NCBI RefSeq assembly: GCF_041146795.1
Contig: NC_135175.1
Coordinates: 33,170,136 to 33,234,135, forward strand
DNA length: 64,000 bases
DNA from: Maylandia zebra
Lineage: Eukaryota; Chordata; Actinopteri; Cichliformes; Cichlidae
Direction: 5' to 3'
Shown in pieces: positions 1-64,000 of this stretch. Positions within the stretch are counted from its first letter, which is position 1; each line of letters starts with the position of its first letter. The notes below the pieces were generated by a model, which searched no databases, was not told the origin of the DNA, and was given only the letters and a program-made list of their open reading frames with translations. The translations under genes and the position numbers were made by a program.

Positions 1-33
1 AAGTCGAATGAAATAGTTTTAAAATAAAATATA

Positions 34-54
34 CCTCAGATGTTAACTCTGAGG
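34..54 (-). other. Small hairpin just downstream of gene A, conserved in all units
   Basis: CCTCAGA and TCTGAGG form a perfect 7-bp stem around a 7-nt loop, about 110 nt 3' of the stop codon, so probably in the 3' untranslated region. The same hairpin occurs at the equivalent place 3' of every copy (for example near 13747, 28818, 36540, 44690 and 52840). Conservation is expected from the young duplications, so function is unproven. Confidence 0.4.
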
Positions 55-161
55 CCAGACTGCTTTAAGATTTTAAAAGAGGTATTTGAAAAAAATCAAG
101 ATGACAATTTAGTCATCAGTACTGCCTTTAAAGCAGCAGCTGAACGGCTTCTTCAAAGCTT

Positions 162-2360
162 TTAACACTGCTGAAAAAACCTGGCAAGCTTGGATTTCTT
201 TGGAGGATTCACGAAGCCACCGAGATTCTTTCTTATGATCTTCCTAATAATGTTGTCAAAAGATGAATCTTCTGACAACATTACATCGAAGAGCTTGTCT
301 GCAGATCCAAACTCCTTGATAAGACCTTCAGCTGTGGCCTTGACTAATTCAACCCTGTTAATTTTAAGAATTTCCAGGTTTTCTGTGCATCTCACTTCAG
401 AAAGTACCAAATCTGTCAGATGGTTGATAGCCAAGTCTAATTTCTTTGGATCCAGAAGATTTCTGGTATTTTTGTGCAAATTTTGTGCGATTCTTGTGGC
501 TAGAAGAGTACTAAATTGATTGGCAATGAGCTTAGCGTGAATTGACACTGATGTTTCTGACAGCTCTTCCTCTGGGTTTTCAGAGGTTGCTGGCTGACTT
601 TGACCCTCTGTGGGGTCAGTGTCAGAGACTGATGCCTGATCACTGCTTGTATTTGAAACCAGGTCCGGGTCTTCTGCACTCACACAAACTGGCTGATTGG
701 TGAGATCAGTAACTGGACTTGACTGTGATGTAAACAGTCTGTCGCTTGTTTCACCAGCATCTGCTCCAATCATAACTTCTTCCTTTGATGGGGTCAGCAC
801 TCTTACTATATCTTCCACGGCACCAGAAATTTTGTCATTTATAATAGTTTGGGTTAAAGTTTCATTCTCCAACCAGAAAAGAAGGTTTTGTAAGAACCTT
901 TCCACTGAATCTTCTATGAGCACATAGGCCACATCAGGAGCAGAGGGTACATTACAGTTACCCTGTGAAGTCTTAGAGAAGTCAGACTCTGAGAGACTTT
1001 TACCCATTTGCATCGTGGGGGCTAAATATGTTGACTCGACATGGTCGTACACTTTATCTGTCAACACCATTGAAAACATCTTGATTTCCTTACTTGTCAG
1101 GTCAAGGTGTCCTGCCGAGAATAATTTACTAAACAGCCTATTCATAAGTGGCATAAATTGACTGAAGTTGAGCGGAGAAGAACTTTTAACTGTGGTTTCT
1201 AAGGTTGGTGATTTTCTGGGAACTTCTGAGGGATTCATGTGTTCGCTTTTCCTGGAGTCAGCTCTTTCACTCTCAGGGGAGGTTGCCTGTTGTCTCTGAA
1301 AGGTCAAAAATCCTTTGCTTTTCTTCAAATGATCTTTCAGCTCACTGTTCATTTTTTCAAATTCTATTTTAGCAAACCTGAAGAAGTGTTGTTTTACTTC
1401 ATCTGGTTTTATAATTAGGGCGCATGATGCAAAAAAGTCTTTCACCTTTTTGATCACCAGGTCCACGTCAAAAGCAGGCTTGGGTGAGCTACACTTCTCA
1501 CTTAATGTGATATCTTCTGCATCAGGATACTGAATGTTTGCAATTAACACATTTACAATGTCAACTGCAGCTTTATCTGCATGATCTTCATCATGTAAAT
1601 AATTCAGATTGTTGAGGATTCTTTCAACATCCCTTTGAGCTTTCTCCTCAGCTTCTTTAATTGTTCCCATCTCAGAGAGCTTGGATTCAAGACTCTCATC
1701 ACTTGAACTAAAGGAAGTGGGTAAAGCCCCCCTCATGCACAGGCCGCTCAGCTTACCTTTATATTTCTTCAGACATGAGAAAGCATGAGAAACCATGCAT
1801 CTGAGGTTTTTTATGTTTGTTATTTTTCTGGTGACATAAATAGAATCCGGGTTTTCTGGGACTAGAACCCAACCCGAGTTGACTTTATTTGAGATCTCCT
1901 CCTCAATCATCTGTGTCAGCGCCACAGCGCTTTCACACTCCTCATGGGTGACATGAAGAGCAGCAGCAAAGCTGGTTGAGAGAGAGTCTCCCAATACGGG
2001 GCTTATTTTTGTCACGGCTAACCTAAGGTATGTCTGGGATGCATCATTTAATTGGTCCTGACCTCCTAGAAGTAACGTTTTTATGGTGCTTGCACTAACT
2101 GACTGAATGACATCAGTAATCATATCAGCCAGTGCTACTTGGACATCAGAGTCCCAGATCCCATTTTCTATCAAGCGCCACTGTAATCCAGAGAGCCTAT
2201 CGAAACACCCGCTGATAGCAGGTGAAATCGCCTCTGAAGTAATGCGGGTAGGGATTCTAATATTGAATAAAGACATTGTCAATGACTTAGTTTCGCTACA
2301 ATTACTTTGGAAATCCGTTTTCAGAAAGCTTTCAGAAAGGGAAGATCGCGGTCTGTACAT
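162..2360 (-). CDS. Gene copy A of the array family: short, single-repeat form with frameshifted end
   Basis: A 732-residue single-exon reading frame; the family is not one I recognise. The start is the ATG that opens MYRPRSSLSESF in every copy, 57 bp downstream of a TATA box. The N-terminal about 230 residues match the other copies. A 38-residue segment present in B-F (their residues about 238-275) is missing in frame. An acidic Ser/Thr-rich linker and one 141-residue repeat (from about residue 585) follow. The repeat runs into a tail reading FDNIIRKIIRKNLGGFV, unlike the other copies. A run of six A, against seven in B-F, shifts the frame at the end, so the basic amphipathic, Cys-Cys-containing tail becomes FFQQC and stops. 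It may encode a shorter protein or be decaying. It also differs from B-F near residues 390-450. Confidence 0.75.
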   Translation of the reverse strand: MYRPRSSLSESFLKTDFQSNCSETKSLTMSLFNIRIPTRITSEAISPAISGCFDRLSGLQWRLIENGIWDSDVQVALADMITDVIQSVSASTIKTLLLGGQDQLNDASQTYLRLAVTKISPVLGDSLSTSFAAALHVTHEECESAVALTQMIEEEISNKVNSGWVLVPENPDSIYVTRKITNIKNLRCMVSHAFSCLKKYKGKLSGLCMRGALPTSFSSSDESLESKLSEMGTIKEAEEKAQRDVERILNNLNYLHDEDHADKAAVDIVNVLIANIQYPDAEDITLSEKCSSPKPAFDVDLVIKKVKDFFASCALIIKPDEVKQHFFRFAKIEFEKMNSELKDHLKKSKGFLTFQRQQATSPESERADSRKSEHMNPSEVPRKSPTLETTVKSSSPLNFSQFMPLMNRLFSKLFSAGHLDLTSKEIKMFSMVLTDKVYDHVESTYLAPTMQMGKSLSESDFSKTSQGNCNVPSAPDVAYVLIEDSVERFLQNLLFWLENETLTQTIINDKISGAVEDIVRVLTPSKEEVMIGADAGETSDRLFTSQSSPVTDLTNQPVCVSAEDPDLVSNTSSDQASVSDTDPTEGQSQPATSENPEEELSETSVSIHAKLIANQFSTLLATRIAQNLHKNTRNLLDPKKLDLAINHLTDLVLSEVRCTENLEILKINRVELVKATAEGLIKEFGSADKLFDVMLSEDSSFDNIIRKIIRKNLGGFVNPPKKSKLARFFQQC
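190..612 (-). repeat. Single 141-residue repeat module in copy A
   Basis: One 423-bp module of the type that is tandemly multiplied in the other gene copies. It is of the H type (HKNTRNLLDPKKLDLAINHL). Its 3' end passes straight into the unique C-terminal tail with sequence not seen in the terminal modules of B-F, which suggests it is not just a recent deletion product. Confidence 0.75.
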
Positions 2361-2416
2361 TTAACGCACGACAACTAAAATGCAAAATGCAAGATTCAGG
2401 TCCCGCTGTTTCACCC

Positions 2417-2546
2417 CTATTTATAGACTCGAGTGGAGGTCACGTGCTGCAAGATCAAAGGCACGTACTGTGACATCAAAGCAGAAAGGAACTGAGCTGT
2501 GTGACGTCATGCCGCGAGCGTTCACCTACATGCACGTGCACACGTG
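2417..2546 (-). promoter_or_regulatory. Core promoter of gene A (TATA, CRE, E-boxes)
   Basis: Read on the minus strand: TATAAATAG at 2418-2426, a palindromic CACGTG E-box at 2441-2446, a full palindromic CRE TGACGTCA at 2502-2509 and two more CACGTG boxes at 2533-2546. The TATA lies about 57 bp before the ATG, implying a very short 5' leader and no upstream intron. The same layout occurs in all six copies. A/B have a 7-bp duplication (AAAATGC) between TATA and ATG that C-F lack. TATA plus CRE in an intronless gene is typical of CREM/CREB-driven genes such as those of haploid germ cells, but expression is inference. Confidence 0.65.
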
Positions 2547-2746
2547 AGCGATCACTAATAAATCACAGACGCATCAACGTCGGTGTTGTCAAACTTTCAA
2601 TCATACCTGCAGCCAGTTCTTTGAAGCTCTCAAATGGGTTGAATGGCGGCTGTTTTCCACCATCATCGCAGAGCATTCCTCCAGCAGGTCCAACGCCTGA
2701 TTCAACAAAACCCGCGACTCCGGCAGCTGTGCTCCGAAGCAGTTTG

Positions 2747-2785
2747 CTAATGTGATGCTAACTAGCTAATGTGATGCTAACTAGC
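2747..2785. repeat. 19-bp direct duplication in unit spacer
   Basis: TAATGTGATGCTAACTAGC occurs twice in a row. It is also double in units C-F (near 32903, 41053, 49203 and 57353) but single in the unit-B remnant near 28732. The rest of 2547-3048 shows no gene: it is GC-moderate spacer with a purine-rich stretch near 2816-2850. Confidence 0.7.
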
Positions 2786-3048
2786 TAAAGAATCCTAACA
2801 GGTACTTAAAAAACAAAGGGGACGAAGGAGGAGGAGGAGAAGTGGAGACAGCGACCTGACTGACTGGTTCATCTGAGGCTCTCAGTGGTTCCCTGTCTCA
2901 GCGAGATTCACAACACTTCTTGCAACAAACTCCCGTAACCATGGTTACAGGAGGACGCTCTGTTTGTGGCAGTCATTATCACAGTATGACTCACAAAGAG
3001 ACGTTAATAAATATTAATTCATGCAATTTAAACACATTTTTTATTTTA

Positions 3049-3234
3049 CTAATGAGGTGTATAATGGTTTAATATGGCACGACACCCTCGCTGATGTTGA
3101 TGCCTAGGAATCTGAAGCAGCTGACTCTCCACCTCTGCTACTGCTGCTCTCCTGTAACCCACGATGAGCTCCTTGGTTTTGTTGATGTTAAGCACCAGGT
3201 TGTTGTCACGGCACCGTGATGTCACGCCCCTCAC
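3049..3234 (-). pseudogene. Fragment of a non-LTR (LINE) reverse transcriptase
   Basis: The minus-strand frame contains RDNNLVLNINKTKELIVGYRR. This matches the conserved stretch after the catalytic motif of vertebrate non-LTR reverse transcriptases, where the family pattern is L.LN..KTKE.IVD.R. Only about 60 residues remain and no catalytic YADD-type motif is present, so it is a dead relic. The same fragment is in units C-F. Confidence 0.6.
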
Positions 3235-3279
3235 CTCTGTCCTGCATGACGTCTCATCTCCATCAGAAATGCATTCAAT

Positions 3280-3760
3280 GAGAAGATTAGACTTTATTGA
3301 TCGACGGCAGGAAAATTTGTGTGTTACCTCAGCTCAGGTAGAGATAGCAGAAGAAAATCCAAAAATCCAAATAAAATATAAACAACTACAAAATAAATAA
3401 GATAATACACTATATACAACAGTAGCATACACAGTATGTGACTATGGATAGAGTGTTGTGGAAATGCAAGAAATACATTTAATTATTCTTACATTACTAT
3501 TACTATTTAAGCAATAGATATCTAAAAGTATCTATAAGTATAGACATGTACTTGCACACACATCTACACACTAAATATACACATGTATACATATACATAC
3601 ACATATACCTGCACACCAGGTAAATGTCCAGTGACTCATGACAGCGTGATTGAGGAGTTATAGAGTCTAACTGCTGTTGGGATCAATGATCTGTGAAAGC
3701 GCTCCTTCCTGCAGTGAGGCTGTTTTGGTTTCTGACAAGGATCTGCTCAGCTCACAGACT
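3280..3760 (-). mobile_element. Relic of a LINE-type 3' end
   Basis: The plus strand reads AGACTTTATTGATC near 3288, then an AT-rich tract, then GTCCAGTGACTCATGACAG and GATCAATGATCTGTGAAAGC. I recognise this arrangement as the 3' end of LINE-related interspersed repeats common in teleosts, here in minus orientation. It is separate from the reverse-transcriptase scrap beside it because the order is wrong for a single element. The family is not assigned. Confidence 0.45.
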
Positions 3761-4602
3761 CATGCAGAGGATGATGTGGGTTGTTCGTGATGGATGTCAG
3801 CTTTACTAGCATTTTTAGCACACGATCAAAGTTTCTGTGGATGCTTGAAAAATCTTGAAGAACGTTGAATTCACTGAAGGTTTTAAAAATAATGCTGTAA
3901 TCAGTTTCGTTACAGTTGCAGTGTTGTCTTCTGCTACTGTAGGCCACAGCAGCAGACGACAACACAGGTTGAGTAAGTGGGAGTGGGTGTTTTCAGACAC
4001 AGAAGAACAACTTTAGATTAATCAAATAAAAATGTATTCAGTCAGCTTTCCAAATGTGAATGTTTCAGTTGTCTGTGAGTAGGAACTCAACTCTAATAAA
4101 CTATAAGTTTATTTAACTATAAAAATAGTATGCTTGTTTGCAAAACGTGATGTGCTTCTGCATCTTCACAGAGTTTCTCTCAGTTTGTGGTCGAGAGTCC
4201 TCCAAATGTAAGCATCGAACCAGAGCTAGAATTTGGCTGCTTAATCTTTATTTCACTTCCTGGATGCTGTTTCTGTTTTCCATCAGGGTCGTTCTCATGC
4301 TTTCTATTCTGATGTAAAGTAACTGGAGGAAAGCAGCTCCCCAGAACAACGATTTGTCTCCAGACATTGGCCACCTCCACCATAGCAGATAACCAGGAGT
4401 GCTCCAAGGATCAGGAAACACTGGGGACTTGAAAAAAATGCAAAAATTATTTCAGATTAAAGTTAATATAAAACGTCAAACACTGTGTGCTTCCTAATCA
4501 GTGAGATTTAAATTTGATCCCTCTTTGTTTATTGTATGTTGTATGTTTATTATTAAATAAACATGCACAATTAGAAAGAGAAAGACAGAAGAAGAAATTA
4601 AG
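3761..4602. other. Unit spacer without recognisable genes
   Basis: This sequence is shared by all full-length spacers. Short reading frames exist on the minus strand (for example 3747-3965 and 4180-4407), but they have no recognisable motif and are frameshifted by a 3-bp deletion in unit F. I see no gene, RNA or clear element. Confidence 0.5.
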
Positions 4603-4607
4603 CTCCC
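4603..4607. other. Left target-site duplication of the BEL/Pao element (CTCCC)
   Basis: CTCCC here is repeated at 11964-11968. The empty site in units C-F (for example around 34758) has it once followed by CTTTTT, proving a 5-bp duplication on insertion. Confidence 0.95.
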
Positions 4608-5125
4608 TGTTTCTACTCTGGTCGAAAGAATCCACGCTTCGTACTGATGTCCACAATTCTTTTATTCCTCTCACAATCATGGAGCACCGTGAAAACTAGA
4701 AACAAGTAAAATAATATCGATAGCACATATGATATTCATCTCAGCCACTTATTTCCTTTCACAAGGTGCACAAGTGTTAAACAAATAACAGCATAATGAT
4801 TTTTTACCGTGTACGCCTTGTAAAACCAGCAGTAGAAAAGTTGTATATTCTGAAAAGTCCGCCGTGTTAGCGTTCTGTCTTGTCTCTCCCGCGCACAACT
4901 TCCGGTTCCCGCAACTCACAGGAAGTGACTACTTCACAATAATATTTTAACAGAAACATTTCTTATAAGCAGGATATATCACTGGATTCATAGATTACCT
5001 TTCCTACTGCAAATGTACACAAGCATGAGAAGCAAATAAAGAAAACAAATAGAAAACAATAACGATCTCCGATTCACTTTGGTGTTGTCATGGCAACCCA
5101 CACAAACATTTCAGCGTCAGCTACA
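4608..5125 (-). repeat. 3' LTR of the BEL/Pao element
   Basis: 518 bp, same length and apparently the same sequence as 11446-11963. It ends at CTACA followed by the polypurine tract of the internal region. 5126-5386 is internal non-coding sequence. Confidence 0.93.
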
Positions 5126-5386
5126 CTCCCACCAATTACCTTTGATTATTACAATTGAGAACGTAAATACACTTGCATTTCTCATTATATCAATGGTAAT
5201 TCCCAAGCACCATGTTGTTGTTTTAAACATTCTTGCATTGACATAAACAATATTCTTTTCTCAACAAATGAATTCAACAATATGAACAGTAGATTTTACA
5301 TCTCCATAACATGTGCATGAAGTACAGCATAATGACAACTTCTATTTTAGAAGGGAAATCTAATCAATGAATGACATTTTTCCCAT

Positions 5387-6172
5387 TTAGCTGTTTTTCA
5401 CCAGGACCACTAATTTCTGAATGGGTCTCTGAATGATTGAGGGTTGGACGAGGCGTTCGCCTCCCTTTCCTAACTTCCGATCACCAGTCTGGATTGTCAC
5501 CTTCCGTACAAGTCCATCATCATCCTCATGTGCTTCCACAACCCTAGCAAGTTTCCATTCATTGCGAGGAACATCTTCCTCTTTGAGAATCACAATGTCA
5601 CCCACCTCCACATTACGTCTTGGTGTATGCCATCGCTGTCTCAGAGCAATATTGGCCAGGTATTCCTTTCTCCATCTGTGCCAAAATTGCTCAGTCAAAT
5701 ACTGTACCCTTCTCCACCGTTTCTTAGCATACAGGTCCTCCTTGACGAATTTACCTGGAGGTGGAAGTGGGACTGAGGATTTCATGGTGATCAAGTGGTT
5801 CGGTGTGAGTGGCTCCAAGCTTTTGGGGTCATTGATGTTATCAACAGTGAGTGGGCGGTTATTCACGATGCACATAGCTTCATAAAGGAATGTCCTCAAT
5901 GAAGCATCATCCAACCTTCCCACACTGCAGGCAAGGACTGTGCTCAGTACGCTTCTCACTGTCCGGATTTGACGCTCCCATGCGCCTCCAGCATGACTAG
6001 AGTGGGGCGTATTCATCTGGAAGTCGCACTGATTTTCTGCTAGGTATGCAGTCACTCTTTCCTTATCAAGTTCTTTCAGAGCCTTTGCCATCTCGTTTCT
6101 TGCCCCCATAAAGTTAGTTCCCTGATCGGACCTAATGTGCCTAACAGCTCCACGAAGGGAGAAATGGGTCAA
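5387..6172 (-). pseudogene. BEL/Pao integrase, C-terminal part out of frame
   Basis: 261 residues open in a frame different from gag-pol. It contains the second catalytic Asp (RSDQGTNF) and the Glu (GGAWERQIR) of the D,D35E integrase core, followed by the Pao-type integrase C-terminal domain (WHRWRKEYL; W-rich, ends PIQKLVVLV). The HHCC zinc-binding domain and the first catalytic Asp are absent. They should lie between the end of the gag-pol frame and this segment, so an internal deletion with frame change is inferred at about 6172-6190. The ATG taken as start is incidental. Confidence 0.85.
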
Positions 6173-9100
6173 GCTGAAAGAGTTGGTGGTTGCAAGGCAG
6201 CCTTCCTAGTTTCTGGCTGAGTGTGTTTAACTCCTCTTGAAAGGCATCTTGTTGTGCAAGCTTGACGAGAGTCTGTGCAGCTTGCTTTCTCTCTTCCACG
6301 CTTAAAGGCTCAGCGGTCCTGATCCTCTTTGCCAGCCGCTGGATACGAGCAATGACGTTGACAGCTGTAGTCCATCTTGAGAACCGCAGCAGATGCTTCT
6401 GGATGTCAAACTGCCTTGCTACATCAACCTTCAACACCTGAGTAGTCCTCACCTCTGGGTCTCCCACCAGCAAATCTGAAGTAGCCTGTTTTGTGGCTAT
6501 CTCTCTTTCCCATAGAAAGCTGGGACCAGAGAACCAATTTGACTTGATGAGGTCAGCTACTTTGAGGCCTCTCGAGGCATGATCAGCAGGGTTTTCTCCT
6601 GTGTCAACATAGTACCATTTCCGTGCATCGGTGGTTTCTCGAATTCTCTGCACGCCGTTTGCCACGAACACATGGAACCTTCTTGCTTCATTATTGATGT
6701 AACCAAGCACGACCTTTGAGTCTGTCCAAAAATATTCGTCATCAACCTTGAGTTCTAGCTCCTCTCTTAACATGCTGCTCACAGATGCCGAGGTTACTGC
6801 TGCAGTTAACTCAAGTCTCGGTATGGTAACTATTTTGGTTGGTGCAACCCTCGCCTTGCCCATGACCAAGGAGCAGCATACCCTTTCTCTGCTTACCACT
6901 CTGATGTAAGAGCACTGGCCATACCCTTGACTGCTTGCATCAGAGAAATGATGAAGCTCGACTCTTTGAATCTCGCCAAGGCTGTCAGGTATGAAGCATC
7001 TTTGAATTTCAATTCTTTCCAGGTTCTCCAGATCCTTCATCCAAGTCTCGCACCTTAACTTCAAGCCTTTGGGTAGTGGCTCATCCCACCCTGTGCCTCT
7101 CTGACACATCTCCTGCAGCACTCTTTTCCCTTCAAGAATGACTGGGGCTAGAAACCCCAAAGGGTCATACAAGGAGGCCACAATTGAGAGAATCCCTCGG
7201 CGCGTTGCTGGTTTCTCCTCAAGTGACACCTTGAAGGAGAAGCTATCATTTTCAACATTCCACCTTATACCTAGCACTCTTTGAACTGGTAAATCCTCGT
7301 GATTAAGATCAACATTCTTTACCTCCGTAGCACGCTCTGCAACATCGACAGAGTCAAGGACCTCTCGGCTGTTGGAGAGAAATTTGTGAAGGTGCAGCTT
7401 TCCTTTGGCACACACGGCTTGGGCTTCTTTGACCAGTTCAATTGCCTTACCCACCGACTCTACACTTATGAGACCATCGTCGACATAGAAATGTTTCTGG
7501 ATGAAGTTAGCTGCGGAGGGGTACTCTTTCTCACATTGGCTGGCAAGGTGCTTCATGCCATAATTGGCGCAGCCAGGGGATGATGATGCTCCAAACAGGT
7601 GAACCTTCATGCGGTACTCTCTGGGTTCAGAGTTTGTGTCTCCATTTTCCCACCAGAGAAACCGCAGGTAGTCTCTATCATCCTCGCTCACATGAAACCT
7701 GTGGAACATTTTCTCCACATCACACATGACTGCGATGGGATGTTTACGGAAGCGGCACAGCACGGCTGTTAGGCTATTTGTGAGGTCAGGTCCTGTTAGC
7801 AGATGGTCGTTTAAGGAGGTGCCTTCATACCTTGCAGAGCAGTCGAAAACCACTCTGATTTTTCCTGGTTTTCTGGGGTGGTAAACTCCTTGGTGTGGGA
7901 TATACCAGACTTTCCCCAGCTCTGCTTGGTTTTCCACTTTCTCTGCATCTCCATCCTTGAAGACACCTTCCATAAATCTCACGTAGTCTATTTTGAATTT
8001 GGGATCTCTGTCCAGCTTCCTCTTTAGATGCTTCAGCCGTACTAACGCCAGCCCTTTGTTGTCTGGGAGATGCGGACGTGCTTTGAAAGGGAGAGGCATC
8101 TCCAGGTGACCATCCTTATTTTGTTGGATTCTGTCTTTCAAGATCTGCAGGAAGCAAATATCTTCTTGAGATATGCTTCTGTCACCAGGTTTTGTGTCTG
8201 CAAAATCAGACTCCAGGGCCTTGATGACAGCAAATGGTGTTATGGGTGGCACCTCTCTGACAGACACTCGATGACAAAAACCAGTCACATCTTTAGCCTG
8301 CACACGCTGTGGTGCGCTTCCCACAATGCTCCAACCAAGATCCGTCTCAATAGCATAAGGCTCATAGTCACCCCCAGTGACGACCCTTCTTGGAATTAAC
8401 GCTCTGGAGCAGTCGTATCCAATCAACAATCCAACACCACAGTCCATCAACGGGGGTATCTCCTGGGCCATGCTTACAAGGTGTTTCCATTTGTTGGCTG
8501 TCTGGCAAGTGGGAATATGTGTGCGGTCAAGGGGAATGAAGTCCCTTGTGTAGGCTGGAGGCAAACTGATGGAAACATTAGAGGAAAATCCTCTAACTTT
8601 GAGCTTGCATACTCTTTGACTCTTCACGACTGAGTCTCTCCCCATCATGGTGGAAAGTTTAAGTTTCACTGGTTCCATTGTTGCTTGTAGCTTTTCGCAC
8701 ACCTCCTGATCAACAAATGTGTGACTGCTTTGAGTGTCCAATAGTGCATACACTAGGGTTTCAGTGTCCGGAGCACTAAGTGTTGAGATCCACACTGGGA
8801 CTATCATTGATGTACTCCCACCTTCACCTCCACTCACACAACATGATAATGACAACGTACTTTCTTCAACTGCGCCTTGTGTTGATGCTGCTGTAGAACG
8901 ATCTTCATGCAATGGCGTTGGGTGACTCTTTCTGCATATGCCACACATGGCCCTGTTCCTACAGTCTTTAGAATTGTGACCCTTTCTTAGACATGCAAAA
9001 CACAACTTATTTTCAAGTATGCATTTTTTCTTATCCTCTACAGACATGTCCATAAGCCTCTTGCATTTATGTATGGAATGGTTCTCACTACAGCAAATAC

Positions 9101-10754
9101 ACTGGCCATTATTGGAATTTTGTGTTGGTGTGGTCCATTTCTTTGGTTTCCCTGCATCTCCCAACTTGATTTCACCAGGGTCAGATTTGGCGGTGGAGCT
9201 TGATGGAATCGGGGGTTTCACATTTGTGGCAAACGTGTTTGCTTTTGAACGCTTCATCTCTCTTGCTGGTGCCTCTGCAGAGTGCCTTAAGGCATGTAAG
9301 GATGACACTGGATTGCATGCGATGCGTGACTCCTTAGAGATAAAGGAAGCAAACTCATGAAAGCTTGGATAGTCGTTGCCCCGATCTAGCTGCTCTGTGA
9401 CATAACGGTTCCATCTAGATGTCACCCAATCAGGAAGCTTGACTAGTATTTTCTGATTCTCCTCACAGTCGTTAAGAACCTGTAAGCCCTTTACGTGAGG
9501 CATGGCATTACTACATGTTTGGAGGAAATCACTGAAATCTCTTAACTTGAGATATTCCTTTCCACCAATCTTCGGCCACCCATTTAGCTTATCTCTGAAA
9601 GCCCGCTGCACTACAAAGGAATGGCCATATCTAGCATTTAACCTATCCCATGCTTGTTGATAGGCTTCTTCATCTTTTCTGTAGAAGCTGCCTTCAAGAG
9701 AGGATTTTGCCTCACCTGCTATGTACTTTTGCAGGTAGAATAGCCTGTCTGCAGGGTCAGAGCATCGTCTCTCTATGAGGGCTTTGAAGCTTATGCTCCA
9801 TTCTGTAAACTTCAGAGGATCGCCCGAGAATACAGAAGGTTCTGGAGTTGGCAAGCGAGTAAGAGCTAATGACTCTTGTAGCGATTGGACCAATGATGTC
9901 TCGTTTTGCACAACCTGCCGTTCTTGATCTGGGATGTGGTGAGCGAAGGGGTGTGCATCACTCACTTTGCTGAATGGAGGACTGCGTGTCCCATCCCTTC
10001 CCTCTTCTTCAGTGTAGACATTTAGCTTTGCCTGAATTACATCAATGTCCCTCTGATTTTCAAGTTTTCTCAACTGCTGACGTTGAGCTTCGATGGCAGC
10101 TTCCATATCAATTTCGGCTTTCTTTGCAGCCAGCTGAGCAGCCACTTCCGCTCTCATAGCTGGAATGCTAGGTGACTCTGAGAGATGGTTAGAATTGTGA
10201 CAGCTGGGTGCAGTAACTCTGGAGGCTGTGGATCCATATATGGACCTAGCATATTCATTATCAAGTAGCATGCGTAACCTTGATCTTTCCGCCACCGTGT
10301 CAAACTCACCTTCATCTTCAGTCAGACGTACTCTCATCAGCTGCAGCAAGTCGGCCGTCATGGCTGAGCATGCATCGATCTTTCTTCGAAATTCTTGACT
10401 TGGTGAGGTTTGGAGTCGAATTCTGTCATACTGTTCCTTTAATTCAGACTCAAGCTTCTCAGCCTCATCCATCATATCATACATGTCACTCTCAGAGCAT
10501 ACTTGCTTTAACTTTGTGCGAATGTCTCTTACGTTGCTTTTCCATTTCTCGTATGTTGCTTTGAACCTCTTCTCCTTTTGAGTTAACTCTTGATCTTTCA
10601 GTTCCTGCATTTTTGGCGTTAATCGCCTTTCACGAGAGGATTTTCTTGCTTTTGTCTCAGATTTCTCAGACACTACACTTTTTTCCTCTTCCAAATCCCC
10701 TGCATCTTGTACTTCTGACATAACATCAGGGTGACTATGACCATCTTTAGACAT
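6141..10754 (-). CDS. BEL/Pao Gag-Pol polyprotein (truncated before integrase)
   Basis: 1537 residues. Residues about 1-290 are charged and predicted coiled-coil (many E/K/R, a QRQQLRKLE heptad-like run). About 305-460 is a Gag-like domain beginning FSGDPLKFTEW (DUF1759 type). About 550-600 has CCHC-like knuckles (CFACLRKGHNSKDC and neighbours). About 672 is the aspartic-protease-like ALLDTQSSHTF motif with the DTQS variant that BEL elements often carry. About 920-1150 is reverse transcriptase with FDCSA and catalytic YVDD near 1090. About 1265-1400 is RNase H (FSDASSQGYG). It ends LDPFLPSWSC, where an intact element would continue into integrase. No other frameshift or stop is seen upstream. 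Confidence 0.9.
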   Translation of the reverse strand: MSKDGHSHPDVMSEVQDAGDLEEEKSVVSEKSETKARKSSRERRLTPKMQELKDQELTQKEKRFKATYEKWKSNVRDIRTKLKQVCSESDMYDMMDEAEKLESELKEQYDRIRLQTSPSQEFRRKIDACSAMTADLLQLMRVRLTEDEGEFDTVAERSRLRMLLDNEYARSIYGSTASRVTAPSCHNSNHLSESPSIPAMRAEVAAQLAAKKAEIDMEAAIEAQRQQLRKLENQRDIDVIQAKLNVYTEEEGRDGTRSPPFSKVSDAHPFAHHIPDQERQVVQNETSLVQSLQESLALTRLPTPEPSVFSGDPLKFTEWSISFKALIERRCSDPADRLFYLQKYIAGEAKSSLEGSFYRKDEEAYQQAWDRLNARYGHSFVVQRAFRDKLNGWPKIGGKEYLKLRDFSDFLQTCSNAMPHVKGLQVLNDCEENQKILVKLPDWVTSRWNRYVTEQLDRGNDYPSFHEFASFISKESRIACNPVSSLHALRHSAEAPAREMKRSKANTFATNVKPPIPSSSTAKSDPGEIKLGDAGKPKKWTTPTQNSNNGQCICCSENHSIHKCKRLMDMSVEDKKKCILENKLCFACLRKGHNSKDCRNRAMCGICRKSHPTPLHEDRSTAASTQGAVEESTLSLSCCVSGGEGGSTSMIVPVWISTLSAPDTETLVYALLDTQSSHTFVDQEVCEKLQATMEPVKLKLSTMMGRDSVVKSQRVCKLKVRGFSSNVSISLPPAYTRDFIPLDRTHIPTCQTANKWKHLVSMAQEIPPLMDCGVGLLIGYDCSRALIPRRVVTGGDYEPYAIETDLGWSIVGSAPQRVQAKDVTGFCHRVSVREVPPITPFAVIKALESDFADTKPGDRSISQEDICFLQILKDRIQQNKDGHLEMPLPFKARPHLPDNKGLALVRLKHLKRKLDRDPKFKIDYVRFMEGVFKDGDAEKVENQAELGKVWYIPHQGVYHPRKPGKIRVVFDCSARYEGTSLNDHLLTGPDLTNSLTAVLCRFRKHPIAVMCDVEKMFHRFHVSEDDRDYLRFLWWENGDTNSEPREYRMKVHLFGASSSPGCANYGMKHLASQCEKEYPSAANFIQKHFYVDDGLISVESVGKAIELVKEAQAVCAKGKLHLHKFLSNSREVLDSVDVAERATEVKNVDLNHEDLPVQRVLGIRWNVENDSFSFKVSLEEKPATRRGILSIVASLYDPLGFLAPVILEGKRVLQEMCQRGTGWDEPLPKGLKLRCETWMKDLENLERIEIQRCFIPDSLGEIQRVELHHFSDASSQGYGQCSYIRVVSRERVCCSLVMGKARVAPTKIVTIPRLELTAAVTSASVSSMLREELELKVDDEYFWTDSKVVLGYINNEARRFHVFVANGVQRIRETTDARKWYYVDTGENPADHASRGLKVADLIKSNWFSGPSFLWEREIATKQATSDLLVGDPEVRTTQVLKVDVARQFDIQKHLLRFSRWTTAVNVIARIQRLAKRIRTAEPLSVEERKQAAQTLVKLAQQDAFQEELNTLSQKLGRLPCNHQLFQLDPFLPSWSC

Positions 10755-10974
10755 TTTCAGACTTTAAAGGGGGTATCTTATGAAGAGGACAAGATAACTA
10801 AGGTAATTACAAGAATGGATGTAATAGGCGGAGAATTATTAAAATTAACACAAAGGAACCTTAGCTTAGATTCTTACGTATGACAGCAAATAAATTTTCA
10901 GTTTCAGCCTTCATGAAGCTTGCAAGCAACAGGTAAGAAAACAACAATAATTTCCAGAACTTCAACAGATTGTC

Positions 10975-11042
10975 CTTTTTTTTTTCTTTTCTTTTTTTTT
11001 CCTTTTTTTGTTTGTTTGTTTGTTTGTTTGTTTGTTTTTTTT
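10975..11042. repeat. Poly-T and (TTTG)n simple repeat in the element leader
   Basis: A T/C-rich run is followed by about seven TTTG units. It lies between the gag-pol start and the 5' LTR, in the untranslated leader (10755-11445), which otherwise shows no gene. Confidence 0.9.
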
Positions 11043-11249
11043 ACACAATCCGAAATTTGAACACTATTAATTCCTTGTCCATTACAGCAAATTTGTAGCT
11101 CATGTTCTATCCATCAACTCATGAGGCATAATAACTGCGCAATATAGCCTGAGGACTCACGCTTTAGCCTGAAACCGCTTCTTGGAGTGTCCGCTGAATC
11201 TGCAGCTCCCGATTGGTTGTCACAAAATGCAAAGCAACGTGTCCACTGA

Positions 11250-11420
11250 AGCCTGTAGCTCGCTGCAGGATGAGAAGCAACCGAGACCTGTAGCTTGCTG
11301 CAGGATGAGAAGAGCTTTGCACACCGAAGCCTGTAGCTTGCTGCAGGAGGGGAAGCGCGTTTGCAAACCGAGACCTGTAGCTTGCTGCAGGATGAGAAGA
11401 GCTTTGCACACCGAAGCCTC
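11250..11420. repeat. Short tandem repeat in the BEL/Pao leader
   Basis: Four cores of CCTGTAGCTTGCTGCAGG start at about 11252, 11287, 11330 and 11374 with intervals of 35, 43 and 44 bp, joined by GAGAAG/CCGAAGC spacers. Because of the repeat, minus-strand frames stay open here (11114-11518), but they are repeat translations, not a recognised protein. Confidence 0.8.
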
Positions 11421-11445
11421 CAGATGGATTGGGACACGTTTTCAC

Positions 11446-11963
11446 TGTTTCTACTCTGGTCGAAAGAATCCACGCTTCGTACTGATGTCCACAATTCTTT
11501 TATTCCTCTCACAATCATGGAGCACCGTGAAAACTAGAAACAAGTAAAATAATATCGATAGCACATATGATATTCATCTCAGCCACTTATTTCCTTTCAC
11601 AAGGTGCACAAGTGTTAAACAAATAACAGCATAATGATTTTTTACCGTGTACGCCTTGTAAAACCAGCAGTAGAAAAGTTGTATATTCTGAAAAGTCCGC
11701 CGTGTTAGCGTTCTGTCTTGTCTCTCCCGCGCACAACTTCCGGTTCCCGCAACTCACAGGAAGTGACTACTTCACAATAATATTTTAACAGAAACATTTC
11801 TTATAAGCAGGATATATCACTGGATTCATAGATTACCTTTCCTACTGCAAATGTACACAAGCATGAGAAGCAAATAAAGAAAACAAATAGAAAACAATAA
11901 CGATCTCCGATTCACTTTGGTGTTGTCATGGCAACCCACACAAACATTTCAGCGTCAGCTACA
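11446..11963 (-). repeat. 5' LTR of the BEL/Pao element
   Basis: 518 bp, matching 4608-5125 with no difference that I could find by eye. It is followed by the CTCCC duplication at 11964-11968 and then normal unit spacer. Confidence 0.93.
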
Positions 11964-11968
11964 CTCCC

Positions 11969-12507
11969 CTTTTTCCCCAGAGGAGATCAGAAGTCATTCA
12001 GAGCCATACGAGTCTGCAATTAGCTGGGAGCGAGAGCTTGAGCCCTGGAGGTCTGACTGAAAGAGAAACCGCATCGGTTTAACAGACAAATTAAGAGTCT
12101 GACCTCTTAACAGTGGACAGGGTGGTGGAGATGTTCTGAGGGTGAGGCGGTCCTGTGTGGTCTGAGCTCTCCACTGCAAACCTCGGACAGGAACAGAAAC
12201 TGCAAGACAGACATAAAAACACTTCTTTTACACACACTTTGATGGCCTAACCTCTGTGTTTTTTACATTCATGTGTTTACGTGTGATGTACATGACTATT
12301 GTGCATCTGGCTCAGTGTTTGATATTGTAAAGCAAAGTCAATAACAGCAAAAATTTAATATTTTACTTTTTATTTCTGTCGCCCTCCTGCATCAATCCCA
12401 GAATCACCCACACCCTTTACCACATTTGCTTACTTTAGAGACTCCAGACACCAGGAAGTGGGAGAAATTTCTCTTATAATAAGATACGGTAATCTTTCTG
12501 ACAATAG
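11969..12507. other. Unit spacer resumed after the BEL/Pao element
   Basis: It is collinear with the spacer of units C-E (for example 34762-35300). No gene or element is recognised. Confidence 0.5.
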
Positions 12508-12812
12508 GTGAGATTGCTTTTAAATATGGAAACGGGGATAGTCACAAGAAGTTTGAGAGGCACAACTCAGACAGAAGAGCAGACAGAGAAAAGCCATGTG
12601 GATAGGAGCTACTCTCCCGAGCTAAGGTTAGCCACAGAGGGCATGGATGCAGACGAGCCCAGCCTCCTGAACATCCCGAAAGAGCTTCGTGACTTTAGGA
12701 AACACAACAACAAACAATATGCACATATTAGACGAGGGTTAAGAAGAGTTGATGCTAGAATGGAAGAAGCAGAGGGGCGATTCGACGAGACTGAGACGGT
12801 GCTACAGTTGTT
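12508..12812 (+). pseudogene. Fragment of an L1-type LINE ORF1 protein
   Basis: From the ATG at 12643 the frame reads PKELRDFRKHNNKQ, then RRVDARMEEAEGRFDETE. This is the charged coiled-coil pattern of fish L1-like ORF1 proteins (ELR.FR... followed by R..EAE.R). It loses coding character at about 12812 and the frame simply runs on into AT-rich DNA and an hAT MITE. A relic, present in units A, C, D and E. Confidence 0.5.
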
Positions 12813-12878
12813 TATTTTATTCATAAACTTCACTATTTCATTAATTATTTCATGGTTTCTTTGCATCTTCATCTGTAG

Positions 12879-13198
12879 CAGCGGTCTCCAACCTTTTTTG
12901 CGCCACGGACCGGTTTATGCCCGACAATATTTTCACGGACCGGCCTTTAAGGTGTCACGGATAAATACAACAAAATAAAACTAGTACCGGTACCGAAAAA
13001 AAGAAGATTTATTCATAACACATGTGAAAAGACCCAGGAAAACCGAGTTAACGACCAAAACGATAACAAAATAACGCTGAAAACCGATAAAAACCTTGAA
13101 AACCATACATTTCACACCTGAGACTCTACTCTCGCGGCCCGGTACCAAACGACTCACGGACCGGTACTGGTCCGAGGCCCGGGGGTTGGGGACCGCTG
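12879..13198. mobile_element. hAT-type MITE, 320 bp
   Basis: Termini CAGCGGTCTCCAACC and GGTTGGGGACCGCTG are inverted repeats with one mismatch, flanked by a perfect 8-bp duplication ATCTGTAG (12871-12878 and 13199-13206), the hAT signature. The interior has the GGACCGG-rich sequence of a MITE family very common in fish. It encodes nothing. Confidence 0.93.
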
Positions 13199-13489
13199 AT
13201 CTGTAGCACTTACACATCGGTGTATGTTCCTTGTGTTTGCTTACATTAAAATACCAGCACTAATGACCAGAGCATACAAATGCAGCTTTTCATATTTGAC
13301 AATATATTTTGAAAGCACAAGACAAATCACAAACAGTTTTCAATGTAGGTTTGGTTTTTTATTTTGTTTTATTTTTCAGTTCTTGATTTGATGGTGATGT
13401 GATGCTATATTACATGTTTTTAAGATTCAGCTGAATTTAATATTTGTAATATAGCATCGAATCACAACCGTCTCCTCAAGTTGCTTTAT

Positions 13490-13700
13490 ACTGTAAGATA
13501 GAGACCCTACAGTAGCAGCAAGAAAACCCCAAATATTAATAATCCCTTATGAGCAAGCACTTGGCGACAGTGGGGAGGAAAAACTACCTGTAACAGGCAG
13601 AAACCTCCGGCAGAACCAGGCTCAGAAGGGACGGCCATCTGCCTCGGCCGGTGGGGGGTGATGGTAACGATAATACGAGGAGACACGATGAAGAATATTT
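13490..13700. repeat. Common teleost interspersed repeat
   Basis: It contains GAGCAAGCACTTGGCGACAG, then AGAAACCTCCGGCAGAACCA and GGACGGCCATCTGCC. I recognise this combination as a high-copy repeat across many fish genomes; its class is uncertain. It ends shortly before the next unit. Confidence 0.5.
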
Positions 13701-13821
13701 CTCAGTCTAATTAAAGTCGAATGAAATAGTTTTAAAATAAAATATACCTCAGATGTTAACTCTGAGGCCAGACTGCTTTAAGATTTTAAAAGAGGTATTT
13801 GAAAAAAATCAAGATGACAAT

Positions 13822-16800
13822 TTAGTCATCAGTACTGCCTTTAAAGCAGCAGCTGAACGGCTTCTTCAAAGCTTTTAACACTGCTGAAAAAAACCTGGCA
13901 AGTTTGGATTTCTTTGGAGGATTCACGAAGCCACCGAGATTCATTGCTATGTGCATCAGAATAGTGTCGTCAAAAGATGAATCTTCTGATATCATTACAT
14001 TGAAGAACTTGTCTGCAGATCCAAACTCCTCGATAAGGCCTTTAGCTGTGGCCTTGACTAATTTATTCATGTTATTATTAAGAATTTTTAGGTATTCGGT
14101 GCATCTATCTTCAGAAAGTACCAAATCTGTCAGATGGTTGACAACTAAGTCTATTTTTCCTCGATCCAGAAGATTTCTGGCATTTTTGTGCAATTTGTGT
14201 TTTATTCTCATGACCAGAGAAACGCTAAATTGATTTGAAATTAGCCAATCATCAGGTGACACTGATGTTTCTGACAGTTCTTCCTCTGGGTTTTCAGAGG
14301 TTGCTGGCTGACTTTGACCCTCTGTGGGTCCAGAGTGAGACACTAATGCCTGATCACCAATATTCATTGCTAGGTGCTTCAGAATAGTGTCGTCAAAAGA
14401 TGAATCTTCTGACAACATTACATCGAAGAACTTGTCTGCAGATCCAAACTCCTTGATAAGACCTTCAGCTGTGGCCTTGACTAATTCAACCCTGTTCATT
14501 TTAAGAATTTCCAGGGATTCGGTGCATCTCATTTCAGAAAGTACCAAATCTGTCAGATGGTTGATAACTAACTCTAATTTTTCTGGGTCCAGAAGATTTC
14601 TGGTATTTTTTTGCAAATTTTGTGCGATACTTGTGGCTAGAAGAGTACTAAATATATTGGCAATGAGCTTAGCATGAATTGACACTGATGTTTCTGACAG
14701 CTCTTCCTCTGGGTTTTCAGAGGTTGCTGGCTGACTTTGACCCTCTGTGGGTTCAGAGTGAGACACTAATGCCTGATCACCAATATTCATTGCTAGGTGC
14801 TTCAGAATAGTGTCGTCAAAAGATGAATCTTCTGACAACATTACATCGAAGAACTTGTCTGCAGATCCAAACTCCTTGATAAGACCTTCAGCTGTGGCCT
14901 TGACTAATTCAACCCTGTTAATTTTAAGAATTTCCAGGGATTCGGTGCATCTCACTTCAGAAAGTACCAAATCTATCAGATGGTTTATAGCCAAGTCTAA
15001 TTTTTTTGGATCCAGAAGATTTCTGGTATTTTTGTGCAAATTTTGTGCGATTCTTGTGGCTAGAAGAGTACTAAATTGATTGGCAACAAGTTTAGCATGA
15101 ATTGACACTGATGTTTCTGACAGCTCTTCCTCTGGGTTTTCAGAGGTTGCTGGCTGACTTTGACCCTCTGTGGGTTCAGAGTGAGACACTAATGCCTGAT
15201 CACCAATATTCATTGCTAGGTGCTTCAGAATAGTGTCGTCAAAAGATGAATCTTCTGACAACATTACATCGAAGAGCTTGTCTGCAGATCCAAACTCCTT
15301 GATAAGACCTTCAGCTGTGGCCTTGACTAATTCAACCCTGTTCATTTTAAGAATTTCCAGGGATTCGGTGCATCTCATTTCAGAAAGTACCAAATCTGTC
15401 AGATGGTTGATAACTAACTCTAATTTTTCTGGATCCAGAAGATTTCTGGTATTTTTTTGCAAATTTTGTGCGATTCTTGTGGCTAGAAGAGTACTAAATT
15501 GATTGGCAATGAGCTTAGCATGAATTGACACTGATGTTTCTGACAGCTCTTCCTCTGGGTTTTCAGAGGCTGCTGGCTGACTTTGACCCTCTGTGGGTTC
15601 AGAGTGAGACACTAATGCCTGATCACCAATATTCATTGCTAGGTGCTTCAGAATAGTGTCGTCAAAAGATGAATCTTCTGACAACATTACATCGAAGAAC
15701 TTGTCTGCAGATCCAAACTCCTTGATAAGACCTTCAGCTGTGGCCTTGACTAATTCAACCCTGTTCATTTTAAGAATTTCCAGGTTTTCTGTGCATCTCA
15801 CTTCAGAAAGTACCAAATCTATCAGATGGTTGATAGCCAAGTCTAATTTTTTTGGATCCAGAAGATTTCTGGTATTTTTGTGCAAATTTTGTGCGATTCT
15901 TGTGGCTAGAAGAGTACTAAATTGATTGGCAATGAGCTTAGCGTGAATTGACACTGATGTTTCTGACAGCTCTTCCTCTGGGTTTTCAGAGGTTGCTGGC
16001 TGACTTTGACCCTCTGTGGGGTCAGTGTCAGAGACTGATGCCTGATCACTGCTTGTATTTGAAACCAGGTCCGGGTCTTCTGCACTCACACAAACTGGCT
16101 GATTGGTGAGATCAGTAACTGGACTTGACTGTGATGTAAACAGTCTGTCGCTTGTTTCACCAGCATCTGCTCCAATCATAACTTCTTCCTTTGATGGGGT
16201 CAGCACTCTTACTATATCTTCCACGGCACCAGAAATTTTGTCATTTATAATAGTTTGGGTTAAAGTTTCATTCTCCAACCAGAAAAGAAGGTTTTGTAAG
16301 AACCTTTCCACTGAATCTTCTACGAGCACATATGGCACCTCAGGAGCAGAGGGTACATTACAGTTACCCTGTGAAGTCTTAGAGAAGTCAGACTCTGAGA
16401 GACTTTTACCCATTTGCATCGTGGGGGCTGGATATGTTGACTCGACATGGTCGTACACATTTTCTGTCAACTCCCTTGAAAACATCTCCTTACTTGTCAG
16501 GTCAAGGTTTCCTGCCTGGGTTAATTTACTAAACAGCCTATTCATAAGTGGCATAAATTGACTGAAGTTGAGCGGAGAAGAACTTTTAACTGTGGTTTCT
16601 AAGGTTGGTGATTTTCTGGGAACTTCTGAGGGATTCATGTGTTCGCTTTTCCTGGAGTCAGCTCTTTCACTCTCAGGGGAGGTTGCCTGTTGTCTCTGAA
16701 AGGTCAAAAATCCTTTGCTTTTCTTCAAATGATCTTTCAGCTCACTGTTCATTTTTTCAAATTCTATTTTAGCAAACCTGAAGAAGTGTTGTTTTACTTC

Positions 16801-17874
16801 ATCTGGTTTTATAATTAGGGCGCATGATGCAAAAAAGTCTTTCACCTTTTTGATCACCAGGTCCACGTCAAAAGCAGGCTTGGGTGAGCTACACTTCTCA
16901 CTTAATGTGATATCTTCTGCATCAGGATACTGAATGTTTGCAATTAACACATTTACAATGTCAACTGCAGCTTTATCTGCATGATCTTCATCATGTAAAT
17001 AATTCAGATTGTTGAGGATTGTTTCAACATCCCTTTGAGCTTTCTCCTCAGCTTCTGCAAACTCATCACTTTCTTTTTCCTCCACAGGTTGCAGTTCTAT
17101 GTGACAGTCCTGGTCATCTTTACTTATCTCTCTGTCTGTACTCCACCTCATGAGAGCCATACTTATTTCTTTAATTGTTCCCATCTCAGAGAGCTTGGAT
17201 TCAAGACTCTCATCACTTGAACTAAAGGAAGTGGGTAAAGCCCCCCTCATGCACAGGCCGCTCAGCTTACCTTTATATTTCTTCAGACATGAGAAAGCAT
17301 GAGAAACCATGCATCTGAGGTTTTTTATGTTTGTTATTTTTCTGGTGACATAAATAGAATCCGGGTTTTCTGGGACTAGAACCCAACCCGAGTTGACTTT
17401 ATTTGAGATCTCCTCCTCAATCATCTGTGTCAGCGCCACAGCGCTTTCACACTCCTCATGGGTGACATGAAGAGCAGCAGCAAAGCTGGTTGAGAGAGAG
17501 TCTCCCAATACGGGGCTTATTTTTGTCACGGCTAACCTAAGGTATGTCTGGGATGCATCATTTAATTGGTCCTGACCTCCTAGAAGTAACGTTTTTATGG
17601 TGCTTGCACTAACTGACTGAATGACATCAGTAATCATATCAGCCAGTGCTACTTGGACATCAGAGTCCCAGATCCCATTTTCTATCAAGCGCCACTGTAA
17701 TCCAGAGAGCCTATCGAAACACCCGCTGATAGCAGGTGAAATCGCCTCTGAAGTAATGCGGGTAGGGATTCTAATATTGAATAAAGACATTGTCAATGAC
17801 TTAGTTTCGCTACAATTACTTTGGAAATCCGTTTTCAGAAAGCTTTCAGAAAGGGAAGATCGCGGTCTGTACAT
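13822..17874 (-). CDS. Gene copy B: full-length array protein, five repeats
   Basis: 1350 residues, one exon, family unrecognised. Layout: residues 1-55 variable N-terminus sharing the A-type block (TKSLTMSLFNIR); about 45-230 conserved helical region with several Cys and Trp; 238-275 acidic insert missing in A; about 280-400 helical region with an FFASCALIIKPDE core; 400-620 Ser/Thr/Pro-rich linker with a second helical patch (ERFLQNLLFWLENE); 620-1315 five 141-residue modules; 1316-1350 Lys-rich tail ending SCCFKGSTDD. No signal peptide is seen; the tail is basic and amphipathic with paired Cys, so membrane attachment is possible. Repeat 4 has local changes (LIANIF, LATSIAQ). A 10.5-kb element sits about 260 bp upstream. 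Confidence 0.85.
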   Translation of the reverse strand: MYRPRSSLSESFLKTDFQSNCSETKSLTMSLFNIRIPTRITSEAISPAISGCFDRLSGLQWRLIENGIWDSDVQVALADMITDVIQSVSASTIKTLLLGGQDQLNDASQTYLRLAVTKISPVLGDSLSTSFAAALHVTHEECESAVALTQMIEEEISNKVNSGWVLVPENPDSIYVTRKITNIKNLRCMVSHAFSCLKKYKGKLSGLCMRGALPTSFSSSDESLESKLSEMGTIKEISMALMRWSTDREISKDDQDCHIELQPVEEKESDEFAEAEEKAQRDVETILNNLNYLHDEDHADKAAVDIVNVLIANIQYPDAEDITLSEKCSSPKPAFDVDLVIKKVKDFFASCALIIKPDEVKQHFFRFAKIEFEKMNSELKDHLKKSKGFLTFQRQQATSPESERADSRKSEHMNPSEVPRKSPTLETTVKSSSPLNFSQFMPLMNRLFSKLTQAGNLDLTSKEMFSRELTENVYDHVESTYPAPTMQMGKSLSESDFSKTSQGNCNVPSAPEVPYVLVEDSVERFLQNLLFWLENETLTQTIINDKISGAVEDIVRVLTPSKEEVMIGADAGETSDRLFTSQSSPVTDLTNQPVCVSAEDPDLVSNTSSDQASVSDTDPTEGQSQPATSENPEEELSETSVSIHAKLIANQFSTLLATRIAQNLHKNTRNLLDPKKLDLAINHLIDLVLSEVRCTENLEILKMNRVELVKATAEGLIKEFGSADKFFDVMLSEDSSFDDTILKHLAMNIGDQALVSHSEPTEGQSQPAASENPEEELSETSVSIHAKLIANQFSTLLATRIAQNLQKNTRNLLDPEKLELVINHLTDLVLSEMRCTESLEILKMNRVELVKATAEGLIKEFGSADKLFDVMLSEDSSFDDTILKHLAMNIGDQALVSHSEPTEGQSQPATSENPEEELSETSVSIHAKLVANQFSTLLATRIAQNLHKNTRNLLDPKKLDLAINHLIDLVLSEVRCTESLEILKINRVELVKATAEGLIKEFGSADKFFDVMLSEDSSFDDTILKHLAMNIGDQALVSHSEPTEGQSQPATSENPEEELSETSVSIHAKLIANIFSTLLATSIAQNLQKNTRNLLDPEKLELVINHLTDLVLSEMRCTESLEILKMNRVELVKATAEGLIKEFGSADKFFDVMLSEDSSFDDTILKHLAMNIGDQALVSHSGPTEGQSQPATSENPEEELSETSVSPDDWLISNQFSVSLVMRIKHKLHKNARNLLDRGKIDLVVNHLTDLVLSEDRCTEYLKILNNNMNKLVKATAKGLIEEFGSADKFFNVMISEDSSFDDTILMHIAMNLGGFVNPPKKSKLARFFSAVLKALKKPFSCCFKGSTDD
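13904..16020 (-). repeat. Coding tandem repeat in gene B: 5 x 423 bp
   Basis: Boundaries recur every 423 bp (the ACCCTCTGTGGG mark at about 14318, 14741, 15164, 15587 and 16010). From the N-terminal side the modules alternate H, Q, H, Q and end in a divergent terminal module T: H has HKNTRNLLDPKKLDLAINHL, Q has QKNTRNLLDPEKLELVINHL. Each module pairs an acidic PEEELSET linker with a helical segment. Confidence 0.93.
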
Positions 17875-17930
17875 TTAACGCACGACAACTAAAATGCAAA
17901 ATGCAAGATTCAGGTCCCGCTGTTTCACCC

Positions 17931-18060
17931 CTATTTATAGACTCGAGTGGAGGTCACGTGCTGCAAGATCAAAGGCACGTACTGTGACATCAAAGCAGAA
18001 AGGAACTGAGCTGTGTGACGTCATGCCGCGAGCGTTCACCTACATGCACGTGCACACGTG
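17931..18060 (-). promoter_or_regulatory. Core promoter of gene B
   Basis: TATA at 17932-17940, CRE TGACGTCA at 18016-18023 and the E-box pair ending at 18060; same spacing as copy A including the 7-bp AAAATGC duplication. The large transposon starts about 75 bp further upstream, leaving these elements intact. Confidence 0.65.
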
Positions 18061-18139
18061 AGCGATCACTAATAAATCACAGACGCATCAACGTCGGTGT
18101 TGTCAAACTTTCAATCATACCTGCAGCCAGTTACCCAGC

Positions 18140-19400
18140 CAACATGTATATATGGGCCCCACCTGGTTTTTGCTCGGGCTGGATGGGTACCATGTGGGCG
18201 TGGGCTCAAACTGGGCTTTTTGTATGGGGCCTACTTGGGTTCTTCACATTAAACCCATATGGGCCATCCCAAGTGAGCACTTTTAGTAGGTCCTAGCTGG
18301 GTCAAACATGGGAAACACTTAACTTGGTCCAAAATGGGAAACACATGTAGGACCCACTTGGGTTTTCCACCTGGGATAGACATGGGCAAACACAGTCATT
18401 TAAGGATAGGCTGTTGTTGTGTGCCCCAGGTGGGGCAAAGTTAGGTAATCAATATATGTTTTAGTATCGATGACACAGGTGGGCCCCACCTGGTCAAACT
18501 AAATGGGTCGCACATGGGCAAATGCAAGTCAGACCCTGAAAACATGTCTATGTGGGCCCCAGGTGGGGCAAAGTGAGGTAATCAATATATTTTTTTAGCA
18601 CTGATGACATAGGTGGGGCCCACCTGGTCAAACTATATGGGTCGCACATGGGCAAATGCAAGTCAGACCCTGAAACATGTCTATGTGGGCCCCAGGTGGG
18701 GCAAAGTTAGGTAATCAGTATATATTTTTTAGTACTGATGACACAGGTGGGGCCTACCTGGCCAAACTATATGGGTCACACATGGGCAAATGCAAGTCAG
18801 ACCCTGAAAACATGTCTATGTGGGCCCCATATGGGTTATGTTAAGTTAATATGGGCATATATTTTATGTGGGCTCAAGATTGTTTAGTATATATGGGACC
18901 CACTTAGGTTTCTCACATTAAAGCCATATGGGCAAAACCGAGTGGAAACATATAGTAGGTCCTGGCTGGGTCAAACATGGGAAACACTTCACTTGTTTCA
19001 AAATGGGAAACACACGTAGGACCCACTTGGGTTTTTCACCTGGGTTAGACATGGGCAAACACAGTCATTTAAAGAAAAGCATTTGCTGTGTGCCCCAGGT
19101 GGGGCAAAGTGAGGTAATCGGTATATATTTTTTGGTACTGATGACATAGGTGGGGCCCACCTGGTCAAACTATATGTGTCACACATGGGAAAATGCAAGT
19201 CAGACCCTGAAAACATGTCTATGTGGGCCCCAAATGGGTTGTGTTAAATTAATATGGGCATATATTTTACATGGGCTCAAGATTGTTTAGTATATATGGG
19301 ACCCACTTGCGTTTCTAACATCAAATCCATATGGGTGGGCATCCAATGTAGGTCCTAGTTGGGTTAGTGATGGTAAATGTGTACATTGGTTCAAAATGGT
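18140..19400. repeat. Left subterminal repeat array (about 133-bp period, GTGGGCCCCA-rich)
   Basis: CCCCAGGTGGGGCAAAGT recurs at about 18424, 18557 and 18690 (133 bp apart) and again at about 19093. Each repeat contains palindromic GTGGGGCCCACCTGG-like segments. A longer block (about 18300-18430) recurs about 670 bp later, so the array is two-level. Inverted GGGCCC palindromes could act as transposase binding sites. Confidence 0.8.
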
Positions 19401-20610
19401 AGCACATGCTTATGTGAGGATTCTTCTTCTGTGAAGTGCCTGAGAAAGTGTTATTTGAATAAAGGAGGATTTATTCCAAACAAGCCCATCACAGATTGCG
19501 CACAACCCAGGGAGTTCTGAAAGTCAAATTGTAAAAATAATCTCAAAAGAAAGTATGAACATAACTCTCTTTTATAACCTGCAGACGGCACCCATGTGGT
19601 ACCATTCTCTAAGAAATCACCCTAACTTTAACATATTTGGCACAACCTCAGTCTATCACTTTTGCTACCCTTACGTACAGTCAGATGTTCTTGACCCTTC
19701 ATTTTTGACCCTCTCAGTATTTAGCCTTGGCTAGCAAATGTACTCAAAGTCCACATTGAGACCTCAAGATGTTATGTGTTATCAGACACTACAACCCAGC
19801 TGTCAAGTGAGACTATAGGAACTTTGGTGTTTTTGAACATTCAATGTTACTCAAAACACTCTGCACACTATTCCAAATAACTGGTTTGAAACTGGTTACT
19901 TTTTAATTTTAGATTTCATTTTATGTACTTAATGTGAACTCTGCATGGTAGGCTGCATGGTGAGGCTCAGATAAGATAAAATAAGGACTTCATGATTCTT
20001 CTTAGGTAAATTCACTTGTCACAGCAGCAATAATAAGTGATTAAAACGGACACAAGAGTAGAAAAAAAGAAAAGCAAAAAATACGAATAAAAAACCTAAG
20101 ATAAAAGTGAATTACACAGACAAAATCCAGATTTGGCATTTGCAAATTAAGGATTACTGGTTGTTCAAACAATTAAGACTATTTACTTGAGCAAACATGC
20201 AGTTGAGGATTTTTAGTAGATCAGACACACTCTACTGTATTAGAGAAAAGACAGTTAGTTACATGGAAGATGGAAGTTTTGGTTAATCAGATCCAGTAAA
20301 GCTCCTGAAGCATATTACCGATCTGTTAAAATGTTACTCTTCAAACTTGTGCCCTCAAATTATATAACCAGAAATAATTTATATTTTCTTTGAACTAGTG
20401 GAAAGGAGAGGGAATGGGGTCTTTCAAGCAGTCACACTTCAACTGTGAAACTCCCTTGTCCTTATGGTTCAAAACCAGTCTAATGTTAAAAGAGCTTTTA
20501 GGTAAACTGTTATTCTTCTTCTTATCATTATTATATTTTTATTAATTATATTTTTATTATGATGTTGATTTGGGTGACACTTTTTGATAAATATTATATA
20601 TTACTTTTTA
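19401..20610. other. Interior of the large element without recognisable gene
   Basis: AT-rich, no long frame on either strand, no clear motif. Confidence 0.4.
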
Positions 20611-20616
20611 AAACAT

Positions 20617-21471
20617 ATCCGGTTGTTCAGTGATGACGCGACGAATCCTACTTCCGGGTCTAAAGTAGTCTGCGTTTAATATGGCTTTTGTGTTGTTAAC
20701 ATGTTTAATGTTATGTATTTTCTTCTATTTGATCTCAAAAAGCTCCTAAAACAGTCAGTGATCCCTGTTGACCTCCCTCGGCTTTTATTACCGCTAATCA
20801 TTTATTTAAGCTCAGTTTTTAAAACCTTAGGATGTAACTACAGCCCAGCCCATGCAGCAGTATATGAATGACTAACCTCGTATTGTGGATGGATTATCTC
20901 AGTTGTTCTCCTGGCTGAAGTTTGGTCCTTTTACAGCATCCTGCCATGCGATTACATTTGTTCCTGACCACCGAGAACACTCACGTTAACTTTTATCGAG
21001 TGGAAAAAAGTTAGCTTGTTTATATTATGCTAACATAGCTGTGTCGCTAGCGGTCACGTAGCACATCATTATATACCAGCTAGCCCAACTTCAGTAACCC
21101 TACAAACGTCACTGCTGTTTAGTTTTCTGTCTTCATTTATGCTGGAAGTGATAGCAGAGCTGTACGTTTTAATTTGTTTCCAAAACCCCGCAGTCAGGAC
21201 ATGCTATATTGTATTAGATAGAAGCTAGCGAGCTAACTCCCTGCTAACTTCTAACTCCGTTAAATGTCATAAATTCCGTTTTCATGGATGCCTGGATGTT
21301 AAACTCAATTGTTACACCTGGTAGAGCAGAACGTTGATCATTTTATTAAAGATGAAAGACTTTAGACAGTTTTTCAACTCTCAGTAATCCCATAGTGATC
21401 GTTTGATATATGGACCTGCAGCGGAGTTTAGACCCAGACACGGCTAGTGACGTCAGACTGAACAACCGGAT
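20617..21471. mobile_element. Possible nested MITE, about 855 bp
   Basis: ATCCGGTTGTTCAGT (20617-20631) and ACTGAACAACCGGAT (21457-21471) are perfect 15-bp inverted repeats. Sequences just inside also echo each other (GTGATGACG and CGTCAGAC; CCGGGTCTAAA and TTTAGACCC). No clean target duplication is seen, so the exact ends are uncertain. Confidence 0.5.
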
Positions 21472-21599
21472 TAACCATCCCTATGCTTAAAAAACTTTTA
21501 AAAATAAAATTGTTCTTTTAAACTTGTGCATTGTTTGACTTTTAAAATTTTTGTATCAGGTGTAAAACGACTTTTTAAATAAAGTTGTTTTTAATGTGA

Positions 21600-21751
21600 G
21601 CAGCTCCTATTGGCTCGTTTAAAAAGAGGGAGCAGATTGTACCGCCTAGCGTCTAGTCTTCGCGGTCTTTCGTCTGTTGCGCCTTTTCTCTCCCTGGTGT
21701 TTAAGAACGTGGAGGACAAAAGGATACCAAAGAATCGAAAACTATGACAAA
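21600..21751 (+). promoter_or_regulatory. Candidate promoter and first exon of the element's gene
   Basis: An inverted CCAAT (ATTGG) at about 21609, a TATA-like TTTAAAAAG at about 21618 and a GC-richer stretch lead to ACTATGACAAAG followed by a good splice donor GTAAATAC at 21752. This looks like a short 5' exon, with or without the ATG being used, in the same orientation as the coding exons at 26869-27384. Inference from signals only. Confidence 0.35.
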
Positions 21752-21754
21752 GGT

Positions 21755-24240
21755 AAATACTTAAAGTTTGATACGTTTTCATCAATGGTTATTTTAGTAA
21801 CTTTCTATAGTCGTCCTAAACGGTATAAGGGGGAGAAGCATAACATCTTTAGCTAGCAGGTAGAACTGGGTTAATTTGCTGCATTGTCTTTGGCAAACAT
21901 AATTTAAAGTTAATTAAAAAACTCTTACTGCCTATATTCTACTCAATAAAGTTCATCTTATCTTATTCTGTTTTCATTGCACCATTCTCTCTATACAGTT
22001 TTTGAATTTACACACTATAACGTACACGGCAGTTTTTTTCTGTGCTTCTGCAACTGTTTCTTGGGTTTTCCTATAAGGTTTTTGTAATTAATTTAAAAAA
22101 TTTATATTATTTTTTTGGCTTTAGTGGATTCCTGCTCAGCTAACTCGGCCATTATGCACTACCCAGTAAACAAAATGGCTGAACAGTATCTTAAATGTCT
22201 GAACATGAGCTAGTCATACCATGTTACGTAATATTCATGTGCAGTGTAGCAAGGTGATTGTTTAAATTACAGGAGTAGATGCCTGCAGCTGAAACGGTTT
22301 TCTGATCTGAATACGGTAATGTTACCAGATATGCATTGTACTATGGGAAAACGGTGGTGGATCAGTGTGTAAAAAGCCCCCAAAAGAAATACACAGCGTC
22401 TTTAGCTCAAACACTGTCTGATCACTCTCTTAGATACTGTGCTGTTCCATCTAGTTATTGGTTACTGAGAAATGTTAGGTCATTAATTAATTAAGAGAGT
22501 GCAGCTGTTCAGATCAGATGGTGAAGTAGGAAAATGCAGAACATGTTATTATAGCTGAATGCTGTGTAAAATACTAGTAATAAATCTAACTCCCATTTAT
22601 GGCTTTTACTACTGTGGGGCTAAATAAAAAATTACAGACATAATGAAATCTGCTACAATTACAAAGCTTAAGTTTAAAACAATTATTATATATTAAGCAT
22701 TTTTTTGCTCTTTTTTTTTTTAATTCTTTTTGCTAATAATGGACTCAATTTTATTATCAACTTCAAAGACCTATTAAACTTTTAAACCATTAAATCCAGG
22801 AAATTAGATGCCCGTAAATGTACGAGACCCTCTTTATGTCTAGTATCCCCAAATATTTAATAATCCTTTCTAAAAGTACACAAATTTTGTTCTTTTCAAT
22901 TAAATATTGCATGTTCAATGTATTCTTGAGCAGGTAAAAATTCCACTAAATTAGTTTTTGCATATTTTTAAGTATAATCAAATTTTTATAGTTTGCGAGT
23001 ACTTTTAATTTGGAGATTTTGCCACTTGATTTGAAGTTTGGATAGTGCTTTATAGTAATTTGTAAATGTTTTGAACTCATCTGGCTTCTTAATAATTTAA
23101 TAAAAAATTAACAAGCCATGTAATAATTTGAAAACCACTAGGGACCACTTATAAAAAAGTAATTCCTTTTTTACTTAAAGGAATTTAGGATTTATGTCTG
23201 TCAAGTCATTTGTTCTGGCATAAGTCACCATTTTGATATATCTTCCTGTGACTTTAAAGTCTGTCAGCTAGTTAGATACATTTTTGCACTGCTAGTGTTT
23301 GCTGCTTGAATTAGTCAGTTTATCATATAAACACATGCAGTGCCTTTCAAACTTTTAATTACACTGTTCATTTTGTGCATTAGTAAGAGAATCTTTTATA
23401 TTGAATTATCCTGGGAAAAAACAAAAATGTTTGTATTTTCTCATGCACTTTCTTTCATTTCCTTATCACGTTTAGATTCTTCAAGATCACAAGCACCATC
23501 TTTGACATGTAAGTAACTTTCATATTATTTGTATTACTTATTATTATTATTATTATTATTTTTGAAAAGTGATGGTCTTTGGGGCATCCTTTTTTTTTTA
23601 TTGGTATTAAGTATATATATTTATTTAGGCACAGGAGGCAATGATCTATTTTAAAATTTAACATTTATTTAATTTTCATCTTTTATGCTAACAATAATGC
23701 CAACAGTGTTCTCTTCACTTGACCCACAACTCTGACAGTTTTGGTCCTCTGCTCTCCTCACAATTGGCTGATTTCCATCTGAGCTGCTACTGTCAACTGC
23801 ATTAAACTGATTTTACATTGCCTTGTTATTCTAATCTTTATCTGCGTTTTGGACTCCAAACATTCACACCTGCTGTTAGTAACCAGAGCTCACAAGAGTG
23901 TAAGGCGTGTAGTTCAATAAAGTGATCGATGTGTTCACTAGCTGATTTCAATAAACCGGTAACTTATCAAATCCATATTTTATAGGAAGTACATTACTTT
24001 TAAAAGTGGTAATAAACACGGTAACCAATAAAAATTTAAATTTCCTGTTATAAAAAAAAATACTGCAGTGAGCTCGGTTTTCTAACACCAGGTGTGAACA
24101 TCTACAGTCTTTAAGCGCTGGTAAAGATTTAAAAATAAAAGCATTCAATAACATAACATTAAACAGTAAATTAGTTTGATGGTGTTGACTGCAGCAGCTC
24201 AATGTTAATCAGCTGATGGTGATGGAAGCAGATGAGCGTT
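21755..24240. other. Long AT-rich interior, probably intronic
   Basis: No frame above about 70 codons with any motif. One weak exon-like island at about 23476-23508 has an acceptor TTTAG before it and a donor GTAAGT after it. A (TTA)n microsatellite lies near 23535-23562. Confidence 0.35.
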
Positions 24241-24256
24241 TTTCATCATGGTTGTT

Positions 24257-25316
24257 AGTGATGTGTTGGTCAAAACGAAACGGCTCTTTGAAGTGAACGA
24301 CACAAGCGTGTTTTTTCTCTCTCTCTCACCCTCTCTCTCGCACTTTTTTTCCGCTTCACTCTGCACGCGAGCCTTGTGCTTTGCGCTGGGAAGAGGGGGG
24401 AGGGGCGGTTGTTACACACGCAGTAGCACAGTAACAGAGCAGGAGGGAGAGAGAGAGAAAGAGAGCCAGGGACAACAACGTCACATTAGAAAGGTATAGT
24501 AATCATCCACAACTATTTTCAATTGCGGATGATAAAGGATTCAGAAAGTTTATTCATGCAGGCCCATATGACAGAGAATGTGCATCTTCTGTTTGTTTTC
24601 ATATTATAATTTATATTTAATTGTGTTGTGGTTTGCAGTGTTTTGTGTTGTTTCACTTTAAATTTGTTTAAAAGGAAAAAGCTGAAAATTTAAATAGTTA
24701 AAAGTTGAAATGTAAATAGTTGTTTTTTTTGTATTATATGATTTATTTATTACATTTTATGTGGAGAGAATAAATAAAAGTATATTTACGGTGGCTGCTA
24801 GAGACAAAGCACGTACAAACCCCAAAACACGTACAAAACACAACAGAACTGCTCCAGGATGCTAGGCACAGTGTTGAGATTTTGTTACCTAGTGGCTACA
24901 CAAGCCAGGAAGTACTAACGACCGGATTTGGTGTGTGGTAGTAACAGGTAAATGAACAGCTTTTGGAATTTTTTATGAATATATATGAGTGCTTGTGTAT
25001 AAATACACAAAAAATACACATATGATTTCAATTGTGTAAATTAAGTGATCTAGATAGCTCTGTTTTGGAAGTTCAGTTGATGCTAGAAATGGGTTTTGGA
25101 GTTTGTACATGCTTTGTCTCTAGGGGCCACCATATATATTTATATATAAACATATATAAATAAAACCACGTTTCTTTTTTTACATTAGTAATTCCTTTTG
25201 TTCATAATTTTATATTGTTGTTAATAATAAATTAATTAAAGCAACAAAACAACCTGAAGAGCCGGTTGGGAGCCGAAAGAGCCGGCTTTCTAAAAAGAGA
25301 CGAAAATCCCATCACT
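24257..25316. mobile_element. Probable hAT-derived non-autonomous element, about 1.06 kb
   Basis: Left end AGTGATGTGTTGGTCAAAAC with CGGCTCTTTGAAG; right end AAAATCCCATCACT preceded by GAGCCGGTTGGGAGCCG. AGTGATG/CATCACT termini with CGGCTCTTT subterminal motifs are typical of fish hAT elements. TIR similarity is short, and the 8-bp duplication cannot be confirmed (GTTGTT against GTTGTG). The interior has pyrimidine-rich CTCTCT stretches and the nested MITE below. Confidence 0.5.
24790..25131. mobile_element. MITE nested in the hAT-like element, 342 bp
   Basis: 39-bp terminal inverted repeats (24790-24828 and 25093-25131) match at 35 of 39 positions, beginning GGTGGCTGCTAGAGACAAAG. AT-rich flanks (TATATTTA on both sides) could be the target duplication. 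No coding capacity. Confidence 0.75.
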
Positions 25317-25670
25317 AGTTGTGTAATATGCTGGTATTGATATGATCAAAAATGAACTGAGTTGTTTCGTATTCTATAGAAATTGTACATCTAATTAATA
25401 ACAAGGCTTTCTGCTGATGTTATTAATTAAAAATTTATTGTTTTATTTTTAAGCAACAACTTTTTAGCATGCAATCAGTCCATGCTGTACAGGACAGATT
25501 TGTAAACTGTGCATACAAAAATAGACTATTTTACAAAATTGCTCTTTCAACAAATGTAAATCACAGCAGATTTTTTTTGTTGTAGGTGCACTGTCACAAC
25601 TAGAAATGTGGGGGGAAGTCCTCAAAGTTGAAGGCAGAACAGGAAAATACATGGAAATAACAATTTTCCT

Positions 25671-25850
25671 TTAAATGGTAAATGGCCTGCATTTTTATAG
25701 CGCTTTTCTAGTCCCTAAGGACCCCAAAGCGCTTCACACTACATTCAGTCATTCACCCATTCACACACACAATCACACACTGGCGATGGCAACCTACATT
25801 GTAGCCACAGCTGCCCTGGGGCGCACTGACAGAGCACATCAGTAAAGGTC
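25671..25850. repeat. Common teleost interspersed repeat (TAGCGCTTTTCTAGT type)
   Basis: AAATGGTAAATGG, TTATAGCGCTTTTCTAGTCC, CCAAAGCGCTTCACACTACA and CATTCACCCATTCACACAC in order. I recognise this as a very widespread fish repeat with an internal AGCGCTT inverted pair. Confidence 0.6.
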
Positions 25851-26232
25851 GATCTGGATACTTGATAACTGTTGGTATAGGTATGACATGAATTTGAATC
25901 TCCATTATCACAGGTTTTAATTGGGAGGGAACATGCAGATATACAGGAGGACTATAAACAGCAATTCCTATTGCATACAACTGTTTTAGAAAATACCAAC
26001 AACACTGTTAATTTATCACTTGCTGGTCTATAGACTTTACAGTGTGGATGGATGGAAAATCCATCTGGCTCCACTCTGGCTGAATTGGTGCTACAAACAA
26101 CTCTGCGCTCGGCTTTCCTGGCTGTGTGTGGATTTATACTTACACATCCAAATTTTGACCCTATTTTTCTTCCTTTCAGCTGATTGGTCAATTTCATGTC
26201 AATCACCAATTAAACAATCCAATCAGAGAACA

Positions 26233-26330
26233 TCTCCAGAAGTTGATTCTGTTCATCTGAACGTAGCATTTTCAGTGGGAGAAAATGCTGCAAGCGCTAC
26301 GTCCAGATGAACAGAATCAACTTTTGGAGA
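26233..26330. repeat. Large inverted repeat (35-bp arms)
   Basis: Arms 26233-26267 and 26296-26330 match at 33 of 35 positions around a 28-nt centre, so the transcript of either strand could form a long hairpin. The left arm lies just after a plausible splice acceptor (CTTTCAG at about 26173-26179). Confidence 0.8.
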
Positions 26331-26868
26331 TTTACTTACCTGGATGATTGAGCATGCATCAAGACAATCAGAGAACAGATAGGTTTGGCTGTTGGAGGGC
26401 TGCATTACGGAGCTTCAGGTCCTGGAAGAATAAATTCCCTTTTACATACCAGACCAGCATTTTTCTTCATTAGCACGAAGGAAAACAGTCTGTGCGTGTC
26501 AGAGTTCTGTGGTTTTTGTGTCACAGGGCTTATAATATGTGTAAAAATCTGGCCAGGGACCATCACATCACACTGCTATCATATTTTTCTGTTGCTATCA
26601 TGTTTCTTTTCTGAGATGTTGTTACTTTTATGACAGATGTAATGAGAAATCTTCCAGAAAGTTAAATTTTTTATTCTATTCAAATATTTGATTCTGATAA
26701 CAGATAAAGATTTTTTTTTTTACTTTTGTTCTGCTATTTCATAGTTTATACAAATTTTGGCCAATTCCTATTTATTTTAACCCTTTAGCCCCCAAAAAGT
26801 CGCCAGCGACAGGTTTTTCCTAACCAGATGCCAGTATCTAATCTGTCCTTTTTGTATGTTCCCCTCAG

Positions 26869-27028
26869 GTTGCCATGGTAGCAGATACAGGGGAAACAAG
26901 TGTAGACGATGCCACAAGAAGGATGATGAAATTCCTCATATCACCTGAGCTGGCTGTGGAGTACAACATGCTTGGCCGACATGGGGAAAAAAAGTTCAGA
27001 GATTTGCGTCTTTTTAATGTTGTGTATG
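26869..27028 (+). CDS. Transposon-carried gene, penultimate coding exon (DUF4806-like)
   Basis: The acceptor CCCCTCAG ends at 26868 and the donor ATG/GTAAGT follows 27028. The frame reads from VAMVADTGETSV to RMMKFLISPELAVEYNM, then KKFRDLRLFNVVY. Opening in frame after an acceptor means at least one upstream exon is missing from this call. The arrangement (FLISPELAVEYN...G..G...F.DL.L..VV) resembles the short C-terminal domain called DUF4806, found in many fish and cnidarian proteins and often transposon-linked. The assignment is by memory and tentative. Confidence 0.5.
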
Positions 27029-27247
27029 GTAAGTTAGTTTCACTTGAGACATTTGAACTTTAGAAAACTAAACTTTTTTAATAAAGTGTTTGAAAGTGTA
27101 ACTGAGATTGGTTATCATGCAATTTGTATATATTTTTTGAGGCAATAAAGTGAAATAAACATTGTTCTTTGAAAATCATCACCAAATGAAGTAAGCTAAG
27201 ATTAACTTTACTTTGGCTTGCCCGTTTTTCTTCTTCTTCATTTGCAG

Positions 27248-27384
27248 AGGCACTGAAGAATTATTTAACATCAAAAGTCAACTTGCAAGAAGCAGAGAAG
27301 GCTCTGTCCAAGTGGTTCAGTGGAGCTAAAGACAGAGGAGGACCGAGGGCTGCAAGGGTACAAAATAGACTTACGGCTCTGTAA
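27248..27384 (+). CDS. Transposon-carried gene, last coding exon
   Basis: The acceptor TTTGCAG precedes 27248 and joins the previous exon in phase (split Glu codon). It encodes EALKNYLTSKVNLQ, then SKWFSGAKDRGGPR and ends VQNRLTAL with stop TAA at 27382-27384. WFS.A..R and the final basic stretch continue the DUF4806-like pattern. The clean junction and open frame suggest a recently functional gene; the 5' exons are unresolved. Confidence 0.5.
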
Positions 27385-27714
27385 AAAAACAAACCCTGCT
27401 GATTCAAGATAAGCTTTTGAGTTTTCCATCTGACTTTTTCCCCATGTTGCTACAGTTCCAAATATCTAAGGAATTTTGCTGTAGTTTGACATTTCTAGTT
27501 TTTAAACGTTTACGCACTTTGGAATACAGTTACGTAAAATCACAGTTGTTGGACAAAATAAATGTGAAAAATGTTGTTTTGTGTACCCTCGTGATTTTTG
27601 AAATGGTTTTATTTACAAACTAGATTTTGTTTGCGGTCAGCTTTAATATATTTGGTGTCTTTGTGTCACAGAACCCGTATTAGCCGTCTGAAAAATTGAT
27701 TTTGTGACTGTTTT

Positions 27715-28570
27715 ACTACATGGGGCCCACTCAGTGCCAGAACTTAGTCAATTCAAACTAGAAATAAGATGCAAATACAGAACCCACTGCTAATGCCATT
27801 CCAACTTTTTAGCTCATGTTTTCCTCATGTTGTACCCACTAAGAACTTGAAAAATGGGGCCTAGGTGGGTTTCAGTGTACTTTGCCCAGTTGGGGTCCAT
27901 TTAGTTCCCAGATTTTACCTATATAACACCGAGATGGGCTTATAAAATGGGGCCATTATGGAACCCGCGGACAATCCCACTTAAAACCCACTTTTTAGCC
28001 TATGTGGTGCCCACATGGTACCCACAAAAACTTGAAAGATGGGGCCTAGGTGGGTTTCTGTGTACTTTGCCCAGTTGGGGTCCATCTAGTTCCCAGATTT
28101 TACCAATATAATACCGAGATGGGCTTACAAAATGGGGCCATTATGGAACCCGCGGACAATCCCACTTAAAACCCACTTTTTAGCCTATGTGGTGCCCACA
28201 TGGTACCCACAAAAAACTTGAAAGATGGGGCCCAGGTGGGTTTCTGTGTACTTTGCCCAGTTGGGGCACATTTAGTTCCCAGATTTTACCAATATAACAC
28301 CGAGATGGGCTTATAAAATGGGGCCATTATGGAACCTGCGGACAATCCCACTTAAAACCCACTTTTTAGCCTATGTGGTGCCTACATGGTACCCACAAAA
28401 ACTTGAAAGATGGGGCCCAGGTGGGTTTCTGTGTACTTTTCCCAGTTGGGGCCCATTTAGTTCCCAGATTTTCCTAACATAACACCTATATGGGCATTTA
28501 ATATGGGGCCATTACGGAACCCGCGGACAATCCTATATGGGGCCCATTTTTCAGCCCATTTCCAAACTAT
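27715..28570. repeat. Right subterminal repeat array (about 185-bp period)
   Basis: TGGGGCCTAGGTGGGTTTC and its CCCAGG variant start at about 27855, 28040, 28226 and 28411 (185-186 bp apart), each with CCATTATGGAACC and CCACATGGTACCC. The sequence differs from the left array but is similarly rich in GGGGCC and CCCAC motifs. Confidence 0.88.
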
Positions 28571-28600
28571 ATGGGCCCCACATATAAATGTTGGCTGGGA

Positions 28601-28785
28601 TTCTTTGAAGCTCTCAAATGGGTTGAATGGCGGCTGTTTTCCACCATCATCGCAGAGCATTCCTCCAGCAGGTCCAACGCCTGATTCAACAAAACCCGCG
28701 ACTCCGGCAGCTGTGCTCCGAAGCAGTTTGCTAATGTGATGCTAACTAGCTAAAGAATCCTAACAGGTACTTAAAAAACAAATTA
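28601..28785. repeat. Remnant of unit-B spacer fused directly to unit C
   Basis: 28601-28781 matches spacer just upstream of the gene promoter (TTCTTTGAAGCTC through GGTACTTAAAAAACAA). The next base continues as ATTAAAGTCGAATG, the downstream flank of gene C. The roughly 4 kb that separates these in other units is missing; two A residues are shared at the junction. Confidence 0.9.
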
Positions 28786-28893
28786 AAGTCGAATGAAATA
28801 GTTTTAAAATAAAATATACCTCAGATGTTAACTCTGAGGCCAGACTGCTTTAAGATTTTAAAAGAGGTATTTGAAAAAAATCAAGATGACAAT

Positions 28894-31800
28894 TTAGTCA
28901 TCAGTACTGCCTTTAAAGCAGCAGCTGAACGGCTTCTTCAAAGCTTTTAACACTGCTGAAAAAAACCTGGCAAGTTTGGATTTCTTTGGAGGATTCACGA
29001 AGCCACCGAGATTCATTGCTATGTGCATCAGAATAGTGTCGTCAAAAGATGAATCTTCTGATATCATTACATTGAAGAACTTGTCTGCAGATCCAAACTC
29101 CTCGATAAGGCCTTTAGCTGTGGCCTTGACTAATTTATTCATGTTATTATTAAGAATTTTTAGGTATTCGGTGCATCTATCTTCAGAAAGTACCAAATCT
29201 GTCAGATGGTTGACAACTAAGTCTATTTTTCCTCGATCCAGAAGATTTCTGGCATTTTTGTGCAATTTGTGTTTTATTCTCATGACCAGAGAAACGCTAA
29301 ATTGATTTGAAATTAGCCAATCATCAGGTGACACTGATGTTTCTGACAGTTCTTCCTCTGGGTTTTCAGAGGTTGCTGGCTGACTTTGACCCTCTGTGGG
29401 TCCAGAGTGAGACACTAATACCTGATCACCAATATTCATTGCTAGGTGCTTCAGAATAGTGTCGTCAAAAGATGAATCTTCTGATATTACATCGAAGAAC
29501 TTGTCTGCAGATCCAAACTCCTTGATAAGACCTTCAGCTGTGGCCTTGACTAATTCAACCCTGTTAATTTTAAGAATTTCCAGGGATTCGGTGCATCTCA
29601 CTTCAGAAAGTACCAAATCTATCAGATGGTTTATAGCCAAGTCTAATTTTTTTGGATCCAGAAGATTTCTGGTATTTTTGTGCAAATTTTGTGCGATTCT
29701 TGTGGCTAGAAGAGTACTAAATTGATTGGCAACAAGTTTAGCATGAATTGACACTGATGTTTCTGACAGCTCTTCCTCTGGGTTTTCAGAGGTTGCTGGC
29801 TGACTTTGACCCTCTGTGGGTTCAGAGTGAGACACTAATGCCTGATCACCAATATTCATTGCTAGGTGCTTCAGAATAGTGTCGTCAAAAGATGAATCTT
29901 CTGACATTACATCGAAGAGCTTGTCTGCAGATCCAAACTCCTTGATAAGACCTTCAGCTGTGGCCTTGACTAATTCAACCCTGTTCATTTTAAGAATTTC
30001 CAGGGATTCGGTGCATCTCATTTCAGAAAGTACCAAATCTGTCAGATGGTTGATAACTAACTCTAATTTTTCTGGATCCAGAAGATTTCTGGTATTTTTT
30101 TGCAAATTTTGTGCGATTCTTGTGGCTAGAAGAGTACTAAATTGATTGGCAATGAGCTTAGCATGAATTGACACTGATGTTTCTGACAGCTCTTCCTCTG
30201 GGTTTTCAGAGGTTGCTGGCTGACTTTGACCCTCTGTGGGTTCAGAGTGAGACACTAATGCCTGATCACCAATATTCATTGCTAGGTGCTTCAGAATAGT
30301 GTCGTCAAAAGATGAATCTTCTGACAACATTACATCGAAGAACTTGTCTGCAGATCCAAACTCCTTGATAAGACCTTCAGCTGTGGCCTTGACTAATTCA
30401 ACCCTGTTCATTTTAAGAATTTCCAGGTTTTCTGTGCATCTCACTTCAGAAAGTACCAAATCTGTCAGATGGTTGATAGCCAAGTCTAATTTTTTTGGAT
30501 CCAGAAGATTTCTGGTATTTTTGTGCAAATTTTGTGCGATTCTTGTGGCTAGAAGAGTACTAAATTGATTGGCAATGAGCTTAGCGTGAATTGACACTGG
30601 TGTTTCTGACAGCTCTTCCTCTGGGTTTTCAGAGGTTGCTGGCTGACTTTGACCCTCTGTGGGGTCAGTGTCAGAGACTGATGCCTGATCACTGCTTGTA
30701 TTTGAAACCAGGTCCGGGTCTTCTGCACTCACACAAACTGGCTGATTGGTGAGATCAGTAACTGGACTTGACTGTGATGTAAACAGTCTGTCGCTTGTTT
30801 CACCAGCATCTGCTCCAATCATAACTTCTTCCTTTGATGGGGTCAGCACTCTTACTATATCTTCCACGGCACCAGAAATTTTGTCATTTATAATAGTTTG
30901 GGTTAAAGTTTCATTCTCCAACCAGAAAAGAAGGTTTTGTAAGAACCTTTCCACTGAATCTTCTACGAGCACATATGGCACCTCAGGAGCAGAGGGTACA
31001 TTACAGTTACCCTGTGAAGTCTTAGAGAAGTCAGACTCTGAGAGACTTTTACCCATTTGCATCGTGGGGGCTGGATATGTTGACTCGACATGGTCGTACA
31101 CATTTTCTGTCAACTCCCTTGAAAACATCTCCTTACTTGTCAGGTCAAGGTTTCCTGCCTGGGTTAATTTACTAAACAGCCTATTCATAAGTGGCATAAA
31201 TTGACTGAAGTTGAGCGGAGAAGAACTTTTAACTGTGGTTTCTAAGGTTGGTGATTTTCTGGGAACTTCTGAGGGATTTATGTGTTCGCTTTTCCTGGAG
31301 TCAGCTCTTTCACTCTCAGGGGAGGTTGCCTGTTGTCTCTGAAAGGTCAAAAATCCTTTGCTTTTCTTCAAATGATCTTTCAGCTCACTGTTCATTTTTT
31401 CAAATTCTATTTTAGCAAACCTGAAGAAGTGTTGTTTTACTTCATCTGGTTTTATAATTAGGGCGCATGATGCAAAAAAGTCTTTCACCTTTTTGATCAC
31501 CAGGTCCACGTCAAAAGCAGGCTTGGGTGAGCTACACTTCTCACTTAATGTGATATCTTCTGCATCAGGATACTGAATGTTTGCAATTAACACATTTACA
31601 ATGTCAACTGCAGCTTTATCTGCATGATCTTCATCATGTAAATAATTCAGATTGTTGAGGATTGTTTCAACATCACTTTGAGCTTTCTCCTCAGCTTCTG
31701 CAAACTCATCACTTTCTTTTTCCTCCACAGGTTGCAGTTCTATGTGACAGTCCTGGTCATCTTTACTTATCTCTCTGTCTGTACTCCACCTCATGAGAGC

Positions 31801-32520
31801 CATACTTATTTCTTTAATTGTTCCCATCTCAGAGAGCTTGGATTCAAGACTCTCATCACTTGAACTAAAGGAAGTGGGTAAAGCCCCCCTCATGCACAGG
31901 CCGCTCAGCTTACCTTTATATTTCTTCAGACATGAGAAAGCATGAGAAACCATGCATCTGAGGTTTTTTATGTTTGTTATTTTTCTGGTGACATAAATAG
32001 AATCCGGGTTTTCTGGGACTAGAACCCAACCCGAGTTGACTTTATTTGAGATCTCCTCCTCAATCATCTGTGTCAGCGCCACAGCGCTTTCACACTCCTC
32101 ATGGGTGACATGAAGAGCAGCAGCAAAGCTGGTTGAGAGAGAGTCTCCCAATACGGGGCTTATTTTTGTCACGGCTAACCTAAGGTATGTCTGGGATGAT
32201 GCATCATTTAATTGGTCCTGACCTCCTAGAAGTAACGTTTTTATGGTGCTTGCACTAACTGACTGAATGACATCAGTAATCATATCAGCCAGTGCTACTT
32301 GGACATCAGAGTCCCAGATCCCATTTTCTATCAAGCGCCACTGTAATCCAGAGAGCCTATCGAAACACCCGCTGATAGCAGGTGAAAAAGGCTCTGAATT
32401 AATGCGGGTAGGGGTTCTAACACTGGATACAGACATTGTCAATGACCTAATTTCGCTACAATTACTTTGGAAATCCGTTTTCAGAAAGCTTTCAGAAAGG
32501 GAAGATCGCGGTCTGTACAT
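28894..32520 (-). CDS. Gene copy C: four-repeat form
   Basis: 1208 residues, same unrecognised family, one exon. The N-terminus is of the C-F type (IRSLTMSVSSVRTPTR) with an extra Ser (DASSQT) against A/B. The C-terminal half has modules H, Q, H, T: the second Q module of the five-repeat form is missing, which accounts for the 429-bp shorter unit together with two in-frame 3-bp losses (FDVMSEDS and FDVISEDS instead of FDVMLSEDS). The first module has SETPVS where others have SETSVS. The basic Cys-Cys tail is intact. The promoter is complete and has no large insertion upstream. Confidence 0.85.
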   Translation of the reverse strand: MYRPRSSLSESFLKTDFQSNCSEIRSLTMSVSSVRTPTRINSEPFSPAISGCFDRLSGLQWRLIENGIWDSDVQVALADMITDVIQSVSASTIKTLLLGGQDQLNDASSQTYLRLAVTKISPVLGDSLSTSFAAALHVTHEECESAVALTQMIEEEISNKVNSGWVLVPENPDSIYVTRKITNIKNLRCMVSHAFSCLKKYKGKLSGLCMRGALPTSFSSSDESLESKLSEMGTIKEISMALMRWSTDREISKDDQDCHIELQPVEEKESDEFAEAEEKAQSDVETILNNLNYLHDEDHADKAAVDIVNVLIANIQYPDAEDITLSEKCSSPKPAFDVDLVIKKVKDFFASCALIIKPDEVKQHFFRFAKIEFEKMNSELKDHLKKSKGFLTFQRQQATSPESERADSRKSEHINPSEVPRKSPTLETTVKSSSPLNFSQFMPLMNRLFSKLTQAGNLDLTSKEMFSRELTENVYDHVESTYPAPTMQMGKSLSESDFSKTSQGNCNVPSAPEVPYVLVEDSVERFLQNLLFWLENETLTQTIINDKISGAVEDIVRVLTPSKEEVMIGADAGETSDRLFTSQSSPVTDLTNQPVCVSAEDPDLVSNTSSDQASVSDTDPTEGQSQPATSENPEEELSETPVSIHAKLIANQFSTLLATRIAQNLHKNTRNLLDPKKLDLAINHLTDLVLSEVRCTENLEILKMNRVELVKATAEGLIKEFGSADKFFDVMLSEDSSFDDTILKHLAMNIGDQALVSHSEPTEGQSQPATSENPEEELSETSVSIHAKLIANQFSTLLATRIAQNLQKNTRNLLDPEKLELVINHLTDLVLSEMRCTESLEILKMNRVELVKATAEGLIKEFGSADKLFDVMSEDSSFDDTILKHLAMNIGDQALVSHSEPTEGQSQPATSENPEEELSETSVSIHAKLVANQFSTLLATRIAQNLHKNTRNLLDPKKLDLAINHLIDLVLSEVRCTESLEILKINRVELVKATAEGLIKEFGSADKFFDVISEDSSFDDTILKHLAMNIGDQVLVSHSGPTEGQSQPATSENPEEELSETSVSPDDWLISNQFSVSLVMRIKHKLHKNARNLLDRGKIDLVVNHLTDLVLSEDRCTEYLKILNNNMNKLVKATAKGLIEEFGSADKFFNVMISEDSSFDDTILMHIAMNLGGFVNPPKKSKLARFFSAVLKALKKPFSCCFKGSTDD
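28976..30660 (-). repeat. Coding tandem repeat in gene C: 4 modules
   Basis: Module marks (ACCCTCTGTGG) lie near 29390, 29810, 30230 and 30653; two spacings are 420 bp because of single-codon deletions. Order H, Q, H, T from the N-terminal side. Confidence 0.9.
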
Positions 32521-32569
32521 TTAACGCACGACAACTAAAATGCAAGATTCAGGTCCCGCTGTTTCACCC

Positions 32570-32699
32570 CTATTTATAGACTCGAGTGGAGGTCACGTGC
32601 TGCAAGATCAAAGGCACGTACTGTGACATCAAAGCAGAAAGGAACTGAGCTGTGTGACGTCATGCCGCGAGCGTTCACCTACATGCACGTGCACACGTG
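32570..32699 (-). promoter_or_regulatory. Core promoter of gene C
   Basis: TATAAATAG at about 32571-32579, 50 bp before the ATG (7 bp closer than in A/B). CRE TGACGTCA at 32655-32662; E-boxes end at 32699. Confidence 0.65.
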
Positions 32700-33201
32700 A
32701 GCGATCACTAATAAATCACAGACGCATCAACGTCGGTGTTGTCAAACTTTCAATCATACCTGCAGCCAGTTCTTTGAAGCTCTCAAATGGGTTGAATGGC
32801 GGCTGTTTTCCACCATCATCGCAGAGCATTCCTCCAGCAGGTCCAACGCCTGATTCAACAAAACCCGCGACTCCGGCAGCTGTGCTCCGAAGCAGTTTGC
32901 TAATGTGATGCTAACTAGCTAATGTGATGCTAACTAGCTAAAGAATCCTAACAGGTACTTAAAAAACAAAGGGGACGAAGGAGGAGGAGGAGAAGTGGAG
33001 ACAGCGACCTGACTGACTGGTTCATCTGAGGCTCTCAGTGGTTCCCTGTCTCAGCGAGATTCACAACACTTCTTGCAACAAACTCCCGTAACCATGGTTA
33101 CAGGAGGACGCTCTGTTTGTGGCAGTCATTATCACAGTATGACTCACAAAGAGACGTTAATAAATATTAATTCATGCAATTTAAACACATTTTTTATTTT
33201 A

Positions 33202-33387
33202 CTAATGAGGTGTATAATGGTTTAATATGGCACGACACCCTCGCTGATGTTGATGCCTAGGAATCTGAAGCAGCTGACTCTCCACCTCTGCTACTGCTGC
33301 TCTCCTGTAACCCACGATGAGCTCCTTGGTTTTGTTGATGTTAAGCACCAGGTTGTTGTCACGGCACCGTGATGTCACGCCCCTCAC
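33202..33387 (-). pseudogene. LINE reverse-transcriptase fragment, unit C
   Basis: Same RDNNLVLNINKTKELIV relic as in unit A, at the same place in the spacer. Confidence 0.6.
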
Positions 33388-33432
33388 CTCTGTCCTGCAT
33401 GACGTCTCATCTCCATCAGAAATGCATTCAAT

Positions 33433-33913
33433 GAGAAGATTAGACTTTATTGATCGACGGCAGGAAAATTTGTGTGTTACCTCAGCTCAGGTAGAGATAG
33501 CAGAAGAAAATCCAAAAATCCAAATAAAATATAAACAACTACAAAATAAATAAGATAATACACTATATACAACAGTAGCATACACAGTATGTGACTATGG
33601 ATAGAGTGTTGTGGAAATGCAAGAAATACATTTAATTATTCTTACATTACTATTACTATTTAAGCAATAGATATCTAAAAGTATCTATAAGTATAGACAT
33701 GTACTTGCACACACATCTACACACTAAATATACACATGTATACATATACATACACATATACCTGCACACCAGGTAAATGTCCAGTGACTCATGACAGCGT
33801 GATTGAGGAGTTATAGAGTCTAACTGCTGTTGGGATCAATGATCTGTGAAAGCGCTCCTTCCTGCAGTGAGGCTGTTTTGGTCTCTGACAAGGATCTGCT
33901 CAGCTCACAGACT
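33433..33913 (-). mobile_element. LINE 3'-end relic, unit C
   Basis: Counterpart of the unit-A relic (ACTTTATTGATC to GATCAATGATCTG). Confidence 0.45.
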
Positions 33914-35300
33914 CATGCAGAGGATGATGTGGGTTGTTCGTGATGGATGTCAGCTTTACTAGCATTTTTAGCACACGATCAAAGTTTCTGTGGATGCTTG
34001 AAAAATCTTGAAGAACGTTGAATTCACTGAAGGTTTTAAAAATAATGCTGTAATCAGTTTCGTTACAGTTGCAGTGTTGTCTTCTGCTACTGTAGGCCAC
34101 AGCAGCAGCAGACGACAACACAGGTTGAGTAAGTGGGAGTGGGTGTTTTCAGACACAGAAGAACAACTTTAGATTAATCAAATAAAAATGTATTCAGTCA
34201 GCTTTCCAAATGTGAATGTTTCAGTTGTCTGTGAGTAGGAACTCAACTCTAATAAACTATAAGTTTATTTAACTATAAAAATAGTATGCTTGTTTGCAAA
34301 ACGTGATGTGCTTCTGCATCTTCACAGAGTTTCTCTCAGTTTGTGGTCGAGAGTCCTCCAAATGTAAGCATCGAACCAGAGCTAGAATTTGGCTGCTTAA
34401 TCTTTATTTCACTTCCTGGATGCTGTTTCTGTTTTCCATCAGGGTCGTTCTCATGCTTTCTATTCTGATGTAAAGTAACTGGAGGAAAGCAGCTCCCCAG
34501 AACAACGATTTGTCTCCAGACATTGGCCACCTCCACCATAGCAGATAACCAGGAGTGCTCCAAGGATCAGGAAACACTGGGGACTTGAAAAAAATGCAAA
34601 AATTATTTCAGATTAAAGTTAATATAAAACGTCAAACACTGTGTGCTTCCTAGTCAGTGAGATTTAAATTTGATCCCTCTTTGTTTATTGTATGTTGTAT
34701 GTTTATTATTAAATAAACATGCACAATTAGAAAGAGAAAGACAGAAGAAGAAATTAAGCTCCCCTTTTTCCCCAGAGGAGATCAGAAGTCAGCCAGAGCC
34801 ATACGAGTCTGCAATTAGCTGGGAGCGAGAGCTTGAGCCCTGGAGGTCTGACTGAAAGAGAAACCGCATCGGTTTAACAGACAAATTAAGAGTCTGACCT
34901 CTTAACAGTGGACAGGGTGGTGGAGATGTTCTGAGGGTGAGGCGGTCCTGTGTGGTCTGAGCTCTCCACTGCAAACCTCGGACAGGAACAGAAACTGCAA
35001 GACAGACATAAACACTTCTTTTACACACACTTTGATGGCCTAACCTCTGTGTTTTTTACATTCATGTGTTTACGTGTGATGTACATGACTATTGTGCATC
35101 TGGCTCAGTGTTTGATATTGTAAAGCAAAGTCAATAACAGCAAAAATTTAATATTTTACTTTTTATTTCTGTCGCCCTCCTGCATCAATCCCAGAATCAC
35201 CCACACCCTTTACCACATTTGCTTACTTTAGAGACTCCAGACACCAGGAAGTGGGAGAAATTTCTCTTATAATAAGATACGGTAATCTTTCTGACAATAG
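33914..35300. other. Unit C spacer, includes the empty BEL/Pao site
   Basis: No gene recognised. AAGCTCCCCTTTTTCC near 34757-34772 is the uninterrupted version of the site occupied in unit A. Confidence 0.5.
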
Positions 35301-35605
35301 GTGAGATTGCTTTTAAATATGGAAACGGGGATAGTCACAAGAAGTTTGAGAGGCACAACTCAGACAGAAGAGCAGACAGAGAAAAGCCATGTGGATAGGA
35401 GCTACTCTCCCGAGCTAAGGTTAGCCACAGAGGGCATGGATGCAGACGAGCCCAGCCTCCTGAACATCCCGAAAGAGCTTCGTGACTTTAGGAAACACAA
35501 CAACAAACAATATGCACATATTAGACGAGGGTTAAGAAGAGTTGATGCTAGAATGGAAGAAGCAGAGGGGCGATTCGACGAGACTGAGACGGTGCTACAG
35601 TTGTT
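35301..35605 (+). pseudogene. L1-type ORF1 fragment, unit C
   Basis: Same coiled-coil relic as 12508-12812. Confidence 0.5.
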
Positions 35606-35671
35606 TATTTTATTCATAAACTTCACTATTTCATTAATTATTTCATGGTTTCTTTGCATCTTCATCTGTAG

Positions 35672-35991
35672 CAGCGGTCTCCAACCTTTTTTGCGCCACG
35701 GACCGGTTTATGCCCGACAATATTTTCACGGACCGGCCTTTAAGGTGTCACGGATAAATACAACAAAATAAAACTAGTACCGGTACCGAAAAAAAGAAGA
35801 TTTATTCATAACACACGTGAAAAGACCCAGGAAAACTGAGTTAACGACCAAAACGATAACAAAATAACGCTGAAAACCGATAAAAACCTTGAAAACCATA
35901 CATTTCACACCTGAGACTCTACTCTCGCGGCCCGGTACCAAACGACTCACGGACCGGTACTGGTCCGAGGCCCGGGGGTTGGGGACCGCTG
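35672..35991. mobile_element. hAT MITE, unit C
   Basis: 320 bp with CAGCGGTCTCCAACC ends and the ATCTGTAG duplication at 35664-35671 and 35992-35999; orthologous to 12879-13198. Confidence 0.93.
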
Positions 35992-36282
35992 ATCTGTAGC
36001 ACTTACACATCGGTGTATGTTCCTTGTGTTTGCTTACATTAAAATACCAGCACTAATGACCAGAGCATACAAATGCAGCTTTTCATATTTGACAATATAT
36101 TTTGAAAGCACAAGACAAATCACAAACAGTTTTCAATGTAGGTTTGGTTTTTTATTTTGTTTTATTTTTCAGTTCTTGATTTGATGGTGATGTGATGCTA
36201 TATTACATGTTTTTAAGATTCAGCTGAATTTAATATTTGTAATATAGCATCGAATCACAACCGTCTCCTCAAGTTGCTTTAT

Positions 36283-36493
36283 ACTGTAAGATGGAGACCC
36301 TACAGTAGCAGCAAGAAAACCCCAAATATTAATAATCCCTTATGAGCAAGCACTTGGCGACAGTGGGGAGGAAAAACTACCTGTAACAGGCAGAAACCTC
36401 CGGCAGAACCAGGCTCAGAAGGGACGGCCATCTGCCTCGGCCGGTGGGGGGTGATGGTAACGATAATACGAGGAGACACGATGAAGAATATTT
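36283..36493. repeat. Common teleost interspersed repeat, unit C
   Basis: Counterpart of 13490-13700. Confidence 0.5.
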
Positions 36494-36614
36494 CTCAGTC
36501 TAATTAAAGTCGAATGAAATAGTTTTAAAATAAAATATACCTCAGATGTTAACTCTGAGGCCAGACTGCTTTAAGATTTTAAAAGAGGTATTTGAAAAAA
36601 ATCAAGATGACAAT

Positions 36615-39600
36615 TTAGTCATCAGTACTGCCTTTAAAGCAGCAGCTGAACGGCTTCTTCAAAGCTTTTAACACTGCTGAAAAAAACCTGGCAAGTTTGG
36701 ATTTCTTTGGAGGATTCACGAAGCCACCGAGATTCATTGCTATGTGCATCAGAATAGTGTCGTCAAAAGATGAATCTTCTGATATCATTACATTGAAGAA
36801 CTTGTCTGCAGATCCAAACTCCTCGATAAGGCCTTTAGCTGTGGCCTTGACTAATTTATTCATGTTATTATTAAGAATTTTTAGGTATTCGGTGCATCTA
36901 TCTTCAGAAAGTACCAAATCTGTCAGATGGTTGACAACTAAGTCTATTTTTCCTCGATCCAGAAGATTTCTGGCATTTTTGTGCAATTTGTGTTTTATTC
37001 TCATGACCAGAGAAACGCTAAATTGATTTGAAATTAGCCAATCATCAGGTGACACTGATGTTTCTGACAGTTCTTCCTCTGGGTTTTCAGAGGTTGCTGG
37101 CTGACTTTGACCCTCTGTGGGTCCAGAGTGAGACACTAATACCTGATCACCAATATTCATTGCTAGGTGCTTCAGAATAGTGTCGTCAAAAGATGAATCT
37201 TCTGACAACATTACATCGAAGAACTTGTCTGCAGATCCAAACTCCTTGATAAGACCTTCAGCTGTGGCCTTGACTAATTCAACCCTGTTAATTTTAAGAA
37301 TTTCCAGGGATTCGGTGCATCTCATTTCAGAAAGTACCAAATCTGTCAGATGGTTGATAACTAACTCTAATTTTTCTGGGTCCAGAAGATTTCTGGTATT
37401 TTTTTGCAAATTTTGTGCGATACTTGTGGCTAGAAGAGTACTAAATTGATTGGCAATGAGCTTAGCATGAATTGACACTGATGTTTCTGACAGCTCTTCC
37501 TCTGGGTTTTCAGAGGTTGCTGGCTGACTTTGACCCTCTGTGGGTTCAGAGTGAGACACTAATGCCTGATCACCAATATTCATTGCTAGGTGCTTCAGAA
37601 TAGTGTCGTCAAAAGATGAATCTTCTGACAACATTACATCGAAGAACTTGTCTGCAGATCCAAACTCCTTGATAAGACCTTCAGCTGTGGCCTTGACTAA
37701 TTCAACCCTGTTAATTTTAAGAATTTCCAGGGATTCGGTGCATCTCACTTCAGAAAGTACCAAATCTATCAGATGGTTTATAGCCAAGTCTAATTTTTTT
37801 GGATCCAGAAGATTTCTGGTATTTTTGTGCAAATTTTGTGCGATTCTTGTGGCTAGAAGAGTACTAAATTGATTGGCAACAAGTTTAGCATGAATTGACA
37901 CTGATGTTTCTGACAGCTCTTCCTCTGGGTTTTCAGAGGCTGCTGGCTGACTTTGACCCTCTGTGGGTTCAGAGTGAGACACTAATGCCTGATCACCAAT
38001 ATTCATTGCTAGGTGCTTCAGAATAGTGTCGTCAAAAGATGAATCTTCTGACAACATTACATCGAAGAGCTTGTCTGCAGATCCAAACTCCTTGATAAGA
38101 CCTTCAGCTGTGGCCTTGACTAATTCAACCCTGTTCATTTTAAGAATTTCCAGGGATTCGGTGCATCTCATTTCAGAAAGTACCAAATCTGTCAGATGGT
38201 TGATAACTAACTCTAATTTTTCTGGATCCAGAAGATTTCTGGTATTTTTTTGCAAATTTTGTGCGATTCTTGTGGCTAGAAGAGTACTAAATTGATTGGC
38301 AATGAGCTTAGCATGAATTGACACTGATGTTTCTGACAGCTCTTCCTCTGGGTTTTCAGAGGCTGCTGGCTGACTTTGACCCTCTGTGGGTTCAGAGTGA
38401 GACACTAATGCCTGATCACCAATATTCATTGCTAGGTGCTTCAGAATAGTGTCGTCAAAAGATGAATCTTCTGACAACATTACATCGAAGAACTTGTCTG
38501 CAGATCCAAACTCCTTGATAAGACCTTCAGCTGTGGCCTTGACTAATTCAACCCTGTTCATTTTAAGAATTTCCAGGTTTTCTGTGCATCTCACTTCAGA
38601 AAGTACCAAATCTATCAGATGGTTGATAGCCAAGTCTAATTTTTTTGGATCCAGAAGATTTCTGGTATTTTTGTGCAAATTTTGTGCGATTCTTGTGGCT
38701 AGAAGAGTACTAAATTGATTGGCAATGAGCTTAGCGTGAATTGACACTGATGTTTCTGACAGCTCTTCCTCTGGGTTTTCAGAGGTTGCTGGCTGACTTT
38801 GACCCTCTGTGGGGTCAGTGTCAGAGACTGATGCCTGATCACTGCTTGTATTTGAAACCAGGTCCGGGTCTTCTGCACTCACACAAACTGGCTGATTGGT
38901 GAGATCAGTAACTGGACTTGACTGTGATGTAAACAGTCTGTCGCTTGTTTCACCAGCATCTGCTCCAATCATAACTTCTTCCTTTGATGGGGTCAGCACT
39001 CTTACTATATCTTCCACGGCACCAGAAATTTTGTCATTTATAATAGTTTGGGTTAAAGTTTCATTCTCCAACCAGAAAAGAAGGTTTTGTAAGAACCTTT
39101 CCACTGAATCTTCTACGAGCACATATGGCACCTCAGGAGCAGAGGGTACATTACAGTTACCCTGTGAAGTCTTAGAGAAGTCAGACTCTGAGAGACTTTT
39201 ACCCATTTGCATCGTGGGGGCTGGATATGTTGACTCGACATGGTCGTACACATTTTCTGTCAACTCCCTTGAAAACATCTCCTTACTTGTCAGGTCAAGG
39301 TTTCCTGCCTGGGTTAATTTACTAAACAGCCTATTCATAAGTGGCATAAATTGACTGAAGTTGAGCGGAGAAGAACTTTTAACTGTGGTTTCTAAGGTTG
39401 GTGATTTTCTGGGAACTTCTGAGGGATTTATGTGTTCGCTTTTCCTGGAGTCAGCTCTTTCACTCTCAGGGGAGGTTGCCTGTTGTCTCTGAAAGGTCAA
39501 AAATCCTTTGCTTTTCTTCAAATGATCTTTCAGCTCACTGTTCATTTTTTCAAATTCTATTTTAGCAAACCTGAAGAAGTGTTGTTTTACTTCATCTGGT

Positions 39601-40670
39601 TTTATAATTAGGGCGCATGATGCAAAAAAGTCTTTCACCTTTTTGATCACCAGGTCCACGTCAAAAGCAGGCTTGGGTGAGCTACACTTCTCACTTAATG
39701 TGATATCTTCTGCATCAGGATACTGAATGTTTGCAATTAACACATTTACAATGTCAACTGCAGCTTTATCTGCATGATCTTCATCATGTAAATAATTCAG
39801 ATTGTTGAGGATTGTTTCAACATCACTTTGAGCTTTCTCCTCAGCTTCTGCAAACTCATCACTTTCTTTTTCCTCCACAGGTTGCAGTTCTATGTGACAG
39901 TCCTGGTCATCTTTACTTATCTCTCTGTCTGTACTCCACCTCATGAGAGCCATACTTATTTCTTTAATTGTTCCCATCTCAGAGAGCTTGGATTCAAGAC
40001 TCTCATCACTTGAACTAAAGGAAGTGGGTAAAGCCCCCCTCATGCACAGGCCGCTCAGCTTACCTTTATATTTCTTCAGACATGAGAAAGCATGAGAAAC
40101 CATGCATCTGAGGTTTTTTATGTTTGTTATTTTTCTGGTGACATAAATAGAATCCGGGTTTTCTGGGACTAGAACCCAACCCGAGTTGACTTTATTTGAG
40201 ATCTCCTCCTCAATCATCTGTGTCAGCGCCACAGCGCTTTCACACTCCTCATGGGTGACATGAAGAGCAGCAGCAAAGCTGGTTGAGAGAGAGTCTCCCA
40301 ATACGGGGCTTATTTTTGTCACGGCTAACCTAAGGTATGTCTGGGATGATGCATCATTTAATTGGTCCTGACCTCCTAGAAGTAACGTTTTTATGGTGCT
40401 TGCACTAACTGACTGAATGACATCAGTAATCATATCAGCCAGTGCTACTTGGACATCAGAGTCCCAGATCCCATTTTCTATCAAGCGCCACTGTAATCCA
40501 GAGAGCCTATCGAAACACCCGCTGATAGCAGGTGAAAAAGGCTCTGAATTAATGCGGGTAGGGGTTCTAACACTGGATACAGACATTGTCAATGACCTAA
40601 TTTCGCTACAATTACTTTGGAAATCCGTTTTCAGAAAGCTTTCAGAAAGGGAAGATCGCGGTCTGTACAT
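36615..40670 (-). CDS. Gene copy D: full-length, five repeats
   Basis: 1351 residues, unrecognised family, one exon. C-F type N-terminus, the 238-275 acidic insert present, modules H, Q, H, Q, T and an intact Lys-rich Cys-Cys tail. In module 4 the Q type carries LATSIAQ and LEILKINR. The second and third modules have QPAASENP. It ends the repeats with GDQVLVSHSG as C and E do, unlike B and F (GDQALVSHSG). No frame damage, so it is likely functional. Confidence 0.87.
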   Translation of the reverse strand: MYRPRSSLSESFLKTDFQSNCSEIRSLTMSVSSVRTPTRINSEPFSPAISGCFDRLSGLQWRLIENGIWDSDVQVALADMITDVIQSVSASTIKTLLLGGQDQLNDASSQTYLRLAVTKISPVLGDSLSTSFAAALHVTHEECESAVALTQMIEEEISNKVNSGWVLVPENPDSIYVTRKITNIKNLRCMVSHAFSCLKKYKGKLSGLCMRGALPTSFSSSDESLESKLSEMGTIKEISMALMRWSTDREISKDDQDCHIELQPVEEKESDEFAEAEEKAQSDVETILNNLNYLHDEDHADKAAVDIVNVLIANIQYPDAEDITLSEKCSSPKPAFDVDLVIKKVKDFFASCALIIKPDEVKQHFFRFAKIEFEKMNSELKDHLKKSKGFLTFQRQQATSPESERADSRKSEHINPSEVPRKSPTLETTVKSSSPLNFSQFMPLMNRLFSKLTQAGNLDLTSKEMFSRELTENVYDHVESTYPAPTMQMGKSLSESDFSKTSQGNCNVPSAPEVPYVLVEDSVERFLQNLLFWLENETLTQTIINDKISGAVEDIVRVLTPSKEEVMIGADAGETSDRLFTSQSSPVTDLTNQPVCVSAEDPDLVSNTSSDQASVSDTDPTEGQSQPATSENPEEELSETSVSIHAKLIANQFSTLLATRIAQNLHKNTRNLLDPKKLDLAINHLIDLVLSEVRCTENLEILKMNRVELVKATAEGLIKEFGSADKFFDVMLSEDSSFDDTILKHLAMNIGDQALVSHSEPTEGQSQPAASENPEEELSETSVSIHAKLIANQFSTLLATRIAQNLQKNTRNLLDPEKLELVINHLTDLVLSEMRCTESLEILKMNRVELVKATAEGLIKEFGSADKLFDVMLSEDSSFDDTILKHLAMNIGDQALVSHSEPTEGQSQPAASENPEEELSETSVSIHAKLVANQFSTLLATRIAQNLHKNTRNLLDPKKLDLAINHLIDLVLSEVRCTESLEILKINRVELVKATAEGLIKEFGSADKFFDVMLSEDSSFDDTILKHLAMNIGDQALVSHSEPTEGQSQPATSENPEEELSETSVSIHAKLIANQFSTLLATSIAQNLQKNTRNLLDPEKLELVINHLTDLVLSEMRCTESLEILKINRVELVKATAEGLIKEFGSADKFFDVMLSEDSSFDDTILKHLAMNIGDQVLVSHSGPTEGQSQPATSENPEEELSETSVSPDDWLISNQFSVSLVMRIKHKLHKNARNLLDRGKIDLVVNHLTDLVLSEDRCTEYLKILNNNMNKLVKATAKGLIEEFGSADKFFNVMISEDSSFDDTILMHIAMNLGGFVNPPKKSKLARFFSAVLKALKKPFSCCFKGSTDD
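36697..38815 (-). repeat. Coding tandem repeat in gene D: 5 x 423 bp
   Basis: Exact 423-bp spacing (antisense-open marks at 37180, 37603, 38026 and 38449). H/Q alternation as in B. Confidence 0.93.
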
Positions 40671-40719
40671 TTAACGCACGACAACTAAAATGCAAGATTC
40701 AGGTCCCGCTGTTTCACCC

Positions 40720-40849
40720 CTATTTATAGACTCGAGTGGAGGTCACGTGCTGCAAGATCAAAGGCACGTACTGTGACATCAAAGCAGAAAGGAACTGAGC
40801 TGTGTGACGTCATGCCGCGAGCGTTCACCTACATGCACGTGCACACGTG
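40720..40849 (-). promoter_or_regulatory. Core promoter of gene D
   Basis: TATA at about 40721-40729, CRE at 40805-40812, E-boxes to 40849. Confidence 0.65.
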
Positions 40850-41351
40850 AGCGATCACTAATAAATCACAGACGCATCAACGTCGGTGTTGTCAAACTTT
40901 CAATCATACCTGCAGCCAGTTCTTTGAAGCTCTCAAATGGGTTGAATGGCGGCTGTTTTCCACCATCATCGCAGAGCATTCCTCCAGCAGGTCCAACGCC
41001 TGATTCAACAAAACCCGCGACTCCGGCAGCTGTGCTCCGAAGCAGTTTGCTAATGTGATGCTAACTAGCTAATGTGATGCTAACTAGCTAAAGAATCCTA
41101 ACAGGTACTTAAAAAACAAAGGGGGCGAAGGAGGAGGAGGAGAAGTGGAGACAGCGACCTGACTGACTGGTTCATCTGAGGCTCTCAGTGGTTCCCTGTC
41201 TCAGCGAGATTCACAACACTTCTTGCAACAAACTCCCGTAACCATGGTTACAGGAGGACGCTCTGTTTGTGGCAGTCATTATCACAGTATGACTCACAAA
41301 GAGACGTTAATAAATATTAATTCATGCAATTTAAACACATTTTTTATTTTA

Positions 41352-41537
41352 CTAATGAGGTGTATAATGGTTTAATATGGCACGACACCCTCGCTGATGT
41401 TGATGCCTAGGAATCTGAAGCAGCTGACTCTCCACCTCTGCTACTGCTGCTCTCCTGTAACCCACGATGAGCTCCTTGGTTTTGTTGATGTTAAGCACCA
41501 GGTTGTTGTCACGGCACCGTGATGTCACGCCCCTCAC
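41352..41537 (-). pseudogene. LINE reverse-transcriptase fragment, unit D
   Basis: Copy of the relic at 3049-3234. Confidence 0.6.
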
Positions 41538-41582
41538 CTCTGTCCTGCATGACGTCTCATCTCCATCAGAAATGCATTCAAT

Positions 41583-42063
41583 GAGAAGATTAGACTTTAT
41601 TGATCGACGGCAGGAAAATTTGTGTGTTACCTCAGCTCAGGTAGAGATAGCAGAAGAAAATCCAAAAATCCAAATAAAATATAAACAACTACAAAATAAA
41701 TAAGATAATACACTATATACAACAGTAGCATACACAGTATGTGACTATGGATAGAGTGTTGTGGAAATGCAAGAAATACATTTAATTATTCTTACATTAC
41801 TATTACTATTTAAGCAATAGATATCTAAAAGTATCTATAAGTATAGACATGTACTTGCACACACATCTACACACTAAATATACACATGTATACATATACA
41901 TACACATATACCTGCACACCAGGTAAATGTCCAGTGACTCATGACAGCGTGATTGAGGAGTTATAGAGTCTAACTGCTGTTGGGATCAATGATCTGTGAA
42001 AGCGCTCCTTCCTGCAGTGAGGCTGTTTTGGTTTCTGACAAGGATCTGCTCAGCTCACAGACT
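41583..42063 (-). mobile_element. LINE 3'-end relic, unit D
   Basis: Copy of the relic at 3280-3760. Confidence 0.45.
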
Positions 42064-43450
42064 CATGCAGAGGATGATGTGGGTTGTTCGTGATGGATGT
42101 CAGCTTTACTAGCATTTTTAGCACACGATCAAAGTTTCTGTGGATGCTTGAAAAATCTTGAAGAACGTTGAATTCACTGAAGGTTTTAAAAATAATGCTG
42201 TAATCAGTTTCGTTACAGTTGCAGTGTTGTCTTCTGCTACTGTAGGCCACAGCAGCAGCAGACGACAACACAGGTTGAGTAAGTGGGAGTGGGTGTTTTC
42301 AGACACAGAAGAACAACTTTAGATTAATCAAATAAAAATGTATTCAGTCAGCTTTCCAAATGTGAATGTTTCAGTTGTCTGTGAGTAGGAACTCAACTCT
42401 AATAAACTATAAGTTTATTTAACTATAAAAATAGTATGCTTGTTTGCAAAACGTGATGTGCTTCTGCATCTTCACAGAGTTTCTCTCAGTTTGTGGTCGA
42501 GAGTCCTCCAAATGTAAGCATCGAACCAGAGCTAGAATTTGGCTGCTTAATCTTTATTTCACTTCCTGGATGCTGTTTCTGTTTTCCATCAGGGTCGTTC
42601 TCATGCTTTCTATTCTGATGTAAAGTAACTGGAGGAAAGCAGCTCCCCAGAACAACGATTTGTCTCCAGACATTGGCCACCTCCACCATAGCAGATAACC
42701 AGGAGTGCTCCAAGGATCAGGAAACACTGGGGACTTGAAAAAAATGCAAAAATTATTTCAGATTAAAGTTAATATAAAACGTCAAACACTGTGTGCTTCC
42801 TAGTCAGTGAGATTTAAATTTGATCCCTCTTTGTTTATTGTATGTTGTATGTTTATTATTAAATAAACATGCACAATTAGAAAGAGAAAGACAGAAGAAG
42901 AAATTAAGCTCCCCTTTTTCCCCAGAGGAGATCAGAAGTCAGCCAGAGCCATACGAGTCTGCAATTAGCTGGGAGCGAGAGCTTGAGCCCTGGAGGTCTG
43001 ACTGAAAGAGAAACCGCATCGGTTTAACAGACAAATTAAGAGTCTGACCTCTTAACAGTGGACAGGGTGGTGGAGATGTTCTGAGGGTGAGGCGGTCCTG
43101 TGTGGTCTGAGCTCTCCACTGCAAACCTCGGACAGGAACAGAAACTGCAAGACAGACATAAACACTTCTTTTACACACACTTTGATGGCCTAACCTCTGT
43201 GTTTTTTACATTCATGTGTTTACGTGTGATGTACATGACTATTGTGCATCTGGCTCAGTGTTTGATATTGTAAAGCAAAGTCAATAACAGCAAAAATTTA
43301 ATATTTTACTTTTTATTTCTGTCGCCCTCCTGCATCAATCCCAGAATCACCCACACCCTTTACCACATTTGCTTACTTTAGAGACTCCAGACACCAGGAA
43401 GTGGGAGAAATTTCTCTTATAATAAGATACGGTAATCTTTCTGACAATAG
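42064..43450. other. Unit D spacer without recognisable genes
   Basis: Collinear with unit C; empty BEL/Pao site near 42907. Confidence 0.5.
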
Positions 43451-43755
43451 GTGAGATTGCTTTTAAATATGGAAACGGGGATAGTCACAAGAAGTTTGAG
43501 AGGCACAACTCAGACAGAAGAGCAGACAGAGAAAAGCCATGTGGATAGGAGCTACTCTCCCGAGCTAAGGTTAGCCACAGAGGGCATGGATGCAGACGAG
43601 CCCAGCCTCCTGAACATCCCGAAAGAGCTTCGTGACTTTAGGAAACACAACAACAAACAATATGCACATATTAGACGAGGGTTAAGAAGAGTTGATGCTA
43701 GAATGGAAGAAGCAGAGGGGCGATTCGACGAGACTGAGACGGTGCTACAGTTGTT
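43451..43755 (+). pseudogene. L1-type ORF1 fragment, unit D
   Basis: Copy of 12508-12812. Confidence 0.5.
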
Positions 43756-43821
43756 TATTTTATTCATAAACTTCACTATTTCATTAATTATTTCATGGTT
43801 TCTTTGCATCTTCATCTGTAG

Positions 43822-44141
43822 CAGCGGTCTCCAACCTTTTTTGCGCCACGGACCGGTTTATGCCCGACAATATTTTCACGGACCGGCCTTTAAGGTGTCA
43901 CGGATAAATACAACAAAATAAAACTAGTACCGGTACCGAAAAAAAGAAGATTTATTCATAACACACGTGAAAAGACCCAGGAAAACCGAGTTAACGACCA
44001 AAACGATAACAAAATAACGCTGAAAACCGATAAAAACCTTGAAAACCATACATTTCACACCTGAGACTCTACTCTCGCGGCCCGGTACCAAACGACTCAC
44101 GGACCGGTACTGGTCCGAGGCCCGGGGGTTGGGGACCGCTG
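43822..44141. mobile_element. hAT MITE, unit D
   Basis: Copy of 12879-13198 with the same flanking ATCTGTAG duplication. Confidence 0.93.
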
Positions 44142-44432
44142 ATCTGTAGCACTTACACATCGGTGTATGTTCCTTGTGTTTGCTTACATTAAAATACCAG
44201 CACTAATGACCAGAGCATACAAATGCAGCTTTTCATATTTGACAATATATTTTGAAAGCACAAGACAAATCACAAACAGTTTTCAATGTAGGTTTGGTTT
44301 TTTATTTTGTTTTATTTTTCAGTTCTTGATTTGATGGTGATGTGATGCTATATTACATGTTTCTAAGATTCAGCTGAATTTAATATTTGTAATATAGCAT
44401 CGAATCACAACCGTCTCCTCAAGTTGCTTTAT

Positions 44433-44643
44433 ACTGTAAGATAGAGACCCTACAGTAGCAGCAAGAAAACCCCAAATATTAATAATCCCTTATGAGCAAG
44501 CACTTGGCGACAGTGGGGAGGAAAAACTACCTGTAACAGGCAGAAACCTCCGGCAGAACCAGGCTCAGAAGGGACGGCCATCTGCCTCGGCCGGTGGGGG
44601 GTGATGGTAACGATAATACGAGGAGACACGATGAAGAATATTT
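44433..44643. repeat. Common teleost interspersed repeat, unit D
   Basis: Counterpart of 13490-13700. Confidence 0.5.
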
Positions 44644-44764
44644 CTCAGTCTAATTAAAGTCGAATGAAATAGTTTTAAAATAAAATATACCTCAGATGTT
44701 AACTCTGAGGCCAGACTGCTTTAAGATTTTAAAAGAGGTATTTGAAAAAAATCAAGATGACAAT

Positions 44765-47700
44765 TTAGTCATCAGTACTGCCTTTAAAGCAGCAGCTGAA
44801 CGGCTTCTTCAAAGCTTTTAACACTGCTGAAAAAAACCTGGCAAGTTTGGATTTCTTTGGAGGATTCACGAAGCCACCGAGATTCATTGCTATGTGCATC
44901 AGAATAGTGTCGTCAAAAGATGAATCTTCTGATATCATTACATTGAAGAACTTGTCTGCAGATCCAAACTCCTCGATAAGGCCTTTAGCTGTGGCCTTGA
45001 CTAATTTATTCATGTTATTATTAAGAATTTTTAGGTATTCGGTGCATCTATCTTCAGAAAGTACCAAATCTGTCAGATGGTTGACAACTAAGTCTATTTT
45101 TCCTCGATCCAGAAGATTTCTGGCATTTTTGTGCAATTTGTGTTTTATTCTCATGACCAGAGAAACGCTAAATTGATTTGAAATTAGCCAATCATCAGGT
45201 GACACTGATGTTTCTGACAGTTCTTCCTCTGGGTTTTCAGAGGTTGCTGGCTGACTTTGACCCTCTGTGGGTCCAGAGTGAGACACTAATACCTGATCAC
45301 CAATATTCATTGCTAGGTGCTTCAGAATAGTGTCGTCAAAAGATGAATCTTCTGACAACATTACATCGAAGAACTTGTCTGCAGATCCAAACTCCTTGAT
45401 AAGACCTTCAGCTGTGGCCTTGACTAATTCAACCCTGTTCATTTTAAGAATTTCCAGGGATTCGGTGCATCTCATTTCAGAAAGTACCAAATCTGTCAGA
45501 TGGTTGATAACTAACTCTAATTTTTCTGGGTCCAGAAGATTTCTGGTATTTTTTTGCAAATTTTGTGCGATACTTGTGGCTAGAAGAGTACTAAATTGAT
45601 TGGCAATGAGCTTAGCGTGAATTGACACTGATGTTTCTGACAGCTCTTCCTCTGGGTTTTCAGAGGTTGCTGGCTGACTTTGACCCTCTGTGGGTTCAGA
45701 GTGAGACACTAATGCCTGATCACCAATATTCATTGCTAGGTGCTTCAGAATAGTGTCGTCAAAAGATGAATCTTCTGACAACATTACATCGAAGAACTTG
45801 TCTGCAGATCCAAACTCCTTGATAAGACCTTCAGCTGTGGCCTTGACTAATTCAACCCTGTTAATTTTAAGAATTTCCAGGGATTCGGTGCATCTCACTT
45901 CAGAAAGTACCAAATCTATCAGATGGTTTATAGCCAAGTCTAATTTTTTTGGATCCAGAAGATTTCTGGTATTTTTGTGCAAATTTTGTGCGATTCTTGT
46001 GGCTAGAAGAGTACTAAATTGATTGGCAACAAGTTTAGCATGAATTGACACTGATGTTTCTGACAGCTCTTCCTCTGGGTCTTCAGAGGCTGCTGGCTGA
46101 CTTTGACCCTCTGTGGGTTCAGAGTGAGACACTAATGCCTGATCACCAATATTCATTGCTAGGTGCTTCAGAATAGTGTCGTCAAAAGATGAATCTTCTG
46201 ACAACATTACATCGAAGAGCTTGTCTGCAGATCCAAACTCCTTGATAAGACCTTCAGCTGTGGCCTTGACTAATTCAACCCTGTTCATTTTAAGAATTTC
46301 CAGGGATTCGGTGCATCTCATTTCAGAAAGTACCAAATCTGTCAGATGGTTGATAACTAACTCTAATTTTTCTGGATCCAGAAGATTTCTGGTATTTTTT
46401 TGCAAATTTTGTGCGATTCTTGTGGCTAGAAGAGTACTAAATTGATTGGCAATGAGCTTAGCATGAATTGACACTGATGTTTCTGACAGCTCTTCCTCTG
46501 GGTTTTCAGAGGCTGCTGGCTGACTTTGACCCTCTGTGGGTTCAGAGTGAGACACTAATGCCTGATCACCAATATTCATTGCTAGGTGCTTCAGAATAGT
46601 GTCGTCAAAAGATGAATCTTCTGACAACATTACATCGAAGAACTTGTCTGCAGATCCAAACTCCTTGATAAGACCTTCAGCTGTGGCCTTGACTAATTCA
46701 ACCCTGTTCATTTTAAGAATTTCCAGGTTTTCTGTGCATCTCACTTCAGAAAGTACCAAATCTATCAGATGGTTGATAGCCAAGTCTAATTTTTTTGGAT
46801 CCAGAAGATTTCTGGTATTTTTGTGCAAATTTTGTGCGATTCTTGTGGCTAGAAGAGTACTAAATTGATTGGCAATGAGCTTAGCGTGAATTGACACTGA
46901 TGTTTCTGACAGCTCTTCCTCTGGGTTTTCAGAGGTTGCTGGCTGACTTTGACCCTCTGTGGGGTCAGTGTCAGAGACTGATGCCTGATCACTGCTTGTA
47001 TTTGAAACCAGGTCCGGGTCTTCTGCACTCACACAAACTGGCTGATTGGTGAGATCAGTAACTGGACTTGACTGTGATGTAAACAGTCTGTCGCTTGTTT
47101 CACCAGCATCTGCTCCAATCATAACTTCTTCCTTTGATGGGGTCAGCACTCTTACTATATCTTCCACGGCACCAGAAATTTTGTCATTTATAATAGTTTG
47201 GGTTAAAGTTTCATTCTCCAACCAGAAAAGAAGGTTTTGTAAGAACCTTTCCACTGAATCTTCTACGAGCACATATGGCACCTCAGGAGCAGAGGGTACA
47301 TTACAGTTACCCTGTGAAGTCTTAGAGAAGTCAGACTCTGAGAGACTTTTACCCATTTGCATCGTGGGGGCTGGATATGTTGACTCGACATGGTCGTACA
47401 CATTTTCTGTCAACTCCCTTGAAAACATCTCCTTACTTGTCAGGTCAAGGTTTCCTGCCTGGGTTAATTTACTAAACAGCCTATTCATAAGTGGCATAAA
47501 TTGACTGAAGTTGAGCGGAGAAGAACTTTTAACTGTGGTTTCTAAGGTTGGTGATTTTCTGGGAACTTCTGAGGGATTTATGTGTTCGCTTTTCCTGGAG
47601 TCAGCTCTTTCACTCTCAGGGGAGGTTGCCTGTTGTCTCTGAAAGGTCAAAAATCCTTTGCTTTTCTTCAAATGATCTTTCAGCTCACTGTTCATTTTTT

Positions 47701-48820
47701 CAAATTCTATTTTAGCAAACCTGAAGAAGTGTTGTTTTACTTCATCTGGTTTTATAATTAGGGCGCATGATGCAAAAAAGTCTTTCACCTTTTTGATCAC
47801 CAGGTCCACGTCAAAAGCAGGCTTGGGTGAGCTACACTTCTCACTTAATGTGATATCTTCTGCATCAGGATACTGAATGTTTGCAATTAACACATTTACA
47901 ATGTCAACTGCAGCTTTATCTGCATGATCTTCATCATGTAAATAATTCAGATTGTTGAGGATTGTTTCAACATCACTTTGAGCTTTCTCCTCAGCTTCTG
48001 CAAACTCATCACTTTCTTTTTCCTCCACAGGTTGCAGTTCTATGTGACAGTCCTGGTCATCTTTACTTATCTCTCTGTCTGTACTCCACCTCATGAGAGC
48101 CATACTTATTTCTTTAATTGTTCCCATCTCAGAGAGCTTGGATTCAAGACTCTCATCACTTGAACTAAAGGAAGTGGGTAAAGCCCCCCTCATGCACAGG
48201 CCGCTCAGCTTACCTTTATATTTCTTCAGACATGAGAAAGCATGAGAAACCATGCATCTGAGGTTTTTTATGTTTGTTATTTTTCTGGTGACATAAATAG
48301 AATCCGGGTTTTCTGGGACTAGAACCCAACCCGAGTTGACTTTATTTGAGATCTCCTCCTCAATCATCTGTGTCAGCGCCACAGCGCTTTCACACTCCTC
48401 ATGGGTGACATGAAGAGCAGCAGCAAAGCTGGTTGAGAGAGAGTCTCCCAATACGGGGCTTATTTTTGTCACGGCTAACCTAAGGTATGTCTGGGATGAT
48501 GCATCATTTAATTGGTCCTGACCTCCTAGAAGTAACGTTTTTATGGTGCTTGCACTAACTGACTGAATGACATCAGTAATCATATCAGCCAGTGCTACTT
48601 GGACATCAGAGTCCCAGATCCCATTTTCTATCAAGCGCCACTGTAATCCAGAGAGCCTATCGAAACACCCGCTGATAGCAGGTGAAAAAGGCTCTGAATT
48701 AATGCGGGTAGGGGTTCTAACACTGGATACAGACATTGTCAATGACCTAATTTCGCTACAATTACTTTGGAAATCCGTTTTCAGAAAGCTTTCAGAAAGG
48801 GAAGATCGCGGTCTGTACAT
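44765..48820 (-). CDS. Gene copy E: full-length, five repeats
   Basis: 1351 residues, unrecognised family, one exon, almost identical to D. Private change: QPAASEDPEEEL in the third module (Asn to Asp). Module 4 has LEILKMNR where D has LEILKINR, so the same polymorphism moves between modules and copies. N-terminus of C-F type, basic tail intact, no stop or frameshift. Likely functional. Confidence 0.87.
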   Translation of the reverse strand: MYRPRSSLSESFLKTDFQSNCSEIRSLTMSVSSVRTPTRINSEPFSPAISGCFDRLSGLQWRLIENGIWDSDVQVALADMITDVIQSVSASTIKTLLLGGQDQLNDASSQTYLRLAVTKISPVLGDSLSTSFAAALHVTHEECESAVALTQMIEEEISNKVNSGWVLVPENPDSIYVTRKITNIKNLRCMVSHAFSCLKKYKGKLSGLCMRGALPTSFSSSDESLESKLSEMGTIKEISMALMRWSTDREISKDDQDCHIELQPVEEKESDEFAEAEEKAQSDVETILNNLNYLHDEDHADKAAVDIVNVLIANIQYPDAEDITLSEKCSSPKPAFDVDLVIKKVKDFFASCALIIKPDEVKQHFFRFAKIEFEKMNSELKDHLKKSKGFLTFQRQQATSPESERADSRKSEHINPSEVPRKSPTLETTVKSSSPLNFSQFMPLMNRLFSKLTQAGNLDLTSKEMFSRELTENVYDHVESTYPAPTMQMGKSLSESDFSKTSQGNCNVPSAPEVPYVLVEDSVERFLQNLLFWLENETLTQTIINDKISGAVEDIVRVLTPSKEEVMIGADAGETSDRLFTSQSSPVTDLTNQPVCVSAEDPDLVSNTSSDQASVSDTDPTEGQSQPATSENPEEELSETSVSIHAKLIANQFSTLLATRIAQNLHKNTRNLLDPKKLDLAINHLIDLVLSEVRCTENLEILKMNRVELVKATAEGLIKEFGSADKFFDVMLSEDSSFDDTILKHLAMNIGDQALVSHSEPTEGQSQPAASENPEEELSETSVSIHAKLIANQFSTLLATRIAQNLQKNTRNLLDPEKLELVINHLTDLVLSEMRCTESLEILKMNRVELVKATAEGLIKEFGSADKLFDVMLSEDSSFDDTILKHLAMNIGDQALVSHSEPTEGQSQPAASEDPEEELSETSVSIHAKLVANQFSTLLATRIAQNLHKNTRNLLDPKKLDLAINHLIDLVLSEVRCTESLEILKINRVELVKATAEGLIKEFGSADKFFDVMLSEDSSFDDTILKHLAMNIGDQALVSHSEPTEGQSQPATSENPEEELSETSVSIHAKLIANQFSTLLATSIAQNLQKNTRNLLDPEKLELVINHLTDLVLSEMRCTESLEILKMNRVELVKATAEGLIKEFGSADKFFDVMLSEDSSFDDTILKHLAMNIGDQVLVSHSGPTEGQSQPATSENPEEELSETSVSPDDWLISNQFSVSLVMRIKHKLHKNARNLLDRGKIDLVVNHLTDLVLSEDRCTEYLKILNNNMNKLVKATAKGLIEEFGSADKFFNVMISEDSSFDDTILMHIAMNLGGFVNPPKKSKLARFFSAVLKALKKPFSCCFKGSTDD
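44847..46965 (-). repeat. Coding tandem repeat in gene E: 5 x 423 bp
   Basis: H, Q, H, Q, T modules at exact 423-bp spacing. Confidence 0.93.
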
Positions 48821-48869
48821 TTAACGCACGACAACTAAAATGCAAGATTCAGGTCCCGCTGTTTCACCC

Positions 48870-48999
48870 CTATTTATAGACTCGAGTGGAGGTCACGTGC
48901 TGCAAGATCAAAGGCACGTACTGTGACATCAAAGCAGAAAGGAACTGAGCTGTGTGACGTCATGCCGCGAGCGTTCACCTACATGCACGTGCACACGTG
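48870..48999 (-). promoter_or_regulatory. Core promoter of gene E
   Basis: TATA at about 48871-48879, CRE at 48955-48962, E-boxes to 48999. Confidence 0.65.
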
Positions 49000-49501
49000 A
49001 GCGATCACTAATAAATCACAGACGCATCAACGTCGGTGTTGTCAAACTTTCAATCATACCTGCAGCCAGTTCTTTGAAGCTCTCAAATGGGTTGAATGGC
49101 GGCTGTTTTCCACCATCATCGCAGAGCATTCCTCCAGCAGGTCCAACGCCTGATTCAACAAAACCCGCGACTCCGGCAGCTGTGCTCCGAAGCAGTTTGC
49201 TAATGTGATGCTAACTAGCTAATGTGATGCTAACTAGCTAAAGAATCCTAACAGGTACTTAAAAAACAAAGGGGACGAAGGAGGAGGAGGAGAAGTGGAG
49301 ACAGCGACCTGACTGACTGGTTCATCTGAGGCTCTCAGTGGTTCCCTGTCTCAGCGAGATTCACAACACTTCTTGCAACAAACTCCCGTAACCATGGTTA
49401 CAGGAGGACGCTCTGTTTGTGGCAGTCATTATCACAGTATGACTCACAAAGAGACGTTAATAAATATTAATTCATGCAATTTAAACACATTTTTTATTTT
49501 A

Positions 49502-49687
49502 CTAATGAGGTGTATAATGGTTTAATATGGCACGACACCCTCGCTGATGTTGATGCCTAGGAATCTGAAGCAGCTGACTCTCCACCTCTGCTACTGCTGC
49601 TCTCCTGTAACCCACGATGAGCTCCTTGGTTTTGTTGATGTTAAGCACCAGGTTGTTGTCACGGCACCGTGATGTCACGCCCCTCAC
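49502..49687 (-). pseudogene. LINE reverse-transcriptase fragment, unit E
   Basis: Copy of 3049-3234. Confidence 0.6.
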
Positions 49688-49732
49688 CTCTGTCCTGCAT
49701 GACGTCTCATCTCCATCAGAAATGCATTCAAT

Positions 49733-50213
49733 GAGAAGATTAGACTTTATTGATCGACGGCAGGAAAATTTGTGTGTTACCTCAGCTCAGGTAGAGATAG
49801 CAGAAGAAAATCCAAAAATCCAAATAAAATATAAACAACTACAAAATAAATAAGATAATACACTATATACAACAGTAGCATACACAGTATGTGACTATGG
49901 ATAGAGTGTTGTGGAAATGCAAGAAATACATTTAATTATTCTTACATTACTATTACTATTTAAGCAATAGATATCTAAAAGTATCTATAAGTATAGACAT
50001 GTACTTGCACACACATCTACACACTAAATATACACATGTATACATATACATACACATATACCTGCACACCAGGTAAATGTCCAGTGACTCATGACAGCGT
50101 GATTGAGGAGTTATAGAGTCTAACTGCTGTTGGGATCAATGATCTGTGAAAGCGCTCCTTCCTGCAGTGAGGCTGTTTTGGTCTCTGACAAGGATCTGCT
50201 CAGCTCACAGACT
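49733..50213 (-). mobile_element. LINE 3'-end relic, unit E
   Basis: Copy of 3280-3760. Confidence 0.45.
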
Positions 50214-51600
50214 CATGCAGAGGATGATGTGGGTTGTTCGTGATGGATGTCAGCTTTACTAGCATTTTTAGCACACGATCAAAGTTTCTGTGGATGCTTG
50301 AAAAATCTTGAAGAACGTTGAATTCACTGAAGGTTTTAAAAATAATGCTGTAATCAGTTTCGTTACAGTTGCAGTGTTGTCTTCTGCTACTGTAGGCCAC
50401 AGCAGCAGCAGACGACAACACAGGTTGAGTAAGTGGGAGTGGGTGTTTTCAGACACAGAAGAACAACTTTAGATTAATCAAATAAAAATGTATTCAGTCA
50501 GCTTTCCAAATGTGAATGTTTCAGTTGTCTGTGAGTAGGAACTCAACTCTAATAAACTATAAGTTTATTTAACTATAAAAATAGTATGCTTGTTTGCAAA
50601 ACGTGATGTGCTTCTGCATCTTCACAGAGTTTCTCTCAGTTTGTGGTCGAGAGTCCTCCAAATGTAAGCATCGAACCAGAGCTAGAATTTGGCTGCTTAA
50701 TCTTTATTTCACTTCCTGGATGCTGTTTCTGTTTTCCATCAGGGTCGTTCTCATGCTTTCTATTCTGATGTAAAGTAACTGGAGGAAAGCAGCTCCCCAG
50801 AACAACGATTTGTCTCCAGACATTGGCCACCTCCACCATAGCAGATAACCAGGAGTGCTCCAAGGATCAGGAAACACTGGGGACTTGAAAAAAATGCAAA
50901 AATTATTTCAGATTAAAGTTAATATAAAACGTCAAACACTGTGTGCTTCCTAGTCAGTGAGATTTAAATTTGATCCCTCTTTGTTTATTGTATGTTGTAT
51001 GTTTATTATTAAATAAACATGCACAATTAGAAAGAGAAAGACAGAAGAAGAAATTAAGCTCCCCTTTTTCCCCAGAGGAGATCAGAAGTCAGCCAGAGCC
51101 ATACGAGTCTGCAATTAGCTGGGAGCGAGAGCTTGAGCCCTGGAGGTCTGACTGAAAGAGAAACCGCATCGGTTTAACAGACAAATTAAGAGTCTGACCT
51201 CTTAACAGTGGACAGGGTGGTGGAGATGTTCTGAGGGTGAGGCGGTCCTGTGTGGTCTGAGCTCTCCACTGCAAACCTCGGACAGGAACAGAAACTGCAA
51301 GACAGACATAAACACTTCTTTTACACACACTTTGATGGCCTAACCTCTGTGTTTTTTACATTCATGTGTTTACGTGTGATGTACATGACTATTGTGCATC
51401 TGGCTCAGTGTTTGATATTGTAAAGCAAAGTCAATAACAGCAAAAATTTAATATTTTACTTTTTATTTCTGTCGCCCTCCTGCATCAATCCCAGAATCAC
51501 CCACACCCTTTACCACATTTGCTTACTTTAGAGACTCCAGACACCAGGAAGTGGGAGAAATTTCTCTTATAATAAGATACGGTAATCTTTCTGACAATAG
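50214..51600. other. Unit E spacer without recognisable genes
   Basis: Collinear with units C and D; empty BEL/Pao site near 51057. Confidence 0.5.
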
Positions 51601-51905
51601 GTGAGATTGCTTTTAAATATGGAAACGGGGATAGTCACAAGAAGTTTGAGAGGCACAACTCAGACAGAAGAGCAGACAGAGAAAAGCCATGTGGATAGGA
51701 GCTACTCTCCCGAGCTAAGGTTAGCCACAGAGGGCATGGATGCAGACGAGCCCAGCCTCCTGAACATCCCGAAAGAGCTTCGTGACTTTAGGAAACACAA
51801 CAACAAACAATATGCACATATTAGACGAGGGTTAAGAAGAGTTGATGCTAGAATGGAAGAAGCAGAGGGGCGATTCGACGAGACTGAGACGGTGCTACAG
51901 TTGTT
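51601..51905 (+). pseudogene. L1-type ORF1 fragment, unit E
   Basis: Copy of 12508-12812. Confidence 0.5.
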
Positions 51906-51971
51906 TATTTTATTCATAAACTTCACTATTTCATTAATTATTTCATGGTTTCTTTGCATCTTCATCTGTAG

Positions 51972-52291
51972 CAGCGGTCTCCAACCTTTTTTGCGCCACG
52001 GACCGGTTTATGCCCGACAATATTTTCACGGACCGGCCTTTAAGGTGTCACGGATAAATACAACAAAATAAAACTAGTACCGGTACCGAAAAAAAGAAGA
52101 TTTATTCATAACACACGTGAAAAGACCCAGGAAAACCGAGTTAACGACCAAAACGATAACAAAATAACGCTGAAAACCGATAAAAACCTTGAAAACCATA
52201 CATTTCACACCTGAGACTCTACTCTCGCGGCCCGGTACCAAACGACTCACGGACCGGTACTGGTCCGAGGCCCGGGGGTTGGGGACCGCTG
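51972..52291. mobile_element. hAT MITE, unit E
   Basis: Copy of 12879-13198. Confidence 0.93.
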
Positions 52292-52582
52292 ATCTGTAGC
52301 ACTTACACATCGGTGTATGTTCCTTGTGTTTGCTTACATTAAAATACCAGCACTAATGACCAGAGCATACAAATGCAGCTTTTCATATTTGACAATATAT
52401 TTTGAAAGCACAAGACAAATCACAAACAGTTTTCAATGTAGGTTTGGTTTTTTATTTTGTTTTATTTTTCAGTTCTTGATTTGATGGTGATGTGATGCTA
52501 TATTACATGTTTCTAAGATTCAGCTGAATTTAATATTTGTAATATAGCATCGAATCACAACCGTCTCCTCAAGTTGCTTTAT

Positions 52583-52793
52583 ACTGTAAGATAGAGACCC
52601 TACAGTAGCAGCAAGAAAACCCCAAATATTAATAATCCCTTATGAGCAAGCACTTGGCGACAGTGGGGAGGAAAAACTACCTGTAACAGGCAGAAACCTC
52701 CGGCAGAACCAGGCTCAGAAGGGACGGCCATCTGCCTCGGCCGGTGGGGGGTGATGGTAACGATAATACGAGGAGACACGATGAAGAATATTT
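52583..52793. repeat. Common teleost interspersed repeat, unit E
   Basis: Counterpart of 13490-13700. Confidence 0.5.
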
Positions 52794-52914
52794 CTCAGTC
52801 TAATTAAAGTCGAATGAAATAGTTTTAAAATAAAATATACCTCAGATGTTAACTCTGAGGCCAGACTGCTTTAAGATTTTAAAAGAGGTATTTGAAAAAA
52901 ATCAAGATGACAAT

Positions 52915-55900
52915 TTAGTCATCAGTACTGCCTTTAAAGCAGCAGCTGAACGGCTTCTTCAAAGCTTTTAACACTGCTGAAAAAAACCTGGCAAGTTTGG
53001 ATTTCTTTGGAGGATTCACGAAGCCACCGAGATTCATTGCTATGTGCATCAGAATAGTGTCGTCAAAAGATGAATCTTCTGATATCATTACATTGAAGAA
53101 CTTGTCTGCAGATCCAAACTCCTCGATAAGGCCTTTAGCTGTGGCCTTGACTAATTTATTCATGTTATTATTAAGAATTTTTAGGTATTCGGTGCATCTA
53201 TCTTCAGAAAGTACCAAATCTGTCAGATGGTTGACAACTAAGTCTATTTTTCCTCGATCCAGAAGATTTCTGGCATTTTTGTGCAATTTGTGTTTTATTC
53301 TCATGACCAGAGAAACGCTAAATTGATTTGAAATTAGCCAATCATCAGGTGACACTGATGTTTCTGACAGCTCTTCCTCTGGGTTTTCAGAGGTTGCTGG
53401 CTGACTTTGACCCTCTGTGGGTCCAGAGTGAGACACTAATGCCTGATCACCAATATTCATTGCTAGGTGCTTCAGAATAGTGTCGTCAAAAGATGAATCT
53501 TCTGACAACATTACATCGAAGAACTTGTCTGCAGATCCAAACTCCTTGATAAGACCTTCAGCTGTGGCCTTGACTAATTCAACCCTGTTAATTTTAAGAA
53601 TTTCCAGGGATTCGGTGCATCTCATTTCAGAAAGTACCAAATCTGTCAGATGGTTGATAACTAACTCTAATTTTTCTGGGTCCAGAAGATTTCTGGTATT
53701 TTTTTGCAAATTTTGTGCGATACTTGTGGCTAGAAGAGTACTAAATTGATTGGCAATGAGCTTAGCATGAATTGACACTGATGTTTCTGACAGCTCTTCC
53801 TCTGGGTTTTCAGAGGTTGCTGGCTGACTTTGACCCTCTGTGGGTTCAGAGTGAGACACTAATGCCTGATCACCAATATTCATTGCTAGGTGCTTCAGAA
53901 TAGTGTCGTCAAAAGATGAATCTTCTGACAACATTACATCGAAGAACTTGTCTGCAGATCCAAACTCCTTGATAAGACCTTCAGCTGTGGCCTTGACTAA
54001 TTCAACCCTGTTAATTTTAAGAATTTCCAGGGATTCGGTGCATCTCACTTCAGAAAGTACCAAATCTATCAGATGGTTTATAGCCAAGTCTAATTTTTTT
54101 GGATCCAGAAGATTTCTGGTATTTTTGTGCAAATTTTGTGCGATTCTTGTGGCTAGAAGAGTACTAAATTGATTGGCAACAAGTTTAGCATGAATTGACA
54201 CTGATGTTTCTGACAGCTCTTCCTCTGGGTTTTCAGAGGCTGCTGGCTGACTTTGACCCTCTGTGGGTTCAGAGTGAGACACTAATGCCTGATCACCAAT
54301 ATTCATTGCTAGGTGCTTCAGAATAGTGTCGTCAAAAGATGAATCTTCTGACAACATTACATCGAAGAACTTGTCTGCAGATCCAAACTCCTTGATAAGA
54401 CCTTCAGCTGTGGCCTTGACTAATTCAACCCTGTTCATTTTAAGAATTTCCAGGGATTCGGTGCATCTCATTTCAGAAAGTACCAAATCTGTCAGATGGT
54501 TGATAACTAACTCTAATTTTTCTGGATCCAGAAGATTTCTGGTATTTTTTTGCAAATTTTGTGCGATTCTTGTGGCTAGAAGAGTACTAAATTGATTGGC
54601 AATGAGCTTAGCATGAATTGACACTGATGTTTCTGACAGCTCTTCCTCTGGGTTTTCAGAGGCTGCTGGCTGACTTTGACCCTCTGTGGGTTCAGAGTGA
54701 GACACTAATGCCTGATCACCAATATTCATTGCTAGGTGCTTCAGAATAGTGTCGTCAAAAGATGAATCTTCTGACAACATTACATCGAAGAACTTGTCTG
54801 CAGATCCAAACTCCTTGATAAGACCTTCAGCTGTGGCCTTGACTAATTCAACCCTGTTCATTTTAAGAATTTCCAGGTTTTCTGTGCATCTCACTTCAGA
54901 AAGTACCAAATCTGTCAGATGGTTGATAGCCAAGTCTAATTTTTTTGGATCCAGAAGATTTCTGGTATTTTTGTGCAAATTTTGTGCGATTCTTGTGGCT
55001 AGAAGAGTACTAAATTGATTGGCAATGAGCTTAGCGTGAATTGACACTGATGTTTCTGACAGCTCTTCCTCTGGGTTTTCAGAGGTTGCTGGCTGACTTT
55101 GACCCTCTGTGGGGTCAGTGTCAGAGACTGATGCCTGATCACTGCTTGTATTTGAAACCAGGTCCGGGTCTTCTGCACTCACACAAACTGGCTGATTGGT
55201 GAGATCAGTAACTGGACTTGACTGTGATGTAAACAGTCTGTCGCTTGTTTCACCAGCATCTGCTCCAATCATAACTTCTTCCTTTGATGGGGTCAGCACT
55301 CTTACTATATCTTCCACGGCACCAGAAATTTTGTCATTTATAATAGTTTGGGTTAAAGTTTCATTCTCCAACCAGAAAAGAAGGTTTTGTAAGAACCTTT
55401 CCACTGAATCTTCTACGAGCACATATGGCACCTCAGGAGCAGAGGGTACATTACAGTTACCCTGTGAAGTCTTAGAGAAGTCAGACTCTGAGAGACTTTT
55501 ACCCATTTGCATCGTGGGGGCTGGATATGTTGACTCGACATGGTCGTACACATTTTCTGTCAACTCCCTTGAAAACATCTCCTTACTTGTCAGGTCAAGG
55601 TTTCCTGCCTGGGTTAATTTACTAAACAGCCTATTCATAAGTGGCATAAATTGACTGAAGTTGAGCGGAGAAGAACTTTTAACTGTGGTTTCTAAGGTTG
55701 GTGATTTTCTGGGAACTTCTGAGGGATTTATGTGTTCGCTTTTCCTGGAGTCAGCTCTTTCACTCTCAGGGGAGGTTGCCTGTTGTCTCTGAAAGGTCAA
55801 AAATCCTTTGCTTTTCTTCAAATGATCTTTCAGCTCACTGTTCATTTTTTCAAATTCTATTTTAGCAAACCTGAAGAAGTGTTGTTTTACTTCATCTGGT

Positions 55901-56970
55901 TTTATAATTAGGGCGCATGATGCAAAAAAGTCTTTCACCTTTTTGATCACCAGGTCCACGTCAAAAGCAGGCTTGGGTGAGCTACACTTCTCACTTAATG
56001 TGATATCTTCTGCATCAGGATACTGAATGTTTGCAATTAACACATTTACAATGTCAACTGCAGCTTTATCTGCATGATCTTCATCATGTAAATAATTCAG
56101 ATTGTTGAGGATTGTTTCAACATCACTTTGAGCTTTCTCCTCAGCTTCTGCAAACTCATCACTTTCTTTTTCCTCCACAGGTTGCAGTTCTATGTGACAG
56201 TCCTGGTCATCTTTACTTATCTCTCTGTCTGTACTCCACCTCATGAGAGCCATACTTATTTCTTTAATTGTTCCCATCTCAGAGAGCTTGGATTCAAGAC
56301 TCTCATCACTTGAACTAAAGGAAGTGGGTAAAGCCCCCCTCATGCACAGGCCGCTCAGCTTACCTTTATATTTCTTCAGACATGAGAAAGCATGAGAAAC
56401 CATGCATCTGAGGTTTTTTATGTTTGTTATTTTTCTGGTGACATAAATAGAATCCGGGTTTTCTGGGACTAGAACCCAACCCGAGTTGACTTTATTTGAG
56501 ATCTCCTCCTCAATCATCTGTGTCAGCGCCACAGCGCTTTCACACTCCTCATGGGTGACATGAAGAGCAGCAGCAAAGCTGGTTGAGAGAGAGTCTCCCA
56601 ATACGGGGCTTATTTTTGTCACGGCTAACCTAAGGTATGTCTGGGATGATGCATCATTTAATTGGTCCTGACCTCCTAGAAGTAACGTTTTTATGGTGCT
56701 TGCACTAACTGACTGAATGACATCAGTAATCATATCAGCCAGTGCTACTTGGACATCAGAGTCCCAGATCCCATTTTCTATCAAGCGCCACTGTAATCCA
56801 GAGAGCCTATCGAAACACCCGCTGATAGCAGGTGAAAAAGGCTCTGAATTAATGCGGGTAGGGGTTCTAACACTGGATACAGACATTGTCAATGACCTAA
56901 TTTCGCTACAATTACTTTGGAAATCCGTTTTCAGAAAGCTTTCAGAAAGGGAAGATCGCGGTCTGTACAT
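52915..56970 (-). CDS. Gene copy F: full-length, five repeats, array edge
   Basis: 1351 residues, unrecognised family, one exon. C-F type N-terminus. The first module reads NHLTDLVLSEV (Thr as in C, while B, D and E have Ile), and the last linker reads GDQALVSHSG as in B, so F combines features of different copies. All modules have DKFFDV where D and E have one DKLFDV. Tail intact, no frame damage. It is the last gene before the array boundary; its upstream spacer ends at 59160. Confidence 0.87.
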   Translation of the reverse strand: MYRPRSSLSESFLKTDFQSNCSEIRSLTMSVSSVRTPTRINSEPFSPAISGCFDRLSGLQWRLIENGIWDSDVQVALADMITDVIQSVSASTIKTLLLGGQDQLNDASSQTYLRLAVTKISPVLGDSLSTSFAAALHVTHEECESAVALTQMIEEEISNKVNSGWVLVPENPDSIYVTRKITNIKNLRCMVSHAFSCLKKYKGKLSGLCMRGALPTSFSSSDESLESKLSEMGTIKEISMALMRWSTDREISKDDQDCHIELQPVEEKESDEFAEAEEKAQSDVETILNNLNYLHDEDHADKAAVDIVNVLIANIQYPDAEDITLSEKCSSPKPAFDVDLVIKKVKDFFASCALIIKPDEVKQHFFRFAKIEFEKMNSELKDHLKKSKGFLTFQRQQATSPESERADSRKSEHINPSEVPRKSPTLETTVKSSSPLNFSQFMPLMNRLFSKLTQAGNLDLTSKEMFSRELTENVYDHVESTYPAPTMQMGKSLSESDFSKTSQGNCNVPSAPEVPYVLVEDSVERFLQNLLFWLENETLTQTIINDKISGAVEDIVRVLTPSKEEVMIGADAGETSDRLFTSQSSPVTDLTNQPVCVSAEDPDLVSNTSSDQASVSDTDPTEGQSQPATSENPEEELSETSVSIHAKLIANQFSTLLATRIAQNLHKNTRNLLDPKKLDLAINHLTDLVLSEVRCTENLEILKMNRVELVKATAEGLIKEFGSADKFFDVMLSEDSSFDDTILKHLAMNIGDQALVSHSEPTEGQSQPAASENPEEELSETSVSIHAKLIANQFSTLLATRIAQNLQKNTRNLLDPEKLELVINHLTDLVLSEMRCTESLEILKMNRVELVKATAEGLIKEFGSADKFFDVMLSEDSSFDDTILKHLAMNIGDQALVSHSEPTEGQSQPAASENPEEELSETSVSIHAKLVANQFSTLLATRIAQNLHKNTRNLLDPKKLDLAINHLIDLVLSEVRCTESLEILKINRVELVKATAEGLIKEFGSADKFFDVMLSEDSSFDDTILKHLAMNIGDQALVSHSEPTEGQSQPATSENPEEELSETSVSIHAKLIANQFSTLLATSIAQNLQKNTRNLLDPEKLELVINHLTDLVLSEMRCTESLEILKINRVELVKATAEGLIKEFGSADKFFDVMLSEDSSFDDTILKHLAMNIGDQALVSHSGPTEGQSQPATSENPEEELSETSVSPDDWLISNQFSVSLVMRIKHKLHKNARNLLDRGKIDLVVNHLTDLVLSEDRCTEYLKILNNNMNKLVKATAKGLIEEFGSADKFFNVMISEDSSFDDTILMHIAMNLGGFVNPPKKSKLARFFSAVLKALKKPFSCCFKGSTDD
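52997..55115 (-). repeat. Coding tandem repeat in gene F: 5 x 423 bp
   Basis: H, Q, H, Q, T modules at exact 423-bp spacing. Confidence 0.93.
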
Positions 56971-57019
56971 TTAACGCACGACAACTAAAATGCAAGATTC
57001 AGGTCCCGCTGTTTCACCC

Positions 57020-57149
57020 CTATTTATAGACTCGAGTGGAGGTCACGTGCTGCAAGATCAAAGGCACGTACTGTGACATCAAAGCAGAAAGGAACTGAGC
57101 TGTGTGACGTCATGCCGCGAGCGTTCACCTACATGCACGTGCACACGTG
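57020..57149 (-). promoter_or_regulatory. Core promoter of gene F
   Basis: TATA at about 57021-57029, CRE at 57105-57112, E-boxes to 57149. Confidence 0.65.
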
Positions 57150-57651
57150 AGCGATCACTAATAAATCACAGACGCATCAACGTCGGTGTTGTCAAACTTT
57201 CAATCATACCTGCAGCCAGTTCTTTGAAGCTCTCAAATGGGTTGAATGGCGGCTGTTTTCCACCATCATCGCAGAGCATTCCTCCAGCAGGTCCAACGCC
57301 TGATTCAACAAAACCCGCGACTCCGGCAGCTGTGCTCCGAAGCAGTTTGCTAATGTGATGCTAACTAGCTAATGTGATGCTAACTAGCTAAAGAATCCTA
57401 ACAGGTACTTAAAAAACAAAGGGGACGAAGGAGGAGGAGGAGAAGTGGAGACAGCGACCTGACTGACTGGTTCATCTGAGGCTCTCAGTGGTTCCCTGTC
57501 TCAGCGAGATTCACAACACTTCTTGCAACAAACTCCCGTAACCATGGTTACAGGAGGACGCTCTGTTTGTGGCAGTCATTATCACAGTATGACTCACAAA
57601 GAGACGTTAATAAATATTAATTCATGCAATTTAAACACATTTTTTATTTTA

Positions 57652-57837
57652 CTAATGAGGTGTATAATGGTTTAATATGGCACGACACCCTCGCTGATGT
57701 TGATGCCTAGGAATCTGAAGCAGCTGACTCTCCACCTCTGCTACTGCTGCTCTCCTGTAACCCACGATGAGCTCCTTGGTTTTGTTGATGTTAAGCACCA
57801 GGTTGTTGTCACGGCACCGTGATGTCACGCCCCTCAC
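57652..57837 (-). pseudogene. LINE reverse-transcriptase fragment, unit F
   Basis: Copy of 3049-3234. Confidence 0.6.
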
Positions 57838-57882
57838 CTCTGTCCTGCATGACGTCTCATCTCCATCAGAAATGCATTCAAT

Positions 57883-58363
57883 GAGAAGATTAGACTTTAT
57901 TGATCGACGGCAGGAAAATTTGTGTGTTACCTCAGCTCAGGTAGAGATAGCAGAAGAAAATCCAAAAATCCAAATAAAATATAAACAACTACAAAATAAA
58001 TAAGATAATACACTATATACAACAGTAGCATACACAGTATGTGACTATGGATAGAGTGTTGTGGAAATGCAAGAAATACATTTAATTATTCTTACATTAC
58101 TATTACTATTTAAGCAATAGATATCTAAAAGTATCTATAAGTATAGACATGTACTTGCACACACATCTACACACTAAATATACACATGTATACATATACA
58201 TACACATATACCTGCACACCAGGTAAATGTCCAGTGACTCATGACAGCGTGATTGAGGAGTTATAGAGTCTAACTGCTGTTGGGATCAATGATCTGTGAA
58301 AGCGCTCCTTCCTGCAGTGAGGCTGTTTTGGTCTCTGACAAGGATCTGCTCAGCTCACAGACT
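57883..58363 (-). mobile_element. LINE 3'-end relic, unit F
   Basis: Copy of 3280-3760. Confidence 0.45.
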
Positions 58364-59160
58364 CATGCAGAGGATGATGTGGGTTGTTCGTGATGGATGT
58401 CAGCTTTACTAGCATTTTTAGCACACGATCAAAGTTTCTGTGGATGCTTGAAAAATCTTGAACGTTGAATTCACTGAAGGTTTTAAAAATAATGCTGTAA
58501 TCAGTTTTGTTACAGTTGCAGTGTTGTCTTCTGCTACTGTAGGCCACAGCAGCAGCAGACGACAACACAGGTTGAGTAAGTGGGAGTGGGTGTTTTCAGA
58601 CACAGAAGAACAACTTTAGATTAATCAAATAAAAATGTATTCAGTCAGCTTTCCAAATGTGAATGTTTCAGTTGTCTGTGAGTAGGAACTCAACTCTAAT
58701 AAACTATAAGTTTATTTAACTATAAAAATAGTATGCTTGTTTGCAAAACGTGATGTGCTTCTGCATCTTCACAGAGTTTCTCTCAGTTTGTGGTCGAGAG
58801 TCCTCCAAATGTAAGCATCGAACCAGAGCTAGAATTTGGCTGCTTAATCTTTATTTCACTTCCTGGATGCTGTTTCTGTTTTCCATCAGGGTCGTTCTCA
58901 TGCTTTCTATTCTGATGTAAAGTAACTGGAGGAAAGCAGCTCCCCAGAACAACGATTTGTCTCCAGACATTGGCCACCTCCACCATAGCAGATAACCAGG
59001 AGTGCTCCAAGGATCAGGAAACACTGGGGACTTGAAAAAAATGCAAAAATTATTTCAGATTAAAGTTAATATAAAACGTCAAACACTGTGTGCTTCCTAG
59101 TCAGTGAGATTTAAATTTGATCCCTCTTTGTTTATTGTATGTTGTATGTTTATTATTAAA
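58364..59160. other. Truncated unit F spacer
   Basis: Collinear with the other units up to TTTATTATTAAA, then similarity stops. Private changes: a 3-bp deletion near 58461 and a C-to-T in GTTTTGTTAC near 58505. Confidence 0.85.
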
Positions 59161-59634
59161 CATACTTCACCAATGTACGGTGCAGTTAAATGACATCAGT
59201 CAAGTACAAAACCACATATCAGACAAGCAAACCATTGAATCAACACGAATCACTTAATAATGGAAAAATAAAGGTGTGTTTGGTGTCACAGGTGATTGGA
59301 AGTCAGAGATGAGTCTGACAAAGAAGCAGAAAAACATCTCAATGAGCCATAACTAGAGGTGCATGTAACTACAGGTGCATGTATATCAAATCTTACATTG
59401 TAATGTTAAAACCAAAACCTTTTCCTAACACAGAATTTATTTTAAGTGGTAGTGCTAGTCTTTTAAGCAGAAGCATATTAAAAGCAGTCATACCAAATAC
59501 TGACTTTCAAGCTTTTTAAAATTGTATAAGCTTTGTTTTTAGTATTTATACTATATTGCATGCATGTTCCCATGTTATAATAAATCAATTTTAGGTTCCT
59601 CTTGTTCCGTAACTCACAGCTTTTGTCACTACAG
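59161..59634. other. Unique sequence right of the array, no gene seen
   Basis: AT-rich with no convincing frame. It ends in a splice-acceptor-like TTTTGTCACTACAG just before the zinc-finger fragment. Confidence 0.5.
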
Positions 59635-59990
59635 GAGCAAAGGGGTGTAACCCAGCTGATACCTCGGTGCTCTGATGACACCAACAGAAGTCACTCAGCC
59701 CCCGTAAACAGAGATAAACCACACAGTTTATCCCTGTGGAAAGAAAATTACCACCATGAAGCAGCCAAAAAGACGACAACAAAGTTACAGTGGGGACAGA
59801 CCCTTTAGCTGTGATCAGTGTGGGAAGTCTTTTAATCAAATTAGTCACTTAAAAACACATCAGCTCATCCATGCTGGAGTTAGACCACTCAGCTGTGGCG
59901 AGTGTGGAAAGTCTCAGACTGTGACAAGCGAATCCCCTACACGACCACATAGTTCGCTCTTTCTAACAGTTCTTTATCTGGTTGCTCGTT
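59635..59990 (+). pseudogene. C2H2 zinc-finger gene fragment, decayed
   Basis: An acceptor-like CACTACAG precedes 59635. The frame starting at the ATG 59756 has one complete C2H2 finger ([21 protein letters not shown]) and a second that begins SCGECGKS but loses its helix and histidines ([11 protein letters not shown]). Upstream of 59756 the open frame is a different one (59602-59808), so a frameshift separates the pre-finger exon part from the finger. Intact fish zinc-finger genes of this type have many fingers; this is most likely a dead remnant of a transcription-factor gene. Confidence 0.65.
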
Positions 59991-60958
59991 CGTACAATAC
60001 TCGGTTGCTTTTCAGCTGCAACCCCACTCACAACAACAACCTCAGGTCCCGACACGTCTTATGCAGGGGAGGCGTGATGAACTGATGGAGCTGCAGTCTG
60101 TCAGCCTCCCCTGTAGCTGCGCCACAAACCAGTCCCCGCTGCACAGACCCTATCTGGGAAACTGGTTCCAGAGCCTGAGCATTGTGTTGAAGCAGTATCT
60201 CTGATTCTGTTCTGATGTCCCGATTGTAATCAAACTGCAACGAAAAGCATTAAACCGTCTGTCAGCTGAGTTGTTGTGGCATGAATGTTCATCATGAATT
60301 GTTGAAAAATTGTAGCAACAAAGTCTTTTAAGTATTTTTGTAATGGCTGAACGCAGTTTTTGCACAATTGGAAACGAGTGGGAGATGTAACAAAGGTGAA
60401 TCTTTATTTAGGCTGTTGTCTGACTGCAGAATTACAAAGTCCAAGTGCAGAATGATAAAGTTCATGAGATTAAAAAGCAAATTAATTCCACTGTCCTTCA
60501 TAAACAGAAGACACCACCATTTAAACACAGAAAGCCAACAAAACAGGTGAAGATGATCAATGACAATGAGAGAGGAGAGGGACGTAAAACGAAACATGAA
60601 ATGTTTCTGACAGTTGACCGCCAAAATAAAATGGGACATATCCGGTGTGAATATCGAACTCAACAGGGAAACAGACACAGGGATAAACCCCACGGAATAA
60701 AGACTCCAAACATGCTCAAGAACAAAAGAAGAGTATTAAACGATACCGTAAACACCTAACAAAGAGTTCAACATTGTAAAACTCAAGGTCAGTCCCAGAG
60801 GACCCGTCCCAGCTGGTCACATTGTACAAATGTTTGGACAAATTTACTTGTAATCAGAAGGTTTTTCAGACCTGATTGCGTTTTTCTTCCCTAGTGCTCT
60901 TTTGAAATCTCTCTGATGATTTTTAATTTGAGATCAGATAACTCAGGCTTTCTGCTCC
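59991..60958. other. Region between zinc-finger fragment and LRR gene
   Basis: A plus-strand frame of 104 codons (60445-60759) is Lys/Arg-rich and includes HRDKPHG, reminiscent of a zinc-finger linker, but has no complete motif; probably further decay of the zinc-finger gene. The 3' untranslated region of the LRR gene may extend into 60700-60958 on the minus strand. Confidence 0.35.
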
Positions 60959-61347
60959 CTACTCCTCAGGCGGACTCTCTTCTAGGCTCTCCTGACTGTT
61001 CCCTTTACATGCTGATGATGTGTCTTGTAAATCTGGATCCCATTCCAGCAGGACGCTCCTCTTCTTCAGACAGTACCTCAGCTGCTCTCTCTCCTGACAG
61101 TCAGCTGTCCACCTCTGCATGGCCAGTCGAGCCAGCGCCGGCATTTGAGGCAGAGCTCGGAGCAGAGCGGGCAGCCAGGCTGAGCACGGAGCAGAGGTTG
61201 AAGGTCGCAAACTGACATCCACGTCTTCCAGAGAGCCCAGACCTCCTGCTGCAAACAGACTGCACCAACCGTTGTCTCCCACCAAGCTGTTGTAGGACAG
61301 ATCCAGTGCACGGAGTGAGGAGAGACAGCCCCGTCTGCACACGGCAG
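60959..61347 (-). CDS. lrrc31: LRR gene, last exon
   Basis: Acceptor CTCTGTGCAG lies just right of 61347. It encodes one more LRR (LRALDLSYNSLVGDNG), a half repeat (LEDVDVS) and a C-terminal Glu-rich tail with the stop at 60959-60961. Confidence 0.75.
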
Positions 61348-61870
61348 CTGCACAGAGGAAGAGGACCCATTGATAACTGATCACTTTATGCCTGTTCACT
61401 TTACTGTTTTGTTCACAATGTTTCTGATGGAGACAAAAATAACACCGAATAGTTTCATTGTTGTGTTTTATACGACAGCTACAGATGCTGGCAGCATGAA
61501 ATAAATGAAAGAAATATCAATTTCCTTCAGGCTTTACTTGTCTTAATATACATTTATGTAGCCTAATGATCCACTACAGACCAAAAAAGAAAAAGTATAA
61601 TGTCATTATGTGTTAGTTACCCAGATGTTGCATGTCATCAGTGGTGAGCTCGCAGCTGCAAAGACGGAGCTCGCTGACGACTGATGGCTGCAGAGCATCC
61701 AGCAGGAGCGCCAAGTGACCGCCAACCACTTTACACCAGGAAATATCCACCGTGCGCAGATAGGACACCCCCAGGGCTGATGCATAAACACAAAGTTTTC
61801 ACCATTTCAGGCTAGAGGGTGGAAGAGGTATTCGGGGAGAATGACTTGAAGGAAAACTTCTACAACTAAA

Positions 61871-61926
<56 letters not shown>

Positions 61927-64000
61927 CCAGAGCAGTGAAGGACTCATTGCTCATGTAGCAGCTGTTGAATGGCAGCCGCCTCATTTGTGTCACAGGGAGG
62001 GCGGAGACCAGCGAGTGGACCACACCTCCCACTTCCTTATTGGATGACACATCAAGCTCCGTCAGTGCAGTGAGAGAGGGCAGCACCTGGACTGAAAAAC
62101 AACGAGTCACATGACTGCTGCAGCGTGCATGCGATTAGTGTCCAGCGTGTGAGATTCGTAGCAACTCACTCAGAGCCTCTAGATCATCTCGCGTGAGGCA
62201 ACACAGGTGGAGGTCGAGTCTCTCCAGGTGTGTGACATGAGCCAGGTGAAAGGTGAGGCGGCTCAGTCCACCAGCTAGAAGTTTGTTACAGGACAGGTCC
62301 AGCTCTCCCACAGAGGGGAGGCAACGGAGTGAACCACCTGCAGGACAACCAGAGGTGTGGGTGTTTTTTAATTTACCCCTCCGAGACTCTTATAGGACAT
62401 AAAACAAAAGTAGCAATAAAAAGGAAAAATTCAGAGATCTTTGTACCGAGAGCATCAAGGCTGTCAGGCGTTAGACCGCAGGCCTGCAGTCGAAGCGTGG
62501 TGAGGGAGGTTGCGTGAGAGAGAGAGCTGACCAATTCCCTGAAGCCACCAGTGTCCACTTCCTGTGTGAGCTGAGCATTACAAGAGACGTCCAGCACACA
62601 GAGTCTGGGCAGAGCAGCCACCATTCCTCCTGAGAGATTTATGAACAGGAAAACCTCATCCATACAAATGTATCAACGAAGAGACAGCAAAAAAACAGAC
62701 AAGAACATAATAAAACACCAACTGACAGCCCTGTTAAAATGGATCCAAACTGCTGCTCCTTATGTTCTCTTCTATAATATAACTATACTATACATCTAAC
62801 TAATAATGAGGTCGGTGCAGGCAAACTAATCTTCAGCCCGCTTTAGACACTCAGATTCAGTCTTTTTACCCTTGAGTCTTTATCATCTCACAGAGAGAGG
62901 ATATTCCTTATATGGTCATCGTTACCTCATAAAGTAAACAGAGTTCAGATAAATTAGCTAAAGCTATCCTCTCAAGACAGAATTTTTTTCTGTGAGTTAG
63001 TTTGAAATTTCTCTGTGAGCCAGTAAATCAAGATGAATGATCAAAGCTGTAAAACTGAGGGCTTATGCGCAGTGGATGAACTGTAGGGGTGAAGCACAGC
63101 CCAATATAAGATAAAGTAGGATTATTTTGAATATAAATCATGAAAAGCTACTCTATTCTACTTGAGGAATAAAACTATGGAGCTCAAGATGTACTCCATA
63201 GATTTGAAGTTACTACCCAGCACTGTAGCATCGGCCGCAGTGAGCTGACAGGCCACCAGGTGGAGCTCCCTCAGTGATGGGTGAAGGTTCCCCAGCAGGC
63301 CTTGCAGACCACCGCCCCCAACGCCGCTGTTCCAGGACAAATCAAGAACTTCCAGAGCAGGGATGTAGCTGAGAGCTTCACCTGCACAAAACACGGAAAA
63401 ATCCAACGACATGTGATCAGACAAAAGTTTTTCTGTCAAGACAAGAGTGTGAACCATTCAGCAAAGCCTCATGGGAGCTGTAGTGAGGAAGGAAATCAAG
63501 CAAAAATAACTTGATTGCATAAAGAGATTGTTCTGTTATAGCTATAAATAAGAATAAATAAAGCAGAGTGTCTGCACTGAAGATCCCACCAAGAGCAACG
63601 ACGTCTTCGCCATTTAGCCTGCAGCTGCAGAGCCTCAGCGTCCTGACCTCGCTCACGTGTTGCAGATGAGACGTCAGAGCCGTCAGGGATCCACCGATCA
63701 ACTCGTTCCAGGAGATGTCCATCTCTTCCACCTGGGGGAGGAACTGCAGCAACGTTGCTGAGAAGAAACGGCAAGAAAAACATCTGTCTGCCTTTCTGCC
63801 AGCTGACGCCTTACAATGAAGTCACATTACTTTATTCAGACTTAATTTCAGATGCTCCGCCTCTTGAAATGAAGCTGCATCATTGTGTTTGTGCCTTTGG
63901 GCGTATTTTTAATGCAGTTATCTGACAGATACCATGTCTGTCTTGTGTGACAGGTATGTGCGTTTGTGTACCAAGCTCCAGGAGGTCTGTAGCCGTCAGA
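60959..64000 (-). CDS. lrrc31: Leucine-rich-repeat gene resembling LRRC31 (3' part, 8 exons, cut by window edge)
   Basis: Minus-strand spliced gene. Exons, in transcription order: 63972-64000 (partial), 63590-63757, 63217-63381, 62447-62629, 62170-62337, 61927-62091, 61621-61776 and 60959-61347 (stop TAG). All junctions have GT/AG and phase 1, and each internal exon is one 52-61-codon module with pattern L..LD.SWN..VGG.L..L...L and a second L.L..C.L...D...L. About 474 residues lie in the window; human LRRC31 is roughly 550, so only the N-terminus is missing. Exon-per-module LRR architecture and motif style fit LRRC31, an epithelial protein, but NLR-type or ribonuclease-inhibitor-type LRR genes share this architecture, so the symbol is a best guess. 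The last exon ends in an acidic tail (ESLEESPPEE). Confidence 0.65.
61621..61776 (-). CDS. lrrc31: LRR gene, internal exon
   Basis: 156 bp; reads ALGVSYLRTVDISWCKVVGG and then SELRLCSCELTTDDMQHL, one two-part LRR module. Donor CTGG/GTAAC, acceptor TGCATCAG, phase 1 on both sides. Confidence 0.78.
61873..61922. repeat. (GT)n microsatellite in an intron
   Basis: About 25 GT units, immediately beside the donor of exon 61927-62091. Confidence 0.95.
61927..62091 (-). CDS. lrrc31: LRR gene, internal exon
   Basis: 165 bp; LTALTELDVSSNKEVGGVVH and RRLPFNSCYMSNESFTAL. Acceptor GTTTTTCAG, phase 1 on both sides. Confidence 0.78.
62170..62337 (-). CDS. lrrc31: LRR gene, internal exon
   Basis: 168 bp; GELDLSCNKLLAGGLSRL and ERLDLHLCCLTRDDLEAL. 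Acceptor TGTCCTGCAG, donor CTGA/GTGAGT. The frame is too short to stand out on its own but fits the module exactly. Confidence 0.78.
62447..62629 (-). CDS. lrrc31: LRR gene, internal exon
   Basis: 183 bp; LCVLDVSCNAQLTQEVDTGG and LTTLRLQACGLTPDSLDAL. Slightly longer module than its neighbours. Confidence 0.8.
62630..63216. other. Intron of the LRR gene
   Basis: 587 bp with no frame or repeat of note. Confidence 0.6.
63217..63381 (-). CDS. lrrc31: LRR gene, internal exon
   Basis: 165 bp; LEVLDLSWNSGVGGGGLQGL and LRELHLVACQLTAADATVL. Acceptor TTTTGTGCAG, donor CTGG/GTAGTA. Confidence 0.8.
63590..63757 (-). CDS. lrrc31: LRR gene, internal exon
   Basis: 168 bp; VEEMDISWNELIGGSLTAL and VRTLRLCSCRLNGEDVVAL. 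Acceptor TTTCTTCTCAG, donor CTTG/GTGGGA. Confidence 0.8.
63972..64000 (-). CDS. lrrc31: LRR gene, partial exon at window edge
   Basis: LTATDLLELG followed by donor GTACAC. It matches the end of a module and has the same phase; the rest lies beyond the window. Confidence 0.55.

Follow-up and report, generated by a model that had tools for sequence, protein, structure and literature searches.

The 64-kb stretch of DNA that we analysed (hereafter, the window) carries a tandem array of at least six copies of a large gene. Our leading, if tentative, reading, which we rate a little below an even chance, is that these copies form part of a genuine coding-gene family of spiny-rayed fishes, amplified in a haplochromine-like cichlid both as whole genes and within the gene, and that their product may be a membrane-tethered, multivalent helical scaffold. 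The ORF list of the window includes six minus-strand, single-frame ORFs of 732-1351 amino acids, arranged head-to-tail on an 8150-bp unit (Table 1). The first-pass annotation had described six copies of a protein of up to 1351 residues on such a unit, and both the ORFs and the comparison of units agree with it. The array starts before base 1, past the left edge of the window, and its homology stops on the right at 59160, where that annotation had placed its end. The spacing between copies D, E, and F is exactly 8150 bp; there are 8 differences between D and E in 8150 bases, whereas D and F differ by 10 substitutions and three gap columns, and E and F by 8 substitutions and three gap columns (8100 columns in either case). 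The near-identity and equal spacing reported for these three copies were thus confirmed (8-10 substitutions per 8.1 kb), and the near-identity supports the recent tandem amplification, or homogenisation, that had been proposed. Copy B matches unit D at 99.4% over 6.2 kb, and the stretch upstream of copy A at 99.1% over 3.0 kb.

Table 1. Positions of the array, its gene copies, and the surrounding features, in bases of the window
Feature	Position	Strand	Evidence
Array unit D, 8150 bp	34764..42913	.	unit comparison
Array unit E, 8150 bp	42914..51063	.	unit comparison
Array unit F, cut by right end of array	51064..59160	.	unit comparison
Copy A, 732 aa, one C-terminal domain	162..2360	-	ORF, alignment
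Copy B, 1350 aa, five C-terminal domains	13822..17874	-	ORF, alignment
Copy C, 1208 aa, four C-terminal domains	28894..32520	-	ORF, alignment
Copy D, 1351 aa, five C-terminal domains, reference copy	36615..40670	-	ORF, alignment
Copy E, 1351 aa, five C-terminal domains	44765..48820	-	ORF, alignment
Copy F, 1351 aa, five C-terminal domains	52915..56970	-	ORF, alignment
Five head-to-tail 423-bp repeats, copy D, residues 620-1324	36699..38813	-	repeat search, alignment
63-bp variable tract, copy D, residues 24-45	40538..40600	-	B/D comparison
Promoter region, copy D	40671..40850	-	motif search, six-copy comparison
BEL/Pao LTR retrotransposon, between units A and B	4608..11963	-	LTRs, target duplication, Pfam
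10.5-kb TIR element, between B and C	18133..28600	.	repeats, unit comparison
Frames with weak leucine-rich-repeat matches, neighbouring gene outside array	60959..63821	-	Pfam

Although only four or five copies had initially been thought intact, the frame is open across 2.2-4.1 kb in all six. Copy A is shortened: 38 residues are gone in frame, and QQC replaces the final 21 residues found in the other copies. Indels between copies are mostly in-frame. The open frames of C, D, E, and F are little informative, however, because these copies are so alike. All six copies have a TATA box, 59 or 66 bp ahead of the start codon, in keeping with the short promoter noted earlier. In copy D, the TATA box (CTATAAATAG) is at 40720-40729 and is accompanied by a CRE (TGACGTCA) at 40805-40812 and three CACGTG words; these elements recur in all copies, and an in-frame TAA immediately precedes the ATG of copy D. 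The description of the gene as intronless holds for the coding frame, which is single, and for that frame only. An exon-like upstream piece was considered as a first exon and rejected, as the joins tried by eye break the frame. No signal peptide was noticed by eye, and a hydrophobicity scan found no strongly hydrophobic stretch. An amphipathic C-terminal helix, SKLARFFSAVLKALKKPF, has the top hydrophobic moment among all 18-residue windows of copy D.

Amplification is also seen inside the gene. Each 141-aa (423-bp) repeat carries a helical domain of ~106 amino acids, and there are one, four, or five repeats per copy. Predicted alone, the repeated domain is confidently all-helical (mean pLDDT 83.5), whereas the model of the whole protein is weak (mean pLDDT 60.1). 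The profile and structure checks suggested by the first-pass annotation yielded no convincing family or fold match. The domain was detected in all six copies and in 32 of the 33 homologues described below, the exception being the chimeric fragment P0011; 29 homologues have one domain, two have two, one has three, and one has none. Homologues thus have at most three C-terminal domains, in contrast to the four or five of copies B-F. In a domain tree of copies A-D and eight homologues (E and F were excluded, and the partial second domain of P0009 was dropped), repeats 1-4 of the window form a separate group, apart from the tilapia repeats, with support of 91/95, which falls under the tree's own mark for firm support. 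As judged from this tree, the domain seems to have multiplied separately in the window copies and in tilapia. Ten hhalign comparisons among five segments of the protein gave no further homology beyond the repeat (best E 0.02, 22 columns).

Three protein searches, each scoring the ~8000 candidates with the most shared words (a scope that does not imply absence from other fish), returned 33 related proteins from cichlids, black sea bass (Centropristis), and pipefishes and seahorses, every one labelled "uncharacterized" or "unnamed". The gene, which had been called unrecognised, does lack a named family; given these database relatives, it is merely undescribed. The family is represented by LOC109200771 (Oreochromis niloticus), LOC121812085 (Haplochromis burtoni), LOC131987763 (Centropristis striata), and pipefish and seahorse LOC entries, and the window copies share with that of LOC109200771 full-length similarity, invariant columns, and the C-terminal ~106-residue helical domain. 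In a profile search, E-values for relatives ranged from 0 to 1.7e-39. Six cichlid homologues are 82-89% identical to copy D across 54-74% of its length, a Simochromis fragment is 76% identical to copy A, the Centropristis protein shows 33% identity, and 25 pipefish-family proteins are 23-26% identical to the first 790 residues of copy D. The 34-row alignment A4, comprising 32 of the 33 homologues (P0011 was excluded) and two window rows, has 43 invariant columns; alignment A5 comprised 27 of the 33 and repeats 1 and 5, and the family tree 17 of the 33 and the six window copies. A cysteine within the last 32 residues is present in 26 of the 33 homologues and missing in seven; P0009 and P0011 have it, but their tails are unrelated. 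Consecutive gene numbers suggest tandem pairs in three pipefish-family species as well. An array of six or more genes sets the window apart from the fish LOC homologues as compared.

Within the databases and literature searched, we found no described function, family model, or convincing structural relative for this protein family. Pfam was run on four proteins, three homologues, the 34 alignment members, and repeats 1 and 5 with eight flank frames, and NCBIfam on four proteins; neither these nor the PDB gave a convincing match for the array protein. A PDB search by sequence gave no match with the single protein and E-values of 0.06 or worse with the profile, and a search by fold, with a 790-residue model and with the repeated domain alone, gave no convincing match, which is not proof of a new fold. 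A single Pfam model was matched by the array protein above its cut-off, that of the Filovirus VP40 matrix protein (PF07447), at 26.2 bits for the whole protein against a cut-off of 25, with no stretch passing alone. We rejected this candidate, as repeats 1 and 5 alone match no family; since the match vanishes with single repeats, the score is a sum over repeats. Models of the fibrous-sheath proteins FSIP2 and AKAP, which Pfam presumably includes, were not among the matches of the 34 members at E up to 0.1. Viral contigs gave three pattern matches and no relatives, and none of 4227 Rfam families reached its gathering score. Twelve LOC numbers of the family had no mention in the literature searched, a body that excludes most subscription papers.

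Two mobile elements interrupt the A-B and B-C spacing. The former has 518-bp LTRs (4608-5125 and 11446-11963) with no differences between them, a CTCCC target duplication, a long gag-pol-type frame (6141-10754), and a second frame (5387-6172) with DUF5641. Its Pfam matches are Peptidase_A17 (E 5.6e-47), DUF1759, and DUF5641, with RVT_1 just below the cut-off (29.3 against 29.6 bits); LTRs, target duplication, and domains as scored place it in BEL/Pao, as an insertion within the array that is distinct from the amplified gene. The 10.5-kb element has ~36-bp terminal inverted repeats that are 83% alike, and tandem repeats close to both ends. It is inserted 258 bp upstream of the start codon of copy B, and past it, at ~28782, the unit joins the 3' flank of copy C, with ~3.5 kb of spacer absent. 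Both elements, and the internal 423-bp repeat, had been missed by the first-pass annotation. The neighbouring gene outside the array is one that we take to be LRRC31-like.

The copies differ mainly at amino-acid-changing sites, partly inside an N-terminal tract. Eleven of the 18 coding base differences between B and D fall in this 63-bp tract, all in amino-acid-changing codons, and none of 20000 permutations was as extreme. Both forms of the tract (22 residues) have counterparts among the tilapia paralogues P0006 and P0010, and P0007 of H. burtoni has a mixed form, a pattern that points to sequence exchange among copies. Between B and D, amino-acid-changing and silent changes number 17 to 1 (P 0.02-0.06, by assumed transition bias). 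By a plain Nei-Gojobori count over gap-free codon pairs, dN/dS between copies is mostly about 1 or higher, on few changes, with a range of 0.56-0.84 for D-F, and ratios between repeats are mostly similar, which would also suit relaxed constraint; it is 1.09 for A vs B, with no excess above neutrality, and 0.87-1.14 for repeat 5 vs repeats 1-4. Of the first 640 residues, 129 vary among nine cichlid proteins, but none of the 40 at 521-560 does so and only 1 of the 40 at 321-360; on this alignment, the protein is one of constrained cores separated by variable linkers. Such family-wide cores argue for a working protein, and we read the variation as probable gene conversion combined with selection, relaxed or diversifying, that acts on a functional family. 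The between-copy ratios go part of the way towards the neutral dN/dS that the first-pass annotation had named as evidence against its own reading.

An assembly artefact, in which one or two loci were repeated by mistake to give D-F, is very improbable: few bases separate D and E, but D, E, and F each have private differences, C has four repeats, and unique insertions flank A and B. Because of these differing features, no fewer than four distinct copies would remain in any case, namely A, B, C, and one from D-F. We also consider it rather unlikely that the array is a segmental duplication that is decaying or neutral, in which an old gene was copied by chance along with its flank and has since lost constraint. 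The near-neutral ratios of A vs B and of repeat 5, the losses from copy A, and the mobile elements within the array would suit such decay, and when 80 random changes were simulated on one repeat it stayed stop-free in 16% of trials, so that open repeats alone prove little. Against it stand the six open frames, the mostly in-frame indels, the retained promoter, and cores common to other species; the whole coding sequence stayed open in 0.2% of simulations with 250 changes, a number not tied to real interspecies distance.

Among functional alternatives, a germline amplicon in genetic conflict, whose genes would be expressed in spermatids or oocytes and rise in copy and repeat number in an arms race with a rival selfish element or its suppressor, is unlikely, though somewhat less so than the other rivals. 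It is favoured by recent amplification of gene and domain with a single coding frame, by the compact CRE and TATA promoter of all copies, and by the excess of amino-acid-changing B/D changes, but these are concentrated in one tract and hence not independent, and other fast multigene families have the same appearance. D-F are nearly identical multicopy units, as in ampliconic genes, and ampliconic sex-chromosome families are likewise recent and nearly identical, with possible gene conversion; the window array is head-to-tail and not palindromic. About as unlikely as neutral decay is a family with a role in innate immunity or host-pathogen contact, whose product would be a cytosolic helical sensor or restriction factor and whose diversity would stem from tandem duplication and gene conversion. 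The two tract forms, the variable linkers flanking constrained cores, the multivalent repeat, and the possible pipefish-family pairs agree with it, but the Pfam matches of the array protein and its homologues include no immune or signalling domain. Quite unlikely, finally, is a conflict in which conversion swaps a short N-terminal recognition tract between copies in an undescribed family whose fold had no convincing match among the solved structures searched and whose gene and binding domain were both amplified, the domain separately in at least two cichlid lineages.

Under the reading that we prefer, a working family amplified at two levels, one C-terminal helical domain has become four or five through tandem duplication, and each gene has been copied together with its own promoter. 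Unequal crossing-over may have built the array, with gene conversion homogenising the copies while exchanging short variable tracts among them. We regard a cytosolic helical scaffold as the probable product, in which the amphipathic C-terminal helix and nearby cysteines may act as a membrane tether and the repeated domain as a binding head; more repeats and more genes would then give higher avidity and dose against a changing partner. Fast tandem families are already known as a kind, and this is one for which we found no described function. Work on binding and localisation could start from the constrained cores and from the repeated domain, whose structure is predicted well. If expressed, the array would offer a compact test case, in a radiating group of fish, of joint domain and gene amplification and of germline versus immune conflict.

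The minus strand of the window carries six gene copies (A to F) in head-to-tail order, and the array extends leftwards beyond base 1. Units D and E differ at 8 positions, and F shows 10 substitutions against D and 8 against E, with 3 gap columns in either comparison. The upstream regions of C and D show 2 differences in 2243 columns; between B and D, 18 of 4053 coding positions and 5 of 2102 noncoding ones differ, and between A and D, 2 of 2236 noncoding ones and, in the 5′ part of the coding sequence, 11 of 708. Given so few differences, duplication or homogenisation must have been recent, as the first-pass annotation had proposed, and the counts for D against E and F bear this out. We are highly confident that the array represents a genuine coding family, amplified in the recent past. 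The tandem gene array was rightly recognised at first pass, and the reality is richer, since domain repeats and insertions in the spacers were also found.

Features of the window, by window position
Feature	Position	Strand	Details
BEL/Pao retrotransposon	4608–11963		between A and B; two 518-bp LTRs, 0/518 differences; 5-bp target duplication CTCCC
10.5-kb element	18133–28600		between B and C; ~36-bp inverted ends; 134- and 185-bp tandem repeats near ends
Array unit D	34764–42913		8150 bp
Exon-like piece	40910–40979	minus	reads MLCDDGGKQPPFNPFESFKELAA, then CAG/GTATG donor-like site
Array unit E	42914–51063		8150 bp
Array unit F	right end cut at 59160		
Zinc-finger frame	59708–60085	plus	C2H2 matches; just outside array
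Leucine-rich-repeat frames	60959–63821	minus	weak matches; adjoin array

The two insertions show A, B, and C to be distinct loci. The long frame of the BEL/Pao element matches Peptidase_A17 and DUF1759 above the Pfam cut-offs and RVT_1 just below (29.3 bits, cut-off 29.6), while its short frame matches DUF5641; identical LTRs together with long open frames indicate a very recent insertion. The 10.5-kb element, inserted 258 bp 5′ of the start codon of B, has no frame longer than 106 residues and was assigned to no family. Immediately beyond this element the unit runs straight into the 3′ flank of C and thus lacks ~3.5 kb of spacer. The remaining spacer of a unit has no frame longer than 156 residues, and two pieces of it resemble, by eye, old LINE fragments. 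Of the neighbours, the minus-strand frames may be LRRC31-like.

Each copy is a single open frame (A, 732 residues; B, 1350; C, 1208; D–F, 1351), with an in-frame stop immediately 5′ of the ATG in D. All six promoters contain a TATA box (CTATAAATAG) at 59 or 66 bp and a full CRE (TGACGTCA) at 142 or 149 bp upstream of the ATG, together with three CACGTG words. CRE words number 7 in the window against 0.74 expected; however, six of them come from copies of a single promoter and cannot count as independent evidence. Past the stop, AATAAA or ATTAAA words occur at 380–458 bp in four copies (B, D, E, and F) and at 391 bp in a fifth (C); for A, the window includes 161 bp of downstream flank. Judged from its sequence, the array gene is compact and plausibly complete as a predicted gene. 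The exon-like piece upstream of D has equivalents upstream of the other copies, that of B being split by the 10.5-kb element with inverted ends, and may represent part of the first exon of a different gene.

The closest database relatives are cichlid proteins, and a tree unites the six copies (99/99), with Haplochromis burtoni as the nearest row, which points to a haplochromine-like cichlid as the source. Three protein searches gave 33 homologues: five from O. niloticus, 25 from pipefishes and seahorses, and one each from H. burtoni, Simochromis diagramma, and Centropristis striata. All 33 are labelled "uncharacterized" or "unnamed", and 43 columns are invariant across 34 aligned rows. Pfam, NCBIfam, and PDB searches by sequence gave no convincing relation, and the 12 gene numbers looked up led to no literature description. 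The protein belongs to a fish family present in databases, but apparently undescribed. Consecutive gene numbers in three pipefish-family species suggest tandem gene pairs there also. In one source, four tilapia homologues (P0006, P0008, P0009, and P0010) are also labelled as ferret (Mustela putorius), probably because a record was mislabelled or merged.

Amplification extends to the last domain of the family (~106 residues, on a 141-residue, 423-bp unit), of which B, D, E, and F each have five copies, C four, and A one. It is single in 29 of the 33 homologues, double in two (P0009 and P0012), triple in P0005, and missing from P0011. In a 25-domain tree, the window's repeats 1–4 and the single A domain group together (91/95, which is not among the 3 of 17 inner branches firmly supported in this small tree); repeats 1–4 split into 1 + 3 and 2 + 4, the pattern expected if a pair of repeats was copied. 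The terminal repeat lies separate from these, and those of tilapia cluster elsewhere. The tree thus lends moderate support to the idea that the domain multiplied independently in this lineage and in tilapia. The 456-aa Simochromis protein P0011 consists of the N-terminal segment repeated several times; duplication can thus affect other parts of the gene too.

Pure decay of the family would be one explanation of the differences between copies, for which dN/dS is 1.09 for A–B, 1.31–1.34 for A against C–F, 2.4–4.8 for B against C–F (17–18 amino-acid-changing and 1–2 silent changes), 1.2–3.6 for C against D–F (6–8 changes), and 0.56–0.84 within D–F (3–7 changes). Values are 0.87–1.14 for the terminal repeat against repeats 1–4 and, on few changes, 0.28–1.75 among the latter. 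Against decay, two core segments have 0/40 and 1/40 variable positions in nine cichlid proteins, compared with 129/640 overall, so on this alignment the cores of the family look constrained, whereas its linkers look free or driven. All 16 codons differing between B and D alter the amino acid (P = 0.02–0.06 for the excess, depending on the assumed transition bias), but this P value is weakened because substitutions that share a single tract cannot be treated as independent: 11 of the 18 base changes fall within 63 bp (residues 24–45), a cluster reached in 0 of 20,000 shuffles (largest, 6). Here, of the tilapia paralogues, P0006 is like D and P0010 like B, and H. burtoni P0007 is mixed, as would be seen if the tract had been converted or imported.

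Gene and domain have both been amplified, the cores are conserved, and the promoter is common to the copies. The best explanation, which we hold tentatively, is that the protein would act as a cytosolic scaffold bearing a membrane tail, and that its repeated domain would bind a partner; repeat number and gene number could then tune avidity and dose. A pathogen, a selfish element, or some component of the germline would each be a candidate partner. With its CRE and TATA box, the promoter gives a hint of germ cells; however, according to a mouse study, such elements are no predictor of regulation by CREM (PMC3091680). Fast tandem gene families are a known kind, and it is this array family and its two-level amplification that merit follow-up.
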